A DNA stretch of 64,000 bases from Glandiceps talaboti. Its lineage: Eukaryota; Hemichordata; Enteropneusta; Spengelidae. The stretch is taken from the NCBI RefSeq assembly GCF_964340395.1, contig NC_135551.1, forward strand, positions 11,825,379-11,889,378, given 5' to 3'. Made by a program: the position numbers and the translations under genes. The notes under the pieces are model-generated. The model worked only from the letters and a program-made list of their open reading frames with translations. It did no database searches and had not been told where the DNA came from. The stretch's first letter is position 1, and each line of letters opens with the position of its first letter. Of this stretch, positions 1 to 64,000 are shown piece by piece.

Positions 1-2
1 AC

Positions 3-2099
3 ATAGGGGTCACAAATATTAATACCAATAATAAACCGACTGGTAATCGAATACAATGGAATAAAGTCAAAGACAATCATATACGGAAGTTTAACTCTGT
101 TTCGGACAAATTTCTTCGACGGATTACCATTCCATCTCATGCTTTGTTGTGCCGTAATTCTCATTGTGATTCTTGTCATCACAAGGATAGTATCAATCTC
201 TTCTACCGTGACATTACCCAAGCTTTATCAAATGCATCAACGGAATGTTTTAACAATAGAAATGGCAACTACATGTATGTACCCTCGGTTCCTGGCTAGA
301 ATGATTACGTGAAGGAAGCGCATGACAACTCAAGAAATGCCTTTAAGCTATGGGTGGGTAATGGAAAACCAAGAACTGGTCCAATTTATAGCATTATGAG
401 CAAGGCTCGTGCCAATTTTAAGCATGCATTTCGTATATGTAGACGTAATGAGAAAGTGGCACGTGCAAACAGTCTAGCAACGTCCCTGAGTAAAAATGAC
501 TATAACCGCTTCTGGACTCAGGTTCGCTCCGTCAACTGCACTCCTCCCCTCGCATCAACAGTCGGAAGTTGTTCAGGACAGGAAAACATTGCTATGTGGA
601 AAGACCACTATGCATCGTTACTCTCTTCCGTGAACAGCAATGATCACGAGGACTCGGTTAAATCTTGGGTGCATTCACCTGACAACTCAGATATTAATTT
701 TTCTATCAGCAGTGCTGAGGTTTCTCACTCGATTAACAGTCTTCCAAATGGTAAAGCTGCTGGTGCTGACGACCTCTCTTGTGAACATTTTAAATATGCT
801 AGCCACAGACTTCACATTATGTTAGCTCTTGTTCTTTCCTCTATGCTGTCGCATGGATATCTGCCTAATAGCTTCATGACGACCATAATCGTACCACTTG
901 TTAAGGACAAAACGGGTGATCTGACTAGCAAAGACAACTATAGACCTATCGCCATCTCTACTGCCGCTTCAAAAATCCTGGAATCTATCATTCTTGATCG
1001 TTGTAAAGCAAATCTCACGACCGAAGATTATCAGTTTGGTTTCAAACAAGGTCATTCCACTGATCTCTGCATTTACTTGCTTAAGGAAACGATTAATTAC
1101 TATCATAATTACAATAGTCCTGTTTATGTTTGCTTCTTAGATGCAACGAAAGCTTTCGACCGAGTTAATCATTGGTTACTTTTTAAGAAACTCATTCACC
1201 GGGGCATTCCAAAATATGTTGTTCGTATATTATTGGTCTGGTATCGCACGCAACGTTTCTTCACGCAATGGGGTGGGGCTAGGTCGTCACTGTTTTCTGT
1301 TGGGAATGGCGTTCGGCAAGGTAGCACTCTTTCCCCTTACCTGTTTAACGTTTATATGGATGATCTTAGTAGTCAGCTGAAGTCATGTTATAAGGGCTGC
1401 AATATTGGTGGCCGAATGATAAACCATCTTATGTATGCTGATGACTTAGCTCTTATATGTCCATCAATTGCTGGTCTACGCTCTCTTGTATCTATCTGTG
1501 AAATGTATGGTGTTGACCACGACATTATTTTCCACCCAAACAAGTCGAAATGTATTTATTTTATGCCTCGTAAATGTTTAATTAGAGTTGAATGTTTACC
1601 TTCAGTCCGTGTTGGAGATAAACCACTTAGTATTGTTCATGAACATTCTTACTTGGGTTATACTTTGACAGACTCTATGTATGATGATAGTGCAATCAAG
1701 CGCCAAATGAAATGTTTTTACAGCCAAGCCAACATGTTACTCCGTAAATTTCCACACTGTACAATTGAGGTTAAGGCTACATTATTTAGAACTTTTTGTT
1801 CGAATATGTACTGCTCACAGCTGTGGTCATTGTACAACAAGAAATGCATTAACAACCTTAGAGTTGGTTATAACAATGCGTTTCGCATTCTGATGGGGTA
1901 CTCACGTGACTGCAGTGCCAGTTGTATGTTTGTGCAGCACACAGTCCCCACTTTTGCGGCTCTAAGACGTAAATTGATGTACAACTTTTTTAAACGTATC
2001 GAAAACAGTCAAAATAGTTTAATTGCAGCAGTGCTAAATTCCGATACAATCCTCTATTCGGGGATTCATAAACTGTATAGAGATTTGTTGTATTTTTAA
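3..2099 (+). pseudogene. Non-LTR retrotransposon ORF2, 3' part with reverse transcriptase; one in-frame stop
   Basis: The ORF is open from the window edge in one frame, interrupted by a TAG at 297-299, then open again for 596 codons to TAA at 2099. The 597-residue part carries the reverse transcriptase palm: motif A FLDATKAFD (D278 counted from codon 309), the block VRQGSTLSPYLFNVYMDDL, and motif B' YADD (D378, D379). The residues just before position 309 read VPSVPG-stop-NDYVKEAH. In related elements this linker between endonuclease and RT reads PGWN, so the stop is most simply a TGG to TAG change. The endonuclease and 5' end lie outside the window. After ORF2 comes a short 3' UTR with AATAAA at 2237. 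The clade (I, CR1/L2-like or other) was not resolved. The element probably cannot make full-length ORF2. Confidence 0.9.
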
Positions 2100-2270
2100 A
2101 TGCTTTTATTTGTCCATGTGTGTTTTTGTCAGATTGTCTTTTTAAAGTCTTACTTGTTTTAAATTGCCGGTTTTTTAAGTATAGTTTTTATCTATGGGAT
2201 GTTTTCGAGCGTGTTTGCGTTCCTTTTCTTTCCCGAAATAAAGTTTAATAATAATAATAATAATAATAAG
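2100..2270 (+). mobile_element. Retrotransposon 3' UTR and TAA-repeat tail
   Basis: About 130 bp of non-coding sequence follows the ORF2 stop, with AATAAA at 2237-2242 and then about seven TAA units ending near 2270. A simple-repeat tail in place of poly(A) is typical of several non-LTR clades. The tail marks the 3' boundary of the insertion; sequence after 2271 is of a different kind. Confidence 0.8.
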
Positions 2271-2273
2271 TTC

Positions 2274-2683
2274 AACACCTGCAAAACCTAAAGAATGTTC
2301 AAGAAATGAGAATGCGTACAAGGTTAAGTCAGAAAAAGAGAAGAAAATCAAGCCGTACCAGGACTATAATTGGCTTGACTTAGTTGTGCATGGAAAGTTA
2401 AGCTCTCTTCAGGTTGCTGAATTAGACAAGTACTTGAAATATCAGCAACTAATACATACATGGTAGGAAGGATGACAAGTTGAAAGCTGTTACATGTGAT
2501 GTGTTAAGAAGAACTTCAAGAGAGCAACAGAAGTCAGTGATTGAAAAGAACACAGGTGATGAAAGTGAAGAGGAACTGTGTGACAGTGAAGAAGGAGATA
2601 TTGTTTTAGAAGAAATTCGTAGTGATAGTGACACCGATACATCAAGTACTAGTGACAGTGACAGTGAGAGTGACAGCGAATAA
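2274..2683 (+). pseudogene. Broken C-terminal gene fragment with SAP-like motif and acidic Ser/Asp tail
   Basis: One frame is open from about 2274 to 2460: a Lys/Glu-rich stretch, then YNWLDLVVHGKLSSLQVAEL and a helical continuation resembling the helix-turn-helix of SAP-type motifs. The similarity then continues in another frame (KDDKLKAVTCDVLRR) from about 2465 to a TAA at 2683, so a small indel lies near 2455-2465. The second half ends in a run of Glu, Ser and Asp. It directly abuts the retrotransposon tail, which suggests the retroelement landed in this sequence. The parent could be a host gene or the C-terminus of another transposon protein; I do not recognise it. Confidence 0.4.
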
Positions 2684-2699
2684 AATGAGTCTAGCCATC

Positions 2700-3930
2700 A
2701 AAAAGACCAGGATGGCTCTCTTATTGTTCAAACTAGATCAGGTAGACTGGTTGGATCATGGAAACTTGCCTTTATATAAATTCAAGATTATGAATAAAGG
2801 GATTGTATTGCAAAGGCTATTCATCATTGACACTGCACTTCAAGCTTAATGTGAATGGTTTAGAAAACTGTGAGTAATACTCATCTGATCACTGTACAGT
2901 GTATTGAATACAATTCTGAATTTGCTGTCCCCATCTTGAAGACACAAATGCCTGACACTATAGGTTTAAATATGTATGGTTTTGGAACTGGAAGCATATT
3001 GATTACATCTAAGTATTCCACAACATTCTGAATTTCTTTGCACTTTCATGAAGTCACAAATGTCTTACATTTACATGTGTATTGGTAATGCATTTGGTGT
3101 AGGAAAGTGAAAGCTATATTTGTCAGACCTCAGTGTGCATAAAATCCTTAGTTTGCTAGCACTTCATGACATCACAAATGTCTGATAGTTATTGTGTTAT
3201 GAGTATAAATAGATATTTGAATACAATATGTAGGTGATGTGATGTCCTTCGATACTCCCCACAAATGTCCCCACTACAGTTTTTCACAAATCACGCATGT
3301 GAATGTGTGTTTACTCTGTGTCTGTGTTTCTGTGTATGTATCAGTGAATGACAGTTAAAACCACCACATCAAATGCCTTGGTATTAAGTGATGACTACTT
3401 ATGGTGTCTAGTTGGGAAATAAACAAGATTATACCACATGTGTATGATTACATGTATAGTCAAAATGTTTTATTTGTTTTTGTTTTCTAAAAAACTTCCT
3501 CTACAACTACTAAGTTGTTTGGGCTGAAATAGTAACATAATAGTACTACCAAAAGAAATATTACAGTTGTGCTAAAGTAACAAAAAAAATTGTACTCTTT
3601 TTAGTTACTGTAAGGGGCAGGATATTGTGCACTTTTTTCTCTTTTTTTTTTGGGGGGGGGCCCATGAAATTTTTATACTTTTGAAAGAGGGGGGGGGCTG
3701 TGAAATTTTGGTCACGACTCACAGTGGATGGGGGGGGGGGGGCAGGAAAAAAACCAAGTCAGAGATAATTTCTCCCCAGGCCCACCCCCTGCCGTAAATT
3801 ATGTCCGGTCCCTTAGGACAAGCGCCAGCGTGTACGAAAATGGCTTGGCTTAATATATAAAATGTAGTGAAAATTGTGAATACTGAAGTTAGGTCATCAG
3901 TAATCCGATCCTTTATGTATATAATTTAAT
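2700..3930. other. Non-coding; degenerate repeats and G-tracts, no gene seen
   Basis: Three weakly similar units of about 115 bp at 2920-3200 share a core ending in CACAAATGTCT or CACAAATGCCT. At 3640-3790 there are three runs of 8 or more G within an AT-rich context, part of a dispersed family with relatives near 16350 and (as C-runs) 17735. No ORF here looks coding. Confidence 0.5.
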
Positions 3931-4226
3931 TACAGGCACTTTTTTCTCGAGATATGTTTCAGAATACAATAAAATATCGATAAATTGAGATACTTGGCAT
4001 ATAAATGATATATACATGTATGAAAGGGGTAAAACAACACGGGTTTCTAGGATCGCGTAAGTCCACACACCACGAAATATAAACGTTAATATTTCTCGTT
4101 GTGTGGACTTCCGCGATCCAAGAAAGTTGTGTTATTTTACCCCTTTCAAATATTATTTGCCAAGTATCTCAATTTATTGATATTTTATTGTATTCTGAAA
4201 CATATCTCGGGAAAAAAATGCCGGAT
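3929..4226. mobile_element. Foldback (MITE-like) element, about 130-bp inverted arms
   Basis: The left arm (about 3929-4070) and right arm (about 4092-4226) are imperfect reverse complements. Examples are CTCGAGATATGTTTCAGAA at the outer left against its complement near 4195, and GATCGCGTAAGTCCACACA at the inner left against GTGTGGACTTCCGCGATCC. The centre (about 4071-4096) is itself short and palindromic. There is no coding capacity. This is a non-autonomous foldback element; the superfamily was not determined. Confidence 0.75.
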
Positions 4227-4359
4227 GCGACATGTGAAAGACGATATGCCTACTACATGGTGATACTAAAACTGGACTTATGCCCTTTATCTGTCATAAT
4301 GTTGACACATTGTTTGACATGTACGGGATTAGCAGTCCTCTACCGGAGCTGATATTAAA

Positions 4360-4985
4360 GTTTGTGTAGCGGGTTATAACCAACTCCTTGTCTGAGTTGC
4401 TGCTGAAGTCTTATCAGTATTGGATAGTGTAAGACAAAGGGGGATTTAGAAGGTGTGAATTGGGTTGACCTTTGTAGTTCAAGTAAAACCAGTCCAGCAA
4501 AGTCAGAAACCATATGCCTGCACATGGAAGTATATGGGAAGCCTCCATGGTCTCAAGAATGAAATGCAAGAGGACCAAAATAGTTTGCCAAAATTACGAG
4601 GAGAACTTAATTAATTAAAAATAGTTGTGGCTAGTATTAAAAATAAGTCATATGAATGGAGTATGTAGTGACTGCACACACTCATGAAGGGCACAACTGT
4701 TACCATTCAAAAGAAAGGTAAACATTTAAAAAACGAATTTTACACATATCTTCATATGAGCTACACTATAACATAAGACACGTCTCGTTGTTCAGCCCTA
4801 TCAGGGCTTGTGAATGTTGCATGGCTTATTTGTTTCGCCGTGAACACTGCATGCTGTGTGTGTCCCCATCCGAATGTGTACAATTTTATCTCAGTATTAT
4901 CATCACCTAGCCTGGCAAGGGGTGAGACAGTGTGTACTTTATCTTAATCTAGTCTAGCAAGGGTGAGATGGACTAATCCTGCTAT
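4360..4985. other. Non-coding stretch, nothing recognised
   Basis: AT-rich sequence without a convincing ORF, tRNA-like fold or strong repeat. Two short direct copies of a CTAGCAAGGGTGAGA-like segment occur near 4915-4970. Confidence 0.4.
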
Positions 4986-4997
4986 CCTGTGAACTTG

Positions 4998-5085
4998 TCG
5001 GGCATAAGTACAATAGACACCGGTGGAAAGATAAACAACGCGGCTCCGCCTTGTTGTTTATCTTTCCACTGGTGTCTATTGTATA
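4998..5085. mobile_element. Small hairpin repeat
   Basis: A near-perfect stem: TACAATAGACACCGGTGGAA and the following AGATAAACAAC pair with their complement ending near 5083, around an 11-bp loop (GCGGCTCCGCC). The sequence just downstream (CTTTGTCTCCGTTGCCATGG and onward, 5087-5145) recurs at about 22568-22625, so the hairpin sits at the edge of a dispersed repeat. Confidence 0.7.
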
Positions 5086-5175
5086 CTTTGTCTCCGTTGC
5101 CATGGAATCAGCCTCTTGTATTGACATTAGTATGTGTGTTTATGAATCAGTTTGGGGTTGTAAATATAAAATTCA

Positions 5176-5402
5176 GCCAAGAGGATAGACTGTCGACAGT
5201 CGCTTGCGCCTTTTTTCCCTACGTTTTATCTAATAAACTTAAGAAGTCGTTGCCGCGCTCCGATCCGGCGCAATACTAGTACTACAATCGCATACTGATG
5301 TCGAGGATATTAGGATGCGATTATAGTAGTGTTGCGCCGGATCGGAGTTAAGATACTTGACGTAGGAAAAAAAGGCACGAGCGACAGTCTATCAAGAGGA
5401 TC
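5176..5402. mobile_element. Foldback element with about 95-bp arms
   Basis: The left arm starts at AGAGGATAGACTGTCG and runs through a GCGCC-T-rich segment to CTCCGATCCGGCGCAA. The right arm carries the complement (TTGCGCCGGATCGGAG) back to TATCAAGAGGATCG. The centre is near 5280-5310. It is non-coding and MITE-like. Confidence 0.7.
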
Positions 5403-5409
5403 GTAGACA

Positions 5410-5925
5410 AGTGTTTATAATACAGATTTGTACATGGTATGTGTAATGAATAAAGGCAGCTGCGACTAGCATAGCGTTGCATCGTGTAACTTTTTATTTT
5501 TTGAAATCAGTTTAGAACTGTATTAACAATGAATGCAGCTTTAATATTCAAAAAGTAACTCCAATAACAAAGTACACGATTATACATTGTAGCGAAGTAG
5601 TGGTAGCACTAGCAGGGAGTAGTGTTGTTCAGCCACTCATACCAACCGTGGTGGCAAACTAGATAATGTACAAAACGTGGACTATGAAACTTTTAAGTTT
5701 TATTTACCAGGATGTGTGCATAAAGGTGATTAATTATACCTCTCGCCTGTCACCAATATCGCACTCCGATTGGTCAAGAGCTCTGCAAATAAGGCGTATT
5801 TTTCACCAACAGCTGTATTTTTGCTTGTTGTATCATGTGATCACTGCACGACCCCGGCCCCTGGTTTACAAACAAACCGAGCCACAGGCGCTGAATGGAG
5901 AGAAACACTTGCGTGACGTGGTTCT
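5410..5925. other. Non-coding stretch, nothing recognised
   Basis: An open frame of 95 codons at 5666-5953 has no recognisable motif and runs into the next foldback element. I see no gene here. Confidence 0.4.
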
Positions 5926-6124
5926 AATCACAGTGGCGTGTAATGTTTCATAGATTGTTGTTTTCCAGGTCTACAGACTAAATATAACAACCTTTTGACT
6001 ATATATTCCTACCTCTGATACATTTGTAGCAGCAAGATTCGTACGATATTTTCCTACGACAACGGCATTCTAAGCAATAAGAAAACAACAATCTATGAAA
6101 TATTACACGCCCCTGTGGTTCTAA
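5926..6124. mobile_element. Foldback (MITE-like) element with 45-50 bp inverted ends
   Basis: GTGGCGTGTAATGTTTCATA and the following AGATTGTTGTTTTC near 5933-5968 are matched in reverse complement at about 6080-6117. Between them are about 110 bp of non-coding AT-rich sequence. Termini-inward inverted repeats with a non-coding core fit a MITE. Confidence 0.7.
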
Positions 6125-6359
6125 TGGGCTGTACAATTTTGTAATGTGACGTCAGAGGTCATCAGCTGGCCGTGTGCTCAGAATGGTCGCGACATGTGTG
6201 GATGCCTGGCCCAGCTGGCGTATTTCTCCACATTTCGGGATGTATGTGCAGTTATTAACGAAAGTATGATACATTATCCTTTCTACAACTTGTTACGGTA
6301 TGTCTGCGTAAGTTACTTGAGATAGCATGTGCATTTTGTGTCATTTCACTGCCGATGAA

Positions 6360-6625
6360 TACCGTATCATACACAGGTACTCGAATCAATGTGTTTAATT
6401 GTTTTAAAAAAATGTATAGTGAATAAGAGCACAGGTACTCGAATCAATTATGTGTATGATTTAAAAAAAAAAATGTATGTAAGATAAGACTTATTTATAT
6501 ACAATACATTTTTTTTCTACACATTGATTCGATGAGTACCTGTGAATAAGAGCCTTCTCTTATTCATATACATTTTTCCTCCCCAAATCATACAGATTGA
6601 TTCGAGTGCCTGTGGTATCATATGT
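6360..6625. repeat. Compound palindrome: two direct plus two inverted copies
   Basis: A core resembling CACAGGTACTCGAATCAAT occurs twice in direct orientation (about 6373 and 6430) and twice inverted (about 6524 and 6596). Copies are separated by A- or T-rich spacers and CTTATTCA-like pieces. The four copies could fold as nested hairpins. This looks like one foldback element that duplicated or inserted into itself. Confidence 0.65.
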
Positions 6626-6867
6626 TCATGTTTATTTGTCACTACCTGAAAATGTACCAAAAAGTGACTGTTTGCAAACCAAAATGCGGTTATTTTCATG
6701 CATTTCCTGCCGTCCAATATTATTACTGGGAGAGGATTTATAATCTATACGATACCAGGTAAGTTGATGGTAAGGTGTTTGGATTAAGAATTGTTCATGA
6801 CATGATGATCCCATCAGTGGTATAACCAGATTTAAACTGAATGCCTTCCGTAAGGATTTATGCAAGA

Positions 6868-7805
6868 AATTTAGCTGGTATTAGGACAGTGTTCTATGAC
6901 ATACATGTGTATATCCATTTTCGCCGTGATACGATCCAATATGGGTGCGTGGCAGCCATTTTGTTTGTGAATTTTCCATGTCCAAAGCCATAACTCAGAC
7001 ATGCTTAAACAGATCTCATTCAAAGTTGGTATTAGGACAGTGTTCTATGACATACATGTGCATATCCATTTTCGTTGTGATACGATCCAATATGGGTGCG
7101 TGGCAGCCATTTTGTTTGTGAATTTTCCATGTCCAAAGCCATAACTCAGACATGCTTAAACAGATCTCATTCAAAGTTGGTATTAGGACAGTGTTCTATG
7201 ACATACATGTGCATATCCATTTTCGTTGTGATACGATCCAATATGGGTGCGTGGCAGCCATTTTGTTTGTGAATTTTCCATGTCCAAAGCCATAACTCAG
7301 ACATGCTTAAACAGATCTCATTCAAAGTTGGTATTAGGACAGTGTTCTATGACATACATGTGCATATCCATTTTCGTCGTGATACTATCCAATATGGCTG
7401 CCTGGCAGCCATTTTGTTTGTGAATTTTCCATGTCCAAAGCCATTACTAAGACATGCTTGAACAGACCTCATTCAAAGTTGGTATTAGGACAGCGTTCTA
7501 TGACATACATGTGCATATCCATTTTCGTCGTGATACGATCCAATATGGTTGCCTGGCAGCCATTTTGTTTGTGAATTTTCCATGTCCAAAGCCATAACTC
7601 TGACTCCATTTTCATTGTGATATGATCCCCCATACCCAACCAATCCTTTATTGTTGGAGGCATATTCCATGTCCAACAAGCACACACAACATATCTAAGT
7701 CTGTTTGTTTTAGGTTCACAAATGTTGTTGCGTGATCAGAGTAGTGATAATTCCTTAAAACCCAATTATAGCGGGGACTATGTCATTCTCAATGACTTGT
7801 TAAAA
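6868..7805. repeat. 151-bp tandem repeats plus right end of a dispersed element
   Basis: Units beginning GGTATTAGGACAGTGTTCTA recur at 6877, 7028, 7179, 7330 and 7481, a 151-bp period. They are followed by a conserved terminal block ending TAGCGGGGACTA at 7769-7780 and TGTCATTCTCAATGACTTGT. The same units and end occur at 15735-16210 and, with an intact left end, at 55458-56270, so this is a 5'-truncated member of that family. No coding potential. Confidence 0.8.
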
Positions 7806-8436
7806 TAATGTTTTCAGCACTTTCATAAGCTATCAACATAAAAATTAACATTTATTTCAACACTGATGTAAAATCTTTCTAAGTATTTCCTTTTCCACGA
7901 TATCAATATATTTTCTTTCCTTCCTGATCCACACCAACTATTTTTCTCCCAGTATGATTTGTTTATATTTTCCTAGTAGTATTTTCAAATAAAATGACTG
8001 TTGTAAAATTTGCAGTTGATTCAAACACCCAAAACCTGAAAAATCATGCTGTAATTTACTATTGATGAACAATATTCAATGAGTCACTGGTCATTCCAGG
8101 TATGTTTTCTTGATAGAGTAAACAAAGTATGTCAAGGACAGCTGGTCCAGATTGTTTTGAAAAGTGATCAGTCAAGAAAGACATCTTCTCAATATTGATA
8201 CAATGTTATAATTTTCCAGACTTGTTGGCACCATGGTTATACAATGTATCCAAAATCCTATCAGACATGTGCAGTGTCTGATAAGTACAGCATGAACACA
8301 GGCAAAAACATATCCCTGATCAATAATCATAAGAAATTCTCCTTGCCCCTTGGGACAAGTACTTTTCAAAACAACTTGCCCAAGCCTTGAAATCACTTGC
8401 CCGGGGCAAGTAAAAGGCCATTATTTCGACCCCTGT
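7806..8436. other. Non-coding stretch with fragmentary repeats
   Basis: AT-rich sequence without a supported gene. A short internal repeat built on CTTGCCC and GGGGCAAG lies at 8340-8410. Confidence 0.4.
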
Positions 8437-9955
8437 ACCGGTATATCACATCAAAACTTATTGTGTATGTGTGTAGTCTATAACAACTTACTTATACCGG
8501 TATATCACATCAAAACTTATTGTGTATGTGTGTAGTCTATAACAACTTACTTATACCGGTATATCACATCAAAACTTATTGTGTATGTGTGTAGTCTATA
8601 ACATCTTACTTATACCGGTATATCACATCAAAACTTATTGTGTATGTGTGTAGTCTATAACAACTTACTTATACCGGTATATCACATCTAAACTTATTGT
8701 GTATGTGTGTAGTCTATAACAACTTACTTATACCGGTATATCACATCAAAACTTATTGTGTATGTGTGTAGTCTATAACAACTTACTTATACCGGTATAT
8801 CACATCAAAACTTATTGTGTATGTGTGTAGTCTATAACAACTTACTTATACTGGTATATCACATCAAAACTTATTGTGTATGTGTGTAGTCTATAACAAC
8901 TTACTTATACTGGTATATCACATCAAAACTTATTGTGTATGTGTGTAGTCTATAACAACTTACTTATACTGGTATATCACATCAAAACTTATTGTGTATG
9001 TGTGTAGTCTATAACAACTTACTTATACCGGTATATCACATCAAAACTTATTGTGTATGTGTGTAGTCTATAACAACTTACTTATACCGGTATATCACAT
9101 CAAAACTTATTGTGTATGTGTGTAGTCTATAACAACTTACTTATACCGGTATATCACATCAAAACTTATTGTGTATGTGTGTAGTCTATAACAACTAATA
9201 CTTATACCGGTATATCACATCAAAACTTATTGTGTATGTGTGTAGTCTATAACAACTAATACTTATACCGGTATATCACATCAAAATTTATTGTGTATGT
9301 GTGTAGTCTATAACAACTTACTTATACTGGTATATCACATCAAAACTTATTGTGTATGTGTGTAGTCTATAACAACTTACTTATACCGGTATATCACATC
9401 AAAACTTATTGTGTATGTGTGTAGTCTATAACAACTTACTTATACCGGTATATCACATCAAAACTTATTGTGTATGTGTGTAGTCTATAACAACTTACTT
9501 ATACCGGTATATCACATCAAAACTTATTGTGTATGTGTGTAGTCTATAACAACTTACTTATACCGGTATATCACATCAAAACTTATTTTGTATGTGTGTA
9601 GTCTATAACAACTTACTTATACCGGTATATCACATCAAAACTTATTGTGTATGTGTGTAGTCTATAACAACTTACTTATACCGGTATATCACATCAAAAC
9701 TTATTGTGTATGTGTGTAGTCTATAACAACTTACTTATACCGGTATATCACATCAAAACTTATTGTGTATGTGTGTAGTCTATAACAACTTACTTATACC
9801 GGTATATCACATCAAAACTTATTGTGTATGTGTGTAGTCTATAACAACTTACTTATACTGGTATATCACATCAAAACTTATTGTGTATGTGTGTAGTCTA
9901 TAACAACTTACTTATACCGGTATATCACATCAAAACTTATTGTGTATATGTGTAT
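8437..9955. repeat. Minisatellite, 59-bp unit, about 26 copies
   Basis: The 59-bp unit begins ACCGGTATATCACATCAAAA and ends CAACTTACTTAT. Copies are nearly identical. Variants include ACTGG for ACCGG and a 1-bp longer spacer (CAACTAATACTTAT) near 9196-9270. The unit is not a multiple of three, so its ORFs are accidental. Each unit also contains a run of GT dinucleotides. Confidence 0.95.
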
Positions 9956-10668
9956 TATAAGGAGAGGATGTCAAAGGTGCAGGTGTTTTGATGGCATGAA
10001 GTAAATAACTAAAATCAGTTTGCAAGATCTTAGATCCATGGTGAAATTTCAACAGTCACTCACTGTGATCTTTATACAGTTAGATGTGAATGATAAAGTC
10101 ATACGGTACTACCGTAGTAGCTGGATGGTCTCAGAATGAATCGTACTTACTGTTTATGAGCCCATTGAAAGTCTCAAATACGGTCTCAGATTCACTCTCA
10201 TTCACTGTTTACAACCCCCTTTGAGAGTCTCAACAGCAGTCGCAATGACGGTCGCACTCAATGTGTACTTCAAATTGGGACTCTCAGTTTTAGTCGCATT
10301 TACCCAGTTGAGGGGGTTGTACATACCTGCTTTAATAAGAGGGTCAGCCAAGATGTGAAGTGGTTAAGGCAACAGATTGACAAATTATCAAATTTAACCC
10401 CCCATGTGCCATGACCACCCCTTTAACCTTCTTATCAGGTTTTGTGACAAATATGACTAAATGAAGGTTAGTGAAGGAAATGTGTAAATTTGTGTTTTTA
10501 CAATTAGATATTAGTTTCCCTTGCTGAAAGGGGTATCCAATATAACTCGGGTAAAATGATGAGGACCACAAATAGCCTGATAATAGAGGAAAGAGGTTCA
10601 ACCACACAGCCAATGCTAACCCTAATAGTATTTAATATTATTCTATGTTATCATTGTTTTCTCTTCTA
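9956..10668. other. Non-coding stretch with a small inverted repeat
   Basis: Short inverted ends (TTTACAACCCCCTTTGAGAG near 10209 against GAGGGGGTTGTACA near 10310) flank about 90 bp with several GAGTCTCAA/TCGCA-like direct pieces, suggesting a small non-autonomous element. No exon was identified, although 5' exons of the gene starting at 10670 should lie upstream. Confidence 0.4.
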
Positions 10669-10669
10669 G

Positions 10670-13600
10670 GCATGCCTTGAAGTATTATGAAGACAACCAG
10701 CATAGTCAAGTTCATACATTTGAACTATCATTGGAAGCTTCTATGGTCAGGAATCTGTATACTAAGTAAGTCTTACATGGTTTGTGGTCAGGAATCTGTA
10801 TACTACTAGTGAGTCTCACATTGTTTGTGGTCAGGAATCTGTATACTAAGTAAGTCTTACATGGTTTGTGGTCAGGAATCTATACCAAGTAAGGTTTGTG
10901 GTCAGGAATCTGTATACTATTACTGAGTAAGTCTTACATGGTTTGTGTTCAGGAATCTATACCAAGTAAGGTTTGTGGTCAGGAATCTGTATACTATTAC
11001 TAAGTAAGTCTTACAAGGCTTATGGTCAGGAATCTGTATACTAAGTAAGTCTTACATAGTTTGTGGTCAGGAATCTGTATACTACTAGTGAGTCTCACAT
11101 TGTTTGTGGTCAGGAATCTGTATACTAAGTAAGTCTTACATGGTTTGTGGTCAGGAATCTATACCAAGTAAGGTTTGTGGTCAGGAATCTATACCAAGTA
11201 AGGTTTGTGGTCAGGAATCTATACCAAGTAAGGTTTGTGGTCAGGAATCTGTATACTATTACTAAGTAAGTCTTACAAGGCTTGTGGTCAGGAATCTGTA
11301 TACTAAGTAAGTCTTACACGGTTTGTGGTCAGGAATCTGTATACTAAGTAAGTCTTACAAGGTTTGTGGTTTCAGAAACAGCAACACGTGCGAGTATCGA
11401 ACGAAGTAAAAACAAGATTTTAAATTTTGAGATCGTATGAAATTATGTCAGTGGATTCTCCAGCATGATTGCCTGCAGATGTGATCTTACGGCCAACCAT
11501 AACATGTAATGTGAAGATTTTATAGAACATTGTAGCATAGCTCACACCGTAGAAGGAGCTCCAATAGTCAAGTAGAAATTTATATACTAAGTGCATGCCC
11601 CAGACTTTTACCAGACATAGACATACGTTTCCCCTTGTTATCAGCATACTCAGAAGCTATTACGTCTGCCCGTGAATGGAAAATGTTGATGTTGATGGTG
11701 ATGCCTCTATTTGCGTAGAGAAAGAACAGGTAATTTCATACCTTTTAACCTTCAAAGTCAGTATCATTATTATTTGTTTTGTCCTGTAGTATACAACCTA
11801 ATGTATGGAGACTGGAAATGAGAAGTCCATCGGATAATATCAGTATTTGTCAGCTCAGTGCCAGACCAGTCTTCAATCATGTCACATTTACAGAATCACA
11901 GGGTAGGTACTCAGTCTCTTACGGAATCACAGGGTAGCTAGGTAGTCAGTCTCTTACAGAATCACAGGGTGGCTAGGTAGTCAGTCTCTTACAGTATCAC
12001 AGGGTGGCTAGGTAGTCAGTCTCTTACAGAATCACAGGGTAGCTAGGTAGTCAGTCTCTTACAGAATCACAGGGTAGCTAGGTAGTCAGTCTCTTACGGA
12101 ATCACAGGGTGGCTAGGTAGTCAGCCTCTTACAGAATCACAGGGTAGCTAGGTAGTCAGTCTCTTCCAGAATCACAGGGTAGGTACTCAGTCTCTTACAG
12201 AATCACAGGGTAGCTAGGTAGTCAGTCTCTTACGGAATCACAGGGTGGCTAGGTAGTCAGTCTCTTACAGAATCACAGGGTAGCTAGGTAGTCAGTCTCT
12301 TACAGAATCACAGGGTAGCTAGGTACTCAGTCTCTTACAGAATCACAGGGTAGCTAGGTAGTCAGTCTCTTACGGAATCACAGGGTGGCTAGGTAGTCAG
12401 TCTCTTACAGAATCACAGGGTAGCTAGGTAGTCAGTCTCTTACAGTATCACAGGGTAGCTAGGTAGTCAGTCTCTTACAGAATCACAGGGTAGCTAGGTA
12501 GTCAGTCTCTCATGGAATCACAGGGTAGCTAGGTAGTCAGTCTCTCATGGAATCACAGGTAGCTAGGTAGTCAGTCTCTTACAGAATCACAGGGTAGATA
12601 GGTAGTCAGTCTCTTACAGAATCACAAGGTAGCTAGGTAGTCAGTCTCTTACAGAATCACAAGGTAGCTAGGTAGTCAGTCTCTTACAGAATCACAAGGT
12701 AGGTACTCAGTCTCTTACAGAATCACAGGGTAGCTAGGTAGTCAGTCTCTCATGGAATCACAGGTAGCTAGGTAGTCAGTCTCTTACAGAATCACAGGGT
12801 AGCTAGGTAGTCAGTCTCTCATGGAATCACAGGGTAGCTAGGTAGTCAGTCTCTTACAGAATCACAGGGTAGATAGGTAGTCAGTCTCTTACAGAATCAC
12901 AGGGTAGCTAGGTAGTCAGTCTCTTACAGAATCACAGGGTAGCTAGGTAGTCAGTCTCTTACAGAATCACAGGGTAGCTAGGTAGTCAGTCTCTTACAGA
13001 ATCACAGGGTAGATAGGTAGTCAGTCTCTTACAGAATCACAAGGTAGCTAGGTAGTCAGTCTCTTACAGAATCACAAGGTAGCTAGGTAGTCAGTCTCTT
13101 ACAGAATCACAGGGTAGCTAGGTAGTCAGTCTCTTACAGAATCACAGGGTAGCTAGGTAGTCAGTCTCTTACAGAATCACAGGGTGGCTAGGTAGTCAGT
13201 CTCATGGAATCACAGGGTAGCTAGGTAGTCAGTCTCTTACAGAATCACAGGGTAGCTAGGTAGTCAGTCTCTTACAGAATCACAGGGTAGCTAGGTAGTC
13301 AGTCTCTCATGGAATCACAGGGTAGCTAGGTAGTCAGTCTCTTACAGAATCACAGGGTGGCTAGGTAGTCAGTCTCTTACAGAATCACAGGGTCGCTAGG
13401 TAGTCAGTCTCTTACAGAATCACAGGGTAGCTAGGTAGTCAGTCTCTTACAGTATCACAGGGTAGCTAGGTAGTCAGTCTCTTATAGAATCACAAGGTAG
13501 CTAGGTAGTCAGTCTCTTACAGAATCACAGGGTAGCTAGGTAGTCAGTCTCTCATGGAATCACAGGGTAGCTAGGTAGTCAGTCTCTTCCAGAATCACAG

Positions 13601-14903
13601 GGTAGGTAGTCAGTCTCTTACGGAATCACAAGGTAGCTAGGTAGTCAGTCTCTCATGGAATCACAGGGTAGCTAGGTAGTCAGTCTCTTACAGAATCACA
13701 GGGTAGCTACAGGGCAGATTGTTCTGAAATTTGATAGGAACATTCTTAGGGGTGTTTGATTAAGAATTGTTCATGCCATGATGATCCCATCAGTGATATG
13801 CAAATTTGGACTAAAAAAGTGTCTTTTTGGTCAAAAATCTATAATTCCAAAACTACTGAGCCAGATTTGTCTGCAATTTGGTGGGAACATTCTTTGGGGT
13901 GTTTAGATTGAGAATTGTTCATAACATGATGATCCCATAAGTGATATGCAAATTAGGTAACAAAATATGCCTTTTTGGTAAAAAAAATCTATAATTCCAA
14001 AACTACTCAGCAGATTCAGCTGAAACTTAATGTTGATGCCCATGGAGATGTGTACGTGAAAATGTTATTCACAATGTGATGATCCCATCATTGGCAGGGT
14101 TTTACATGACACAATATATTGCGTCTTTTACGCATTATTATGACCTTGTGATCCTCATAAAAATCAGGACTGTGTCCTATCAGATGCAAGAATTTCGGCA
14201 CAAGATTTAATATTCCTCTCCATTTGAAGTGATTACATTAGATTCTGATTACAAAATGTTTGCGCACCAATTGCAAGAGAAGTGCCTACCCAATGATCAA
14301 ATATTAGCAATTGATGGAATATCTATGCCTTTTCCATTCCTCTGACGGTAGTATTCCCTGCTCAAATCACAAAAAGCGTTGAAATCAGACCTTTTCAAGT
14401 TCGAACTGCAACATTCAAATAACCCTCGTTAACACCGCCATATTTGATATCGTTGAGTGAGATGAATAATTACCCAGAGACACTTGCGCCGACGTACATA
14501 AGGAGAAGTGATTAAATTTACGGTAGAACTTGAAAAGTTCCGATTTCAAGAGTTTTGGTAACCCGCAATGGAAGTTTTGCAGTCAAGATGAGGTAAACAG
14601 ACAAATAATTGATTTATTGCTAATATTTTACCTCCGGGCGATTTTAATCCTTAGTTACCAGAATTTTTAGTAAGCCTGTGTTTCACAGCTGACTCTTTGC
14701 AGGACGGAGAAATAATAGGGACAATTGTCAGAACCGAGTCCCGGATTACTCCATATGCAAGCAGGACTAGCATCATTGTAATTGCATCTTTTACGTATGT
14801 ATTTTGTCTTCTGGGTGTTACTGCTTATCTCACCGGTAACAACCGGAAGTCAAAAGACGCATGTATAAGAAGCAATTATGAGGAAGTAAAGGTAAATAAA
14901 TGA
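10670..14903 (+). CDS. Unidentified single-pass membrane protein, last three exons
   Basis: Three exons join in phase: 10670-10765 (acceptor TTCTAG, donor GTAAGT), 11790-11902 (donor GTAGGT) and 14689-14903, ending in TGA. The first encodes HALKYYEDNQHSQVHTFELS and onward. The second begins NIQPNVWRLEMRSPSDNISI. The third begins ADSLQDGEIIGT and contains a hydrophobic segment (SIIVIASFTYVFCLLGV) followed by a short, mostly polar tail with Arg and Lys, as expected for a type I membrane protein with its C-terminus in the cytosol. The first in-frame ATG of the third exon would lie after the true acceptor, so 14689 was chosen by phase. Both introns carry junction-derived tandem arrays (10745-11370 and 11890-13710). 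The 5' exons were not found. I do not recognise the family. Confidence 0.6.
10745..11372. repeat. Tandem array copied from an exon/5' splice site junction
   Basis: The real exon end, GGTCAGGAATCTGTATACTAA followed by GTAAGT at 10766, is repeated about fifteen times. Units vary from about 30 to 58 bp (forms with ATACTAAGTAAGTC, ATACCAAGTAAGG and ATACTATTACTAAGTAAGTC), each joined by GGTTTGTG. Most units keep an intact GTAAGT-type donor after exon-like sequence, so the intron opens with a chain of decoy donors. Confidence 0.9.
11890..13712. repeat. 36-bp minisatellite copied from an exon/5' splice site junction, about 50 copies
   Basis: The unit is GTAGCTAGGTAGTCAGTCTC then TTACAGAATCACAGGG. 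The last part equals the true end of the exon at 11902 (ACAGAATCACAGG followed by GTAGG). Copies carry point variants (TACGG, CATGG, AGATAGG, GGGTGGC) and some are shortened. Nearly every unit retains the AGG|GTAG junction. Confidence 0.95.
13713..14110. repeat. Dispersed repeat, degenerate tandem units
   Basis: Two to three diverged copies of about 140 bp contain ATGATGATCCCATCAGTGAT and ATGCAAATT-like cores. The same family appears at 19740-20340, 22140-22330 and in reverse at 62480-62940. Non-coding. Confidence 0.65.
14370..14575. mobile_element. Foldback element in the last intron of the 10670-14903 gene
   Basis: GAAATCAGACCTTTTCAAGT near 14380 is matched by the complement of ACTTGAAAAGTTCCGATTTC near 14527, with a non-coding centre of about 120 bp. 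It ends about 110 bp before the acceptor at 14689. Confidence 0.55.
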
Positions 14904-15234
14904 AATGTAGCCTATCTACACATTGGGTAACAAACGGGAGGAAATCTCAAGAGATGAGTGACAATGTAATATCATAGTCATACCCAACTCAACTGTGAAC
15001 TGTTAACATGTTTATGTTATGATATAATGGCTTAAAAAGTTCTCCCTTGTGATCATGTATAAATACCGATTCCATGCATGTTCAAACATTGAATGGTTTA
15101 TTGACTATTACAAACAGCCCCAGATTGTCAGGGAGTTCAAAGAATGCATTGAACAGGTACTTTCAAAATCTCTAGACGAATGATAAAAATGTAAATGCAC
15201 GGTATATAACAAAGTTCCTATCTCATCATGGATG

Positions 15235-15240
15235 AATAAA
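15235..15240 (+). terminator. Candidate polyadenylation signal of the membrane-protein gene
   Basis: AATAAA lies 332 bp after the TGA at 14903 and is followed by AT-rich sequence. It is the first clear hexamer after the stop that precedes unrelated repeat material. Confidence 0.5.
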
Positions 15241-15734
15241 GACTGGGATTAAACCTAATTATTTGTATTTTCATTTGCCCTCACAATTTCATTCAAATCA
15301 ATTTAATTCTGTTCTGGCTTATTTCAATCGCTCCATTGTACTATTTCCCCATCTTACAGACATTAATTGCTTGGTTTTGTGATTGACCCCCAGATTTCCA
15401 GCTGTTACCCCAAAATTTTCAGACCCTGGGTCACAAAGAACCCCCCCCCCCCCCCCCCATAACCAAAAAATGAAAACCCTGCATCATCAGATATGCAAAT
15501 TAGATCTAAAATGCTTCAATCTCAATGACAGAGATGCAGAATGCTAGCATCTTTCAACGGTACGTCATATGCGTCAAGCGAAAGGTACTAGGTCTACCGT
15601 CTCCTGAATAACTGTCCCTCGCTTTTGAGCTGCTAGGTTCATCGACTAAAATAAACCATTATTAGGTAGAAGACATCACAAAATACTATTATTAACTTTT
15701 TATCATTCGTTTTTGAAAATTCACAATGTTTCAC

Positions 15735-16212
15735 CGTTATTTTCCATGTCCAAAGGCATAACTCAGACATGCTTGAACAGATCTCATTCAAAGTTGGTAT
15801 TAGGACAGTGTTCTATGACATACATGTATATATCTATTTTCGTCATGATACGATCCAATATGGCTGCCTGGCAGCCATTTTGTTTGTGAATTTTCCATGT
15901 CCAAAGCCATAACTCAGACATGCTTGAACAGGTCCCCCCCCCCCATAACCCTACACATCCTTTATTGTTGAATGGTTTATTCTATCACATCATCTTGAAG
16001 AGTAGGTATGTCCCATGTCTAACGAGGAGACACAACATGAGTAGGTATGTTCCATGTCCAATGAGCAGACACAACATATCTAAGTGTGTTTGATTTAGGT
16101 TCACAAGTGTTGTTGTGTGATCAGAGTAGTGATATCAAGAAAATGACGACATAAACTGCCTTAAAACCCAATCATAGCGGGGACTATATGTCATTCTCAA
16201 TGACTTGTTGAT
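15735..16212. repeat. Truncated copy of the 151-bp/GGGGACTA dispersed element
   Basis: It has about 1.5 of the 151-bp units, then a conserved right end including GCGGGGACTA at 16177-16186 and the trailing TGTCATTCTCAATGACTTGT. There is a C-run at 15935. It is related to 6868-7805 and 55458-56270. Confidence 0.75.
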
Positions 16213-16339
16213 TGTGACTCTGTGGATTGCTTGACTGTCTTGCGTCTACTTTATAAGATCCCGGGTATTAGCACTATCATAATTGTAATTATTGACTACA
16301 CAGGGTAAATATATTCCAAAAGGAGTTTAATAGCATCTT

Positions 16340-17060
16340 GACAGTGAAATGTGGGGTGTGGGGGGGGGGGGGAGCTTGAGAAGGGAATGTGTACATGTCT
16401 TATTGGGGGGGGGGGGGGAGACCCCCTAGAAGCCCTGGAGGTTTTTTACTCCGAAAAGTCAATTTTGAGACTATTCAGACCCTTTCAGACAATAATTTCC
16501 AAACTTTACAAGACAGCACCAACATGTAAAAAGAAAAAATATTTTTGAAATATTAAGTTTGATAGCATCTTGACAGTAAGCCAATTTTTATAGGCTATTC
16601 AGACCCTTTCAAGCAATAACTCAATCCATGCTTTACAAGACAGCACCATCAAGTATCAGAAACTATTCTTTATAACTTACATAGGGTTGAAATATGTTCT
16701 TAAAAAGTTAAATGGCATCATTATATACATGTAGTAAAGGTCAGCACATCTAATGGTAGTATATTGGTAGGGCAGATTTGGAGTTTAAGGCAATTTTAGA
16801 CTATCTTGGCAAACATTTCACATCTTTAAAAGACAACATCATCTCAAATTAGAATTGGGTGAAAATATTTAAGAAAAGTTCAATACCATTATGACAGTAA
16901 AAATGTTGTTGGTGCATCTGATTGTTGGTGAATTGAATGCATGGGTGACCTCTGGGGGTGAGGGAGGCCTTGGGGGTTTTCCCCCTGGCAGATCTGCAGT
17001 TTTTTGCTTCTATTAAGGCAATGTTTAGGTTATTCATAACCTTTCAGGTAATATTTCCAA
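16340..17060. repeat. Degenerate tandem units of about 200 bp with G-tracts
   Basis: Three or four diverged copies share a TATTCAGACCCTTTCA-like core, TTTACAAGACAGCACCA-like middle and GCATCTTGACAGTAA-like end. The first copies contain G-runs of 12 or more at 16360 and 16406. No coding evidence; the short ORF here is glycine-rich because of the G-runs. Confidence 0.55.
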
Positions 17061-18400
17061 GCTTCGAATAGCTAACGTAAATGTTTTAAATGAGATTCCC
17101 ATGTCACATAAAAATGGCCCCGTAACATTGGTACAGTGGCATTAATATTGCATGTATAGTAAAGTCACTGGTATATTAGAGAACTTTAAGTGGTCATACC
17201 TAGTGTATAATAGAAACTGGAATCTGATGAGATGTGGTGATTTGTAGTGTCAATAACATGTAGTGTCCAAAATAGAAAGTGTATTAATCCCTTCTGACAA
17301 GTTCATAGTAACGAGTAGGGAACATTATAGATTAACTCCTTTTATAAACTATCTATGAAGATTACCATTACGAAACCTTCAAGTTCACCTTTGCCCAAAA
17401 GTGCAATATAAGTGAAGCACTGATTGTGAAACAGCCAAGCATTTACATGACATGTTCTATAACTAGTGTGGTAGCTAGGTAATACATGTATATGTATATG
17501 TATAGTTATGTTTGAACTAATAAGTAATATTAAAGAATTCATGTAAGAAACAGGGACAAGAACAAATATTGACATGTACCACATTTCAGACAAGGCTATA
17601 TATGCCATTGTAAAAAAAGGATTTTTTCTTCCATCACAATCCAAAACACAATGAACCCCCTATCCACAATTTTGAAAACAGCATGACACCCCTACTGCCA
17701 ATTTCAAAAACAAGGTGACACCCCCTCCTAATTCCCCCCCCCCCTCCCCATCCGAAGAAACTGACCGGTCCCTAAAACAGGACCACGTCTATAACAATGT
17801 CTATTGGTATTAATTTTTTAAATTTTACAGTATCTAGAGGTCAAATGACAAAAGTTGTAGTCATTTGCATAATTACTTATTAATAATTACGCTATATTTT
17901 AAGAAAGCTTAATTTGATACATGCATTGATACACTTTACTGATGTAGTTTTTTAATTGCAATCAGTCATTTGTATAATTAATGATTTGAGAATGCAAGCT
18001 TTAAATTCCATGAGATTTGGTATACACGTTGATGATAACAAATTGCATCTGTCCCATAAAGCTAGATTATTCATTTGTATAATTAATGATTTTCAGTAAT
18101 TAGGCAATCTATCTTAGTATTGTAAGTATACAAACTTAAGATTTTTTTTTATACTTTGATGTAACTATTTGTCAATTAAGGGGAATGATTGATAGCTGTA
18201 GCCAAGGTTTGCATTTCTACAATTATTGTGTGGAGGAATGAAAATCTAAAGACTTTGTCCTTATAGAAGGCATTCAGTTTAAATCTGGTTGATGAAGTAC
18301 TGGTTCCATTCTATATGTATAAAGTGTGTTGACCATTGTCCTGAAACAAGTTCTATTGAAATAATTATATCATTTACATCTCTGAACAAAATTACATCAC
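17061..18400. other. Non-coding; weak repeats only
   Basis: No exon recognised. At 17840-18090 three degenerate copies of a segment with CATTTGCATAATTA or CATTTGTATAATTAATGATT recur at roughly 100-bp spacing. A C-rich stretch at 17730-17755 resembles the complement of the 3640-3790 sequence. Confidence 0.4.
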
Positions 18401-18404
18401 ACAA

Positions 18405-19562
18405 TTTATGTTTGATTTCACAGACAGGACATATCATTCACATAACTGAAACATATAGTCTGTTTGATTTCACAGACAGGACATATCATTCACATAACTG
18501 AAACATATAGTCTGTTTGATTTCACAGACAGGACATATCATTCACATAACTGAAACATATAGTATGTTTGATTTCACAGACAGGACATATCATTCACATA
18601 ACTGAAACATATTGTCTGTTTGATTTCACAGACAGGACATATTCACATAACTGAAACATATAGTATGTTTGATTTCACAGACAGGACACATCATTCACAT
18701 AACTGAAACATATAGTCTGTTTGATTTCACAGACAGGACATATCATTCACATAACTGAAACATATAGTATGTTTGATTTCACAGACAGTACATATCATTC
18801 ACATAACTAAAACATATAGTATGTTTGATTTCACAGACAGGACATATCATTCACATAACTAAAACATAGTATGTTTGATTTCACAGACAGGACATATCAT
18901 TCACATAAATGAAACATATAGTCTGTTTGATTTCACAGACAGGACATATCATTCACATAACTGAAACATATAGTATGTTTGATTTCACAGACAGGACATA
19001 TCATTCACATAACTAAAACATATAGTATGTTTGATTTCACAGACAGTACATATCATTCACATAACTAAAACATATAGTATGTTTGATATCACAGACAGTA
19101 CATATCATTCACATAACTAAAACATATAGTATGTTTGATTTCACAGACAGTACATATCATTCACATAACTGAAACATATAGTATGTTTGATATCACAGAC
19201 AGTACATATCATTCACATAACTGAAACATATAGTCTGTTTGATTTCACAGACAGGACATATCATTCACATAACTAAAACATATAGTCTGTTTGATTTCAC
19301 AGACAGGACATATCATTCACATAACTGAAACATATAGTATGTTTGATTTCACAGACAGGACATATCATTCACATAACTGAAACATATAGTATGTTTCATT
19401 TCACAGACAGTACATATCATTCACATAACTGAAACATATAGTATGTTTGATTTCACAGACAGGACATATCATTCACATAAATGAAACATATAGTCTGTTT
19501 CATTTCACAGACAGTACATATCATTCACATAACTGAAACATATTGTCTGTTTGATTTCATCA
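18405..19562. repeat. Minisatellite, 52-bp unit, about 22 copies
   Basis: The unit runs TGTTTGATTTCACAGACAGG through ACATATCATTCACATAACTG to AAACATATAGTC. Substitutions are shared between neighbours (AGTATG/AGTCTG, CAGGAC/CAGTAC, ACTGAA/ACTAAA), which shows local copy spreading. Each unit contains TTTCACAG|AC, an acceptor-like sequence. No adjoining exon was identified. Confidence 0.95.
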
Positions 19563-19739
19563 TAAACAGAACATTCTTGGAATGGTATAGCTGATTCAAC
19601 ATATTCTATATCACAACAAAGGCAGAATGGGATGAATTGATGTCACGGGAATTGTCAAGCAAGATTTCAAAATGAAAACAGGTAGGTACACTCTGCAAGG
19701 ACATTGTGATACTTCAAAATGGGTTTAAATCTACTCAAG

Positions 19740-19849
19740 CTGTAACTAGAATGTTTTTAGCACAACTGATCTGAGCTTCAGTAGTGCTATAGGCATGGTG
19801 TGGTGTCTGTCTGTCTGTCTGTCTGTCTGTAGATGTATGTATGTATATA

Positions 19850-19880
<31 letters not shown>

Positions 19881-20345
19881 GTGTGTAAGATTTAACTCCA
19901 AAACCACCAGACCGATTGACTTGTGAAATTTAGTAAGGATATTACTTGTGGTGTCTAGTTGGGAAATTGTTCAAAGTAAATGATTGCATCATTCTATTGG
20001 TTTGTGATTTGGGTATAAAATGTCATTTAAAAAATTAAACTAAAAAACTACAGGTTAGATTTGTCTGAAAACTTGGTGAGAACATTCCTAGAGGTGTGTA
20101 GAATAAGAATTGTTGATTACATTATGATACCATGAGTGACATGCAAATGAGGTATAAAAACATGTCTTTCTGGTCTAAAATCTTTAATTTCAAAAGTACT
20201 TGAATGATTTGGCAGACATTTTACAGGGATGTCTCTGGAAATGTCATGTTCAAGGGAATTGATTCCATGATGATCCCCTGAATGATATGCCGATAAGTGC
20301 TAAAAAACTGATGTTTTTGTGTCAGATTTCTCTCATGAATATTTA
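19740..20345. repeat. Dispersed repeat with (CTGT)n and (TG)n microsatellites
   Basis: The block starts CACAACTGATCTGAGCTTCA and AGTAGTGCTATAGG, followed by (CTGT)n at about 19807-19830 and a TG-rich run to 19888. Diverged ATGATCCC/ATATGC units then continue. A related start occurs at 22140 and an inverted copy near 62480-62940. Confidence 0.7.
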
Positions 20346-21269
20346 GCCAGATAGGGTTGTACAGAAATGTTATTGTTAATCTCATTAAATCATTAAAACT
20401 TTTATGGGGTACTTAACAAAATGTAACAAGTGTGCACGTTAGTGGCACTTGAATTATCCCTCCTTGAGGTTGCTTGGAAAAATTAGCAAAGTTTTAACAC
20501 AAAGTGACCCAATGGCTCACATTAAAGTCTGTCAGTGAAGGAAAGGCAAGTGAATAAACATTCCAAAAAATGTATGCAGATATGCCTAGCATCAAGACCA
20601 CACCCATAGCAATAGTTAAATGATAGTTAAACCATCGTGTATATTGTAGATATAACATGGATGGGTAGGAATGGGAGAAAATCTTCAAGTAATGTATGCA
20701 AATATGTCTTGCAACAAGACCACATAATCATAGTAGAATTTAGAAAATTGAAGTTTTTTCTTTTATTACTGTACATACATTTATATCCACAACACGCACA
20801 TCTTCATCACAAGGACAATAGCTATACAATTACCAAGTTTTCTTTTTTTCTTTTATTTACACTGGACAAGAAACAATGGTTATTTTCATGTTCATGTTCA
20901 TACACATATACACATACATTTACATGTTATAAAGTGAGTCAATATTTTTCTGATGCAGGAAGAAATTCAGACATTCATGATGTTAAATTTTCAAAATATA
21001 TTTGACCAAAATAGTGCTGAAGCTATATAAATATTAGCAATCTCATCATATTGTTTACTTCCCATAGTTCCTTGTATCATTTTCCATTTGGTCTTTTCCT
21101 GGTCAAAGTTGCCAGTCTACTTTGGAGAGTACATGTGATACTAAGCTGGTTGAAATGAATTGTCTGGCTTTCCTACTTATGACATCACTGGATGTACATT
21201 TTCCCCCTTTGATGCTTCAGCTACCTCATTCAGGCATGAGAGAGTGCATTATATATAAGCATAAGGAAT

Positions 21270-21765
21270 GCCTGGATATTTCAGGCTAGCCATTCCAGTA
21301 AATAGAGACATTTTTATAACCTCTGGGTTCTGGAGAGTCATTGCATGGCACCTACAATTATTTGGGATTTCAAAGAAACATCAAGTTGATCTTGTGCATT
21401 TACACGTATAGGGTATCTTTGCTATGAGACATTGCATCATGGGAGATAGCAGAAATACAATATTCATTGGTTGAACATTTGATATTCATGACAGCTGTTT
21501 CACACTGAAGTGTATAGCATTTTGTACTCATGAATATTCAGTGTTCAACCATTGAACAATCATGAATGTCTGCATGCTATCTCCCATGATGCAATAGCCT
21601 ATAGCAAAGATACCCTGTAAATGAGTGCACAACATCAACGTGATGTTTCTCTGAAATCTAAAATAATAGTCAGTGATGTAAAATCTTGAAATGACTCTCC
21701 AGAACCCATGTCTTATAAAATTGTCTCTATTTCCCGGAGTGGTGTCCCACTTTAAATGAAAAAAT
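21270..21765. mobile_element. Long foldback element, arms about 220 bp
   Basis: The left arm 21270-21510 contains GGGTTCTGGAGAGTCATTGC, GGGTATCTTTGCTATGAG and GCATCATGGGAGATAGCA. The right arm 21525-21765 carries the complements in reverse order at moderate divergence. Single-arm relatives occur at 24440-24620 and 59430-59600. No protein is encoded; the 117-codon reverse ORF here is a by-product of the arm. Confidence 0.75.
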
Positions 21766-22139
21766 AAACCCTGTATAGTAGTTTTCATTATATATGTCAG
21801 TAAACTTTCTGCCTCCCATGCACACTGAGTCTGAGAACTAATCATGATTGACTGCTTACAATTCTGCATGTTATTCTGCAACTACACAATGCTTGATTGG
21901 AGGGATAATAGGTACATTTGTTGGAAATACAATGATATAATATTTATATTGATAAAGAACTTGACAGTTGAATTTATCACATATTTCTGGACTGTACCAA
22001 TAATAAGTTGTTTTGTTCTTCATGGCAACACATTTAAAAAATAACCACATTTCATTTCTAATAAAAGATGGAATAGAAATTCACAGTTTAGTATGATGTG
22101 GGAGGTAAGAAACCATTGGTCTAAGTGATAAAACTGATT

Positions 22140-22640
22140 TTTGGCACAAATGAACTGAGGTTCAGTAGTACATTGTAGTGCTATAGGCTTCGGTATATCA
22201 TTGTGTGTTTATGTGTGTGCGGATGTGTATGTAAGCGACTTAAAGTCAAAAACTGCCTGACTGATTGCCTTGGTATTTGGTGGAGACATTACTTAGGGCA
22301 TTTAGATGGAAAATTGTTGAAATGAAAATGATCACATCAGAGATATGTATTTTGGGTCAAATGTTTATATTTCTCGGTATGTGGATCTACGCAATCTTAG
22401 AAACCCATGTTATTTTACCCCTTGTAGCAGAATCACTGGTTCAGCCAGTAAACTGTCTATGACATATAAATACAGAAGTATTCAAATCCTCTACAGATGA
22501 GATGGTAAATATAATATGTACAATTTACATTACAATCCAGTGTAATAGGCCTACTACATAAAACTGGACTTTGTCTCCGTTGCCATGGAATCAGCCTATT
22601 GTATTGACATTAGTATGTGTGTTTAATAATCATAACATGA
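22140..22640. repeat. Fragments of two dispersed families
   Basis: 22145-22330 matches the CAGTAGT...GCTATAGG family of 19740. 22565-22625 repeats the CTTTGTCTCCGTTGCCATGG segment of 5087-5145. 22360-22440 shows weak similarity to the arms of the 3929-4226 foldback (CATGTTATTTTACCCCTT). No gene seen. Confidence 0.5.
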
Positions 22641-22789
22641 CTAGAGGGTAAGCACAAGATGTCTTGGTTTCACATCCATGGTTTCACTTACAGCAATATA
22701 TACTCACATATGCAACTCTGGTTGTGGCACTTGACATAAGAATTTCAACCCAAAGTCACAAAGCAACTACAAATGTACATGTATGCCAT

Positions 22790-22965
22790 GATAGTTTGAC
22801 CTTTGACCCTTGTGAAACAACAATGAGTATAGCTAGATGCTAATTAGTCTTGGTCTTTCAACCAATCAAAAACCTGGTAAATCTCAGTTTTCAACTTGAG
22901 AGTAAATGAAACATGTAAATGTACTATCTGCAAAGTACTTCTGGGTTAAAACCATTTGATTGGTG
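22790..22965 (+). pseudogene. Stray partial copy of LTN1 exon 11 and its donor
   Basis: The segment GCTAATTAGTCTTGGTCTTT, then CAACCAATCAAAAACCTGGT, is nearly identical to the end of LTN1 exon 11 (32855-32900). The similarity extends upstream (TTTGACC...CTTGTGAA against CCTCTGACCCTTCTGAA) and downstream into the intron (CTCAGTTTTCAACTTGAGAG then TAAATGA). In-frame stops disrupt the exon part. It lies 1.2 kb upstream of exon 2, in the same orientation as the gene. Confidence 0.75.
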
Positions 22966-23194
22966 GGGGTGGCAGGGCTAGAGGATTTGAACCCAACAAA
23001 TCAACCACCATGACTGTAAAAATGTTTTTGCTAAGTAGGTGAACAGCTGATTTTTTTTAAATATTTGCTTTAATTTGACTTTTCGTTGTGTTGCCTTACG
23101 TTGTGTCACGTCGTGTCACTTTTTATCTTTGAAATTGTACTTTCTCATAACAGAAGACATACATGATGAATGTAGTGTATTTCAAAAGTAAAAG

Positions 23195-23565
23195 CTAACA
23201 ATGAATGTAGCTTTTAATATTCAAAAAGTAGTTAGTAAAAGTAGGTTTTCTGGTGGTATTTTAACATGTAGAGGTACTAATAATATGAGGTAACATTTGA
23301 ATCAAAATACAAGAGAGCAGTGTAGGGGTGGGTACCCCTAGAAACTTTAAGAACTAAAAGATTGTTTTGTGGTGCTATTTAACATGTAGAGGTACTAATA
23401 ATATAAGGTAAAATTTTAATCAAAATACAAGAGAGCAGTGTAGGGGTGGGTACCCCTAGAAACTTTAAGAACTAAAAGATTGTTTTGTGGTGCTATTTTA
23501 ACATGAGGTAAAATTTTGATCAAAATACAAGAGAGCAGTGTAGGGGTGGGTACAGAGTAGAGACT
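23195..23565. repeat. Three tandem units of about 118 bp
   Basis: Units contain AAAATACAAGAGAGCAGTGT, then AGGGGTGGGTACCCCTAGAA and AAGATTGTTTTGTGGTGCTA. The second is nearly identical to the first and the third is shortened. The short reverse ORF across it is not supported as coding. Confidence 0.75.
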
Positions 23566-24023
23566 TCTCCACTGTCTATGATCAAAGGTACATCTGAAAT
23601 AAATCACCTAAATGAAAATACAAGGAAAACAAACTTGTTGACATTTATAATACTTTCAGGCCTTAATTATTAAATAATGAAGAAAGGTATGTGAATTTTA
23701 TCATCTGTGCATATTTTTATCATAGACCAAAACAAATTGTTTGATTCTGGTCACCCGGCCCAACCTTGTTTTTTACTGCTATTCTTGACTTTTTTTGTAG
23801 GTAATTTGAAAAAAAATCAACATTTTTAAAATAATGAGAAATTGTGAGATTTGAAGATGTCATTGCCTCATGTGATCAAAACAACATGGTAGAATACAGC
23901 GTACCTCACAATTTCATGCAGAAAGTGTGATTACATTGAAGAGAAGGCTCTATTGACCTCTCTTTAAACATGAAGAGAACATCTGAACAGATCCACAAAG
24001 ATAAAAATATATTATTAATAACA

Positions 24024-24025
<2 letters not shown>

Positions 24026-24079
<54 letters not shown>

Positions 24080-24080
24080 A

Positions 24081-24110
<30 letters not shown>
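24026..24110. repeat. (TG)n microsatellite just upstream of LTN1 exon 2
   Basis: About 40 TG dinucleotides with one CG/TATG interruption, 85 bp before the acceptor at 24196. It creates a Cys/Val repeat ORF that is not a gene. Confidence 0.95.
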
Positions 24111-24113
<3 letters not shown>

Positions 24114-24195
24114 AACCCTACATGTACCTACTCACCCTATTTTGAAATTGGGCATTATTGGAATATCACAATTTTTCTTTTTGCCTCATATTTAG

Positions 24196-25959
24196 CCTTC
24201 CAGTAGTGGGCGTGCTGCAGAGCTCCTTGCCAGAGATGGTGGTGGTGCTGTAGGATTTGTTGGATTTGGTAGTATGGCAGGTGATCTGGGTTATGTACCA
24301 ACACAAGGTGCTGATGATATCGATGTGTCTGTAGATGCAGATTTTAGAATGGTGATGAGAAAGATGACCAAGAAAGATGTCACCACAAAACTCAAAGTAA
24401 GTCAGAGATAAAATAATACAGGTGAATTAGAGTTCAAGGGGAATATGACTCCAGGAAATAAACTTTGGGTTCTGGAGGATCATTGCATGATTTTACATCA
24501 CATACATTATGCATGATTGCAGAGAAAAACTGAGTTGTTTCTCATTATTTGTTCAGTACAGTCCTTGAAATTAGTATGCATTGTCTTATGGGAGTTATAA
24601 CTGCTTAACATAGATATTCATTATGAAGAATCATACGACACTGGTAATCCAACCTTTGGTTTACTAAGATAGGCTCAAACTAAATATATTGTTCTTCAGT
24701 GTGGTAGATTACACAAGTGGAGGATTACAGTTCCTCTGTTGTGTGATTCTAATCACCCTGTGATCAATACACATAAGTGTAAACATTGGAAGTCCCAAAA
24801 CAGCACTGCAAGTTCATGGAACTCTAAATAGACTAGTTTTCAGAGACACCTCCCTACTGAGACTATAGTATAATTAAACCAACGTCCATTCAATAGCTTA
24901 TCACTGTTTTATCAACACGTTGCAACAATACATGTAGATTTAGTTTGTGTCTATCTTAGAAAATGAAAGGCTCAACTACCAGGGTAATATTATCTTCAGA
25001 TAAAACAAAACATGGGATGAGTTCATTGTAGCAATATGTATTCTATGATATCATAATCATGCTGTCATTTCATTTCAAACTGTGTACAATTTTAATTTGT
25101 TAGGCTACTCAAGAGTTTACAGCAATGTGTAAAGAAAAAGATGAAGATATTGTCAAAGGTATACTACCATACTGGCATCGACTTTATGCAAAGATAGCTA
25201 ATGTAAGTACTACTAGTTAATAAGTTATATTTGAAGTGCTTTGTTGTCAGTAAACCTGAATGTCATTCTCGTAAACCAGAGCTGTCATTTCTTCCAAAAA
25301 CTTCGAAATAACAAGACCTGTTCAGACAGCATGTTTTGGACGGTGTCGTAAAAGAGGCCATGGTTTGCGACGATGCTGAATGTATGTCTTTTTTAAGTGT
25401 TCACTTCCAATGTCATAGATATTTGGGTACTAAATATGAATGTGATTACAAGTGATTTCCTGTAAAGACCAGTAGGACTACCCCACGATGATTGAACGCT
25501 AGATGGTTTTGTTACAAAGTTGTCTAAGTTACTTAGTACTAGTTTGTCACCTAAGATCATATTGATACAAGTATACTATATAGTTAGAAGTAAGTCTGAC
25601 TGGACTTTTTTGATGACACATTAAGTTACCCTACACCAAGTGCATTGCCTAAACACTGCCACTAGAGGGCACTACTTATTTGAAAGGTGTATTATCATTG
25701 AGTTAATGGCAATATTTTATATTGATAGGACCATGATAGGAGAGTTCGGGAAGCCATCCAACAAGCCCATGAACAGGTTGCTGTCAAAGTCCGTCGTAAT
25801 TTAGCTCCACATCTGAAATATTTGATGGGTCCGTGGTTAGTAGGACAGTGTGATACGTATGGTCCTGCTGCTAGTGCTGCTAAGTCCGCCTTCAATGCTG
25901 CATTCCCACCTACCAAACAAACTGAAGCTATTGCCTACTGTAAAGAAGACATTTTAGCT
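24196..25959 (+). CDS. LTN1: LTN1 exons 2-4, conserved N-terminal domain
   Basis: These exons encode the most conserved N-terminal block, which in listerin contacts the 60S subunit and NEMF-side partners. Visible family signatures: [49 protein letters not shown], then [48 protein letters not shown] and [20 protein letters not shown]. All three exons are phase 0 at both ends. Exon 2 starts at the proline after the expected exon-1 basic segment. Confidence 0.92.
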
Positions 25960-28900
25960 GTAAGTTTGAAACTCTTTGTTTTGTTGTGAGATATATTCCT
26001 GACTGAAAACTGACAAAAGGGGGACTGAGTCAGAAACAGCTGACTGCCTTACAGTCTGTGATACCCCAATACACCATATTCCGGTTATAGGAAAGATAAA
26101 AGATTTCATGGTTTGGCCACTAGGAGTGCTGTTCACAAGTTGTTCGATGGCAGCTCAGATCACTAAATATTGGTTAGTGGTCTGAGATGGCAGGGAGTGA
26201 ATGCCAGCTTATTATAGCATAATGACAGCAGACACACACTACTGTAATACTCTGTTATGGACATTCAGAGTTCTTTCATACACATTTCATTCACTGCTAA
26301 GTGTCATGGCCACTGGTTGCATGAAGCACTGCTAGGGAGGGGTAAATTTAACATTGCACTTATGCACTACCACTCACTTTTGATCAACCTATAGAGAATT
26401 AATGTAATTGTTGTAAGGAAAATACATGTATAATGCATCCATTGATTGTTTTACTTTGATTCTATTGTTTTACTTTGCGTCTATTGTTTTACTTTGCTTC
26501 TATTGTTTTACTTTGATTCTATTGTTTTACTTTGATTGTATTGTTTTACTTTTGATTGTATTGTTTTACTTTGATTCTATTGTTTTACTTTGATTCTATT
26601 GTTTTACTTTGATTCTATTATTTTATTGCAGTACTTAAATGACAACCTGTTTAAACAAATACTGTCAACACTAAGTGATCCCAAGTAAGTGAATAGTCAA
26701 TACACTAACTAACATTCTGGTAAGAGGTTTATTTTACTTACCCCAGGTGATAAGATTCAATACATTTTGCAGAAATCTGATTGAACATATGACATTCAAT
26801 ATTGTATATCAGGAATCATAAATTTTAGGTTTATAGTTAATAAGTTAGGAGTTTAACACATTTTAATAAGTTAGTATGGTTAGGGGCAGTGTGCCCTCTA
26901 AGTCAGTTTGATGTGCCACTGTTGCACACAATTTCTAGTGTCACACCAAAATTTGGTGTTCCCCTATCTCTTACTATGTGGTGACTCACAAGAAATGCCA
27001 GTTTTTATCATTTTGATTCCCAACAACAAAATTTGGCTATCACTAGAGGGCACACTGGTTAGGGCTGTGAATAACTGTCAAAACAAATCAATAGTTTTTG
27101 ACCATTACTAATATTAGTGATGATGTGATTATTATTGAGGTAACAAAAAAGCAGAAATTGTCACATTCCTTCTGATAGTAATCATAATGAGAGCAAAGGG
27201 GTGGTTGGTAAAATATGGAAATTAGTCAGTAATATCAAGAAATGAGACTCATAAATCTGCCCAACGATGGAAATATACTTGTTAGAACAAAATATTTTAA
27301 AACAAATTCCTGAAAAAGTAGCCAGCAACATATTGCAGAGTAGGGGGTTGTGTTTGTTGGCTGTCAGCCCATATCGACATTCCTTGATCAGTCTGTTTTT
27401 CAGGATCACTCTTTTCTATAGCTCTAACAGATAACAGTTTTTTCACACCTAAATTGGAATACTAATCTGCATTATCACTAGGCCTGTAGTTTATCAGCAC
27501 CTGTTACAGTGCATAATAAAATATTATGTGTTTGATTGTTGCACAGATCAACACCACCAGAAGAAATGGAAGCCAAGTATAACCGAGTGATAACATCATC
27601 ACTGCTAGCATTCAGACATTTCCTCCTTGTCTTACCAAAACAAGAACATGAAAACCTACAAGAAACATACCGGGGCTTCCTTACAGAGCCAAAGTTGTGG
27701 AAGTATGCCAAGAACAAAGCACCACCAGTAAGACATTCTCTTTACATTGTCATATTTAAGCTAATAATGTAAGCCTTTCAAGTGATAAAATAGTGTAAGT
27801 AATGGTAAAGACAAACCAATTCAATACAAACAAGCTTTACTTGTGTGGATATGACTAAAGTACATAATTATACAATTATACCTGTAAGCTTTAACAAATT
27901 ATGATACCATGGTATTTAACTTGAAAGTAAACAGTGTCTTGTACAAAATACAACTAAAACATTGAGGGATCACCAAACAACTGTGCCTATCATACACATT
28001 TTATGTTCCCCAAGAACAATTTAGATAGATAAGAAACAGACTTCCCACAGACCACTCAATACAAATATAAACACATCATCCGACCCCTACTGATACCCAG
28101 ACACACACATTGTCCTTGGAACAAACAAGCTATTTAAAACCATCACATTGCAGGCTCAGATTTTGACACATACAAGTGTATTGATTCAAAGTTACAAGTG
28201 ATATGTGTGTGCACATACAGTGCCTACTTGGCAGGAGTGTGGTGTTGTTTATATTTGTAATGAGTGGTCTGTGGGAAGCCTGTTTCTTATCTATCTTATA
28301 GTTCTTTGGGAACATAAAATGTGTATGATATGCACAGGTAATCCCTCGATGTTTTAGTTTTAATTTCATGCTGACACCTCCATTGTACTTCATACCATAG
28401 AGACCAAAGAGATCGATGAAACCAAGAAAATTTGAGGGGATTTACTAGCACAAACTACAATGGAAAGATACACTACAAACCGTTCTAATAGCTACCAGAT
28501 ACCAAACTGTAGTTATGTTCAAAAACTCGTTCTTCCCATGAACAATAATAGACTGGAACAATCTTGAAGATAGCGTAGTTAAAGCTGGATGTGTTGTATG
28601 ATGCCTTCAAGACATCCATCCAGAATGATTAAGATAAGAGCCCTCTCTTTCCCTTGATTATATACCAGTTGTGTGGTCATTTGATGTATTTATACAGATA
28701 CGGATACATATATATAGGATTTGTTCTGACTCTGATACACATTTTTGCATTTGACATATTTTCTTATTCCAGATCAGGGGAGCATTTTTCTCTGTCATTT
28801 CAGCAATGTGCCAGGCAATACCTCAAGTGGTTGATAATTATGCATGCAAACTTTGTCCAGCTGTTCTTGGTAATATTGATGACACAGATCCAGCTGTTTG

Positions 28901-31900
28901 TCAAACTCTTTGGGAGGCAGTGTTGTATGTAGTTTCCTCCATCACTGTAAGTTGTCATGCATAGACCTATCCAAATAAACACTGCCCTCATGTGGTAGTG
29001 TTGTTATTTCCTCATTGACAGTATTTAATAGACCTATCCAAATAAATGTGATAGTGTAGCAATTGCTAGTACCATCAAGGTAAGCTGTTGTAAATAGACC
29101 TATCCACATAAACACTGCCCTCATGTGATAGTGTAGCAATTGTTACCATTATGGTAATCTGTTGTGAATAGACCTATTCAAATTAAAACTGCCGTCATGT
29201 GATACAGTGTAATGGTTTTGTCCATCACTGTAAGCTGTTGTAAATAGACCTTACCAAATAAACACTGCCCTCATGTGATACAGTGTACATGTACATGTAG
29301 TATTCTATGGTTAATTCTGAAAAAATCCAAGTAAAATGTGCTTTATCTAGCTGGAAATAGGAAAACAGCATATTACACATATAAAAACAATGAAACAAGT
29401 TCACACTTCAAGACTAACTTCCATGTTATGTTTTATCACCTCAGGATTGTTGGAAACACATCAACACAAGGAAAGCCTTCCTATCAAAACTGTGGGTAAT
29501 ATTCCGTAATGCTGGTAATGGTTCCGCCACTGTCATCTATCCCAACTTACTACCACTACTTAGTAAAATACCAGTAGATGTCATTGGACAGGGAATAGGA
29601 TTTTATAATGAATTCTTTACCAACATGAAAACAGGGTAAGTTATTTACAACTTTATTTTGGTTCATTTATATGCAAAGAAAAAGAAGTCAATAGAGAAAA
29701 CATGAGAACGTAGTCACCTAAAGGTAGAGATATTACAGTAATTACTGAGGGCATTATGGCTAGCAATAGGTTCATATACAGATGCTGTTTATGTGGTCTC
29801 TATAACATCTGATTGGTTGTAGTGTTGATGTACAGAGCCGTTGTGATAAGTAGTGCATTTTATATGAAATGAACACCTCTTGGCTGGTACATTTCAGACG
29901 GTGCCGTACAGAGATCTGTGGTTCATGACATTGTAACAGCTGCTTGATTATGTTCACTTCATCAGCCCCCATGTTAAGTTTTGTTGCTTGGATCCTTGCA
30001 AAAATTGAGACTGTTTGAATTGGGTTAACTTTGGATATTTGGATTGTATGTGTATGGAGCTACACTGTATGTATACAGCGACACTGTATTATGCACTCAT
30101 TGCGTACAGGTATGCAATCCAATATTGCAGTGTAGTGTAGTGCAGTGCAGACACCTAGTATGTGCACTTAATCATTGGTACATACTTGCATTCACTTTAA
30201 ATTTGTATCTCATTTGTTTTTCTCTATTTAGGTTGACAACTGACAGAGTTCACAGCAGTAGTAGTGAATGTGGAGCTGTGATCACAGCATTCATGGAGTG
30301 TCTACGATTCTCAATACTACAACATTTACAAACTACAGAGGGCAGTATAACAATACAAGATCATCTCATTTTAGACCAGGTAAACTCAAAATATTTAAGA
30401 TTCACACTCAAGTAACATTAAAACTACAGATCAGTATAGGAATACAGGATCAGCTCATTTTAGACTAGGTAAACTCTAGATATTAAAGATTTACTCTCAC
30501 GTAGCATTTAGAGACTACAGTGTACAGAGAGCTGTATAACTCTACAGGATTATCTCACTCTGGACTAGGGTCCTCATAAAATATTGTTTATGTCATGTCA
30601 TGTCATGTTGTATTTTGTCATGTTAGATTGTTGATACTGTTCTGTTGTATTTTGTCATGTAAGGTTGTATGGACTATTATGTTGAAATATGATGTCAAAT
30701 TTATTCTAGCCTAGGGGAGGTTGAAATACTATGACAAATTTGTTGTAGCCTCGGGGAGGTTGAAATACAAATTTGTTGTAGCCTCGGGGAGGTTGAAATA
30801 CAAATCTGTTGTAGCCTCGAGGAGGTTGAAATACAATGACAAATTTGTTCTGTTCCTTTGTGTTTTGTATTAATGTTTATTCTGATTTGAAACTTCATTC
30901 CCAAAATTTGGAAAGAAAACTATTGACAGTATTTCCCCTCCTTTATATTTCACCATCAGCTGATTCCATTACTGGAAGCCTCTATCCGTGAAGAGAAAAC
31001 ACAGCTGGCATCATCTCCCCTGTACAGTCATACTTCAAGTCTATTAAATCACATGGAGAAGAACATTCAGTCTGATCATCCACATAAGGAAACATACCTC
31101 AGGGTTTTAGATATATTCTGGACCAACTTTTCACCAATATGTATCAGTGTTGTTGATGAGTTAGATGAAATGTCCAAGGGACAACCATTGGAAAATATTG
31201 CATTCTTACTGGAATGTGTCAAGTCACCAAATGTTGTGCGAAAAGCAGCTGCAAAAAAATCCACCAGGGTTAAATTTACAGATGGACCAGGTATTGGTAC
31301 TGGTGCTAGGAGTAAAGTGAAACCTGTTGTTGAACAGATGAATAGAGAAGAAACACCAATCAAACAGGAATTAGATGACTTAGTTGATATACAACCCATA
31401 AAAGAAGGACCACTACTTAGTCTTGTCTGCAAAGTATCCATAATGTCTCATCAATTTGCGCAGCAAAAACCATCTCAAATTCATCAAAAGTTTTTAGCAA
31501 AGCTTGTAAAAGACTTTGCATCTTCAGAGCTATTTAAAGCACTCACAGAAGTTGATACATCAGATGTCAAAGACAGTGAAGAAACAGAGGGAGAAATAAG
31601 CCATGGAGAAATTGAAAACAGAGCCTCATATGCTGGTAGTTTTTTCCACAAGATATTACTTCCATGGATAGAACAACTGGAAAACAGAGACTTGGCAAAT
31701 TATGGGATAGACTGTTTAGTTGATATGATTCTTGCTGTGGTCCAGTCATGTGACAATGAAGCTGAGAAAATACCACTCTTGAATGAAGTGTTGGAGAAAT
31801 GCAGTAATACCATAGTGTTACATAATTTAGTCAATAAGGTAATTGAGTCCTGGTAGATCTTCCAGAATCTGGTAAAAATCAGTTGAGAAGCTTTGTATTC

Positions 31901-34900
31901 TTTTGTTTTGTTTTGTATTCTTTTGTTTTGTTTTGTTTTGTTTTGTTTTGTTTTGTTTTGCAAGAATGAATGTTCTTTGACTTTGGGTTCATATTTACAA
32001 ATGAAAATTTCTAAATTACAAACTTAGTAATTTACAAGATTTGTGGGTAGAAATTTTCATTTGATTTGCTTTATTTTTAACCTCTTTCATATCAACTGTG
32101 CATGGTCTGTATGTTCTCTTTGTAAATATGTTATAATACTAAGTTGCGTGTGCCTGACAACTGATCAATGTGATCTGGTTTGATGTGAAAATAAGAGATG
32201 GGGATGCAGTTGTATAATGAATGTCGTCAAATCAACTCCACAAAGAGCCATGGTATTAGTAGGATATATAACTCTGTATTAATTCGCCTCATCGCTAATG
32301 CCAATAGGGAACTTGCAATCCAGACTGAGCATGCTCAGACGCAAAGGACTATGGGATTATCTGTCGTTATCGTAATGCCTAATCTGGAGCTACCGATAAA
32401 ATAAACCTCTCGCAATGGTTAGGGTGACTATGAATTGATTATTTGTGGTTACAAACAATGTAACATTATTGTTTATAATGCTAATTGATTAGTATTTATT
32501 ATTGCATTTCCCATGATGCAATATTCAACATGGCGGGTTTGCAAGTTCCCTTTTGTGATAAAAAGGCTGTAACACAAAGTAGATTGATATCAATGACCTT
32601 ATGTGGCCAAAGTATACTGGACATGATACAGAAAATTATCATTTCACAAAAAGTAGTGTTTGTAATTGTCCACATTTACTACATCAATAATTGTCTTCTT
32701 TTTTCAATCTTCAGGCTGTTTCCACATCAAGTGATGCAGCAATTATGAAATGGTTGAAAGGACCTGAGTTTGGAAGCAAACTAGTCCAAGTCACAAAACA
32801 GCTATGTCATGACAGTATGACCTCTGACCCTTCTGAATCAACCAATGAATGCAGCTGGATGTTAATTAGTCTTGGTCTTTCAACCAATCAAAAACTTGGT
32901 AGGTCTCAGTTTCAACTTGAAAGTAAATGATGCTTGGAATGAAAATGTTCATGTACCATTTGCAAAATACATAGTTGATCATAGATAAATTTTGAATAGT
33001 TGTTGATGTCATGGTCAATATAAATTAGGGGATCCAAAACCCCTCACCTAACCCAAACCACAGCTCCCTAGCTCAGATACAAATATGTATCTATTGTAGA
33101 GTTGGTAGAATCACATTAAAGCTAGGGAGTCTAACTCTATTCCCATCCCTAATCTAAGTCTAACCTTAACTCCCTAGTTTGAAGTTAAAAACAAAATATG
33201 TATCTATTATACAGCCAGTCCACTGCTGTACATTCTTGTCCAATCAGAAATACATGAACCTGGAAATTTTCCACATAAATTCTAGGTGACATATATTATG
33301 TAATGTCTTGAATCTTGTGCTTTCTGTTTCAAGTATTGCCAGTCATTTCCTAAGTAAACCATATCTACTACATTGTACATTTCAGAACCTGTCATAGCTG
33401 GTGAATACATGGAACAGATATTGAATACATTTCATCAGTCACTACCCAAATCAAAAGATGAAATGTCTGTCAATCAACAACAATTAGAGAGGTGTGTCAG
33501 TTTCATCTGTGATGTCATCAGTAACTTCTTCCATGCCCTTCAGGTTAGTAATAGATTTATGATGTCATCAGTAACTTCTTCCATACCCTTCAGGTTAGTA
33601 GTAATAGATTTATGATGTCATCAGTAACTTCTTTCATGCCCTTCAGGTTAGTAATAGATTTGTGATGTCATCAGTAACTTCTTTCATGCCCTTCAGTTTA
33701 GTAATAGATTTATGATGTCATCAGTAACTTCTTCCATGCCCTTCAGGTTAGTAATAGATTTGTGATGTCATCAGTAACTTCTTCCATGCCCTTCAGGTTA
33801 GTAATAGATTTGTGATGTCATCAGTAACTTCTTTCATGCCCTTCAGGTTAGTAATAGATTTGTGCTGTCATCAGTAACTTCTTTCATGCCCTTCAGGTTA
33901 GTAATAGATTTGTGATGTCATCAGTAACTTCTTTCATGCCCTTCAGGTTAGTAATAGATTTGTGATGTCATCAGTAACTTCTTTCATGCCCTTCAGGTTA
34001 GTAATAGATTTGTGATGTCATCAGTAACTTCTTCCATACCCTTCAGGTTAGTAATAGATTTGTGATGTCATCAGTAACTTCTTCCATACCCTTCAGGTTA
34101 GTAATAGATTTGTGATGTCATCAGTAACTTCTTTCATGCCCTTCAGGTTAGTAATAGATTTGTGATGTCATCAGTAACTTCTTTCATGCCCTTCAGGTTA
34201 GTAATAGATTTGTGATGTCATCAGTAACTTCTTTCATGCCCTTCAGGTTAGTAATAGATTTATGATGTCATCAGTAACTTCTTTCATGCCCTTCAGGTTA
34301 GTAATAGATTTATGATGTCATCAGTAACTTCTTCCATACCCTTCAGGTTAGTAATAGATTTATGATGTCATCAGTAACTTCTTTCATGCCCTTCAGGTTA
34401 GTAATAGATTTGTGATGTCATCAGTAACTTCTTCCATACCCTTCAGGTTAGTAATAGATTTGTGATGTCATCAGTAACTTCTTCCATACCCTTCAGGTTA
34501 ATAATATATTTATGATGTCATCAGTAACTTCTTCCATACCCTTCAGGTTAGTAATAGATTTATGATGTCATCAGTAACTTCTTCCATACCCTTCAGGTTA
34601 GTAATAGATTTATGATGTCATCAGTAATGTCTGTCATGCCTGTCAAGTTAGTAATTGAATAGCTTTGTGATGTCATCAGTAACTTCCTTGTGTATTTGCA
34701 GATTCCTAATTCCCTTCTTGCCACTCAGAGCAATTCTTTTTACTCTGTTCCCCCTCTAGAGGGTGCTATATTACAGAAAGGTCCCTTCTGAGTTAAATTC
34801 ACTATATTTTTTAGTGGTAGTCATTTTGTATTCACTTGTACAGAGTTTAATTACATGTGACTCAATATTTGTGTGGGAAACTGGAAGGACTTTATTCACC

Positions 34901-37900
34901 AAGGTAGAATGAGGTAGAACCATTGAGAAATTTCTACTCCATAGTCTGTGATAGAACCATTGCCAAATTTCTACTCCATAGTCTGTGATAGAACCATTGC
35001 CAAATTTCTACTCCATAGTCTGTGATAGAACCATTGAGAAATTTCTACTCCATAGTCTGTGATAGAACCATTACCAAATTTCTACTCCATAGTCTGTGAT
35101 AGAACCATTGCCAAATTTCTACTCCATAGTCTGTGATAGAACCATTGAGAAATTTCTACTCCATAGTCTGTGATAGAACCATTGCCAAATTTCTACTCCA
35201 TAGTCTGTGATAGAACCATTGCCAAATTTCTACTCCATAGTCTGTGATAGAACCATTGAGAAATTTCTACTCCATAGTCTGTGATAGAACCATTGCCAAA
35301 TTTCTACTCCATAGTCTGTGATAGAACCATTGCCAAATTTCTACTCCATAGTCTGTGATAGAACCATTGAGAAATTTCTACTCCATAGTCTGTGATAGAA
35401 CCATTGCCAAATTTCTACTCCATAGTCTGTGATAGAACCATTGCCAAATTTCTACTCCATAGTCTGTGATAGAACCATTGAGAAATTTCTACTCCATAGT
35501 CTGTGATAGAACCATTACCAAATTTCTACTCCATAGTCTGTGATAGAACCATTGCCAAATTTCTACTCCATAGTCTGTGATAGAACCATTGAGAAATTTC
35601 TACTCCATAGTCTGTGATAGAACCATTGCCAAATTTCTACTCCATAGTCTGTGACAGAACCATTGCCAAATTTCTACTCCATAGTCTGTGACAGAACCAT
35701 TGCCAAATTTCTACTCCATAGTCTGTGATAGAACCATTGCCAAATTTCTACTCCATAGTCTGTGATAGAACCATTGCCAAATTTCTACTCCATAGTCTGT
35801 GATAGAACCATTGCCAAATTTCTACTCCATAGTCTGTGATAGAACCATTGCCAAATTTCTACTCCATAGTCTGTGATAGAACCATTGCCAAATTTCTACT
35901 CCATAGTCTGTGATAGAACCATTGCCAAATTTCTACTCCATAGTCTGTGATAGAACCATTGCCAAATTTCTACTCCATAGTCTGTGATAGAACCATTGCC
36001 AAATTTCTACTCCATAGTCTGTGATAGAACCATTGCCAAATTTCTACTCCATAGTCTGTGATAGAACCATTGCCAAATTTCTACTCCATAGTCTGTGATA
36101 GAACCATTGCCAAATTTCTACTCCATAGTCTGTGATAGAACCATTGCCAAATTTCTACTCCATAGTCTGTGATAGAACCATTGCCAAATTTCTACTTCAT
36201 AGTCTGTGATAGAACCATTGAGAAATTTCTACTCCATAGTCTGTAATAGAACCATTGCCAAATTTCTACTTCATAGTCTGTGATAGAACCATTGCCAAAT
36301 TTCTACTCCATAGTCTGTGATAGAACCAATGCCAAATTTCTACTCCATAGTCTGTGATAGAACCATTGCCAAATTTCTACTCCATAGTCTGTGATAGAAC
36401 CATTGAGAAATTTCTACTCCATAGTCTGTGATAGAACCATTACCAAATTTCTACTCCATAGTCTGTGATAGAACCATTGCCAAATTTCTACTCCATAGTC
36501 TGTGATAGAACCATTGCCAAATTTCTACTCCATAGTCTGTGATAGAACCATTGCCAAATTTCTACTCCATAGTCTGTGATAGAACCATTGCCAAATTTCT
36601 ACTCCATAGTCTGTGATAGAACCATTGCCAAATTTCTACTCCATAGTCTGTGATAGAACCATTGCCAAATTTCTACTTCATAGTCTGTGATAGAACCATT
36701 GCCAAATTTCTACTCCATAGTCTGTGATAGAACCAATGCCAAATTTCTACTCCATAGTCTGTGATAGAACCATTGAGAAATTTCTACTCCAAAGTCTGTG
36801 ATAGAACCATTGCCAAATTTCTACTTCATAGTCTGTGATAGAACCATTGCCAAATTTCTACTCCATAGTCTGTGATAGAACCATTGCCAAATTTCTACTC
36901 CATAGTCTGTGATAGAACCATTGCCAAATTTCTACTCCATAGTCTGTGATAGAACCATTGCCAAATTTCTACTCCATAGTCTGTGATAGAACCATTGCCA
37001 AATTTCTACTCCATAGTCTGTGATAGAACCATTGCCAAATTTCTACTTCATAGTCTGTGATAGAACCATTGCCAAATTTCTACTCCATAGTCTGTGATAG
37101 AACCATTGCCAAATTTCTACTCCATAGTCTGTGATAGAACCATTGCCAAATTTCTACTCCATAGTCTGTGATAGAACCATTGAGAAATTTCTACTGATGT
37201 ATAAGTATCCCATAACAAGTCATACTTTAGGGATTATCGCACACAAAGCTCAATAAATGAAAATACTACTGTATAACTGGAAACCCATCACTGTATCTCA
37301 CAGAAGTAAATTTTTATAAAACTTTAATATCAAAATCTCAGTAGTATATACAGAAGCTGTAAGCATTGAAGATGTGAACTAAATTTGGTTAGAAGTGCGA
37401 AAATGAAGTTTAGCAATCGCATTTACACTAGACCCCCCCCCCGTCCAACAAACAAAGTTTACTTATTGAGTTTGTGTGACATTGTGTGATCATAATACAT
37501 TCTAGTACTTGTAAATTAATCATACAACTTTCTATTCTGACATTGTATCTATTCAGGGTTGTTTTATGATACCAGCAGCTGAACATCTTCTGTTGACTTT
37601 ATTTCAACTAAATTGTTGTAATAGTTATGGTTTGTCAGGTGAGTAGTGTACATATACATATAATTATTATTTCTGTTTGTTTTGTAATGTAATATGCACG
37701 GGATGATGGGACAGAGAAGAGATACTCTCCTGGTGAAATCTGTAAAGGCTTGGAGTGAATCCTACCTGATCTATTTTAAGTGTCACTTTGACATCTGAAA
37801 TATCTCATCCACTTGTGTCTTTTTCCCCCAAAGATGTAGTAATGGAGAAATTAAAAGAGACTTGGCAAGTTGGTACAAAGTCATTGATAAGTCACAGAGG

Positions 37901-40900
37901 AGGTCTATTGAATGAGACAGGATTTCTATACCAGGCTGCTACTTGGATCAAACAGTCTACACTAACAACTACCTCATCTACCAGGTATAATGTGAAATCC
38001 CTATATCATAGTAGAATTTGGAATGATTCTGTAGTATTTTATAGTCTCTGGTATATCACATTTTACTTCAAGGAGAGAGATTGATAAGATAACACATTCT
38101 CACAAACTGGAGCTGATATTTCTTCTGTGACACTGTGAAATATCATCTTGATGGTGTGTGTCAGAGAGTGCTGTAAAAGGGGCTTTGGTCAAAGTTTATG
38201 AATGTGTGAATATCATTGACTTTTGTTGTCCACAGTTAAAGTGTATTTGGTCTTAAATAATTACCAGTAGTTTAAAACACCCACTAACAACAGTTATCAT
38301 TATATTCTATATTACTGTCAAGTGTAAGTGCTTAGAATGCTAATATTTTATTCTTGTTTTCACAGTGTGAGGGCGCTAGCAGAATCAGCGGTTGAATTAT
38401 GTGAAATAATTATTAACAGTCTTCCACAAGATGATAATGATAATGATGATGATGATGATGATAGTGATGAGAATGAAGAAAGTCTAAGAAGAAAGTCTCC
38501 TATCATTTATGCCTTACTAGAACTGATGATGCCAACAGATGATGAGTGGGATGAACATCGAATGCAGTTGCCTAGCAATGTAAGAGTTCTGTTTTTACCA
38601 TTGATCATTGAAGTCAGTATACACAGTGTTTTTGGTATAGCTGACTCCACAATGTCATAGTTATTGTAATAATAGCCATGCGGTAATGGAGATAGTAAGA
38701 TATTGGTGTTTCTTAGAACATTATATTGTGTACATTGCTTATTCAATATGAAAAATTTGTATTGAATAATTTCCATAATAGCATTGAAATCTTAAAATTG
38801 ATGCCAACATTTGAGTGTAAATGTAATACTTGCAATTTTTTTAGCAATTTAAAAACTCTTTTTTCCATTTCTATTTTTTGCCTCAACTACAAGCTATATA
38901 GACTATTGACCTTACCATTAGGGTAACCCTATTTTTATAATGTTTCTCATTACTTTTTCATGGCAACTATGGGTTGGTTGGTTGATGTAAAAAAAAAATA
39001 AACAAACAAAAAATCATCTTCATGTTTCTCTGCCTCTCCTTTTCCTCCTCTCTATCTTCTTTTTATTGGATTCCTGGTAACAAGCCCTTTCCCAGCTTCT
39101 CTACACAATTGGCATGTTCTCAGACCCCCTTTCTTGAATAATTTCCATCATGAAAGAAATACTCTGTTCGTGAACAAGTGTCATCATCACTGCCATGACT
39201 GTACATGACATCGACAGTCTAGACACTTGCTTATTCTTGCCAGAGAGGGTGCTGTTCCATAATGAAGTGGGTGAAAATAATTTTTTTTTTTTAGATGATG
39301 ATGTCAGAGCTGAAAATTTGGGTTGGTTGGGAAATGAGAAACAACAAAAATAGTGTTACCCTTATCAGTGTTTATCTAAAATATGTTATACAGTATTTGT
39401 ACTAATTCTAGTAAACTCAAAAAATCATGAATTGATAGATGTATTCAACACTGAAAACTTGTTTTTTTTCTTATCCCTTATACAGTGGAAATCTACATTA
39501 ATGTTGAAGAGGGTCATGACCTTTACTGATATCCCACAATCCTGTACAACTTCCTGTGCAATAGTACCAAGGCACACTTTACTTGCCATATTCTCATCTG
39601 TATTGTTGCAAAAGTGTTGTCATGGTAACAGCATACAGGATGGTCTGGAAGGTGGAGAAGCAAACCTGGAAGCTATAAATGATGCAATTCTAAAACTTGA
39701 AATGAAACATACTGACTGGACTATGGATATAGGAGATATGAAAACACAACTATTGGAGTGTGTGTATGGATTAATATGGTGTAGTAGTGAACTTGGTCTT
39801 GAACTTGGAGCAGGAGAACAGGTATTGTCAACATTTGGTAGATGAATCACAGGGGATTGTTATTGCAAAACAAGTGTAAATCTGGCATGGAACTATATAC
39901 ACAATGAATGAGGAACAAGTTTCAAAGTAGTATTTCTTGAAACTTTTCTTCAACTCAATATTTCTTAGATAATGTAAATGATATAAAATCACAAAATGAC
40001 TCTATATTCATGGTTCCACTCCTGTCAATCAAACAGAACTCTTAGCCAATCACAACTCAGCAAAGTCACGCCTGCTTACAGCCGCCATTTTGTCCCACAT
40101 TGATCGACACTGTACTAGTGAACGTACGACACGTACGTGATTGAGCTGCAGTATTGCCTTTCCAGTTTGTAACTGTGTTTTTGCGACAATTCAAACGAAA
40201 ATGGTGAAAAGATGTGCTTGGGGTACTTGCAAATCAGATGAGCGGTATCTGGGCACCCAACCTACTATCCACTTTGTACCATTCCCCAAACCGAAAACGC
40301 AACTAGAAAAATGTCTGCGGTGGAGAAAGGCGTGTGGCAGACCACACTACCAACTAAATACCGACAAAATCAATAAACACAAGTATGTCTGTTCTAAGGT
40401 AAGAATTATATATCTATACAAATTTATAAATGGTTAAAATTAACTGTTACAGTGTTCTTATTTTGCATTTTTCGCCTCGTGCAAGATTGTTTGTACTGAA
40501 CTTTCTGAAGCTGAACGACCCGGCGTTTGCAAAAATCGAACCATGGCCTCGATCCAAAGGGCAATGTTGTCTGCTTGAACTATTCTTCTTTTTGGTTAAC
40601 ATTTAAGTTCCTGGTTCAAATTTAAACTAACCCAGGGGTGTTTTCAGTAATTTAGACCCCTCAATCGACAGTTTACTCTAAAATTACTTGTCAAGATGTA
40701 TGCGATGTGCCGTATTTATGGACTAATTAGAGAATATACTTCGTTCGTTGAATTAGATATTCAACTTACAGCTGTTTTTGTTTATTTTTAAAAACAGCAC
40801 TTTCCGGGTTCTGATGGCCCAACTGATGTGTGTCCTGACCCGCTGCCAGCAGATGGCAGTTCATATACACCAACAAGACCACCACCGAAGCGAAAGGACA

Positions 40901-43900
40901 AGTGTGATGGTGATTTATCTATTGTGCAGCCGTCAAAGAGAAAATGTCTAGCGCACATATTCGACAATGATCCAGTGTAAGTGAATGTTTACATTTTCGT
41001 TTAGTAGACATGGTTTATGATGGTTCTGTTCGTCATTTGTAGTATATGTTTGTTTAAAAGTTTCAATAAAAATAAATTACCAGTGTATTAATATTCAGAA
41101 CAATACAAACAATATAGATGAGTGAGTTGTATTTTCCAATGTAGAGAAAACATACATTGTAATTTGTACATCGTCATTCATTGACTTTGTGTCATTTTAT
41201 GTATATAATGGACAATATATCTTATCTCTTCACTCCCCCCTCCCCATTCAATATGAATGCATATATGTAATATATACTATAAATCATTTTTTTTTCATAG
41301 TGTATCCATACATCCGCCATTGGTTAGCAGCAGTGGCCTTGTTACAGAGAGAAATGTAGGAACTCAGACAGAATGTGCTTGTAAGTACCAATGTTATTAG
41401 TCTAGTTCAAGTATAGTATACAACAGAGTTGTGATTACTACGATCATCTCCACTCACTACGTATAGTCAAAGGTACCAACAAACCTGTTATCTGGCTAAC
41501 CCGCCTGCTGGGCCAAGAGTAAACAGTGCATGTCAGTAGTAATCCATCACAAACATACAGACAGTTGTAATTAGATACTTCCTTTAGACAATTGCTAATA
41601 TCTACTATGGAACTCTTCATAACGTTGTCATGTTTACATCAATACTGTTGGGGTAGCACAGATTTCTTTGCTAGAGTAATGACCTCTATACATAGTGAGT
41701 GGAGATGATTGTGGTAATCGTAACTATATTGTATAGGAACTAGCCTTACAATGTTATTATATTGTGTATCAAACTGTACAATTTATAGCTCTCTTCTAAA
41801 AAAAAAACATGGAGTTGAGCAGGTGTCCTCTTACATTTGTAAGAGGACACCTACTCAACTCCATGTATGTCAAATCTATTTCAAATTTCTGTACCACCAT
41901 ACATTGACAAAAAAACTTGTGTCATAAGATTTCTACCCAACCGTAAATGTGTCAAAAGATAAACAGTACTTTCTTTACTGACACAAGTAGCATTCTAGAC
42001 ATCAATCTACACACATCATTTTTGTAAACTTATTAATCAGAAACAATCACAATCAGTTTTATTATTCATATATTTTATTGGGGCTGCAAACAAGTATGCC
42101 TGGGACACATACTATTGTGAAAGTCACACTATTACATACTATTATTACATATTACTTTTTGCAAAGGTATGGTTTTGCATACTTTTGGAAAAATGCACAG
42201 AGCTTCTGCAACATCTCCTGCATGTACTCAACATCTGGCAATATTCGTTGAATAAAAACATCTATCTGTGTAAATACAACAAAATCACAAAATTCTGCTC
42301 CTGTTACCATCAACTGGCCCTGTACTTGAGCAAAATATGGATGGGTTCTTTTGAGCACTATTTCACCATCAGGTCCTCGATGCAACATGAAATTTGGCAC
42401 TTCATTCACTGCCTGGTCGATGGTAAGGTTTCTTGCACAGTATGGGCACTTACATTCCATAATTCCACACTTTCCATGGTCGCATACTTTTCCATCTGGG
42501 GTCCCACCTAAAAAGCTAAATTCTGTATTTACAACAAGACCACAGTCATGGATATGTCTGCATGTGTGTACTTCAAGGTATTTTGATTTTGCTTTTGGCT
42601 CATTGCGTTTTCCATATTCTAATGAAGCAGCTGTGATCGATTTATGTTGGAACAAACTATTCAGAAACTTTTCAGATGGAGCAGATTTCCTGTTTAAAAT
42701 TCTACCAAAATTTGATGCTGTTAAACGACATGCTCGTGATTTAATCCAGGTTTCGTTGTTTGCTTGTCCCCTTGTCTCTATTTCAAGTGTCTCTGGGTCA
42801 ATTTGAGAATGTTCTTTATTCAAGGTACGATACTCCTCTGGTAGCTTTATTGGTGCTGTTTTTGGGAGAGTTGTTGGTCCACAACCCATACCATCAGATA
42901 CTTTAGAGGTTTTCATGTTGTTCATCTGAAAGAAAGGGCAATGACAAGTTCATTATAGATTACAAAATTAAATATTTGTGTGTTTTTATCTTACAGGGAC
43001 ATCACCTCTTGACCTACTTGTGCAAACTGCTGAAATGTCGAGATTAGAAAACAAACTGAAAGAAAAGGATGCCACAATAAAAAAACTTCAATCTGAGATA
43101 ACAGAAAGGGACCTAAAAATCAAGAAACTTCAGCAGGATGTCACAAATAATTGTAAATTTGGTGTTGATTGTGTACTGAGAAATCAAAAGAAACTTAAGG
43201 GCCTTTTTAAATACTATACTGGAATTAGTTATGTTAGATTTTTAGCCTTGTTATAATTTCTTTTACCAAATGATACTGTGTTATCTTACAAGAAAGTTAG
43301 GACAGATATAAAAAACCTACCAGGTAAAGATTGTCTCTTGTTATGTTTGTGTCGTTTACGGCATAATTTTGGACTGCGAGACTTAGCAGTAAGGTTTGGT
43401 TTAGGACTACAGTCAGCTGGGGATGTCTTTAATACATGGATTGACCACATGTATTGGAAGTTAGGTCAAATTAGTATTTTGCCTCACAGGAGTATTATTA
43501 TGAATAAAATGCCTGCAGATTTTAAAAGGGACTTTCCAAGAACTGTCATACTGATAGACTGTACTGAATTAAAGACACAACAACCCAGTGCGTTGGCCCT
43601 TAAAAGTCAGTTGTATAGTGATTATAAGTCAAGTACGACACTTAAGAGTTTAATAGGATGTGATCCGTGTGGATCATTACTATTTGTGTCTGAGTTATTT
43701 ACAGGGAATATATCAGATGTACAAATATCTGAACAGAGTGGATTTTTAAAATTGTTGAAACAATTACTAGATAATGGATATCTTAACCCAGGTGATGCTA
43801 TCATGTCTGATAAAGGATTCACAATTCATAAAGAAATATCTGAACTTGGCTTACAACTAAATATTCCTCCTTTTATATCATCATCTTCTCAGATGTCAGT

Positions 43901-46378
43901 GGCAGATACACAGATTACAGAAAAAATAGCAAAACACAGAATCCATATTGAACGCCTCATTGCTAAGATAAAGACTTTTAAAATTGTTTCAGATGTTATA
44001 CAAGCCACTCTTTTTGAGAAGATCAACAGTATTTGGTCAGTGTGTTGTTATCTGACTCTATTTCAAGATGTCTTTGTGAAAGAGAAAACACAATAAACAA
44101 ATAACTGTCAGGACTACTATATACACTCTGTTAATTTGTGGTGTCTTTTATTTACATATCACATCACATATTAAAATATATCCATCAAAGAGTTGTTGAT
44201 TATTTCACATACCTGATAGGATAACATAGATCCCAGCTGCACTTCCCCAAAAGATGTATGTGTTGTTGGTACATCATCTGATAGAGTATATGCCAAGGGT
44301 GTTCCTTTCAGATTCTGTAATATACCTATGTCAGTTGAATTTACTTTTGGTAACCTGAAACATTTGCAAAACACAATTATAAGAGTTAATTACCCGAGTA
44401 TTTAATCTGATAATACACATCCTCTTGAAGAAACCCACAAAATGTTTCTGTGTACTTGCATCAAATTATGTATTTGCTGCACAAGTGTGTGGTGTGATTC
44501 AATTAGTATTTGATGTGTTTAAACGAGACTGATACTATAGCATATTGTAAGACTTGTGGCTAGCAAAATGGCTATGACACACACATATATATGACAGATT
44601 TTAATAAATCATCCAATATTGACATATCCTTTCTAAAGAGATGCCCTCAGAAATGAAATCAAAACATTTTAACTTTTCCCAAGTATACAAAAGTTTGCAA
44701 CATGAAAATGTAATGACAAAATCAAACCATAAATCATGATGGTGTACTGTTTCTTACTTCTTATTACTGTCAACCTGACAGACTATTGGTCTTCTCTTTC
44801 TTGTTTCAATGGTTGGTCTTGCAACTACAACATGATTTATTGGGACTGGTTTTATCTTTGGTCCCCTTGGAACACGCCACTGTTGTGGAATGCTGGTACA
44901 GCTCAGCTGTGCTGGTACATTAGTGAAGTTGTGTAGCTTCAATCCTTGTAGTGACTTTATCAAACCGATGACGTGAACAGTGGCCACTTAACCTGAAATG
45001 AAAATAAACAGCAGTCAGTGTTCAGTTGTTAACAAAATGTATAGACAGTATACAACGCAACGACAAGGATCGTGCACGTACAGGATCTAAGTACGGTGGC
45101 AGGATGTTTCGGATACGGGTAGACATGCAGTATGGTCGAGGTACTGGTACTTACACATACATACAGGCTGACCCTCCATGAAAATATCGACTTCATTCAA
45201 CATACCGGAGTAATAATAAAATAATATCATGAAAAGTTTCCAACCAAAATCAACTCCTTTCATTAGTAGTTAGCGGAAACTATATTTGTATGATTCATGA
45301 ATATGTCAGGCCAGGGCGAGATGAAAGTGATACGGAAGTTGCGTCTACGCAGTGTTTACACAACAGGCAAACACAAAGTTCAAAGTTGAAGTACGTTTGT
45401 TCATATACTTTCCTACGTACCGTAGAGGCTTACGTAGTTCTTTTATGATAACAGCTACAAATAATACAATTTTAGCAATACTGGTGAATTGTTTAAACAT
45501 TTAAAAAAAATTAACTTACCCTGCCTTACAAGAACAGTTGGCATTCGTCACTTTCCTCAGTACTCGTGAAATGTCAACTTCAATTTTGTGCGGTGACTCG
45601 GACTTCCTCATTGATCGCCAGCAACGCGCCAACACTTTCAAATCATTACTAGCGTTATTTATCTTAATGTCATGAACATAACCTTGAGTAAAATAATTGA
45701 GTCCTTTATCCTGTGCCTTTGTGGAAAGACTTGAAACTCCAGGGAGGTAGGCAATTGAGATATCGTCGGGTACGCTCTGCAGACGAATTTGCCGCCATGT
45801 TTTATTACCAGAACAATGTCCCACAAACTCAAAGCTTGTGGGGCGTAGCAACAGTAACCATGGTGGGCGGGGCTTATTACGTAATGTGGAACCATGAATA
45901 GAACCCAAAGTTGACACACATTCCTTTCCCCACTATTGCTACATATAATATTATTAACATGAGAGATATTTATGGAAATACTTCATTTTATTTTGACTAG
46001 GAGCTGAAGAGAGTGTCTGAAAAACAACCTGAGATCTCCTCAGCCTGGAGATTACTGAATTCAAGTTTATCCAAAATGTTATCGGATCTAAAGGCAGGAC
46101 ACTGGGAAATACTGTTATCATCAACTCTGGAAAGGTAGAGTAGATCTTAAACAATTCTGTAAACACTGTGTTTTTGAATTTTATTCAACTGATATGATAG
46201 AATATGTTCAAATGTCAATAATTATACCCTTCTTGAGTTCATGTAGTTTTGTTTTGTTTTTAATTTCATTTTGAATTAACAGCTTGAATTTTTTTCTTCA
46301 ACTTTCCCCTTTGTTACTGTGTTTGTAGACTATGAGTAGGCTGAAATATGTTTGCAAATGTTTTAATAAGTGTGTAAA

Positions 46379-46415
<37 letters not shown>

Positions 46416-46563
46416 ATACATACATACAGCCAGCTGAGGTAGGTACGTACATGTATGAGCAAGTGAATGAATGAATTAAGTCGTGCACGTGTGTGTTTGT
46501 GCGTGTGCATGTGTGTGTATGTATATATGTGTGCGTCTGCGTGCATGCGCACGCACGCACGTG

Positions 46564-46601
<38 letters not shown>

Positions 46602-49600
46602 TGTGAAATCATGTGCCTTTGACGTTGATTTAATTCAGAAAGTCTAACTTACTTTAATATTGCAATCACAACTTTTTCCAGGTCTCTGAAAAATGGAAGT
46701 CTGTGGTCCATGTCCTTAGGATACATGCTATCAAACTGTAAAACCCTGAATAAACTAGAAATAGATGTCTTACAGTGTGCTGGGTCAATGGATAGGTTAG
46801 TATTATAGTTACACTTTATATCATGATATGTGAACAGCTGGTGCATACAGAATACTAGGAATGTATTAAACCAATTACCAATGAATCACTCACCATGGTA
46901 AATACGGTAAAAAAATATTTCAAAAATTGATTTCTGATCATGTTCTTAGGTAAAATAAATGTTTTCAAAAAGTGTGCAAAAAGTAAATGGACACATGATC
47001 TTTTGATGGTAGATAAAGTTATACTAGTTTGTCTCAAATAGTGCTTGCACAGTTCCTTGTAGCGTTTGAGTTATGGTCAACAAACAGACATAACTATGAG
47101 AAAAGATTTCATATGTAAATGCAATAGTTCATGTATAGCAGCTTAACATAGTTGTAAGATTTTGCCTCTCTCTACTGATTACTAGGCATATTTCAGTAAA
47201 TAGTAAAACATATACTGAGTATTTGAAGTAACTTTTCAAAAACAACAAAAATATGTACAAGTTCAGGAACATGTAGAAATGTCATGTGATTTGGTATTTG
47301 ATGTAATTGGTCAATGTTGTGTTGTAGGACTGTCCAATCTAATCTCTAATTATATTTTACTGTGTAACCTACAGATTTGCTGTACTACATGAATCCAGTC
47401 TTCAAACACTTGAGTGTATTATTCCATATTTAAAGTCAGAACACATTCTACAACTAACTGAAATTAACACAGCTGGTATGCTGACCAGTACAGAGGATAA
47501 CATATTGTCAGTATCAGGTAGGTGTTATGGTTTGAAATGTTATAGTGTAGTCAGTATCAGGTAGGTGTTATGGTTTGAAATGTTATAGTGTAGTCAGTAT
47601 CAGGTAGGTGTTATGGTTTGAAATGTTATAGTGTAGTCAGTATCAGGTAGGTGTTATGGTTTGAAATGTTATAGTGTAGTCAGTATCAGGTAGGTGTTAT
47701 GGTTTGAAATGTTATAGTGTAGTCAGTATCAGGTAGGTGTTATGGTTTGAAATGTTATAGTGTAGTCAGTATCAGGTAGGTGTTATGGTTTGAAATGTTA
47801 TAGTGTAGTCAGTATCAGGTAGGTGTTATGGTTTGAAATGTTATAGTGTAGTCAGTATCAGGTAGGTGTTATGGTTTGAAATGTTATAGTGTAGTTAGTA
47901 TCAGGTAGGTGTTATGGTTTGAAATGTTATAGTGTAGTCAGTATCAGGTAGGTGTTATGGTTTGAAATGTTATAGTGTAGTCAGTATCAGGTAGGTGTTA
48001 TGGTTTGAAATGTTATCATAGTCTATCAGGTAGGTGTTATGGTTTGAAATGTTATAGTGTAGTCAGTATCAGGTAGGTGTTATGGTTTGAAATGTTATAG
48101 TGTAGTCAGTATCAGGTAGGTGTTATGGTTTGAAATGTTATCATAGTCTATCAGGTAGGTGTTATGGTTTGAAATGTAATTATCATAGTCTGTACTGTCG
48201 ATTGTTAGTAAAAGCCTGGTGAAAATATAATTTATCAATAGTTTAGTTTTAAATATTTCATTCTCATACCCATAGTTGGTCTTACTACCCAACCACTACA
48301 ACATTGAAATGTTTACAATTTGTCTATTTTGTCATACTTAGGTAGTCTTACTACCCTAGGTGTCCCCAATAAATGCTTCTAGCAGGATACAAACCTCACC
48401 AAAGTACATGTGAAATGTTCAAAATTTATCTATTTTGTCATACTTAGGTAGTCTTACTACCCTAGGTGTCCCCAATAAATGCTTCCAGCAAGATACAAAC
48501 CTCACCAAAGTAGATTTGAAATGTTCAAAATTTATCTATTTTGTCATACTTAGGTAGTCTTACTACCCTAAGTGACCCAATAAATGCTTCTAGCAGGATA
48601 CAAACCTCACCAAAGTATAGGTGAAATGTTCACAATTTATCTATTTTGTCAAACTTAGGTAGTCTTGGTGCCATTTGTGTCCTAAATAAATGCTTCCAGC
48701 AAGATACAAACCTCACCAAAGTACATGTGAAATGTTCAAAATTTATCTATTTTGTCATACTTAGGTAGTCTTACTACCCTAGGTGTCCCCAATAAATGCT
48801 TCCAGCAAGATACAAACCTCACCAAAGTAGATTTGAAATGTTCAAAATTTATCTATTTTGTCAAACTTAGGTAGTCTTACTACCCTAGGTGACCCAATAA
48901 ATGCTTCCAGCAGGATACAATCCTCATCAAAGTAAATTTGAAATGTTCACAATTTATCTATTTTGTCAAACTTAGGTAGTCTTACTACCCTAGGTGTCCC
49001 CAATAAATACTTCTAGCAAGATACAAACCTCACCAAAGTACATTTGAAATGTTCAAAATTTATCTATTTTGTCATACTTAGGTAGTCTTGGTGCCCTTTG
49101 TGTCCTAAATAAATGCTTCCAGCAAGATACAAACCTCACCAAAGATCTTATGTCAAGTGTTTTAAATCTACTGAGTTCATGGAGAGAAGAACATGAAGAT
49201 TTATTTTTGTTTGGTTGGTAAGTCCAAAATATAATCTCCTTTCTGATGAATAGTGCCCTCTAGTGGTAGAAAAGAGAATATTGCTAAAGCACCTTCAGCT
49301 CTATTAGTTGATGTAAACATTCTCAAATTTTATGCCCAAGGGTTCAGCAAAGGTCGTTCTCTTCTCTTCATACATAAGCGCATGCAAGAAAATTTCAAAT
49401 GCCACCATTTTTTGAGAGACAACTGCATAATAATTAATAATACCACATAATGATGATATCAGGATTAAGTATATTATAAGAATCTTTATCATCAATAAAA
49501 AGTACTAAGGTGATAAAATTTGTTTATATAGTCACTTTATTATTTTTATCACCAACCATATTGTAAGCCTGTAGTTGATTCAAAATAATCATATTAATGG

Positions 49601-52600
49601 AATCATAAATTTTTAAAACTAATTCTGAAAACCCTTTTTCTTTCAGCAATGTGAATGATGCCAGTGTCAATAAAATCAATTTCAACATAGAAATAGTTCA
49701 GTTGATGTTAAATGCAGTGATGAATATACCAGAGTTAATAATAACCTCACACTGGGATTTCATGATGTGTAGTCTTGTATCATATATTCAGGTATGTATC
49801 AGGGTTCTCCCTAACTTAATAACCTCACACTGGGATTTCATGATGTGTAGTCTTGTATCATGTATTCAGGTACGTATCAGGGTTCTCCCTAACTTAATAA
49901 CCTCACACTGGGATTTCATGATGTGTAGTCTTGTATCGTGGATTCAGGTATGTATCAGGGTTGTCCCTAACTTTAATAATAACCTCACACTGAGATTTCA
50001 TGATGTGACAGTGTAGTCTTGTATCATGTATTCAGGTATGTATCAGGGTTCTGCCTAACTTAATGACCTCACACTCGGATTTCATGTGTAGTCTTGTATC
50101 ATGTATTCAGGTATGTATCAGGGTTCTCCCTAACTTGATAACCTCACACTGGGATTTCATTATCTGTAGTTTTGTATAATAGAGTCTTGTATCATGGAGT
50201 CAAGTATCTTCAGCATTCTCCCTAATTTTCTTAGACTAGTCATTGAGGTACAGCTTGAAGTGTGACAGGGCTAGAAATTGAGGTTGTGTTTGCATGAATG
50301 AAGATATTTGAGATTTGTTTTCAGCCAAGGAAAAAGAAAATATATGAATGACCGAGTCAAAGTGAACTATCATATCATATACCATGTAAATAAATGAATG
50401 ACTGATGATGATGACATTGATAATGATATTTTCACCTGTATTCTCACAGAGCTGCAGTGAAAGTCTTCAAAGTTCACCATCCCTAGCTACCCAATCATTT
50501 TGTTGTGCAGTGTTTGACCTGTTATCAGCAGTCAGTGATCATATGACAAGTAATTGTACAGTTGTATCAAGCGACCAGACAACAGAGTGGGTGGAATTCT
50601 TTAGTGATGGCATTTACACAACTTTGTTCCCAATCTTTATCCTAATTGTTGGTAAGTGAACATAAAACTATTTTAGAAATACTCTCCTGTGTGTGTTTAA
50701 CAGCTTTAAATCTGATTCAGTGTGATTCATTGGCAGCAGTCATTGACTATATCACCTGTAAGTCTGTAGTAGCAGTCATTGACTATATCACCACCAGGTA
50801 GGTCTGTAGTAACAGTCATTGACTATATCACCACCAGGTAGGTCTGTAGTAGCAGTCATTGACTATATCACCTGTAGGTCTGTAGTAGCAGTCATTGACT
50901 ATATCACCACCAGGTAGGTCTGTAGTAGCAGTCATATTGACTATATCACCTGTAAGTCTGTAGTAGCAGTCATTGACTATATCACCTGTAAGTCTGTAGT
51001 AGCAGTCATTGACTATATCACCTGTAAGTCTGTAGTAGCAGTCATTGACTATATCACCTGTAAGTCTGTAGTAGCAGTCATTGACTATATTACCTGTAAG
51101 TCTATAGTAGCAGTCATTGACTATATAACCTGTAAGTCTATACTAGCAGTCATTGACTATATCACCACCAGGTAGGTCTGTAGTAGCAGTCATTGACTAT
51201 ATCACCTGTAAGTCTGTAGTAGCAGTCATTGACTATATCACCTGTAAGTCTGTAGTAGCAGTCATTGACTATATCACCTGTAAGTCTGTACTAGCAGTCA
51301 TTGACTATATCACCTGTAATTCTGTAGTAGCAGTCATTGACTATATCACCACCAGGTAGGTCTGTAGTAGCAGTCATTGACTATATCACCTGTAAGTCTG
51401 TAGCATCAGTCATTGACTATATCACCACCAGGTAGGTCTGTAGTAGCAGTCATTGACTATATCACCTGTAAGTCTGTAGTAGCAGTCATTGACTATATCA
51501 CCTGTAAGTCTGTAGTAGCAGTCATTGACTATATCACCACCAGGTAGGTCTGTAGTAGCAGTCATTGACTATATCACCACCAGGTAGGTCTGTGGCAGCA
51601 GTCATTGACTATATCACCTGTAAGTCTGTAGTAGCAGTCATTGACTATATCACCACCAGGTAGGTCTGTAGTAGCAGTCATTGACTATATCACCCGTAAG
51701 TCTGTAGTAGCAGTCATTGACTATATCACCACCAGGTAGGTCTGTAGCAGCAGTCATTGACTATATCACCTGTAAGTCTGTAGTAGCAGTCATTGACTAT
51801 ATCACCTGTAAGTCTGTAGTAGCAGTCATTGACTATATCACCTGTAAGTCTGTAGTAGCAGTCATTGACTATATCACCTGCAAGTCTGTAGTAGCAGTCA
51901 TTGACTATATCACCTGTAAGTCTGTACTAGCAGTCATTGACTATATCACCTGTAATTCTGTAGTAGCAGTCATTGACTATATCACCACCAGGTAGGTCTG
52001 TAGTAGCAGTCATTGACTATATCACCACCAGGTAGGTCTGTAGTAGCAGTCATTGACTATATCACCTGTAAGTCTGTAGTAGCAGTCATTGACTATATCA
52101 CCTGTAAGTCTGTAGTAGCAGTCATTGACTATATCACCACCAGGTAGGTCTGTAGTAGCAGTCATTGACTATATCACCACCAGGTAGGTCTGTAGTAGCA
52201 GTCATTGACTATATCACCTGTAAGTCTGTAGTAGCACTAAGAAATGATGACATAATGATATTATTACTAATTACATTTTCATACATGTACACAAGTTGTC
52301 TTCTTCCACTTTTGATTCAGAAACAAATCACTTGCAATGGCCTTCTTTAGTGTCTAACTAGATCTGACAAAATGATCCAAAGGTATTGAGTAAACTAAAG
52401 GTGTGATTTTAAATCAATCAAAAGTGGAAGAAGAGAACTTGTATATGAATCCCGGTGCATACATAGTATTATAGTATATATTTAATTTGTTTATTGTTAC
52501 TTTTGGGGAAAATACTCCCCTAACTCTGTATCTTCTTTAGCAAAGTATTTTTGGGAATAAAATTTTATGTCATATTTGGTAAAATTAATGTTAGGATTTA

Positions 52601-55600
52601 ATATTTACTTTTCTTTTTAGACCCCGTCATGAATGGCAATAGGATATATTACTAAGGAAAGAGTTACATTTTCAATAAAGTCTAAGTGATGTTAAATTTG
52701 TTTGTTTATTTGTTTGTTTGTTTGTTTGTTTCAAAGGTGTAACTACTCCAAAGAGTCAAGCTACTGTTGAAGATCACCTATTACAGTGTCTTTGTCATGC
52801 AGTGACTGGAATCTCAGCAGAACAGATGAAATCATCAAAGATTGTTATCAAACTCAGAGCTGATGCATCGGTACATTTACCAGACAGCCTGCAATCTTTA
52901 CTGAACTATTTATGTGCCATGGTGATGACACAAAACAAAACTGTACAAGTCACTGCATACACACTTTTATTAAGGTGAGTGATTTCATTGCCATGGTGAT
53001 GATACAGAACAAACCTGTACAAGTCACTGCGTACACACTTTTATAAAGGTGAGTGATCTCATTGCCATGGTGATGACACAGAACAAAACTATATGTCACT
53101 GCATACACACTTTTATTAAGGTGAGTGATTTCAATGCCATGGTGATGACATAGAATAAAACTGTCCAAATCACTGCAGACGCACTTTTATTAAGGCGAGT
53201 GATTTCAATGCCTCATGGCATAGAAGACAGTTCAAGTCATTGTGGATAAATTTGATTATCTTATTGCAATGGTGATAAAACAACAAAATATCTGTATGTA
53301 TGTATGTATGTATGTACAAATCATTGCATCTATACATTACACTTTAGATAAAGCCATGTTTTGACATTTCACTTACACAACAATTATTATCTATGGATAT
53401 GTGATAAAAATAACATAAAACACACCCACCTATCACAACATGTGTTGATATTTCACTGTACAAAACAATTATTATCAATGGATATGTGATAAAAAATAAC
53501 ATAAAACACCCCCCCCCCCCCATCACAACATGTGTTGACATTTCACTGTACAAAACAATTATTATCTATAGATATGTGATAAAAATAACATAAAACACAC
53601 CCACCTATCACAACATGTGTTGATATTTCACTGTACAAAACAATTTATTCTGTTATGGATAATTCATCACAAGCCTAATCTTGACATGGAAAGTTACAAT
53701 AATGTTACTCAGTGTAAGTAAATTATGCAAAGTTATCATGTTTGTTTGTTTGTTTGTTTGTTTGTTTGTTTGTTTTCAGGTTAATATCAGAATTACCTAA
53801 ATATGATGAACAACTGATAAAAGAAGATGAAGATAAAGAAATTATTTTGTAAGTTGTTACAACAAACTATTTTATCTTTAACTCTGCATATTAACCATTT
53901 TACATTACTTCTATTACATATTATGTTTATTCAATTCATATCATCCCTACGTGTTTGGTTTCAGAGGATTTGATGGAAGGCTGTATCAGAGATCAAATCT
54001 GCTAAAGTAGTACTAAAATCATAATTAGTGGTATTGGTATGGAAACACACTGAAGCAATCACTCCTAAAGTTTGGCAGAAAATTTCAAAATCTTTCATTC
54101 AAATGGGGGGAGTGGAATTTTGATAACCAGTTCCAAATACTTAACTAGTAACATGGGTTGTTGTGGATGGGTTGCTAATGGGACCACTTCACCATTACAA
54201 AATGGTAGACTGTAAAATTTGATAGTGACAGCCAAGTTTTGTTGTTATGAGTCAAAAGGAGAAATCTGGCATTTTTTGTTTAATAGTCACCACATAGTAA
54301 GAGATGGGGGAAAACCAAATTTTGGTGCATCACTAGAAATTGTGTGAGTCAGTGGTGCATCAAATTGGCTTAAAGGGCACATTGGTTTGGACCTAATGAG
54401 TTTTAATAACATATTGGTGGAAAGTTGTTTACATTGTGTTTGACAACATCCATGTTTAATACTAATACTAATAAAACTTGACATATGCTAAAAAGCTAAC
54501 AAACAACATTATAAAACCAAAATAAAGTGTTATCTATTTTCTTTGTCATCAAATATCACCTTCCATATACATATAAATGTACAGTACTTGTATGATGGGC
54601 ATAATAAAATCACCTTCCATATACATGTAAATGTACAGTACTCGTATGATGGGCATAATAAAATCACCTTCCATATACATGTAAATGTACAATACTTGTA
54701 TAATGGGCATAATAAAATCACCTTCCATATACATGTAAATGTACAGTACTTGTATAATGGGCATAATAAAATCACCTTCCATATACATGTAAATGTACAG
54801 TACTTGTATAATGGGCATAATAAAATCACCTTCCATATACATGTAAATGTACAGTACTTGTATGATGGGCATAATAAAATCACCTTCCATATACATGTAA
54901 ATGTATAGTACTTGTATGATGGGCATAATAAAACCACCTTCCATATACATGTAAATGTACAGTACTTGTATAATGGGCATAATAAAATCACCTTCCATAT
55001 ACATGTAAATGTACAGTACTTGTATAATGGGCATAATAAAATCACCTTCCATATACATGTAAATGTACAGTACTTGTATGATGGACATAATAAAATCACC
55101 TTCCATATACATGTAAATGTACAGTACTTGTATGATGGACATAATAAAATCACCTTCCATATACATGTAAATGTATAGTACTTGTATAATGGGCATAATA
55201 AAATCACCTTCCATATACATGTAAATGTACAGTACTTGTATAATGGGCATAATAAAATCACCTTCCATATACATGTAAATGTACAGTACTTGTATGATGG
55301 ACATAATAAAATCACCTTCCATATACATGTAAATGTACAGTACTTGTATGATGGGCATAATAAAATCATGTTTTTAATACATTTAGTAGATTTACCGGTA
55401 GATGTAATAAATACAGTACATGTTTATTGTAAATTAAATCTTCCTTTTGCCTATTATTAGTCCCCGCCGGACGAAGTCCGAGACGGGGACTTATGGATTG
55501 GGTTCTGTCTGTCCGTGCGTCCGTCTGTCTGTCCGCAGCCGTTTCTTTGAGATGCCTGGACCAATTTTTTTCAAACTTGGTACAGGGGCAACATACAATG

Positions 55601-58600
55601 CCATACATATGCACGTCAATTTGTTTCATGAAACGATCCAATATGGCCGCCTGGCAGCCATTTTGTTTGCAAATTTTCCCTGTCTAAAGCCATAACTCAG
55701 ACATGCTTGAACAGATCTCATTCAAAGTTGGTATTAGGACAGTGTTCTATGACATACATGTGTATATTCATTGTTGTCATGATACGATCCAATATGGCTG
55801 CCTGGCAGCCATTTTGTTTGCGATTTTTCCATGTCGAAGCCATTACTCAGACATGCTTGACCAGATATCTCATTCAAAGTTGGTATTAGGACAGTGTTCT
55901 ATGACATACATGTGCATATCCATTTTCATCGTGATACGATCCAATATGCCTGCCTTGCAGCCATTTTGTTTGCGAATTTTCCATGTCCAAAGCCATAACT
56001 CAGACATGCTTGAACAGATCTCATTCAAAGTTGGTATTAGGACAGTGTTCTATGACATACATGTGCATATCCATTTTCTTCGTGATACAATCCCCCATAC
56101 CCAACCCATCCTTTATTGTTGTAGGCATTTTCCATGTCCAACAAGCAGACACAACATATCTAAGTCTGTTTGATTTAGGTTCACAAGTGTTGTTGCGTGA
56201 TCAGAGTAGTGATAATTCCTTAAAACCCAATCATAGCGGGGACTATGTCATTCTCTCAATGACTTGTTATTTTTGTCAACAGACAACCTCCTGCATCATT
56301 GATGGATGTGTATAACTTGACATCAGAATACATAGATGGTATTCTAACAGACGTCAGAGTTGGAGAATGTGTCCTCATTGAAGGCTACAGTGATGCTTAC
56401 TACTACTCATTAGCATATTTGTTGTCATGGAAACTCTTACTAGCTTTCTTCAAAGGTGCCACTGCTGAGGTATGACAGCTGTCTCTTGTATATCATTGTT
56501 ATTTCATAGGTGATAGTGAGGACTGGTATGAGATAATGATGAAGAGAATGAAGATATTGAATTTTGAATTTAAAAAATAATGACTTGATGAGTGGTAGTT
56601 AAACGTATGTACTGGACTGGACTACTATTCATTAGCATATTTGTTACAAATTTCCTGAGTCCCCTATTCTGACAGGGCCTGGAGCAATTCTACATGTAAA
56701 CGGCATGTACACTGCATGTACACCTCATGTACCCTTCATGTACACCACATGTACTTTATATGTACCACATGTACATCACATGCATACCACATGATAATTA
56801 TAAATTTCGTACAGATCATTCCTATTCTTTTCTGAAATCTTTATTGACTAATTCAGAGCTCCTCATGTCTCCTTCATGTACACAACACGTATACTGCATG
56901 TACAGCACGTGTACATCGCATGTACACCACATGTACTTTGCATGTACACCACATGTACACCACAATTTCCACAAATAATTAATATATAATTTATGTGTTC
57001 ATTATACAATACAATATGGTAATACAATTTTCTGAAATTTTTATTGACTAGTTGAGAGCTGGGTATGCTGCCTATTTCCGTCAACACAAGATGGTGACTA
57101 CATTACTGAAAAACTTGTTCCGATTGATGCCAGAGACTCCTGTTACTATGGACAGAAGTACATCAAAGACAGTTAATATGTTTACTGTCCAACCTCAATT
57201 CTTTAATACAGGTAAAGATAAAATATTTGGTTAATTTGATGGTCAGGGATGGAACGTTTAGGTGATAGAGAGGGGTTAGATGGAAGTCTACAAATACAGC
57301 AAAGAAAGTCAATCTGTTTAATGTTCAACTCTCCTGTATATGTGTGATAAGATAGAAATAGGAATGATGGATTTATAATAAGATGGAGGGGGGGAGGGGG
57401 GCTGTGTGGAGAATCGCAGGACTGTGGAGGGTGTGGGGAACTGTGTGGAGAGTGGCTAAATAGAGGTGGAAAGAATTACACCAAACCATAGACCCTCCAC
57501 CAAGGGTCTATGACCAAACTAAAGAAAGTCAGATTTACGTACTAACTATTGTCTGTTGTTCTGTGCATGGATGTGTTACTCCATGGTCTGTTTAACAAAG
57601 TAGTAAACATCTGTTGTGAAAGAACTAGCTGTACATCCTAAATTGTGAATGTAAACTTGATATAAAAGAACTAACTGTATATACTAAATTGTGAATGTAA
57701 ACTTGAAATGAAAGAACTAGCTGTACATACTAAATTGTGAATGTAAACTTGAAATGATTGCAAGTAGAGTTAGAGAGAGATTCTATTTTGATGAACCTTA
57801 TATACCAACTTTGTCAATGTTAGTTACTGACTTGTTACTTTCTCTGATCCTTAGGATCTGTCCAGTCATCTCAAAACATATGTCATTTGAGTTGTTCAGT
57901 CTACTATAGTGCCTTAGAAGATATACCAGCTATGGTTAGACAATGGTGGAATAGTCAGGATAAAAGAGTGGCATCATATGTTGACAAGTAAGTCAGATAC
58001 GTCAAGTATTTTAAATAATACATTCTTGTACCACAACCATGACCAAAGGTTCTAATTAATTACGAGTAACGTTTCGCCAGTTCACGTCAACAGACTTTGT
58101 CAAACTGTCATAAGTAATAAGAACCCTTGGTTGTGGTATATGTTGACAAGTAAGTCAAATGCCTCAGGTATTGCAATAATACATTATTGTACCATGACCA
58201 TGACCAAGGATTCTTATTACTTACGAGTACCTCAGGTTTTAGAAATTGATAGTCTACATAAAGAATACATCAACAACGCTTTACTGTAAACAACAATTTA
58301 TGATACATATGAAATTCTATAATCATGGTGAAATGTCATTTCTTGCTCACAACCATCATAATTGTCCTAATCATGGTGAAATGTCATTTCTTGCTTCCAA
58401 CCATCATAATTGTCATAATCATGGTGAAATGTCATTTCTTGCTCCCAACCATCATAATTGTCCTAATCATGGTGAAATGTCATTTCTTGCTCCCAACCAT
58501 CATAATTGTCCTAATCATGGTGAAATGTCATTTCTTGCTCCCAACCATCATAATTGTCATAATCATGGTGAAATGTCATTTCTTGCTCCAAACCATCATA

Positions 58601-60057
58601 ATTGTCCTAATCATGGTGAAATGTCATTTCTTGCTCCCAATCATCATAATTGTCATAATCATGGTGAAATGTCATTTCTTGCTCCCAACCATCATCATGG
58701 TTAATTGGATAATCATCATGATATAGTTTTAGGTTTACTGAAAATAAATTTGAAAAGATGATCAATATGAAAGCTGTGTGTGTCAACTAATAAGTATGTC
58801 ATCTGATATAAATGTTATTTCATTGATGAAGAAAGTACATAGAAATAAACTTTTTCAAATATGTTGGTCCCCTTGATAAGCTGAAATCTTCACTTACCAA
58901 GATAGTCCAACATAAGGGTCTACAATATCAAGAAATATAATTGTTGTGTATTTTGCTCCTAGTTTTACTTCAAAGTATGCCAGTCCAGTGCTGTGCTCAC
59001 AAGAGATCCAGTCAGTTCAGAACACAGAACATAACATGGAGAATATGACAGTGAAAGGTAGACCTGTGACTAGAGAAGTCATTGCTACTTATACTATGGA
59101 GTTATCAGAAGAGGTGTCAGTAGAACTAGTTATCCAACTACCATCTAATCACCCACTTGGTATTGTAACAGTTGACAGTGGTAAGAAAATTGGTATCAAA
59201 GCAGCACAGTGGAGAACTTGGATGTTACAACTAACAACTTTCTTAGTCCATCAGGTCAGTAGTCAAGTTATGGCTTTTATTTGCCCATAACTTCCTCTAC
59301 AGCCAGAGTTTATATTTTTTAAAGGGAGCACCACTCCAGGAAATTCAGATCAGGTCAGTAGTCAAGTCGTGGCTTTTATTTGCCCATAGCTTCCTCTACA
59401 GCCACAGTTTATATTTGAAAAGGGAATGCCACTCCAAACTATGGGTTCTGGAGATTCATTTCATGATTTTGCATCATCTACAATTACTTGTGATTTCTGG
59501 AAAACCTCAAATTGATGGTGCCTTTATAGGGTATATTTGCTATGGGCTATTGCATCATGGGAGTCAGCAGAAATAATGTGTCCAAGTTGCACACTGAATA
59601 TTCAGGAGCTGTTTTTTATATATCTATTTCTTGAGTGGCATTCCCTTGTCTCTAAAATTATATTTAATTCTGCTTTATATCACATGAGTATGGTATGCAA
59701 AGAAGTCATACTTGAAGCCAGATTCAAGTAAATGCTTCCAGTATTTTTTGTATTCTGGTTTGCTTTACTTTCAACTCTCAAACTTTCACTGGAAGAGCTG
59801 TTCCAGTCTCACACCAAAATCAATCTTATCTCTGAGTCTGTTATTCAGACATCTGCACAATTTGACAATTATTGTCATTCTCATAATGTCATTCCCAAAA
59901 CTATGGAACTCTTTGTCACTTTACACTTCACCAAGCCTCCAGCCTGGTTTTTTTAACAACAAAAACCCAGCATTCTTATTTGTTCACCAAAGCATATGGT
60001 GTACTTTATCCATTCAGCACTACTGAACAGAACATTGCATTGCAGATTATATAGAAA

Positions 60058-60094
<37 letters not shown>

Positions 60095-60993
60095 GTATAA
60101 GAGATTGTGTGCCAGTATTGACTTTTGAACTCACAACTTATACAAGTAAATTTCACAACTAACTCTGAAAGATGAAAAGTGATTAAATGTTGACTATTTG
60201 CTTCTTTCATAGAATGGTTCTATTCTTGATGGTTTAACTCTTTGGAAACGTAATGTAGATAAGAGATTTGAAGGCATAGAGGATTGTATCATCTGTTTCT
60301 CTGTCATCCATGGCAGTAATTGTTCTCTGCCAAGACTCACTTGTAGAACCTGTAAGAAGAAATTCCACTCAGAATGTCTGGTAAGTTTGACCTCATCAAT
60401 TTCTTACTCTGAGGTTTTAGTTAATGTTAATACTTCTGATTGAAAGAGAAAGTTCAGAAAACTAAGATTTGTATTGTAGTTGTCAACTTTTTATGGTTAG
60501 CTCTGCTCTTGGTCTGGATATATCACAAACAAATTGCCAAAATATTATCGTGAAGAAAACCTACCACACTGTGTCTTATTTCAGAGTAGACAATAGACAC
60601 TTCTCGTTTAGGATGATGTTGTTCTATTGACAATGTTTTCAAATGAATGCAGATACACACATTTTTTCACACTCATACAAAGTCCTTCTGTTTAAACTTT
60701 TAGCAAGTGGAACAGTACAATATAGTTACTTTACAAATTTGAAATGAATGCAATGTTTTAATCCGTCTAGTACGGACCTTGATCACGCAATTATTTAATT
60801 ATTCAGTGTTAATGTTTCTTTGAACTGGAAGCCAACACACACCAACCAATATCTCAACTTCCAGTATATTGTACCGTCCTATTGATTCTTGGAACCATGA
60901 ACAATATATTCTCCATTGACATTTCCTTTACAGTACAACTGGTTTAGTACCAGTAACCAGTCCACATGTCCAGCATGTAGAAATCTTTTCTAA
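24196..60993 (+). CDS. LTN1: Listerin, E3 ubiquitin ligase of ribosome quality control (exons 2-30)
   Basis: Listerin binds 60S subunits carrying stalled nascent chains and ubiquitinates the chain through its C-terminal RING. Exons (all AG/GT, phases consistent): 24196-24396, 25104-25202, 25729-25959, 26632-26684, 27547-27727, 28773-28946, 29445-29635, 30232-30379, 30960-31838, 32715-32898, 33386-33543, 37557-37638, 37834-37984, 38366-38579, 39486-39821, 46001-46134, 46682-46795, 47375-47517, 49082-49217, 49647-49791, 50450-50651, 52737-52974, 53780-53848, 56283-56469, 57052-57211, 57855-57987, 58963-59254, 60213-60380, 60934-60993. Total 5463 nt, 1820 residues, close to vertebrate listerin (about 1770-1810). 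The start [14 protein letters not shown] and [19 protein letters not shown] match the conserved N-terminus; the middle is helical-repeat sequence; the end is RWD plus RING. Exon 1 (about 14 residues with ATG) was not found upstream. Confidence 0.93.
26455..26630. repeat. 19-bp tandem repeat ending at the LTN1 exon 5 acceptor
   Basis: About nine units of TATTGTTTTACTTTGATTC run up to TATTTTATTGCAG at 26631. The T-rich units act as an extended polypyrimidine-like tract for exon 5, which is only 53 nt long. Confidence 0.85.
26884..27060. repeat. Dispersed repeat, inverted partner at 54236-54395
   Basis: CACACAATTTCTAGTG, CACCAAAATTTGGTGTTCCC and TCTTACTATGTGGTGACT are found as reverse complements around 54280-54350. 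It ends in CACTAGAGGGCACAC. It lies within LTN1 intron 5; non-coding. Confidence 0.65.
27950..28360. mobile_element. Foldback (MITE-like) element, arms about 115 bp
   Basis: CTAAAACATTGAGGGAT at 27952 pairs with ATCCCTCGATGTTTTAG ending at 28357. The arms continue inward through CACATTTTATGTTCCC, AGATAGATAAGAAACAG and CCACAGACCACTC on the left and their complements on the right. The centre (28080-28240) is non-coding. It lies in LTN1 intron 6. Confidence 0.75.
28925..29290. repeat. Degenerate tandem copies of LTN1 exon 7 donor region
   Basis: The true junction is TCCATCACT|GTAAGT at 28946. Diverged units of 60-90 bp repeat the order: exon-like end, GTAAGCTGTTGTAAATAGACC, CCAAATAAACACTGCCCTCA, TGTGATAGTGT. 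The copy at 29220 keeps TCCATCACTGTAAGC almost intact. Confidence 0.7.
30330..30575. repeat. Three tandem copies of LTN1 exon 9 end and donor
   Basis: The exon end CATCTCATTTTAGACCAG|GTAAAC (30379) reappears as CAGCTCATTTTAGACTAG|GTAAAC (30472) and TATCTCACTCTGGACTAG|GGTCC (about 30569), with units of about 93-97 bp. The copies contain TAG just before the junction. The second copy keeps a usable GT; the third does not clearly. Confidence 0.75.
30710..30850. repeat. Short tandem repeat, 33-45 bp units
   Basis: Four units of TAGCCTCGGGGAGGTTGAAA plus TACAAATTTGTTG, some with an extra TATGACAAATT piece. It lies 110 bp before the exon 10 acceptor. Confidence 0.75.
30960..31838 (+). CDS. LTN1: LTN1 exon 10, large central exon
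   Basis: This is the longest exon (879 nt, 293 codons, phase 0-0), opening [19 protein letters not shown] and closing [11 protein letters not shown] before GTAATT. It holds the less conserved acidic/linker region (EDVSD-like, about 31380 and 31560-31610) between helical repeats. The internal ATG at 31053 is not a separate start, because the frame is open from the acceptor. Confidence 0.9.
31912..31961. repeat. (GTTTT)n microsatellite
   Basis: About nine TTTTG units, 75 bp after the exon 10 donor. Confidence 0.9.
33504..34690. repeat. 50-bp minisatellite copied from LTN1 exon 12/donor junction, about 23 copies
   Basis: The unit is GATGTCATCAGTAACTTCTT, CCATGCCCTTCAGGTTAGTA, ATAGATTTGT. Its first 33 bp equal the real end of exon 12 (GATGTCATCAGTAACTTCTTCCATGC...CTTCAG, ending 33543), and GTTAGT is the real donor. 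The copies therefore present about 22 further exon-end|GT junctions downstream. Fifty bp is not a multiple of three, so use of a later donor would usually shift frame. Confidence 0.95.
34905..37197. repeat. Minisatellite, 37-bp unit, about 62 copies, with higher-order pattern
   Basis: The unit is AGAACCATTGCCAAATTTCT then ACTCCATAGTCTGTGAT. In the first third every third unit has TTGAGAAATT in place of TTGCCAAATT, giving a 111-bp higher-order repeat; later units are mostly the GCC type, with scattered CTTCATAG variants. It fills most of LTN1 intron 12 together with the preceding 50-bp array. No exon-derived sequence was recognised in it. Confidence 0.95.
38366..38579 (+). CDS. LTN1: LTN1 exon 15 with Asp-rich low-complexity tract
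   Basis: The exon begins in phase 2 (AG|T) and encodes [27 protein letters not shown] trinucleotide run then gives about 15 Asp/Asn residues, followed by [19 protein letters not shown]. The repeat stays in frame and is probably length-variable. Listerins often have acidic loops here, so it is likely tolerated. Confidence 0.85.
38580..39485. other. LTN1 intron 15, no feature seen
   Basis: 906 bp of AT-rich intron without a supported gene, tandem repeat or strong inverted repeat. A-runs occur at 38988 and T-runs at 39282. Confidence 0.5.
41399..41757. mobile_element. Nested foldback element inside the transposon
   Basis: Arms of about 60 bp: 41399-41466 (CGATCATCTCCACTCACTAC inner end) and 41697-41757 (AGTGAGTGGAGATGATTGTG inner end) are imperfect complements with about 230 bp between. 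It lies in the third transposase intron. Confidence 0.65.
41808..41865. terminator. Strong hairpin between the two convergent transposon genes
   Basis: CATGGAGTTGAGCAGGTGTC plus CTCTTAC pairs with GTAAGAGGACACCTACTCAA plus CTCCATG across a 5-base loop, giving 26 of 27 paired positions. It lies in the last transposase intron and about 290 bp beyond the YqaJ stop. It may shape 3' ends or be another tiny foldback insertion; the terminator label is a guess. Confidence 0.4.
42152..45798 (-). pseudogene. SWIM zinc finger and YqaJ-type nuclease of the transposon, frameshifted
   Basis: Reverse-strand exons: 45798-45520, 44992-44758, 44354-44213 and 42925-42152, with GT/AG borders. The last exon (257 codons) has the YqaJ exonuclease core: [24 protein letters not shown] (E109), LGGTPDG (D144), MECKCP (E157, K159) and [13 protein letters not shown], all expected catalytic residues. 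Exon 1 ends in NCSCKAG and exon 2 begins with GHCS, then in another frame [17 protein letters not shown]: a SWIM finger broken by a 2-bp loss near 44975. The ATG at 45798 (GGCGGC after it, good context) is in a different frame from the exon 1 body ([14 protein letters not shown]), implying a second shift near 45715-45722. The nuclease part is intact and could still be translated alone. Confidence 0.8.
45520..45798 (-). pseudogene. First exon of the YqaJ/SWIM gene
   Basis: Donor GTAAGT follows position 45520. The first ATG inside the transposon on this strand with good context is at 45798. The long frame that ends in CSCKAG extends back past the transposon end (45898) without any ATG inside the element, so it cannot be the whole authentic N-terminus. 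A 1-nt insertion or 2-nt deletion near 45720 would join the ATG frame ([11 protein letters not shown]) to it. Confidence 0.5.
46380..46602. repeat. (TG)n microsatellites in LTN1 intron 17
   Basis: TG runs at 46381-46414 and 46566-46600, with GTGCG/GTGCA-rich sequence between. The reverse-strand His/Thr-rich ORFs are artefacts. Confidence 0.9.
47505..48185. repeat. 43-bp minisatellite copied from LTN1 exon 19/donor junction, about 15 copies
   Basis: The unit is TCAGTATCAGGTAGGTGTTA, TGGTTTGAAATGTTATAGTG, TAG. TCAGTATCAG is the true exon 19 end (47517) and GTAGGT the true donor. Late units have a shorter ATCATAGTCTATCAG form that still keeps TATCAG|GTAGGT. Confidence 0.95.
48270..49150. repeat. 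Tandem copies of LTN1 exon 20 acceptor and first half, about 8 units of 106 bp
   Basis: The unit is AAATTTATCTATTTTGTCAT, ACTTAG|GTAGTCTTACTACC, then AATAAATGCTTCYAGCARGA and TACAAACCTCACCAAAG. The last copy (acceptor 49081, GTAGTCTTGGTGCC) continues as the true exon 20. Earlier copies repeat acceptor plus about 65 nt of exon; several contain TTCTAG, which is an in-frame stop in the exon frame. They behave as pseudo-exon starts without their own donors. Confidence 0.9.
49735..50170. repeat. 78-bp in-frame copies of LTN1 exon 21 end and donor, about 5 units
   Basis: The true end is CACTGGGATTTCATGATGTG...ATATATTCAG|GTATGT (49791). Copies at about 49866-49890, 49944-49965, 50030 and 50110 keep TATTCAG|GTAYGT. 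The first units are 78 bp, a multiple of three, so the frame stays open to 50016. Use of a later donor would add repeated [15 protein letters not shown] blocks without a shift. Confidence 0.85.
50735..52232. repeat. Minisatellite, 36/40-bp units, about 40 copies
   Basis: Two unit types alternate irregularly: CATTGACTATATCACCTGTA + AGTCTGTAGTAGCAGT (36 bp) and CATTGACTATATCACCACCA + GGTAGGTCTGTAGTAGCAGT (40 bp). A larger block (about 51140-51360) recurs nearly unchanged at 51700-51995. Units carry CTGTAAGTC or CAGGTAGGT, both donor-like, 85 bp downstream of the exon 22 donor. The units are not clearly exon-derived. The 18-codon-class ORFs here are artefacts. Confidence 0.93.
52699..52736. repeat. 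(TTTG)n run forming the exon 23 polypyrimidine tract
   Basis: About eight TTTG units end in TTTCAAAG, the acceptor used by exon 23. The acceptor itself is weak (AAAG). Confidence 0.8.
52910..53215. repeat. Four tandem copies of LTN1 exon 23 end and donor
   Basis: Units of 73-75 bp: GCCATGGTGATGACACAAAA, CAAAACTGTACAAGTCACTG, CATACACACTTTTATTAAG|GTGAGT. The first is the true exon end (52974). Copies at 53050, 53122 and 53196 retain an AAGG(T/C)GAGT junction, the last with GC in place of GT. Confidence 0.85.
53340..53650. repeat. Tandem repeat of about 90-100 bp, three units
   Basis: Units contain CACAACATGTGTTGATATTT, CACTGTACAAAACAATTATT and GGATATGTGATAAAAATAAC. The middle unit carries a C-run (53507-53520). 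Confidence 0.8.
53742..53779. repeat. (TTTG)n run forming the exon 24 polypyrimidine tract
   Basis: About eight TTTG units lead directly into TTTTCAG at 53779, the exon 24 acceptor. This is the same arrangement as exon 23. Confidence 0.85.
54543..55372. repeat. Minisatellite, 54-bp unit, about 15 copies
   Basis: The unit is AAAATCACCTTCCATATACA, TGTAAATGTACAGTACTTGT, ATAATGGGCATAAT. Because 54 is a multiple of three, long ORFs with an 18-residue period appear on both strands (up to 279 codons); they have no start context, splice support or family match and are not annotated as genes. It lies in LTN1 intron 24. Confidence 0.95.
55458..56270. mobile_element. Full copy of the GTCCCCGC dispersed element with internal 151-bp units
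   Basis: The left end is TAGTCCCCGCCGGACGAAGT at 55458, then GACGGGGACTTATGG and a (CTGTCCG)n-like segment. About three 151-bp units (GGTATTAGGACAGTGTTCTA) follow, then a right block with AGCGGGGACTA at 56235-56245 and TGTCATTCTC...GACTTGTTA. GTCCCCGC and GCGGGGAC form short inverted ends with TA outside. It is non-coding and ends 13 bp before the exon 25 acceptor. Truncated relatives lie at 6868-7805 and 15735-16212. Confidence 0.75.
56618..56648 (+). repeat. Short stray copy of LTN1 exon 25 sequence
   Basis: ACTACTATTCATTAGCATAT plus TTGTT matches the coding segment ACTACTACTCATTAGCATAT plus TTGTT (56398-56423), 150 bp downstream of the exon 25 donor. It is too short to be functional. Confidence 0.65.
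56695..56968. repeat. Repeats of ACATGTAC palindrome
   Basis: Two blocks (56700-56795 and 56868-56968) are built from CATGTACACC-like decamers around the palindrome ACATGT/GTACATGTAC. Between them, 56830-56863 copies the exon 26 acceptor region. Confidence 0.75.
56828..56864 (+). repeat. Decoy copy of the LTN1 exon 26 acceptor region
   Basis: TTTTCTGAAATCTTTATTGA plus CTAATTCAGAGCTC matches the true acceptor TTTCTGAAATTTTTATTGAC plus TAG|TTGAGAGCT at 57029-57061, about 199 bp upstream. The AG of the copy has moved to TTCAG. Confidence 0.65.
57975..58245. repeat. Two copies of LTN1 exon 27 end and donor, about 160 bp
   Basis: The true junction TATGTTGACAA|GTAAGTCA (57987) recurs as TATGTTGACAA|GTAAGTCA at about 58149, followed in both by AATAATACATTNTTGTACCA and ACCATGACCAA, then an ACGAGTA segment. 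The spacer contains ACGAGTAACGTTTCGCCAGT. Confidence 0.8.
58316..58702. repeat. Minisatellite, 48-bp unit, 8 copies
   Basis: The unit is AATCATGGTGAAATGTCATT, TCTTGCTCCCAACCATCATA, ATTGTCCT. The 16-residue-period ORFs (up to 152 codons) arise because 48 is a multiple of three; they are intronic (LTN1 intron 27) and not supported as genes. Confidence 0.95.
58963..60993 (+). CDS. LTN1: LTN1 exons 28-30: RWD-like and RING domains
   Basis: Exon 28 (58963-59254) encodes [28 protein letters not shown] and [13 protein letters not shown], the RWD-type fold preceding the RING. Exon 29 (60213-60380) encodes [16 protein letters not shown] and the first six zinc ligands: CIIC, then TCRTC and FHSEC. Exon 30 (60934-60993) encodes [19 protein letters not shown] with the last CPAC pair and the stop. 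All eight ligands are present, so the ligase domain looks functional. The final exon has a second copy 83 bp downstream. Confidence 0.93.
59245..59425. repeat. Two copies of LTN1 exon 28 donor region
   Basis: ATCAG|GTCAGTAGTCAAGT at 59250 recurs at about 59350, both followed by TGGCTTTTATTTGCCCATA and CTTCCTCTACAGCCA. The unit is about 100 bp. Confidence 0.85.
59430..59610. repeat. Single-arm relative of the 21270-21765 foldback
   Basis: It shares GGGTTCTGGAGATTCATTTC, TTGCTATGGGCTATTGCATC and CATGGGAGTCAGCAGAAATA with the arms of the long foldback. No opposite arm is nearby. Confidence 0.65.
60058..60094. repeat. (GATT)n microsatellite
   Basis: About nine TGAT/GATT units, 120 bp before the exon 29 acceptor. 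Confidence 0.9.
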
Positions 60994-61076
60994 GATTGAA
61001 GATGTTGTAAAATTGAAAATGCTGTGACATTTTTGTGACACACTTAAAGTAACACCATTGATATTCTTCTTTGCAG

Positions 61077-61136
61077 TACACATGGTTTAGCACCAGTAAC
61101 CAGTCCACATGTCCAGCATGTAGAAATCTCTTCTAA
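61077..61136 (+). CDS. LTN1: LTN1 alternative last coding exon (duplicate of exon 30)
   Basis: This is a second full copy of the 60-nt terminal exon with its own TTTGCAG acceptor at 61076. It encodes [19 protein letters not shown] and a TAA; the first copy encodes [19 protein letters not shown]. The copies differ at 4 of 60 nt, of which one changes the protein (N to T at residue 2). Either splice completes the RING with CPAC. The intervening 83 bp contains the first copy's 3' flank and a T-rich acceptor tract. Confidence 0.85.
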   Translation, partial: YTWFSTSNQSTCPACRNLF

Positions 61137-61620
61137 GCTAGATGAGGATATTTACATGAAATGAAGGATTTTATATGAAATGAAGAAAGAAAAACCTGTA
61201 TCCTGGAATTATTAGAGATCAGAAATGAATTGTATAATCAGAATCTTTAACTAAAATGTATCATCAGGTCTTTCCTTCAAATGACTGTCTTCAAGTGATG
61301 AGGTCAAATTTTATGTATTTTAATGTTTAGGATAATATGTCAATTTTTTCTCAGATATTGCAAACTTCCTTCAGACAGACATGTTATTTTAAATTGTACT
61401 AGATGAGTGCTTTGCAAATTGTGTGGACTGTGAAATCTGAGAGATTAACTTTATCGTATGTTTTAAATTTGAACATCAGAATGACCACTGGCATTGATTT
61501 ACATTGACATTTGACCTGCAAGTAATAAACATTTCTTTGGACAAACAAAAACATAAGTGGATGAAATGAGTACGAGAATATCAACACTCACCTGTATAAA
61601 TAAATAAAAGTGAATTTGAA
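61137..61620 (+). other. LTN1: LTN1 3' UTR with polyadenylation signals
   Basis: After the last stop there is AT-rich non-coding sequence with AATAAA at 61524-61529 and overlapping AATAAA at 61599-61608. Either would end the transcript about 0.4-0.5 kb past the stop. Confidence 0.65.
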
Positions 61621-62480
61621 ATGATCACACACACACCAATGTCTAGCAGTTTCTTATTTTTATTGTATTCTCACAAGTCTTCTAAATCTACAATATGCTC
61701 CTAAAGTTATTACAAAGTAAAATATTTCTCTAGTCATATAACAAAATGTGATAAACACTTAGATCTGTTAATTAGGTAAGGATGAGTCTCCTGGTAAGTT
61801 CTGGACAGCCATCTGATTGCTTGGAATTCACATTGGCATATACAAAATTAAAGTTATTTTTTTTTTACTGTATTAATCTTCTTTACAATTTAACAAAGTA
61901 TTCAGAAAAAACAAAAATAATATTCATTATGAAGGAAATATTGAAGTGAATACACTGACATGATTTGCCTGCTTGAGGAAAATAAATGTATGAATGAAAA
62001 ACATGCCAATGTTGTTGTAGCACAACTGTACAGTTTATGTACAGATTCATCCCTGTTGTTACCTATGCAATGTAAACCATTGACTTACTTCAGTTAAAAG
62101 CAATTATATCTTTCTTTGTTTACTTTGGTGATTATATAGATTATTTCAATGTTGATCTCTTTGTATTATCAACCACATTGTCTTTGCCATCTATACCATC
62201 ATTTAATTGGCTGTTGCTATGGACACAATCTTGTTGCTAACCATTTGGTATTAGACATTTTTTGAGTCAATTCATGTGCCTATCAAAAAATGTTATCTTT
62301 GCAAATATACTGCCATTTGACTGTTGCTAAGGCCATGGTCATTGTCATTTGGGCTAGTTGTGTCAATATTATCTCCAGAACAACTGTGGAAACATACCAT
62401 CAAATTTAGTCCCATCCATACTTAATATACATATTACTGATGAGATCATCATTTGCTGAATAATTCATCTATAAACCCCT
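61621..62480. other. Intergenic, nothing recognised
   Basis: AT-rich sequence without a supported exon or repeat array; a T-run at 61858. Confidence 0.4.
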
Positions 62481-62846
62481 AGAAATATAAAAAATGACAT
62501 TTCAGCCCATTCTGCTTTACAGTTATTGAATTAAGATTTTTGACTGAAATGACTCATTTTTATGCCTAATTTGCATATCACAGATGGGATCACCACATCA
62601 TGAACAGTCCTTCATCTACACATATCAAAGAATATCCTTACCAACTTTCAGACCAATCTGACATCTGGCAGACAATTTGGGGGTTTATTGGGATGTTATA
62701 TTTTTAACCAAAAATCACACTTTTTACCCTAAGAACATACCTATTGTGTGATCATTTTCATTTGAACAAAATCCCAACTAGACATCTAATGCAATATCCC
62801 CATCAAGTATCAAAATAACCTGCGCACCAGTTTTTGAGTTTAAGTT

Positions 62847-62885
<39 letters not shown>

Positions 62886-62945
62886 TCACTATGCCTTTAG
62901 CACTATTAAACTAAACCCTATATTACAGTTGCACTAAAATAAACC
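62480..62945 (-). repeat. Inverted copy of the dispersed (TG)n-bearing repeat
   Basis: Read on the - strand it begins near 62945 with CACTAAAATAAAC/TTTAGTGCAACTGTAATA-like sequence, then GCTAAAGGCATAGTG, (GT)n (62849-62882 as AC on +), and diverged ATCCCATC/TGATATGCAAATTA units to about 62560. This order mirrors 19740-20340. Confidence 0.65.
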
Positions 62946-63700
62946 CCTGATGAACCCCTATACATGTAATACTGAAAAGTCTAACTAACAAATGGCTTCT
63001 GCTATTGAAAACCTTACTCTATGCCTTGTATTACATTCACTTTTGTATTTAGTTTTGACAAATGTTGTACAGAGGAGTAAACATATAAGATAAAGTTTGA
63101 TGCAAATTATACTATTTTCAACAATGTCAAACTGTTATAGTTGGTTTTTAATATGCAACTATTAAAGCACTACAATATCTAGTATTTCAAAAGATAAATG
63201 GAAGTAATTTTAAATCTACACTAGCTACATCTGGGACATTTTTACATCAAGCAACATAAGATAATACTAGCTAAGACTAGTATTCACCAATAATTGTTTA
63301 GTTACTTAGGAAATGACATTGTACCTAATAGTGGTTGACTTTATCCATATACATGTATACCTGGAGTAAAGTGACAGGCTTAAATCTTGAGTAGTGAAAA
63401 CTTACTTTTCAATCATGTTAGTCTGACTTGGTTCGATACTTATATATGGGTGTGCTTATCAGGTATATAAGGGTCCCAAAATTGACAAAGTGAGAATAAA
63501 AGTTCTCAATGCTCACTTTTGCATTTCCATATATTCAATATCCAGTCGCAAGCTATGCCATGTAATTTCAGTCACAGCAATTGCCATGGATTCTTTCTAA
63601 AAATGGTCTCACTGCAACTAGTGTATCTAAAATCTTTCTATAAAGCAAACATAGATCAGAAAAGTGAATGTCATCCACTGACTATCATATTTAGTTTTCT
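62946..63700. other. Intergenic, nothing recognised
   Basis: No supported gene or array. One 66-codon ORF (63519-63719) lacks any recognisable motif. Confidence 0.4.
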
Positions 63701-64000
63701 GATTATAACATTGGTGTAAAACATGTGTACATGACTTTGTATAAAGTACACACCAGAAAAATTTCATTCACTGGACTATCACATTTAGTTAGTTATTCTG
63801 ATTATAACATTGGTGTAAAACATGTGTACATGACTTTGTATAAAGTACACACCAGAAAAATTTCACCCACTGGACTATCACATTTAGTTAATTATTCTGA
63901 TTATAACATCGGTGTAAAACATGTGTACATCACTACATGACTTTGTATAAAGTACACACCAGACAAATTTCATCCACTAGACTATCACATTTAGTTAGTT
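63690..64000. repeat. Tandem repeat of about 99 bp, three units, continuing past the window
   Basis: The unit is ATTATAACATTGGTGTAAAA, CATGTGTACATGACTTTGTA, TAAAGTACACACCAGAAAAA, TTTCAT...ACTATCACATTTAGTTA. Copies start near 63700, 63799 and 63898; the third has an extra CACTACATGA piece. Confidence 0.9.

Follow-up and report, generated by a model that had tools for sequence, protein, structure and literature searches.

Tandem arrays across exon–intron junctions of LTN1 and ZWILCH: probable minisatellites of the amphioxus mirage kind

Tandem arrays that carry the end of an exon together with the start of the adjoining intron recur in two genes, LTN1 and ZWILCH, of the window analysed here (the whole stretch of 64,000 nt, from a genome of 590 Mb in 47 contigs). 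The arrangement is one-sided: in LTN1 the best copy lies downstream at every repeated donor and upstream at every repeated acceptor of the junction taken to be in use, which would be the one closest to the exon. Structures of this kind are already known as the mirages of amphioxus, and the arrays are probably junction-spanning minisatellites of the same sort, born frequently and tolerated provided that the exon-proximal junction is the one spliced. They may have arisen by slippage or unequal exchange, and would be close to neutral if the exon-proximal junction is indeed the one used in the RNA.

Results

Host genes

Judged by homology, the main host gene is LTN1 (Listerin). Its exons, 27 of which were located, were placed by homology together with splice-site scores and phase, and exon translations match human Listerin (3j92) over stretches that sum to about 1230 of 1766 residues. 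This approach did not find exons between 39821 and 47375, the exon at 37781 has an acceptor phase incompatible with the preceding exon, and a protein search using one LTN1 exon gave no match. The eight LTN1 donors named in a preliminary description of this DNA coincide to the base with exon ends in the rebuilt model (these claims were known while the model was being built). The same description had left the gene of donors 10765 and 11902 as unknown; by protein similarity it is ZWILCH, two exons matching human Zwilch structures (7qpg_B and 3if8_B, E about 6e-6). As a Pfam search with the ZWILCH piece scored under the gathering threshold, the identity is taken from the PDB match.

Catalogue of the junction-spanning arrays

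The host gene and the arrays are as follows.

24196..61142, + strand: LTN1 (Listerin) gene, 27 exons located
10744..11370, + strand: ZWILCH donor array, exon end 10765, unit of about 41 bp and variants
11888..13709, + strand: ZWILCH donor array, exon end 11902, 35-bp unit, about 52–53 copies
28935..29280, + strand: LTN1 donor array, decayed, exon end 28946, 283-bp spacing
30321..30520, + strand: LTN1 donor array, exon end 30379, 89-bp unit, 2 copies
33508..34686, + strand: LTN1 donor array, exon end 33543, 50-bp unit, about 23 copies
47507..48177, + strand: LTN1 donor array, exon end 47517, 43-bp unit, 15 downstream copies
48304..49144, + strand: LTN1 acceptor array upstream of exon 49082–49217, 106-bp unit, 8 copies, the real acceptor being the last of the 8 (7 extra)
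49735..50177, + strand: LTN1 donor array, exon end 49791, 75–88-bp units
52915..53212, + strand: LTN1 donor array, exon end 52974, 74-bp unit, 4 copies
57978..58160 (approximate ends), + strand: LTN1 donor duplication, exon end 57987, 162-bp spacing, 2 copies
59249..59435 (approximate ends), + strand: LTN1 donor duplication, exon end 59254, 99-bp spacing, 2 copies
56850..57060 (approximate ends), + strand: weak copy of the acceptor of the LTN1 exon starting at 57052, 199 bp upstream of it
60930..61085 (approximate ends), + strand: weak copy of the acceptor of the final LTN1 exon (61077), 143 bp upstream of it

All ten donors for which arrays had been claimed have GT next to the exon end and a repeated copy of the junction downstream (10/10). 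The arrays do not, as had been thought, start exactly at the splice site; they start within the exon, from a few to about 60 nt before its end (array start/exon end: 47507/47517, 33508/33543, 49735/49791, 52915/52974 and 30321/30379). Copy numbers from 2 to about 50 and periods of 36–160 bp had been given; in the window the copies range from 2 to about 53, and the spacings run from about 30 to 162 bp with an outlier of 283 bp for the decayed copy at 28946. Unit length and sequence vary from junction to junction.

To count repeated junctions we used probes of 40 nt with copies sought within 2.5 kb (threshold 20/40), and reran the search with 36 nt within 2 kb (18/36), taking only the best copy per site in the 36-nt run. 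The probe search found a junction copy at 7 of 26 LTN1 donors (28946, 30379, 33543, 47517, 49791, 52974 and 57987); the copy at 59254 includes just about 6 nt of exon and falls below the probe threshold. Three of 26 LTN1 acceptors have a copy (49082 with 7, 57052 and 61077 with 1 each); their mapping to exons 20, 26 and 30 of the preliminary description is uncertain. Both ZWILCH donors are repeated (2/2) and were left out of the counts since they had been selected by the earlier observation. By Tandem Repeats Finder (TRF) alone, 5/26 LTN1 donors and 1/26 acceptors are spanned. TRF returned 58 rows for the window, which merge into 29 arrays of period at least 18 covering 27% of it, and within LTN1 arrays cover 32% of intron bases vs 5% of exon bases. 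LTN1 introns also hold arrays without a junction (e.g. 34915–37195). Both LTN1 and ZWILCH have minisatellite-like repeats across an exon–intron boundary, a feature of amphioxus mirages.

Decoy splice sites within the arrays

The copies carry splice signals, as do many units of a mirage. Counting downstream copies only, and LTN1 arrays only (the two ZWILCH arrays were left out of the GT count, one because its probe was a base off and the other because its alignment was ambiguous), GT is kept in 47 of 49 donor copies, and in 41 of the 49 the score is no lower than that of the donor in use. The 33543 array keeps GT in 21 of its 22 downstream copies, 19 of the 22 scoring the same as the real donor, and at 47517 all 15 downstream copies carry a donor that scores the same as the real one. 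When 16 LTN1 decoy donors were tested by translation, the extra stretch contained a stop for 12 of them; another 2 put the reading frame out but met no stop within that stretch, and the remaining 2, both at 49791, would lengthen the protein by 26 or 52 residues, in frame and open throughout. As 14 of the 16 break the frame or meet a stop, a working Listerin would need the exon-proximal donor at nearly all of the repeated junctions. Compared with their consensus, the units of five arrays have edit distances of 0–13 per unit; the middles of the arrays are nearly uniform, and in several, though not all, of the five the units tend to diverge at the edges.

Are junctions repeated more often than chance would allow?

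The preliminary description held that chance placement at so many junctions was unlikely, and the answer turns out to depend on the null. With the 36-nt probe, 7/26 LTN1 donors are repeated vs 40/150 random points in LTN1 introns, as would be the case if arrays fell anywhere and the exon end were not protected from them; for random points in 17 random loci of the genome the figure is 26/170. Three nulls were used for the LTN1 arrays: unconstrained placement, placement in introns with an exon overhang of at most 70 nt, and the same with at most 130 nt. For the 5 donors spanned by TRF arrays the unconstrained null expects 6.3 (P 0.82), the 70-nt null 1.4 (P 0.008) and the 130-nt null 2.45 (P 0.07); given the unconstrained figure, the chance argument as originally worded was not accepted. 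Counting arrays whose start falls within the final 70 nt of an exon gives a different picture from the span count: 5 were seen, vs 0.83 expected under unconstrained placement (P 0.001), 1.40 with the 70-nt limit (P 0.008) and 1.24 with the 130-nt limit (P 0.004). Array starts thus exceed the null at donors whereas repeat coverage there equals that of random intron points, so that the claim is supported only in part. At LTN1 acceptors there was no excess, 1 array end lying inside an exon start vs 0.84–1.38 expected.

Pooling LTN1 with nine control genes gave 7 donor array starts vs 1.7–1.9 expected (P 0.002–0.0035), an excess near fourfold. Compared directly, donors and acceptors are repeated at 9/68 and 3/71 sites in the pooled set (P 0.073) and at 7/26 and 3/26 in LTN1 alone (P 0.29). 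Any preference of the arrays for exon ends is mild at most, and a mild extra preference for donors above acceptors is suggested by these figures but not proved.

Control genes

The controls are seven chaperonin-family and two myosin loci, selected on exon number; the choice of one myosin locus (L034) was partly unblinded, a large open-frame figure having been seen beforehand as a possible sign of repeats. The seven chaperonin-family loci used contain 43 of 57 matches, and the two myosin loci 13 of 78, of which 11 were used. Eleven pairs of control exons could not be joined, and for these each site was chosen individually as the best-scoring one. With the 36-nt probe, junction copies were found at 2/42 control donors and at 0/45 acceptors (41 acceptors without duplicates). 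One of the two donors is in a chaperonin-family gene (L032), where the exon end is present in three copies counting the real one, each with about 60 nt of exon, and the other is in the myosin gene L034, where the exon end is repeated with a unit of about 31 bp. The nine loci hold 13 arrays, 2 of which have their start at a donor vs 0.50 expected (P 0.09). The pattern extends beyond the window, and LTN1 and ZWILCH are unusually rich in it.

Paired donor motifs in the genome

Genome-wide, both strands were searched for the donor pair pattern MAGGTRAGT-N25-55-MAGGTRAGT, with the same pattern reversed as control. There are 2835 donor pairs vs 1261 reversed ones. Taking the first 100 places listed for each, donor pairs occupy 14 loci over 19.5 Mb (0.72/Mb) and reversed pairs 22 loci over 103.8 Mb (0.21/Mb), a 3.4-fold difference, and for the same places loci with two or more pairs occur at 0.46/Mb vs 0.087/Mb. 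The single donor motif is commoner as such, because real donors carry it, and in 17 random loci it was seen 9 times vs 5 for the reversed motif; corrected in this crude way, the excess of donor pairs per occurrence may be about two- to threefold, with a wide margin, and this figure leaves in place any effect of genic DNA being richer in arrays than intergenic DNA, as it may be. Among array units of the window, 4/26 contain a donor motif of score at least 6 vs 0.8 in shuffles (P 0.01), and 4/26 vs 1.9 at score at least 5 (P 0.115). The array units of 18 random loci and of three loci hit by the pattern (L001–L003) showed no donor-motif enrichment (2/39 vs 1.3, score at least 5).

Mitochondrial code and lineage

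The mitochondrial contig contains COX1 and ND2 (the latter recognized by eye), with 4 ATA codons in COX1 and 13 in ND2 (17 in total). Three of the four COX1 ATA sites lie at what we take to be positions where Ile is usual, and the fourth at one where we assume Ile or Met; some of the ND2 ATA codons are likewise presumed to be at usual Ile positions. An amphioxus (Cephalochordata) lineage was rejected on ATA at usual Ile positions. AGA does not occur in COX1 or ND2, and neither gene contains AAA or AGG (the COX1 open frame has 3 AAA and 1 AGG upstream of the probable start). ATA is Ile in echinoderms and hemichordates (Ambulacraria) and Met in chordates according to excerpts of PMC3121625, and published excerpts on Balanoglossus mitochondria describe AAA and AGG as absent there; over COX1 and ND2 the present genome agrees with Balanoglossus in reading ATA as Ile and in lacking AAA and AGG. 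The same excerpts give the AT content of tRNA and rRNA genes as 53–55% in Balanoglossus and 66–69% in Rhabdopleura; the COX1 locus, at 53% GC, is closer to Balanoglossus than to Rhabdopleura. ND2 precedes COX1, and CYTB follows COX1 by about 2 kb and lies before ND5; the Balanoglossus order, as excerpted, has ND2–COX1 and ND5 next to CYTB, so that the placement of CYTB differs here. The codon traits point to Ambulacraria and probably to a hemichordate; the position of CYTB counts against a simple hemichordate label. The lineage limits the taxon and not the kind of structure.

Discussion

Minisatellites would arise often in the introns of this genome, and some tandem duplications would take in an exon's last nucleotides along with the first part of the intron. 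If splicing continues to use the exon-proximal junction, i.e. the first donor or the last acceptor, the gene would still work, and the spare copies, sitting in the intron, would leave with it. Such a duplication would be nearly neutral and could expand, through slippage or unequal exchange, to tens of copies, while duplications lying wholly within an exon, or shifting the junction in use, would be purged by selection. We favour this account because of the one-sidedness of the copies, the coverage of 32% of intron bases vs 5% of exon bases, the stops met by the decoys, the control genes and the amphioxus papers. Of the two processes originally proposed, the one in which selection lets duplications persist if they preserve the upstream-most junction fits: the best copies are one-sided, and 12/16 decoys hit a stop whereas only 2 give an open in-frame insertion. 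Counting against the tolerance account are the excess of array starts at donors, the 2835 vs 1261 motif pairs, and the higher count at donors than at acceptors (9/68 vs 3/71, P 0.073), which tolerance with random placement does not predict. A mild donor bias, if there is one, might be mutational, or it might arise because spare acceptors are tolerated less well than spare donors.

The other process, a duplication tied to splice sites, is not supported by repeat coverage at donors. In its stronger form, something at 5′ splice sites, for instance structures linked to transcription or breakage coupled to splicing, would actively drive duplication, and donors would be hot spots of array birth, which we consider possible but unlikely: the edge-based excess at donors with none at acceptors, the higher density of donor-pair loci and of multi-pair loci (0.72 vs 0.21/Mb and 0.46 vs 0.087/Mb, first 100 places) and the donor motif in window units at score at least 6 (4/26 vs 0.8, P 0.01) speak for it, but repeat coverage at LTN1 donors (7/26) equals that of random intron points (40/150), the frequencies of single motifs in the 17 random loci (9 vs 5) would alone explain roughly half of the raw pair excess, and units in the 18 random loci and L001–L003 are unenriched (2/39 vs 1.3). 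Its extension, that 5′ splice sites are preferred birthplaces of minisatellites in both cephalochordates and an ambulacrarian through an old or recurrent deuterostome process, strikes us as improbable; if true, junction-seeded duplication would lengthen introns and supply raw material for new ones. That the arrays are intermediates of intron gain or lengthening, as excerpts of PMC3087553 propose for amphioxus globins, has that published model and the usable GT signals of most copies in its favour, yet no new intron position derived from an array is among the observations, and we hold it to be very unlikely.

A function for the repeats, as spare junctions for alternative splicing or for regulation of LTN1 or ZWILCH, could be read from the two 49791 decoys whose use would extend the protein in frame by 26 or 52 residues with no stop, but 14/16 decoys shift the frame or hit a stop and units are unlike in sequence and length between junctions, which makes this highly improbable. 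Long, near-identical arrays are difficult to assemble, and an aberrantly assembled mirage is mentioned for the amphioxus draft in the excerpts of PMC3087553; against assembly artefacts, or collapsed or expanded repeats, stand the mutual differences between copies (edit distances 0–13 per unit in five arrays), the several cases of just 2–4 copies and the recurrence of the pattern in two independent control genes, and we regard this reading as hardly credible.

The rows of near-equal donors in LTN1 amount to natural constructs bearing on how the spliceosome would keep choosing the exon-proximal donor, and the junction arrays bear on whether the edges of introns attract duplication or just tolerate it.

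Comparison with known systems

A literature search on hemichordate, minisatellite and intron matched only PMC3902484, and no junction arrays outside amphioxus were recognized among the titles and abstract openings of the matches listed. In amphioxus, excerpts of PMC3087553 describe mirages, repeats across an exon–intron boundary, in Adh3 and the globins, apparently without effect on splicing and with length variation, and propose them as an origin of new introns; those of PMC3902484 add PGBD5 and troponin C. Ordinary intronic minisatellites such as LTN1 34915–37195 share period, copy number and homogenization with the junction arrays, but the latter begin in coding sequence and have a splice site in most units. 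The Rogers model and Gao and Lynch (2009), as cited in PMC3087553, likewise invoke a short tandem duplication that includes a splice signal; there, in the excerpt, duplication of AGGT makes a new intron inside an exon, whereas here the edge of an existing intron is duplicated into the intron.

Closest are the amphioxus mirages themselves, which, as excerpted, also have tandem units over a 5′ or 3′ boundary, AG or GT in many units and edge units that tend to diverge. The lineage here is another one by its mitochondrial code, length polymorphism and undisturbed splicing are reported in amphioxus whereas the present arrays are known from one assembly, and, unlike the 2–6 units of the globin and PGBD5 mirages described in those excerpts, one array here has about 53 copies and one gene has eight donor cases. 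The arrays of LTN1 and ZWILCH extend junction-spanning minisatellites beyond amphioxus, at high density in one gene.

Tandem arrays

On contig C1 of the genome, an array of about 5 kb (G000:C1:2288029-2292966) is made up of units of about 46 bp, most of which contain AAGGTGAGT, and it holds 51 motif pairs (MAGGTRAGT-N25-55-MAGGTRAGT). Judged from its sequence, this array is a candidate giant donor mirage, i.e. a minisatellite spanning the exon/intron junction at a 5' splice site. Within LTN1 an array of 36-bp units (window 50735-52236), with GTAAGT in the unit consensus, starts about 84 bp 3' of the donor at 50651, the donor itself lying outside the array. Short arrays of similar 151-bp units (ATACGATCCAATATGG...GGCAGCCATTTTG) occur at window 6876-7604 and 55629-56093 and at 54-477 of L002, a separate genome locus picked as a pattern match; as these arrays lie at separate places, the unit appears to be a dispersed repeat as well as a tandem one.

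Mitochondrial contig

On the mitochondrial contig (G000:C40) the mitochondrial genome is repeated head to tail at a spacing of 15,435 bases, with three occurrences of COX1 and four of CYTB; this repetition is probably an artefact of assembly. CYTB lies between COX1 and ND5, an order without description in the hemichordate passages compared.

Possible mobile elements

Transposon-related features of the window are as follows.

300-2099: long open reading frame that encodes a reverse transcriptase domain (RVT_1)
within 40141-44096: THAP-like domain (Pfam score slightly below cut-off)
within 40141-44096, minus strand: YqaJ exonuclease (Pfam)
within 40141-44096: DDE_Tnp_4 transposase (Pfam)

The RVT_1 frame possibly belongs to a non-LTR element, its type being a guess. 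The other three are clustered inside an LTN1 intron, a combination that we take to resemble an ISL2EU-type DNA transposon.
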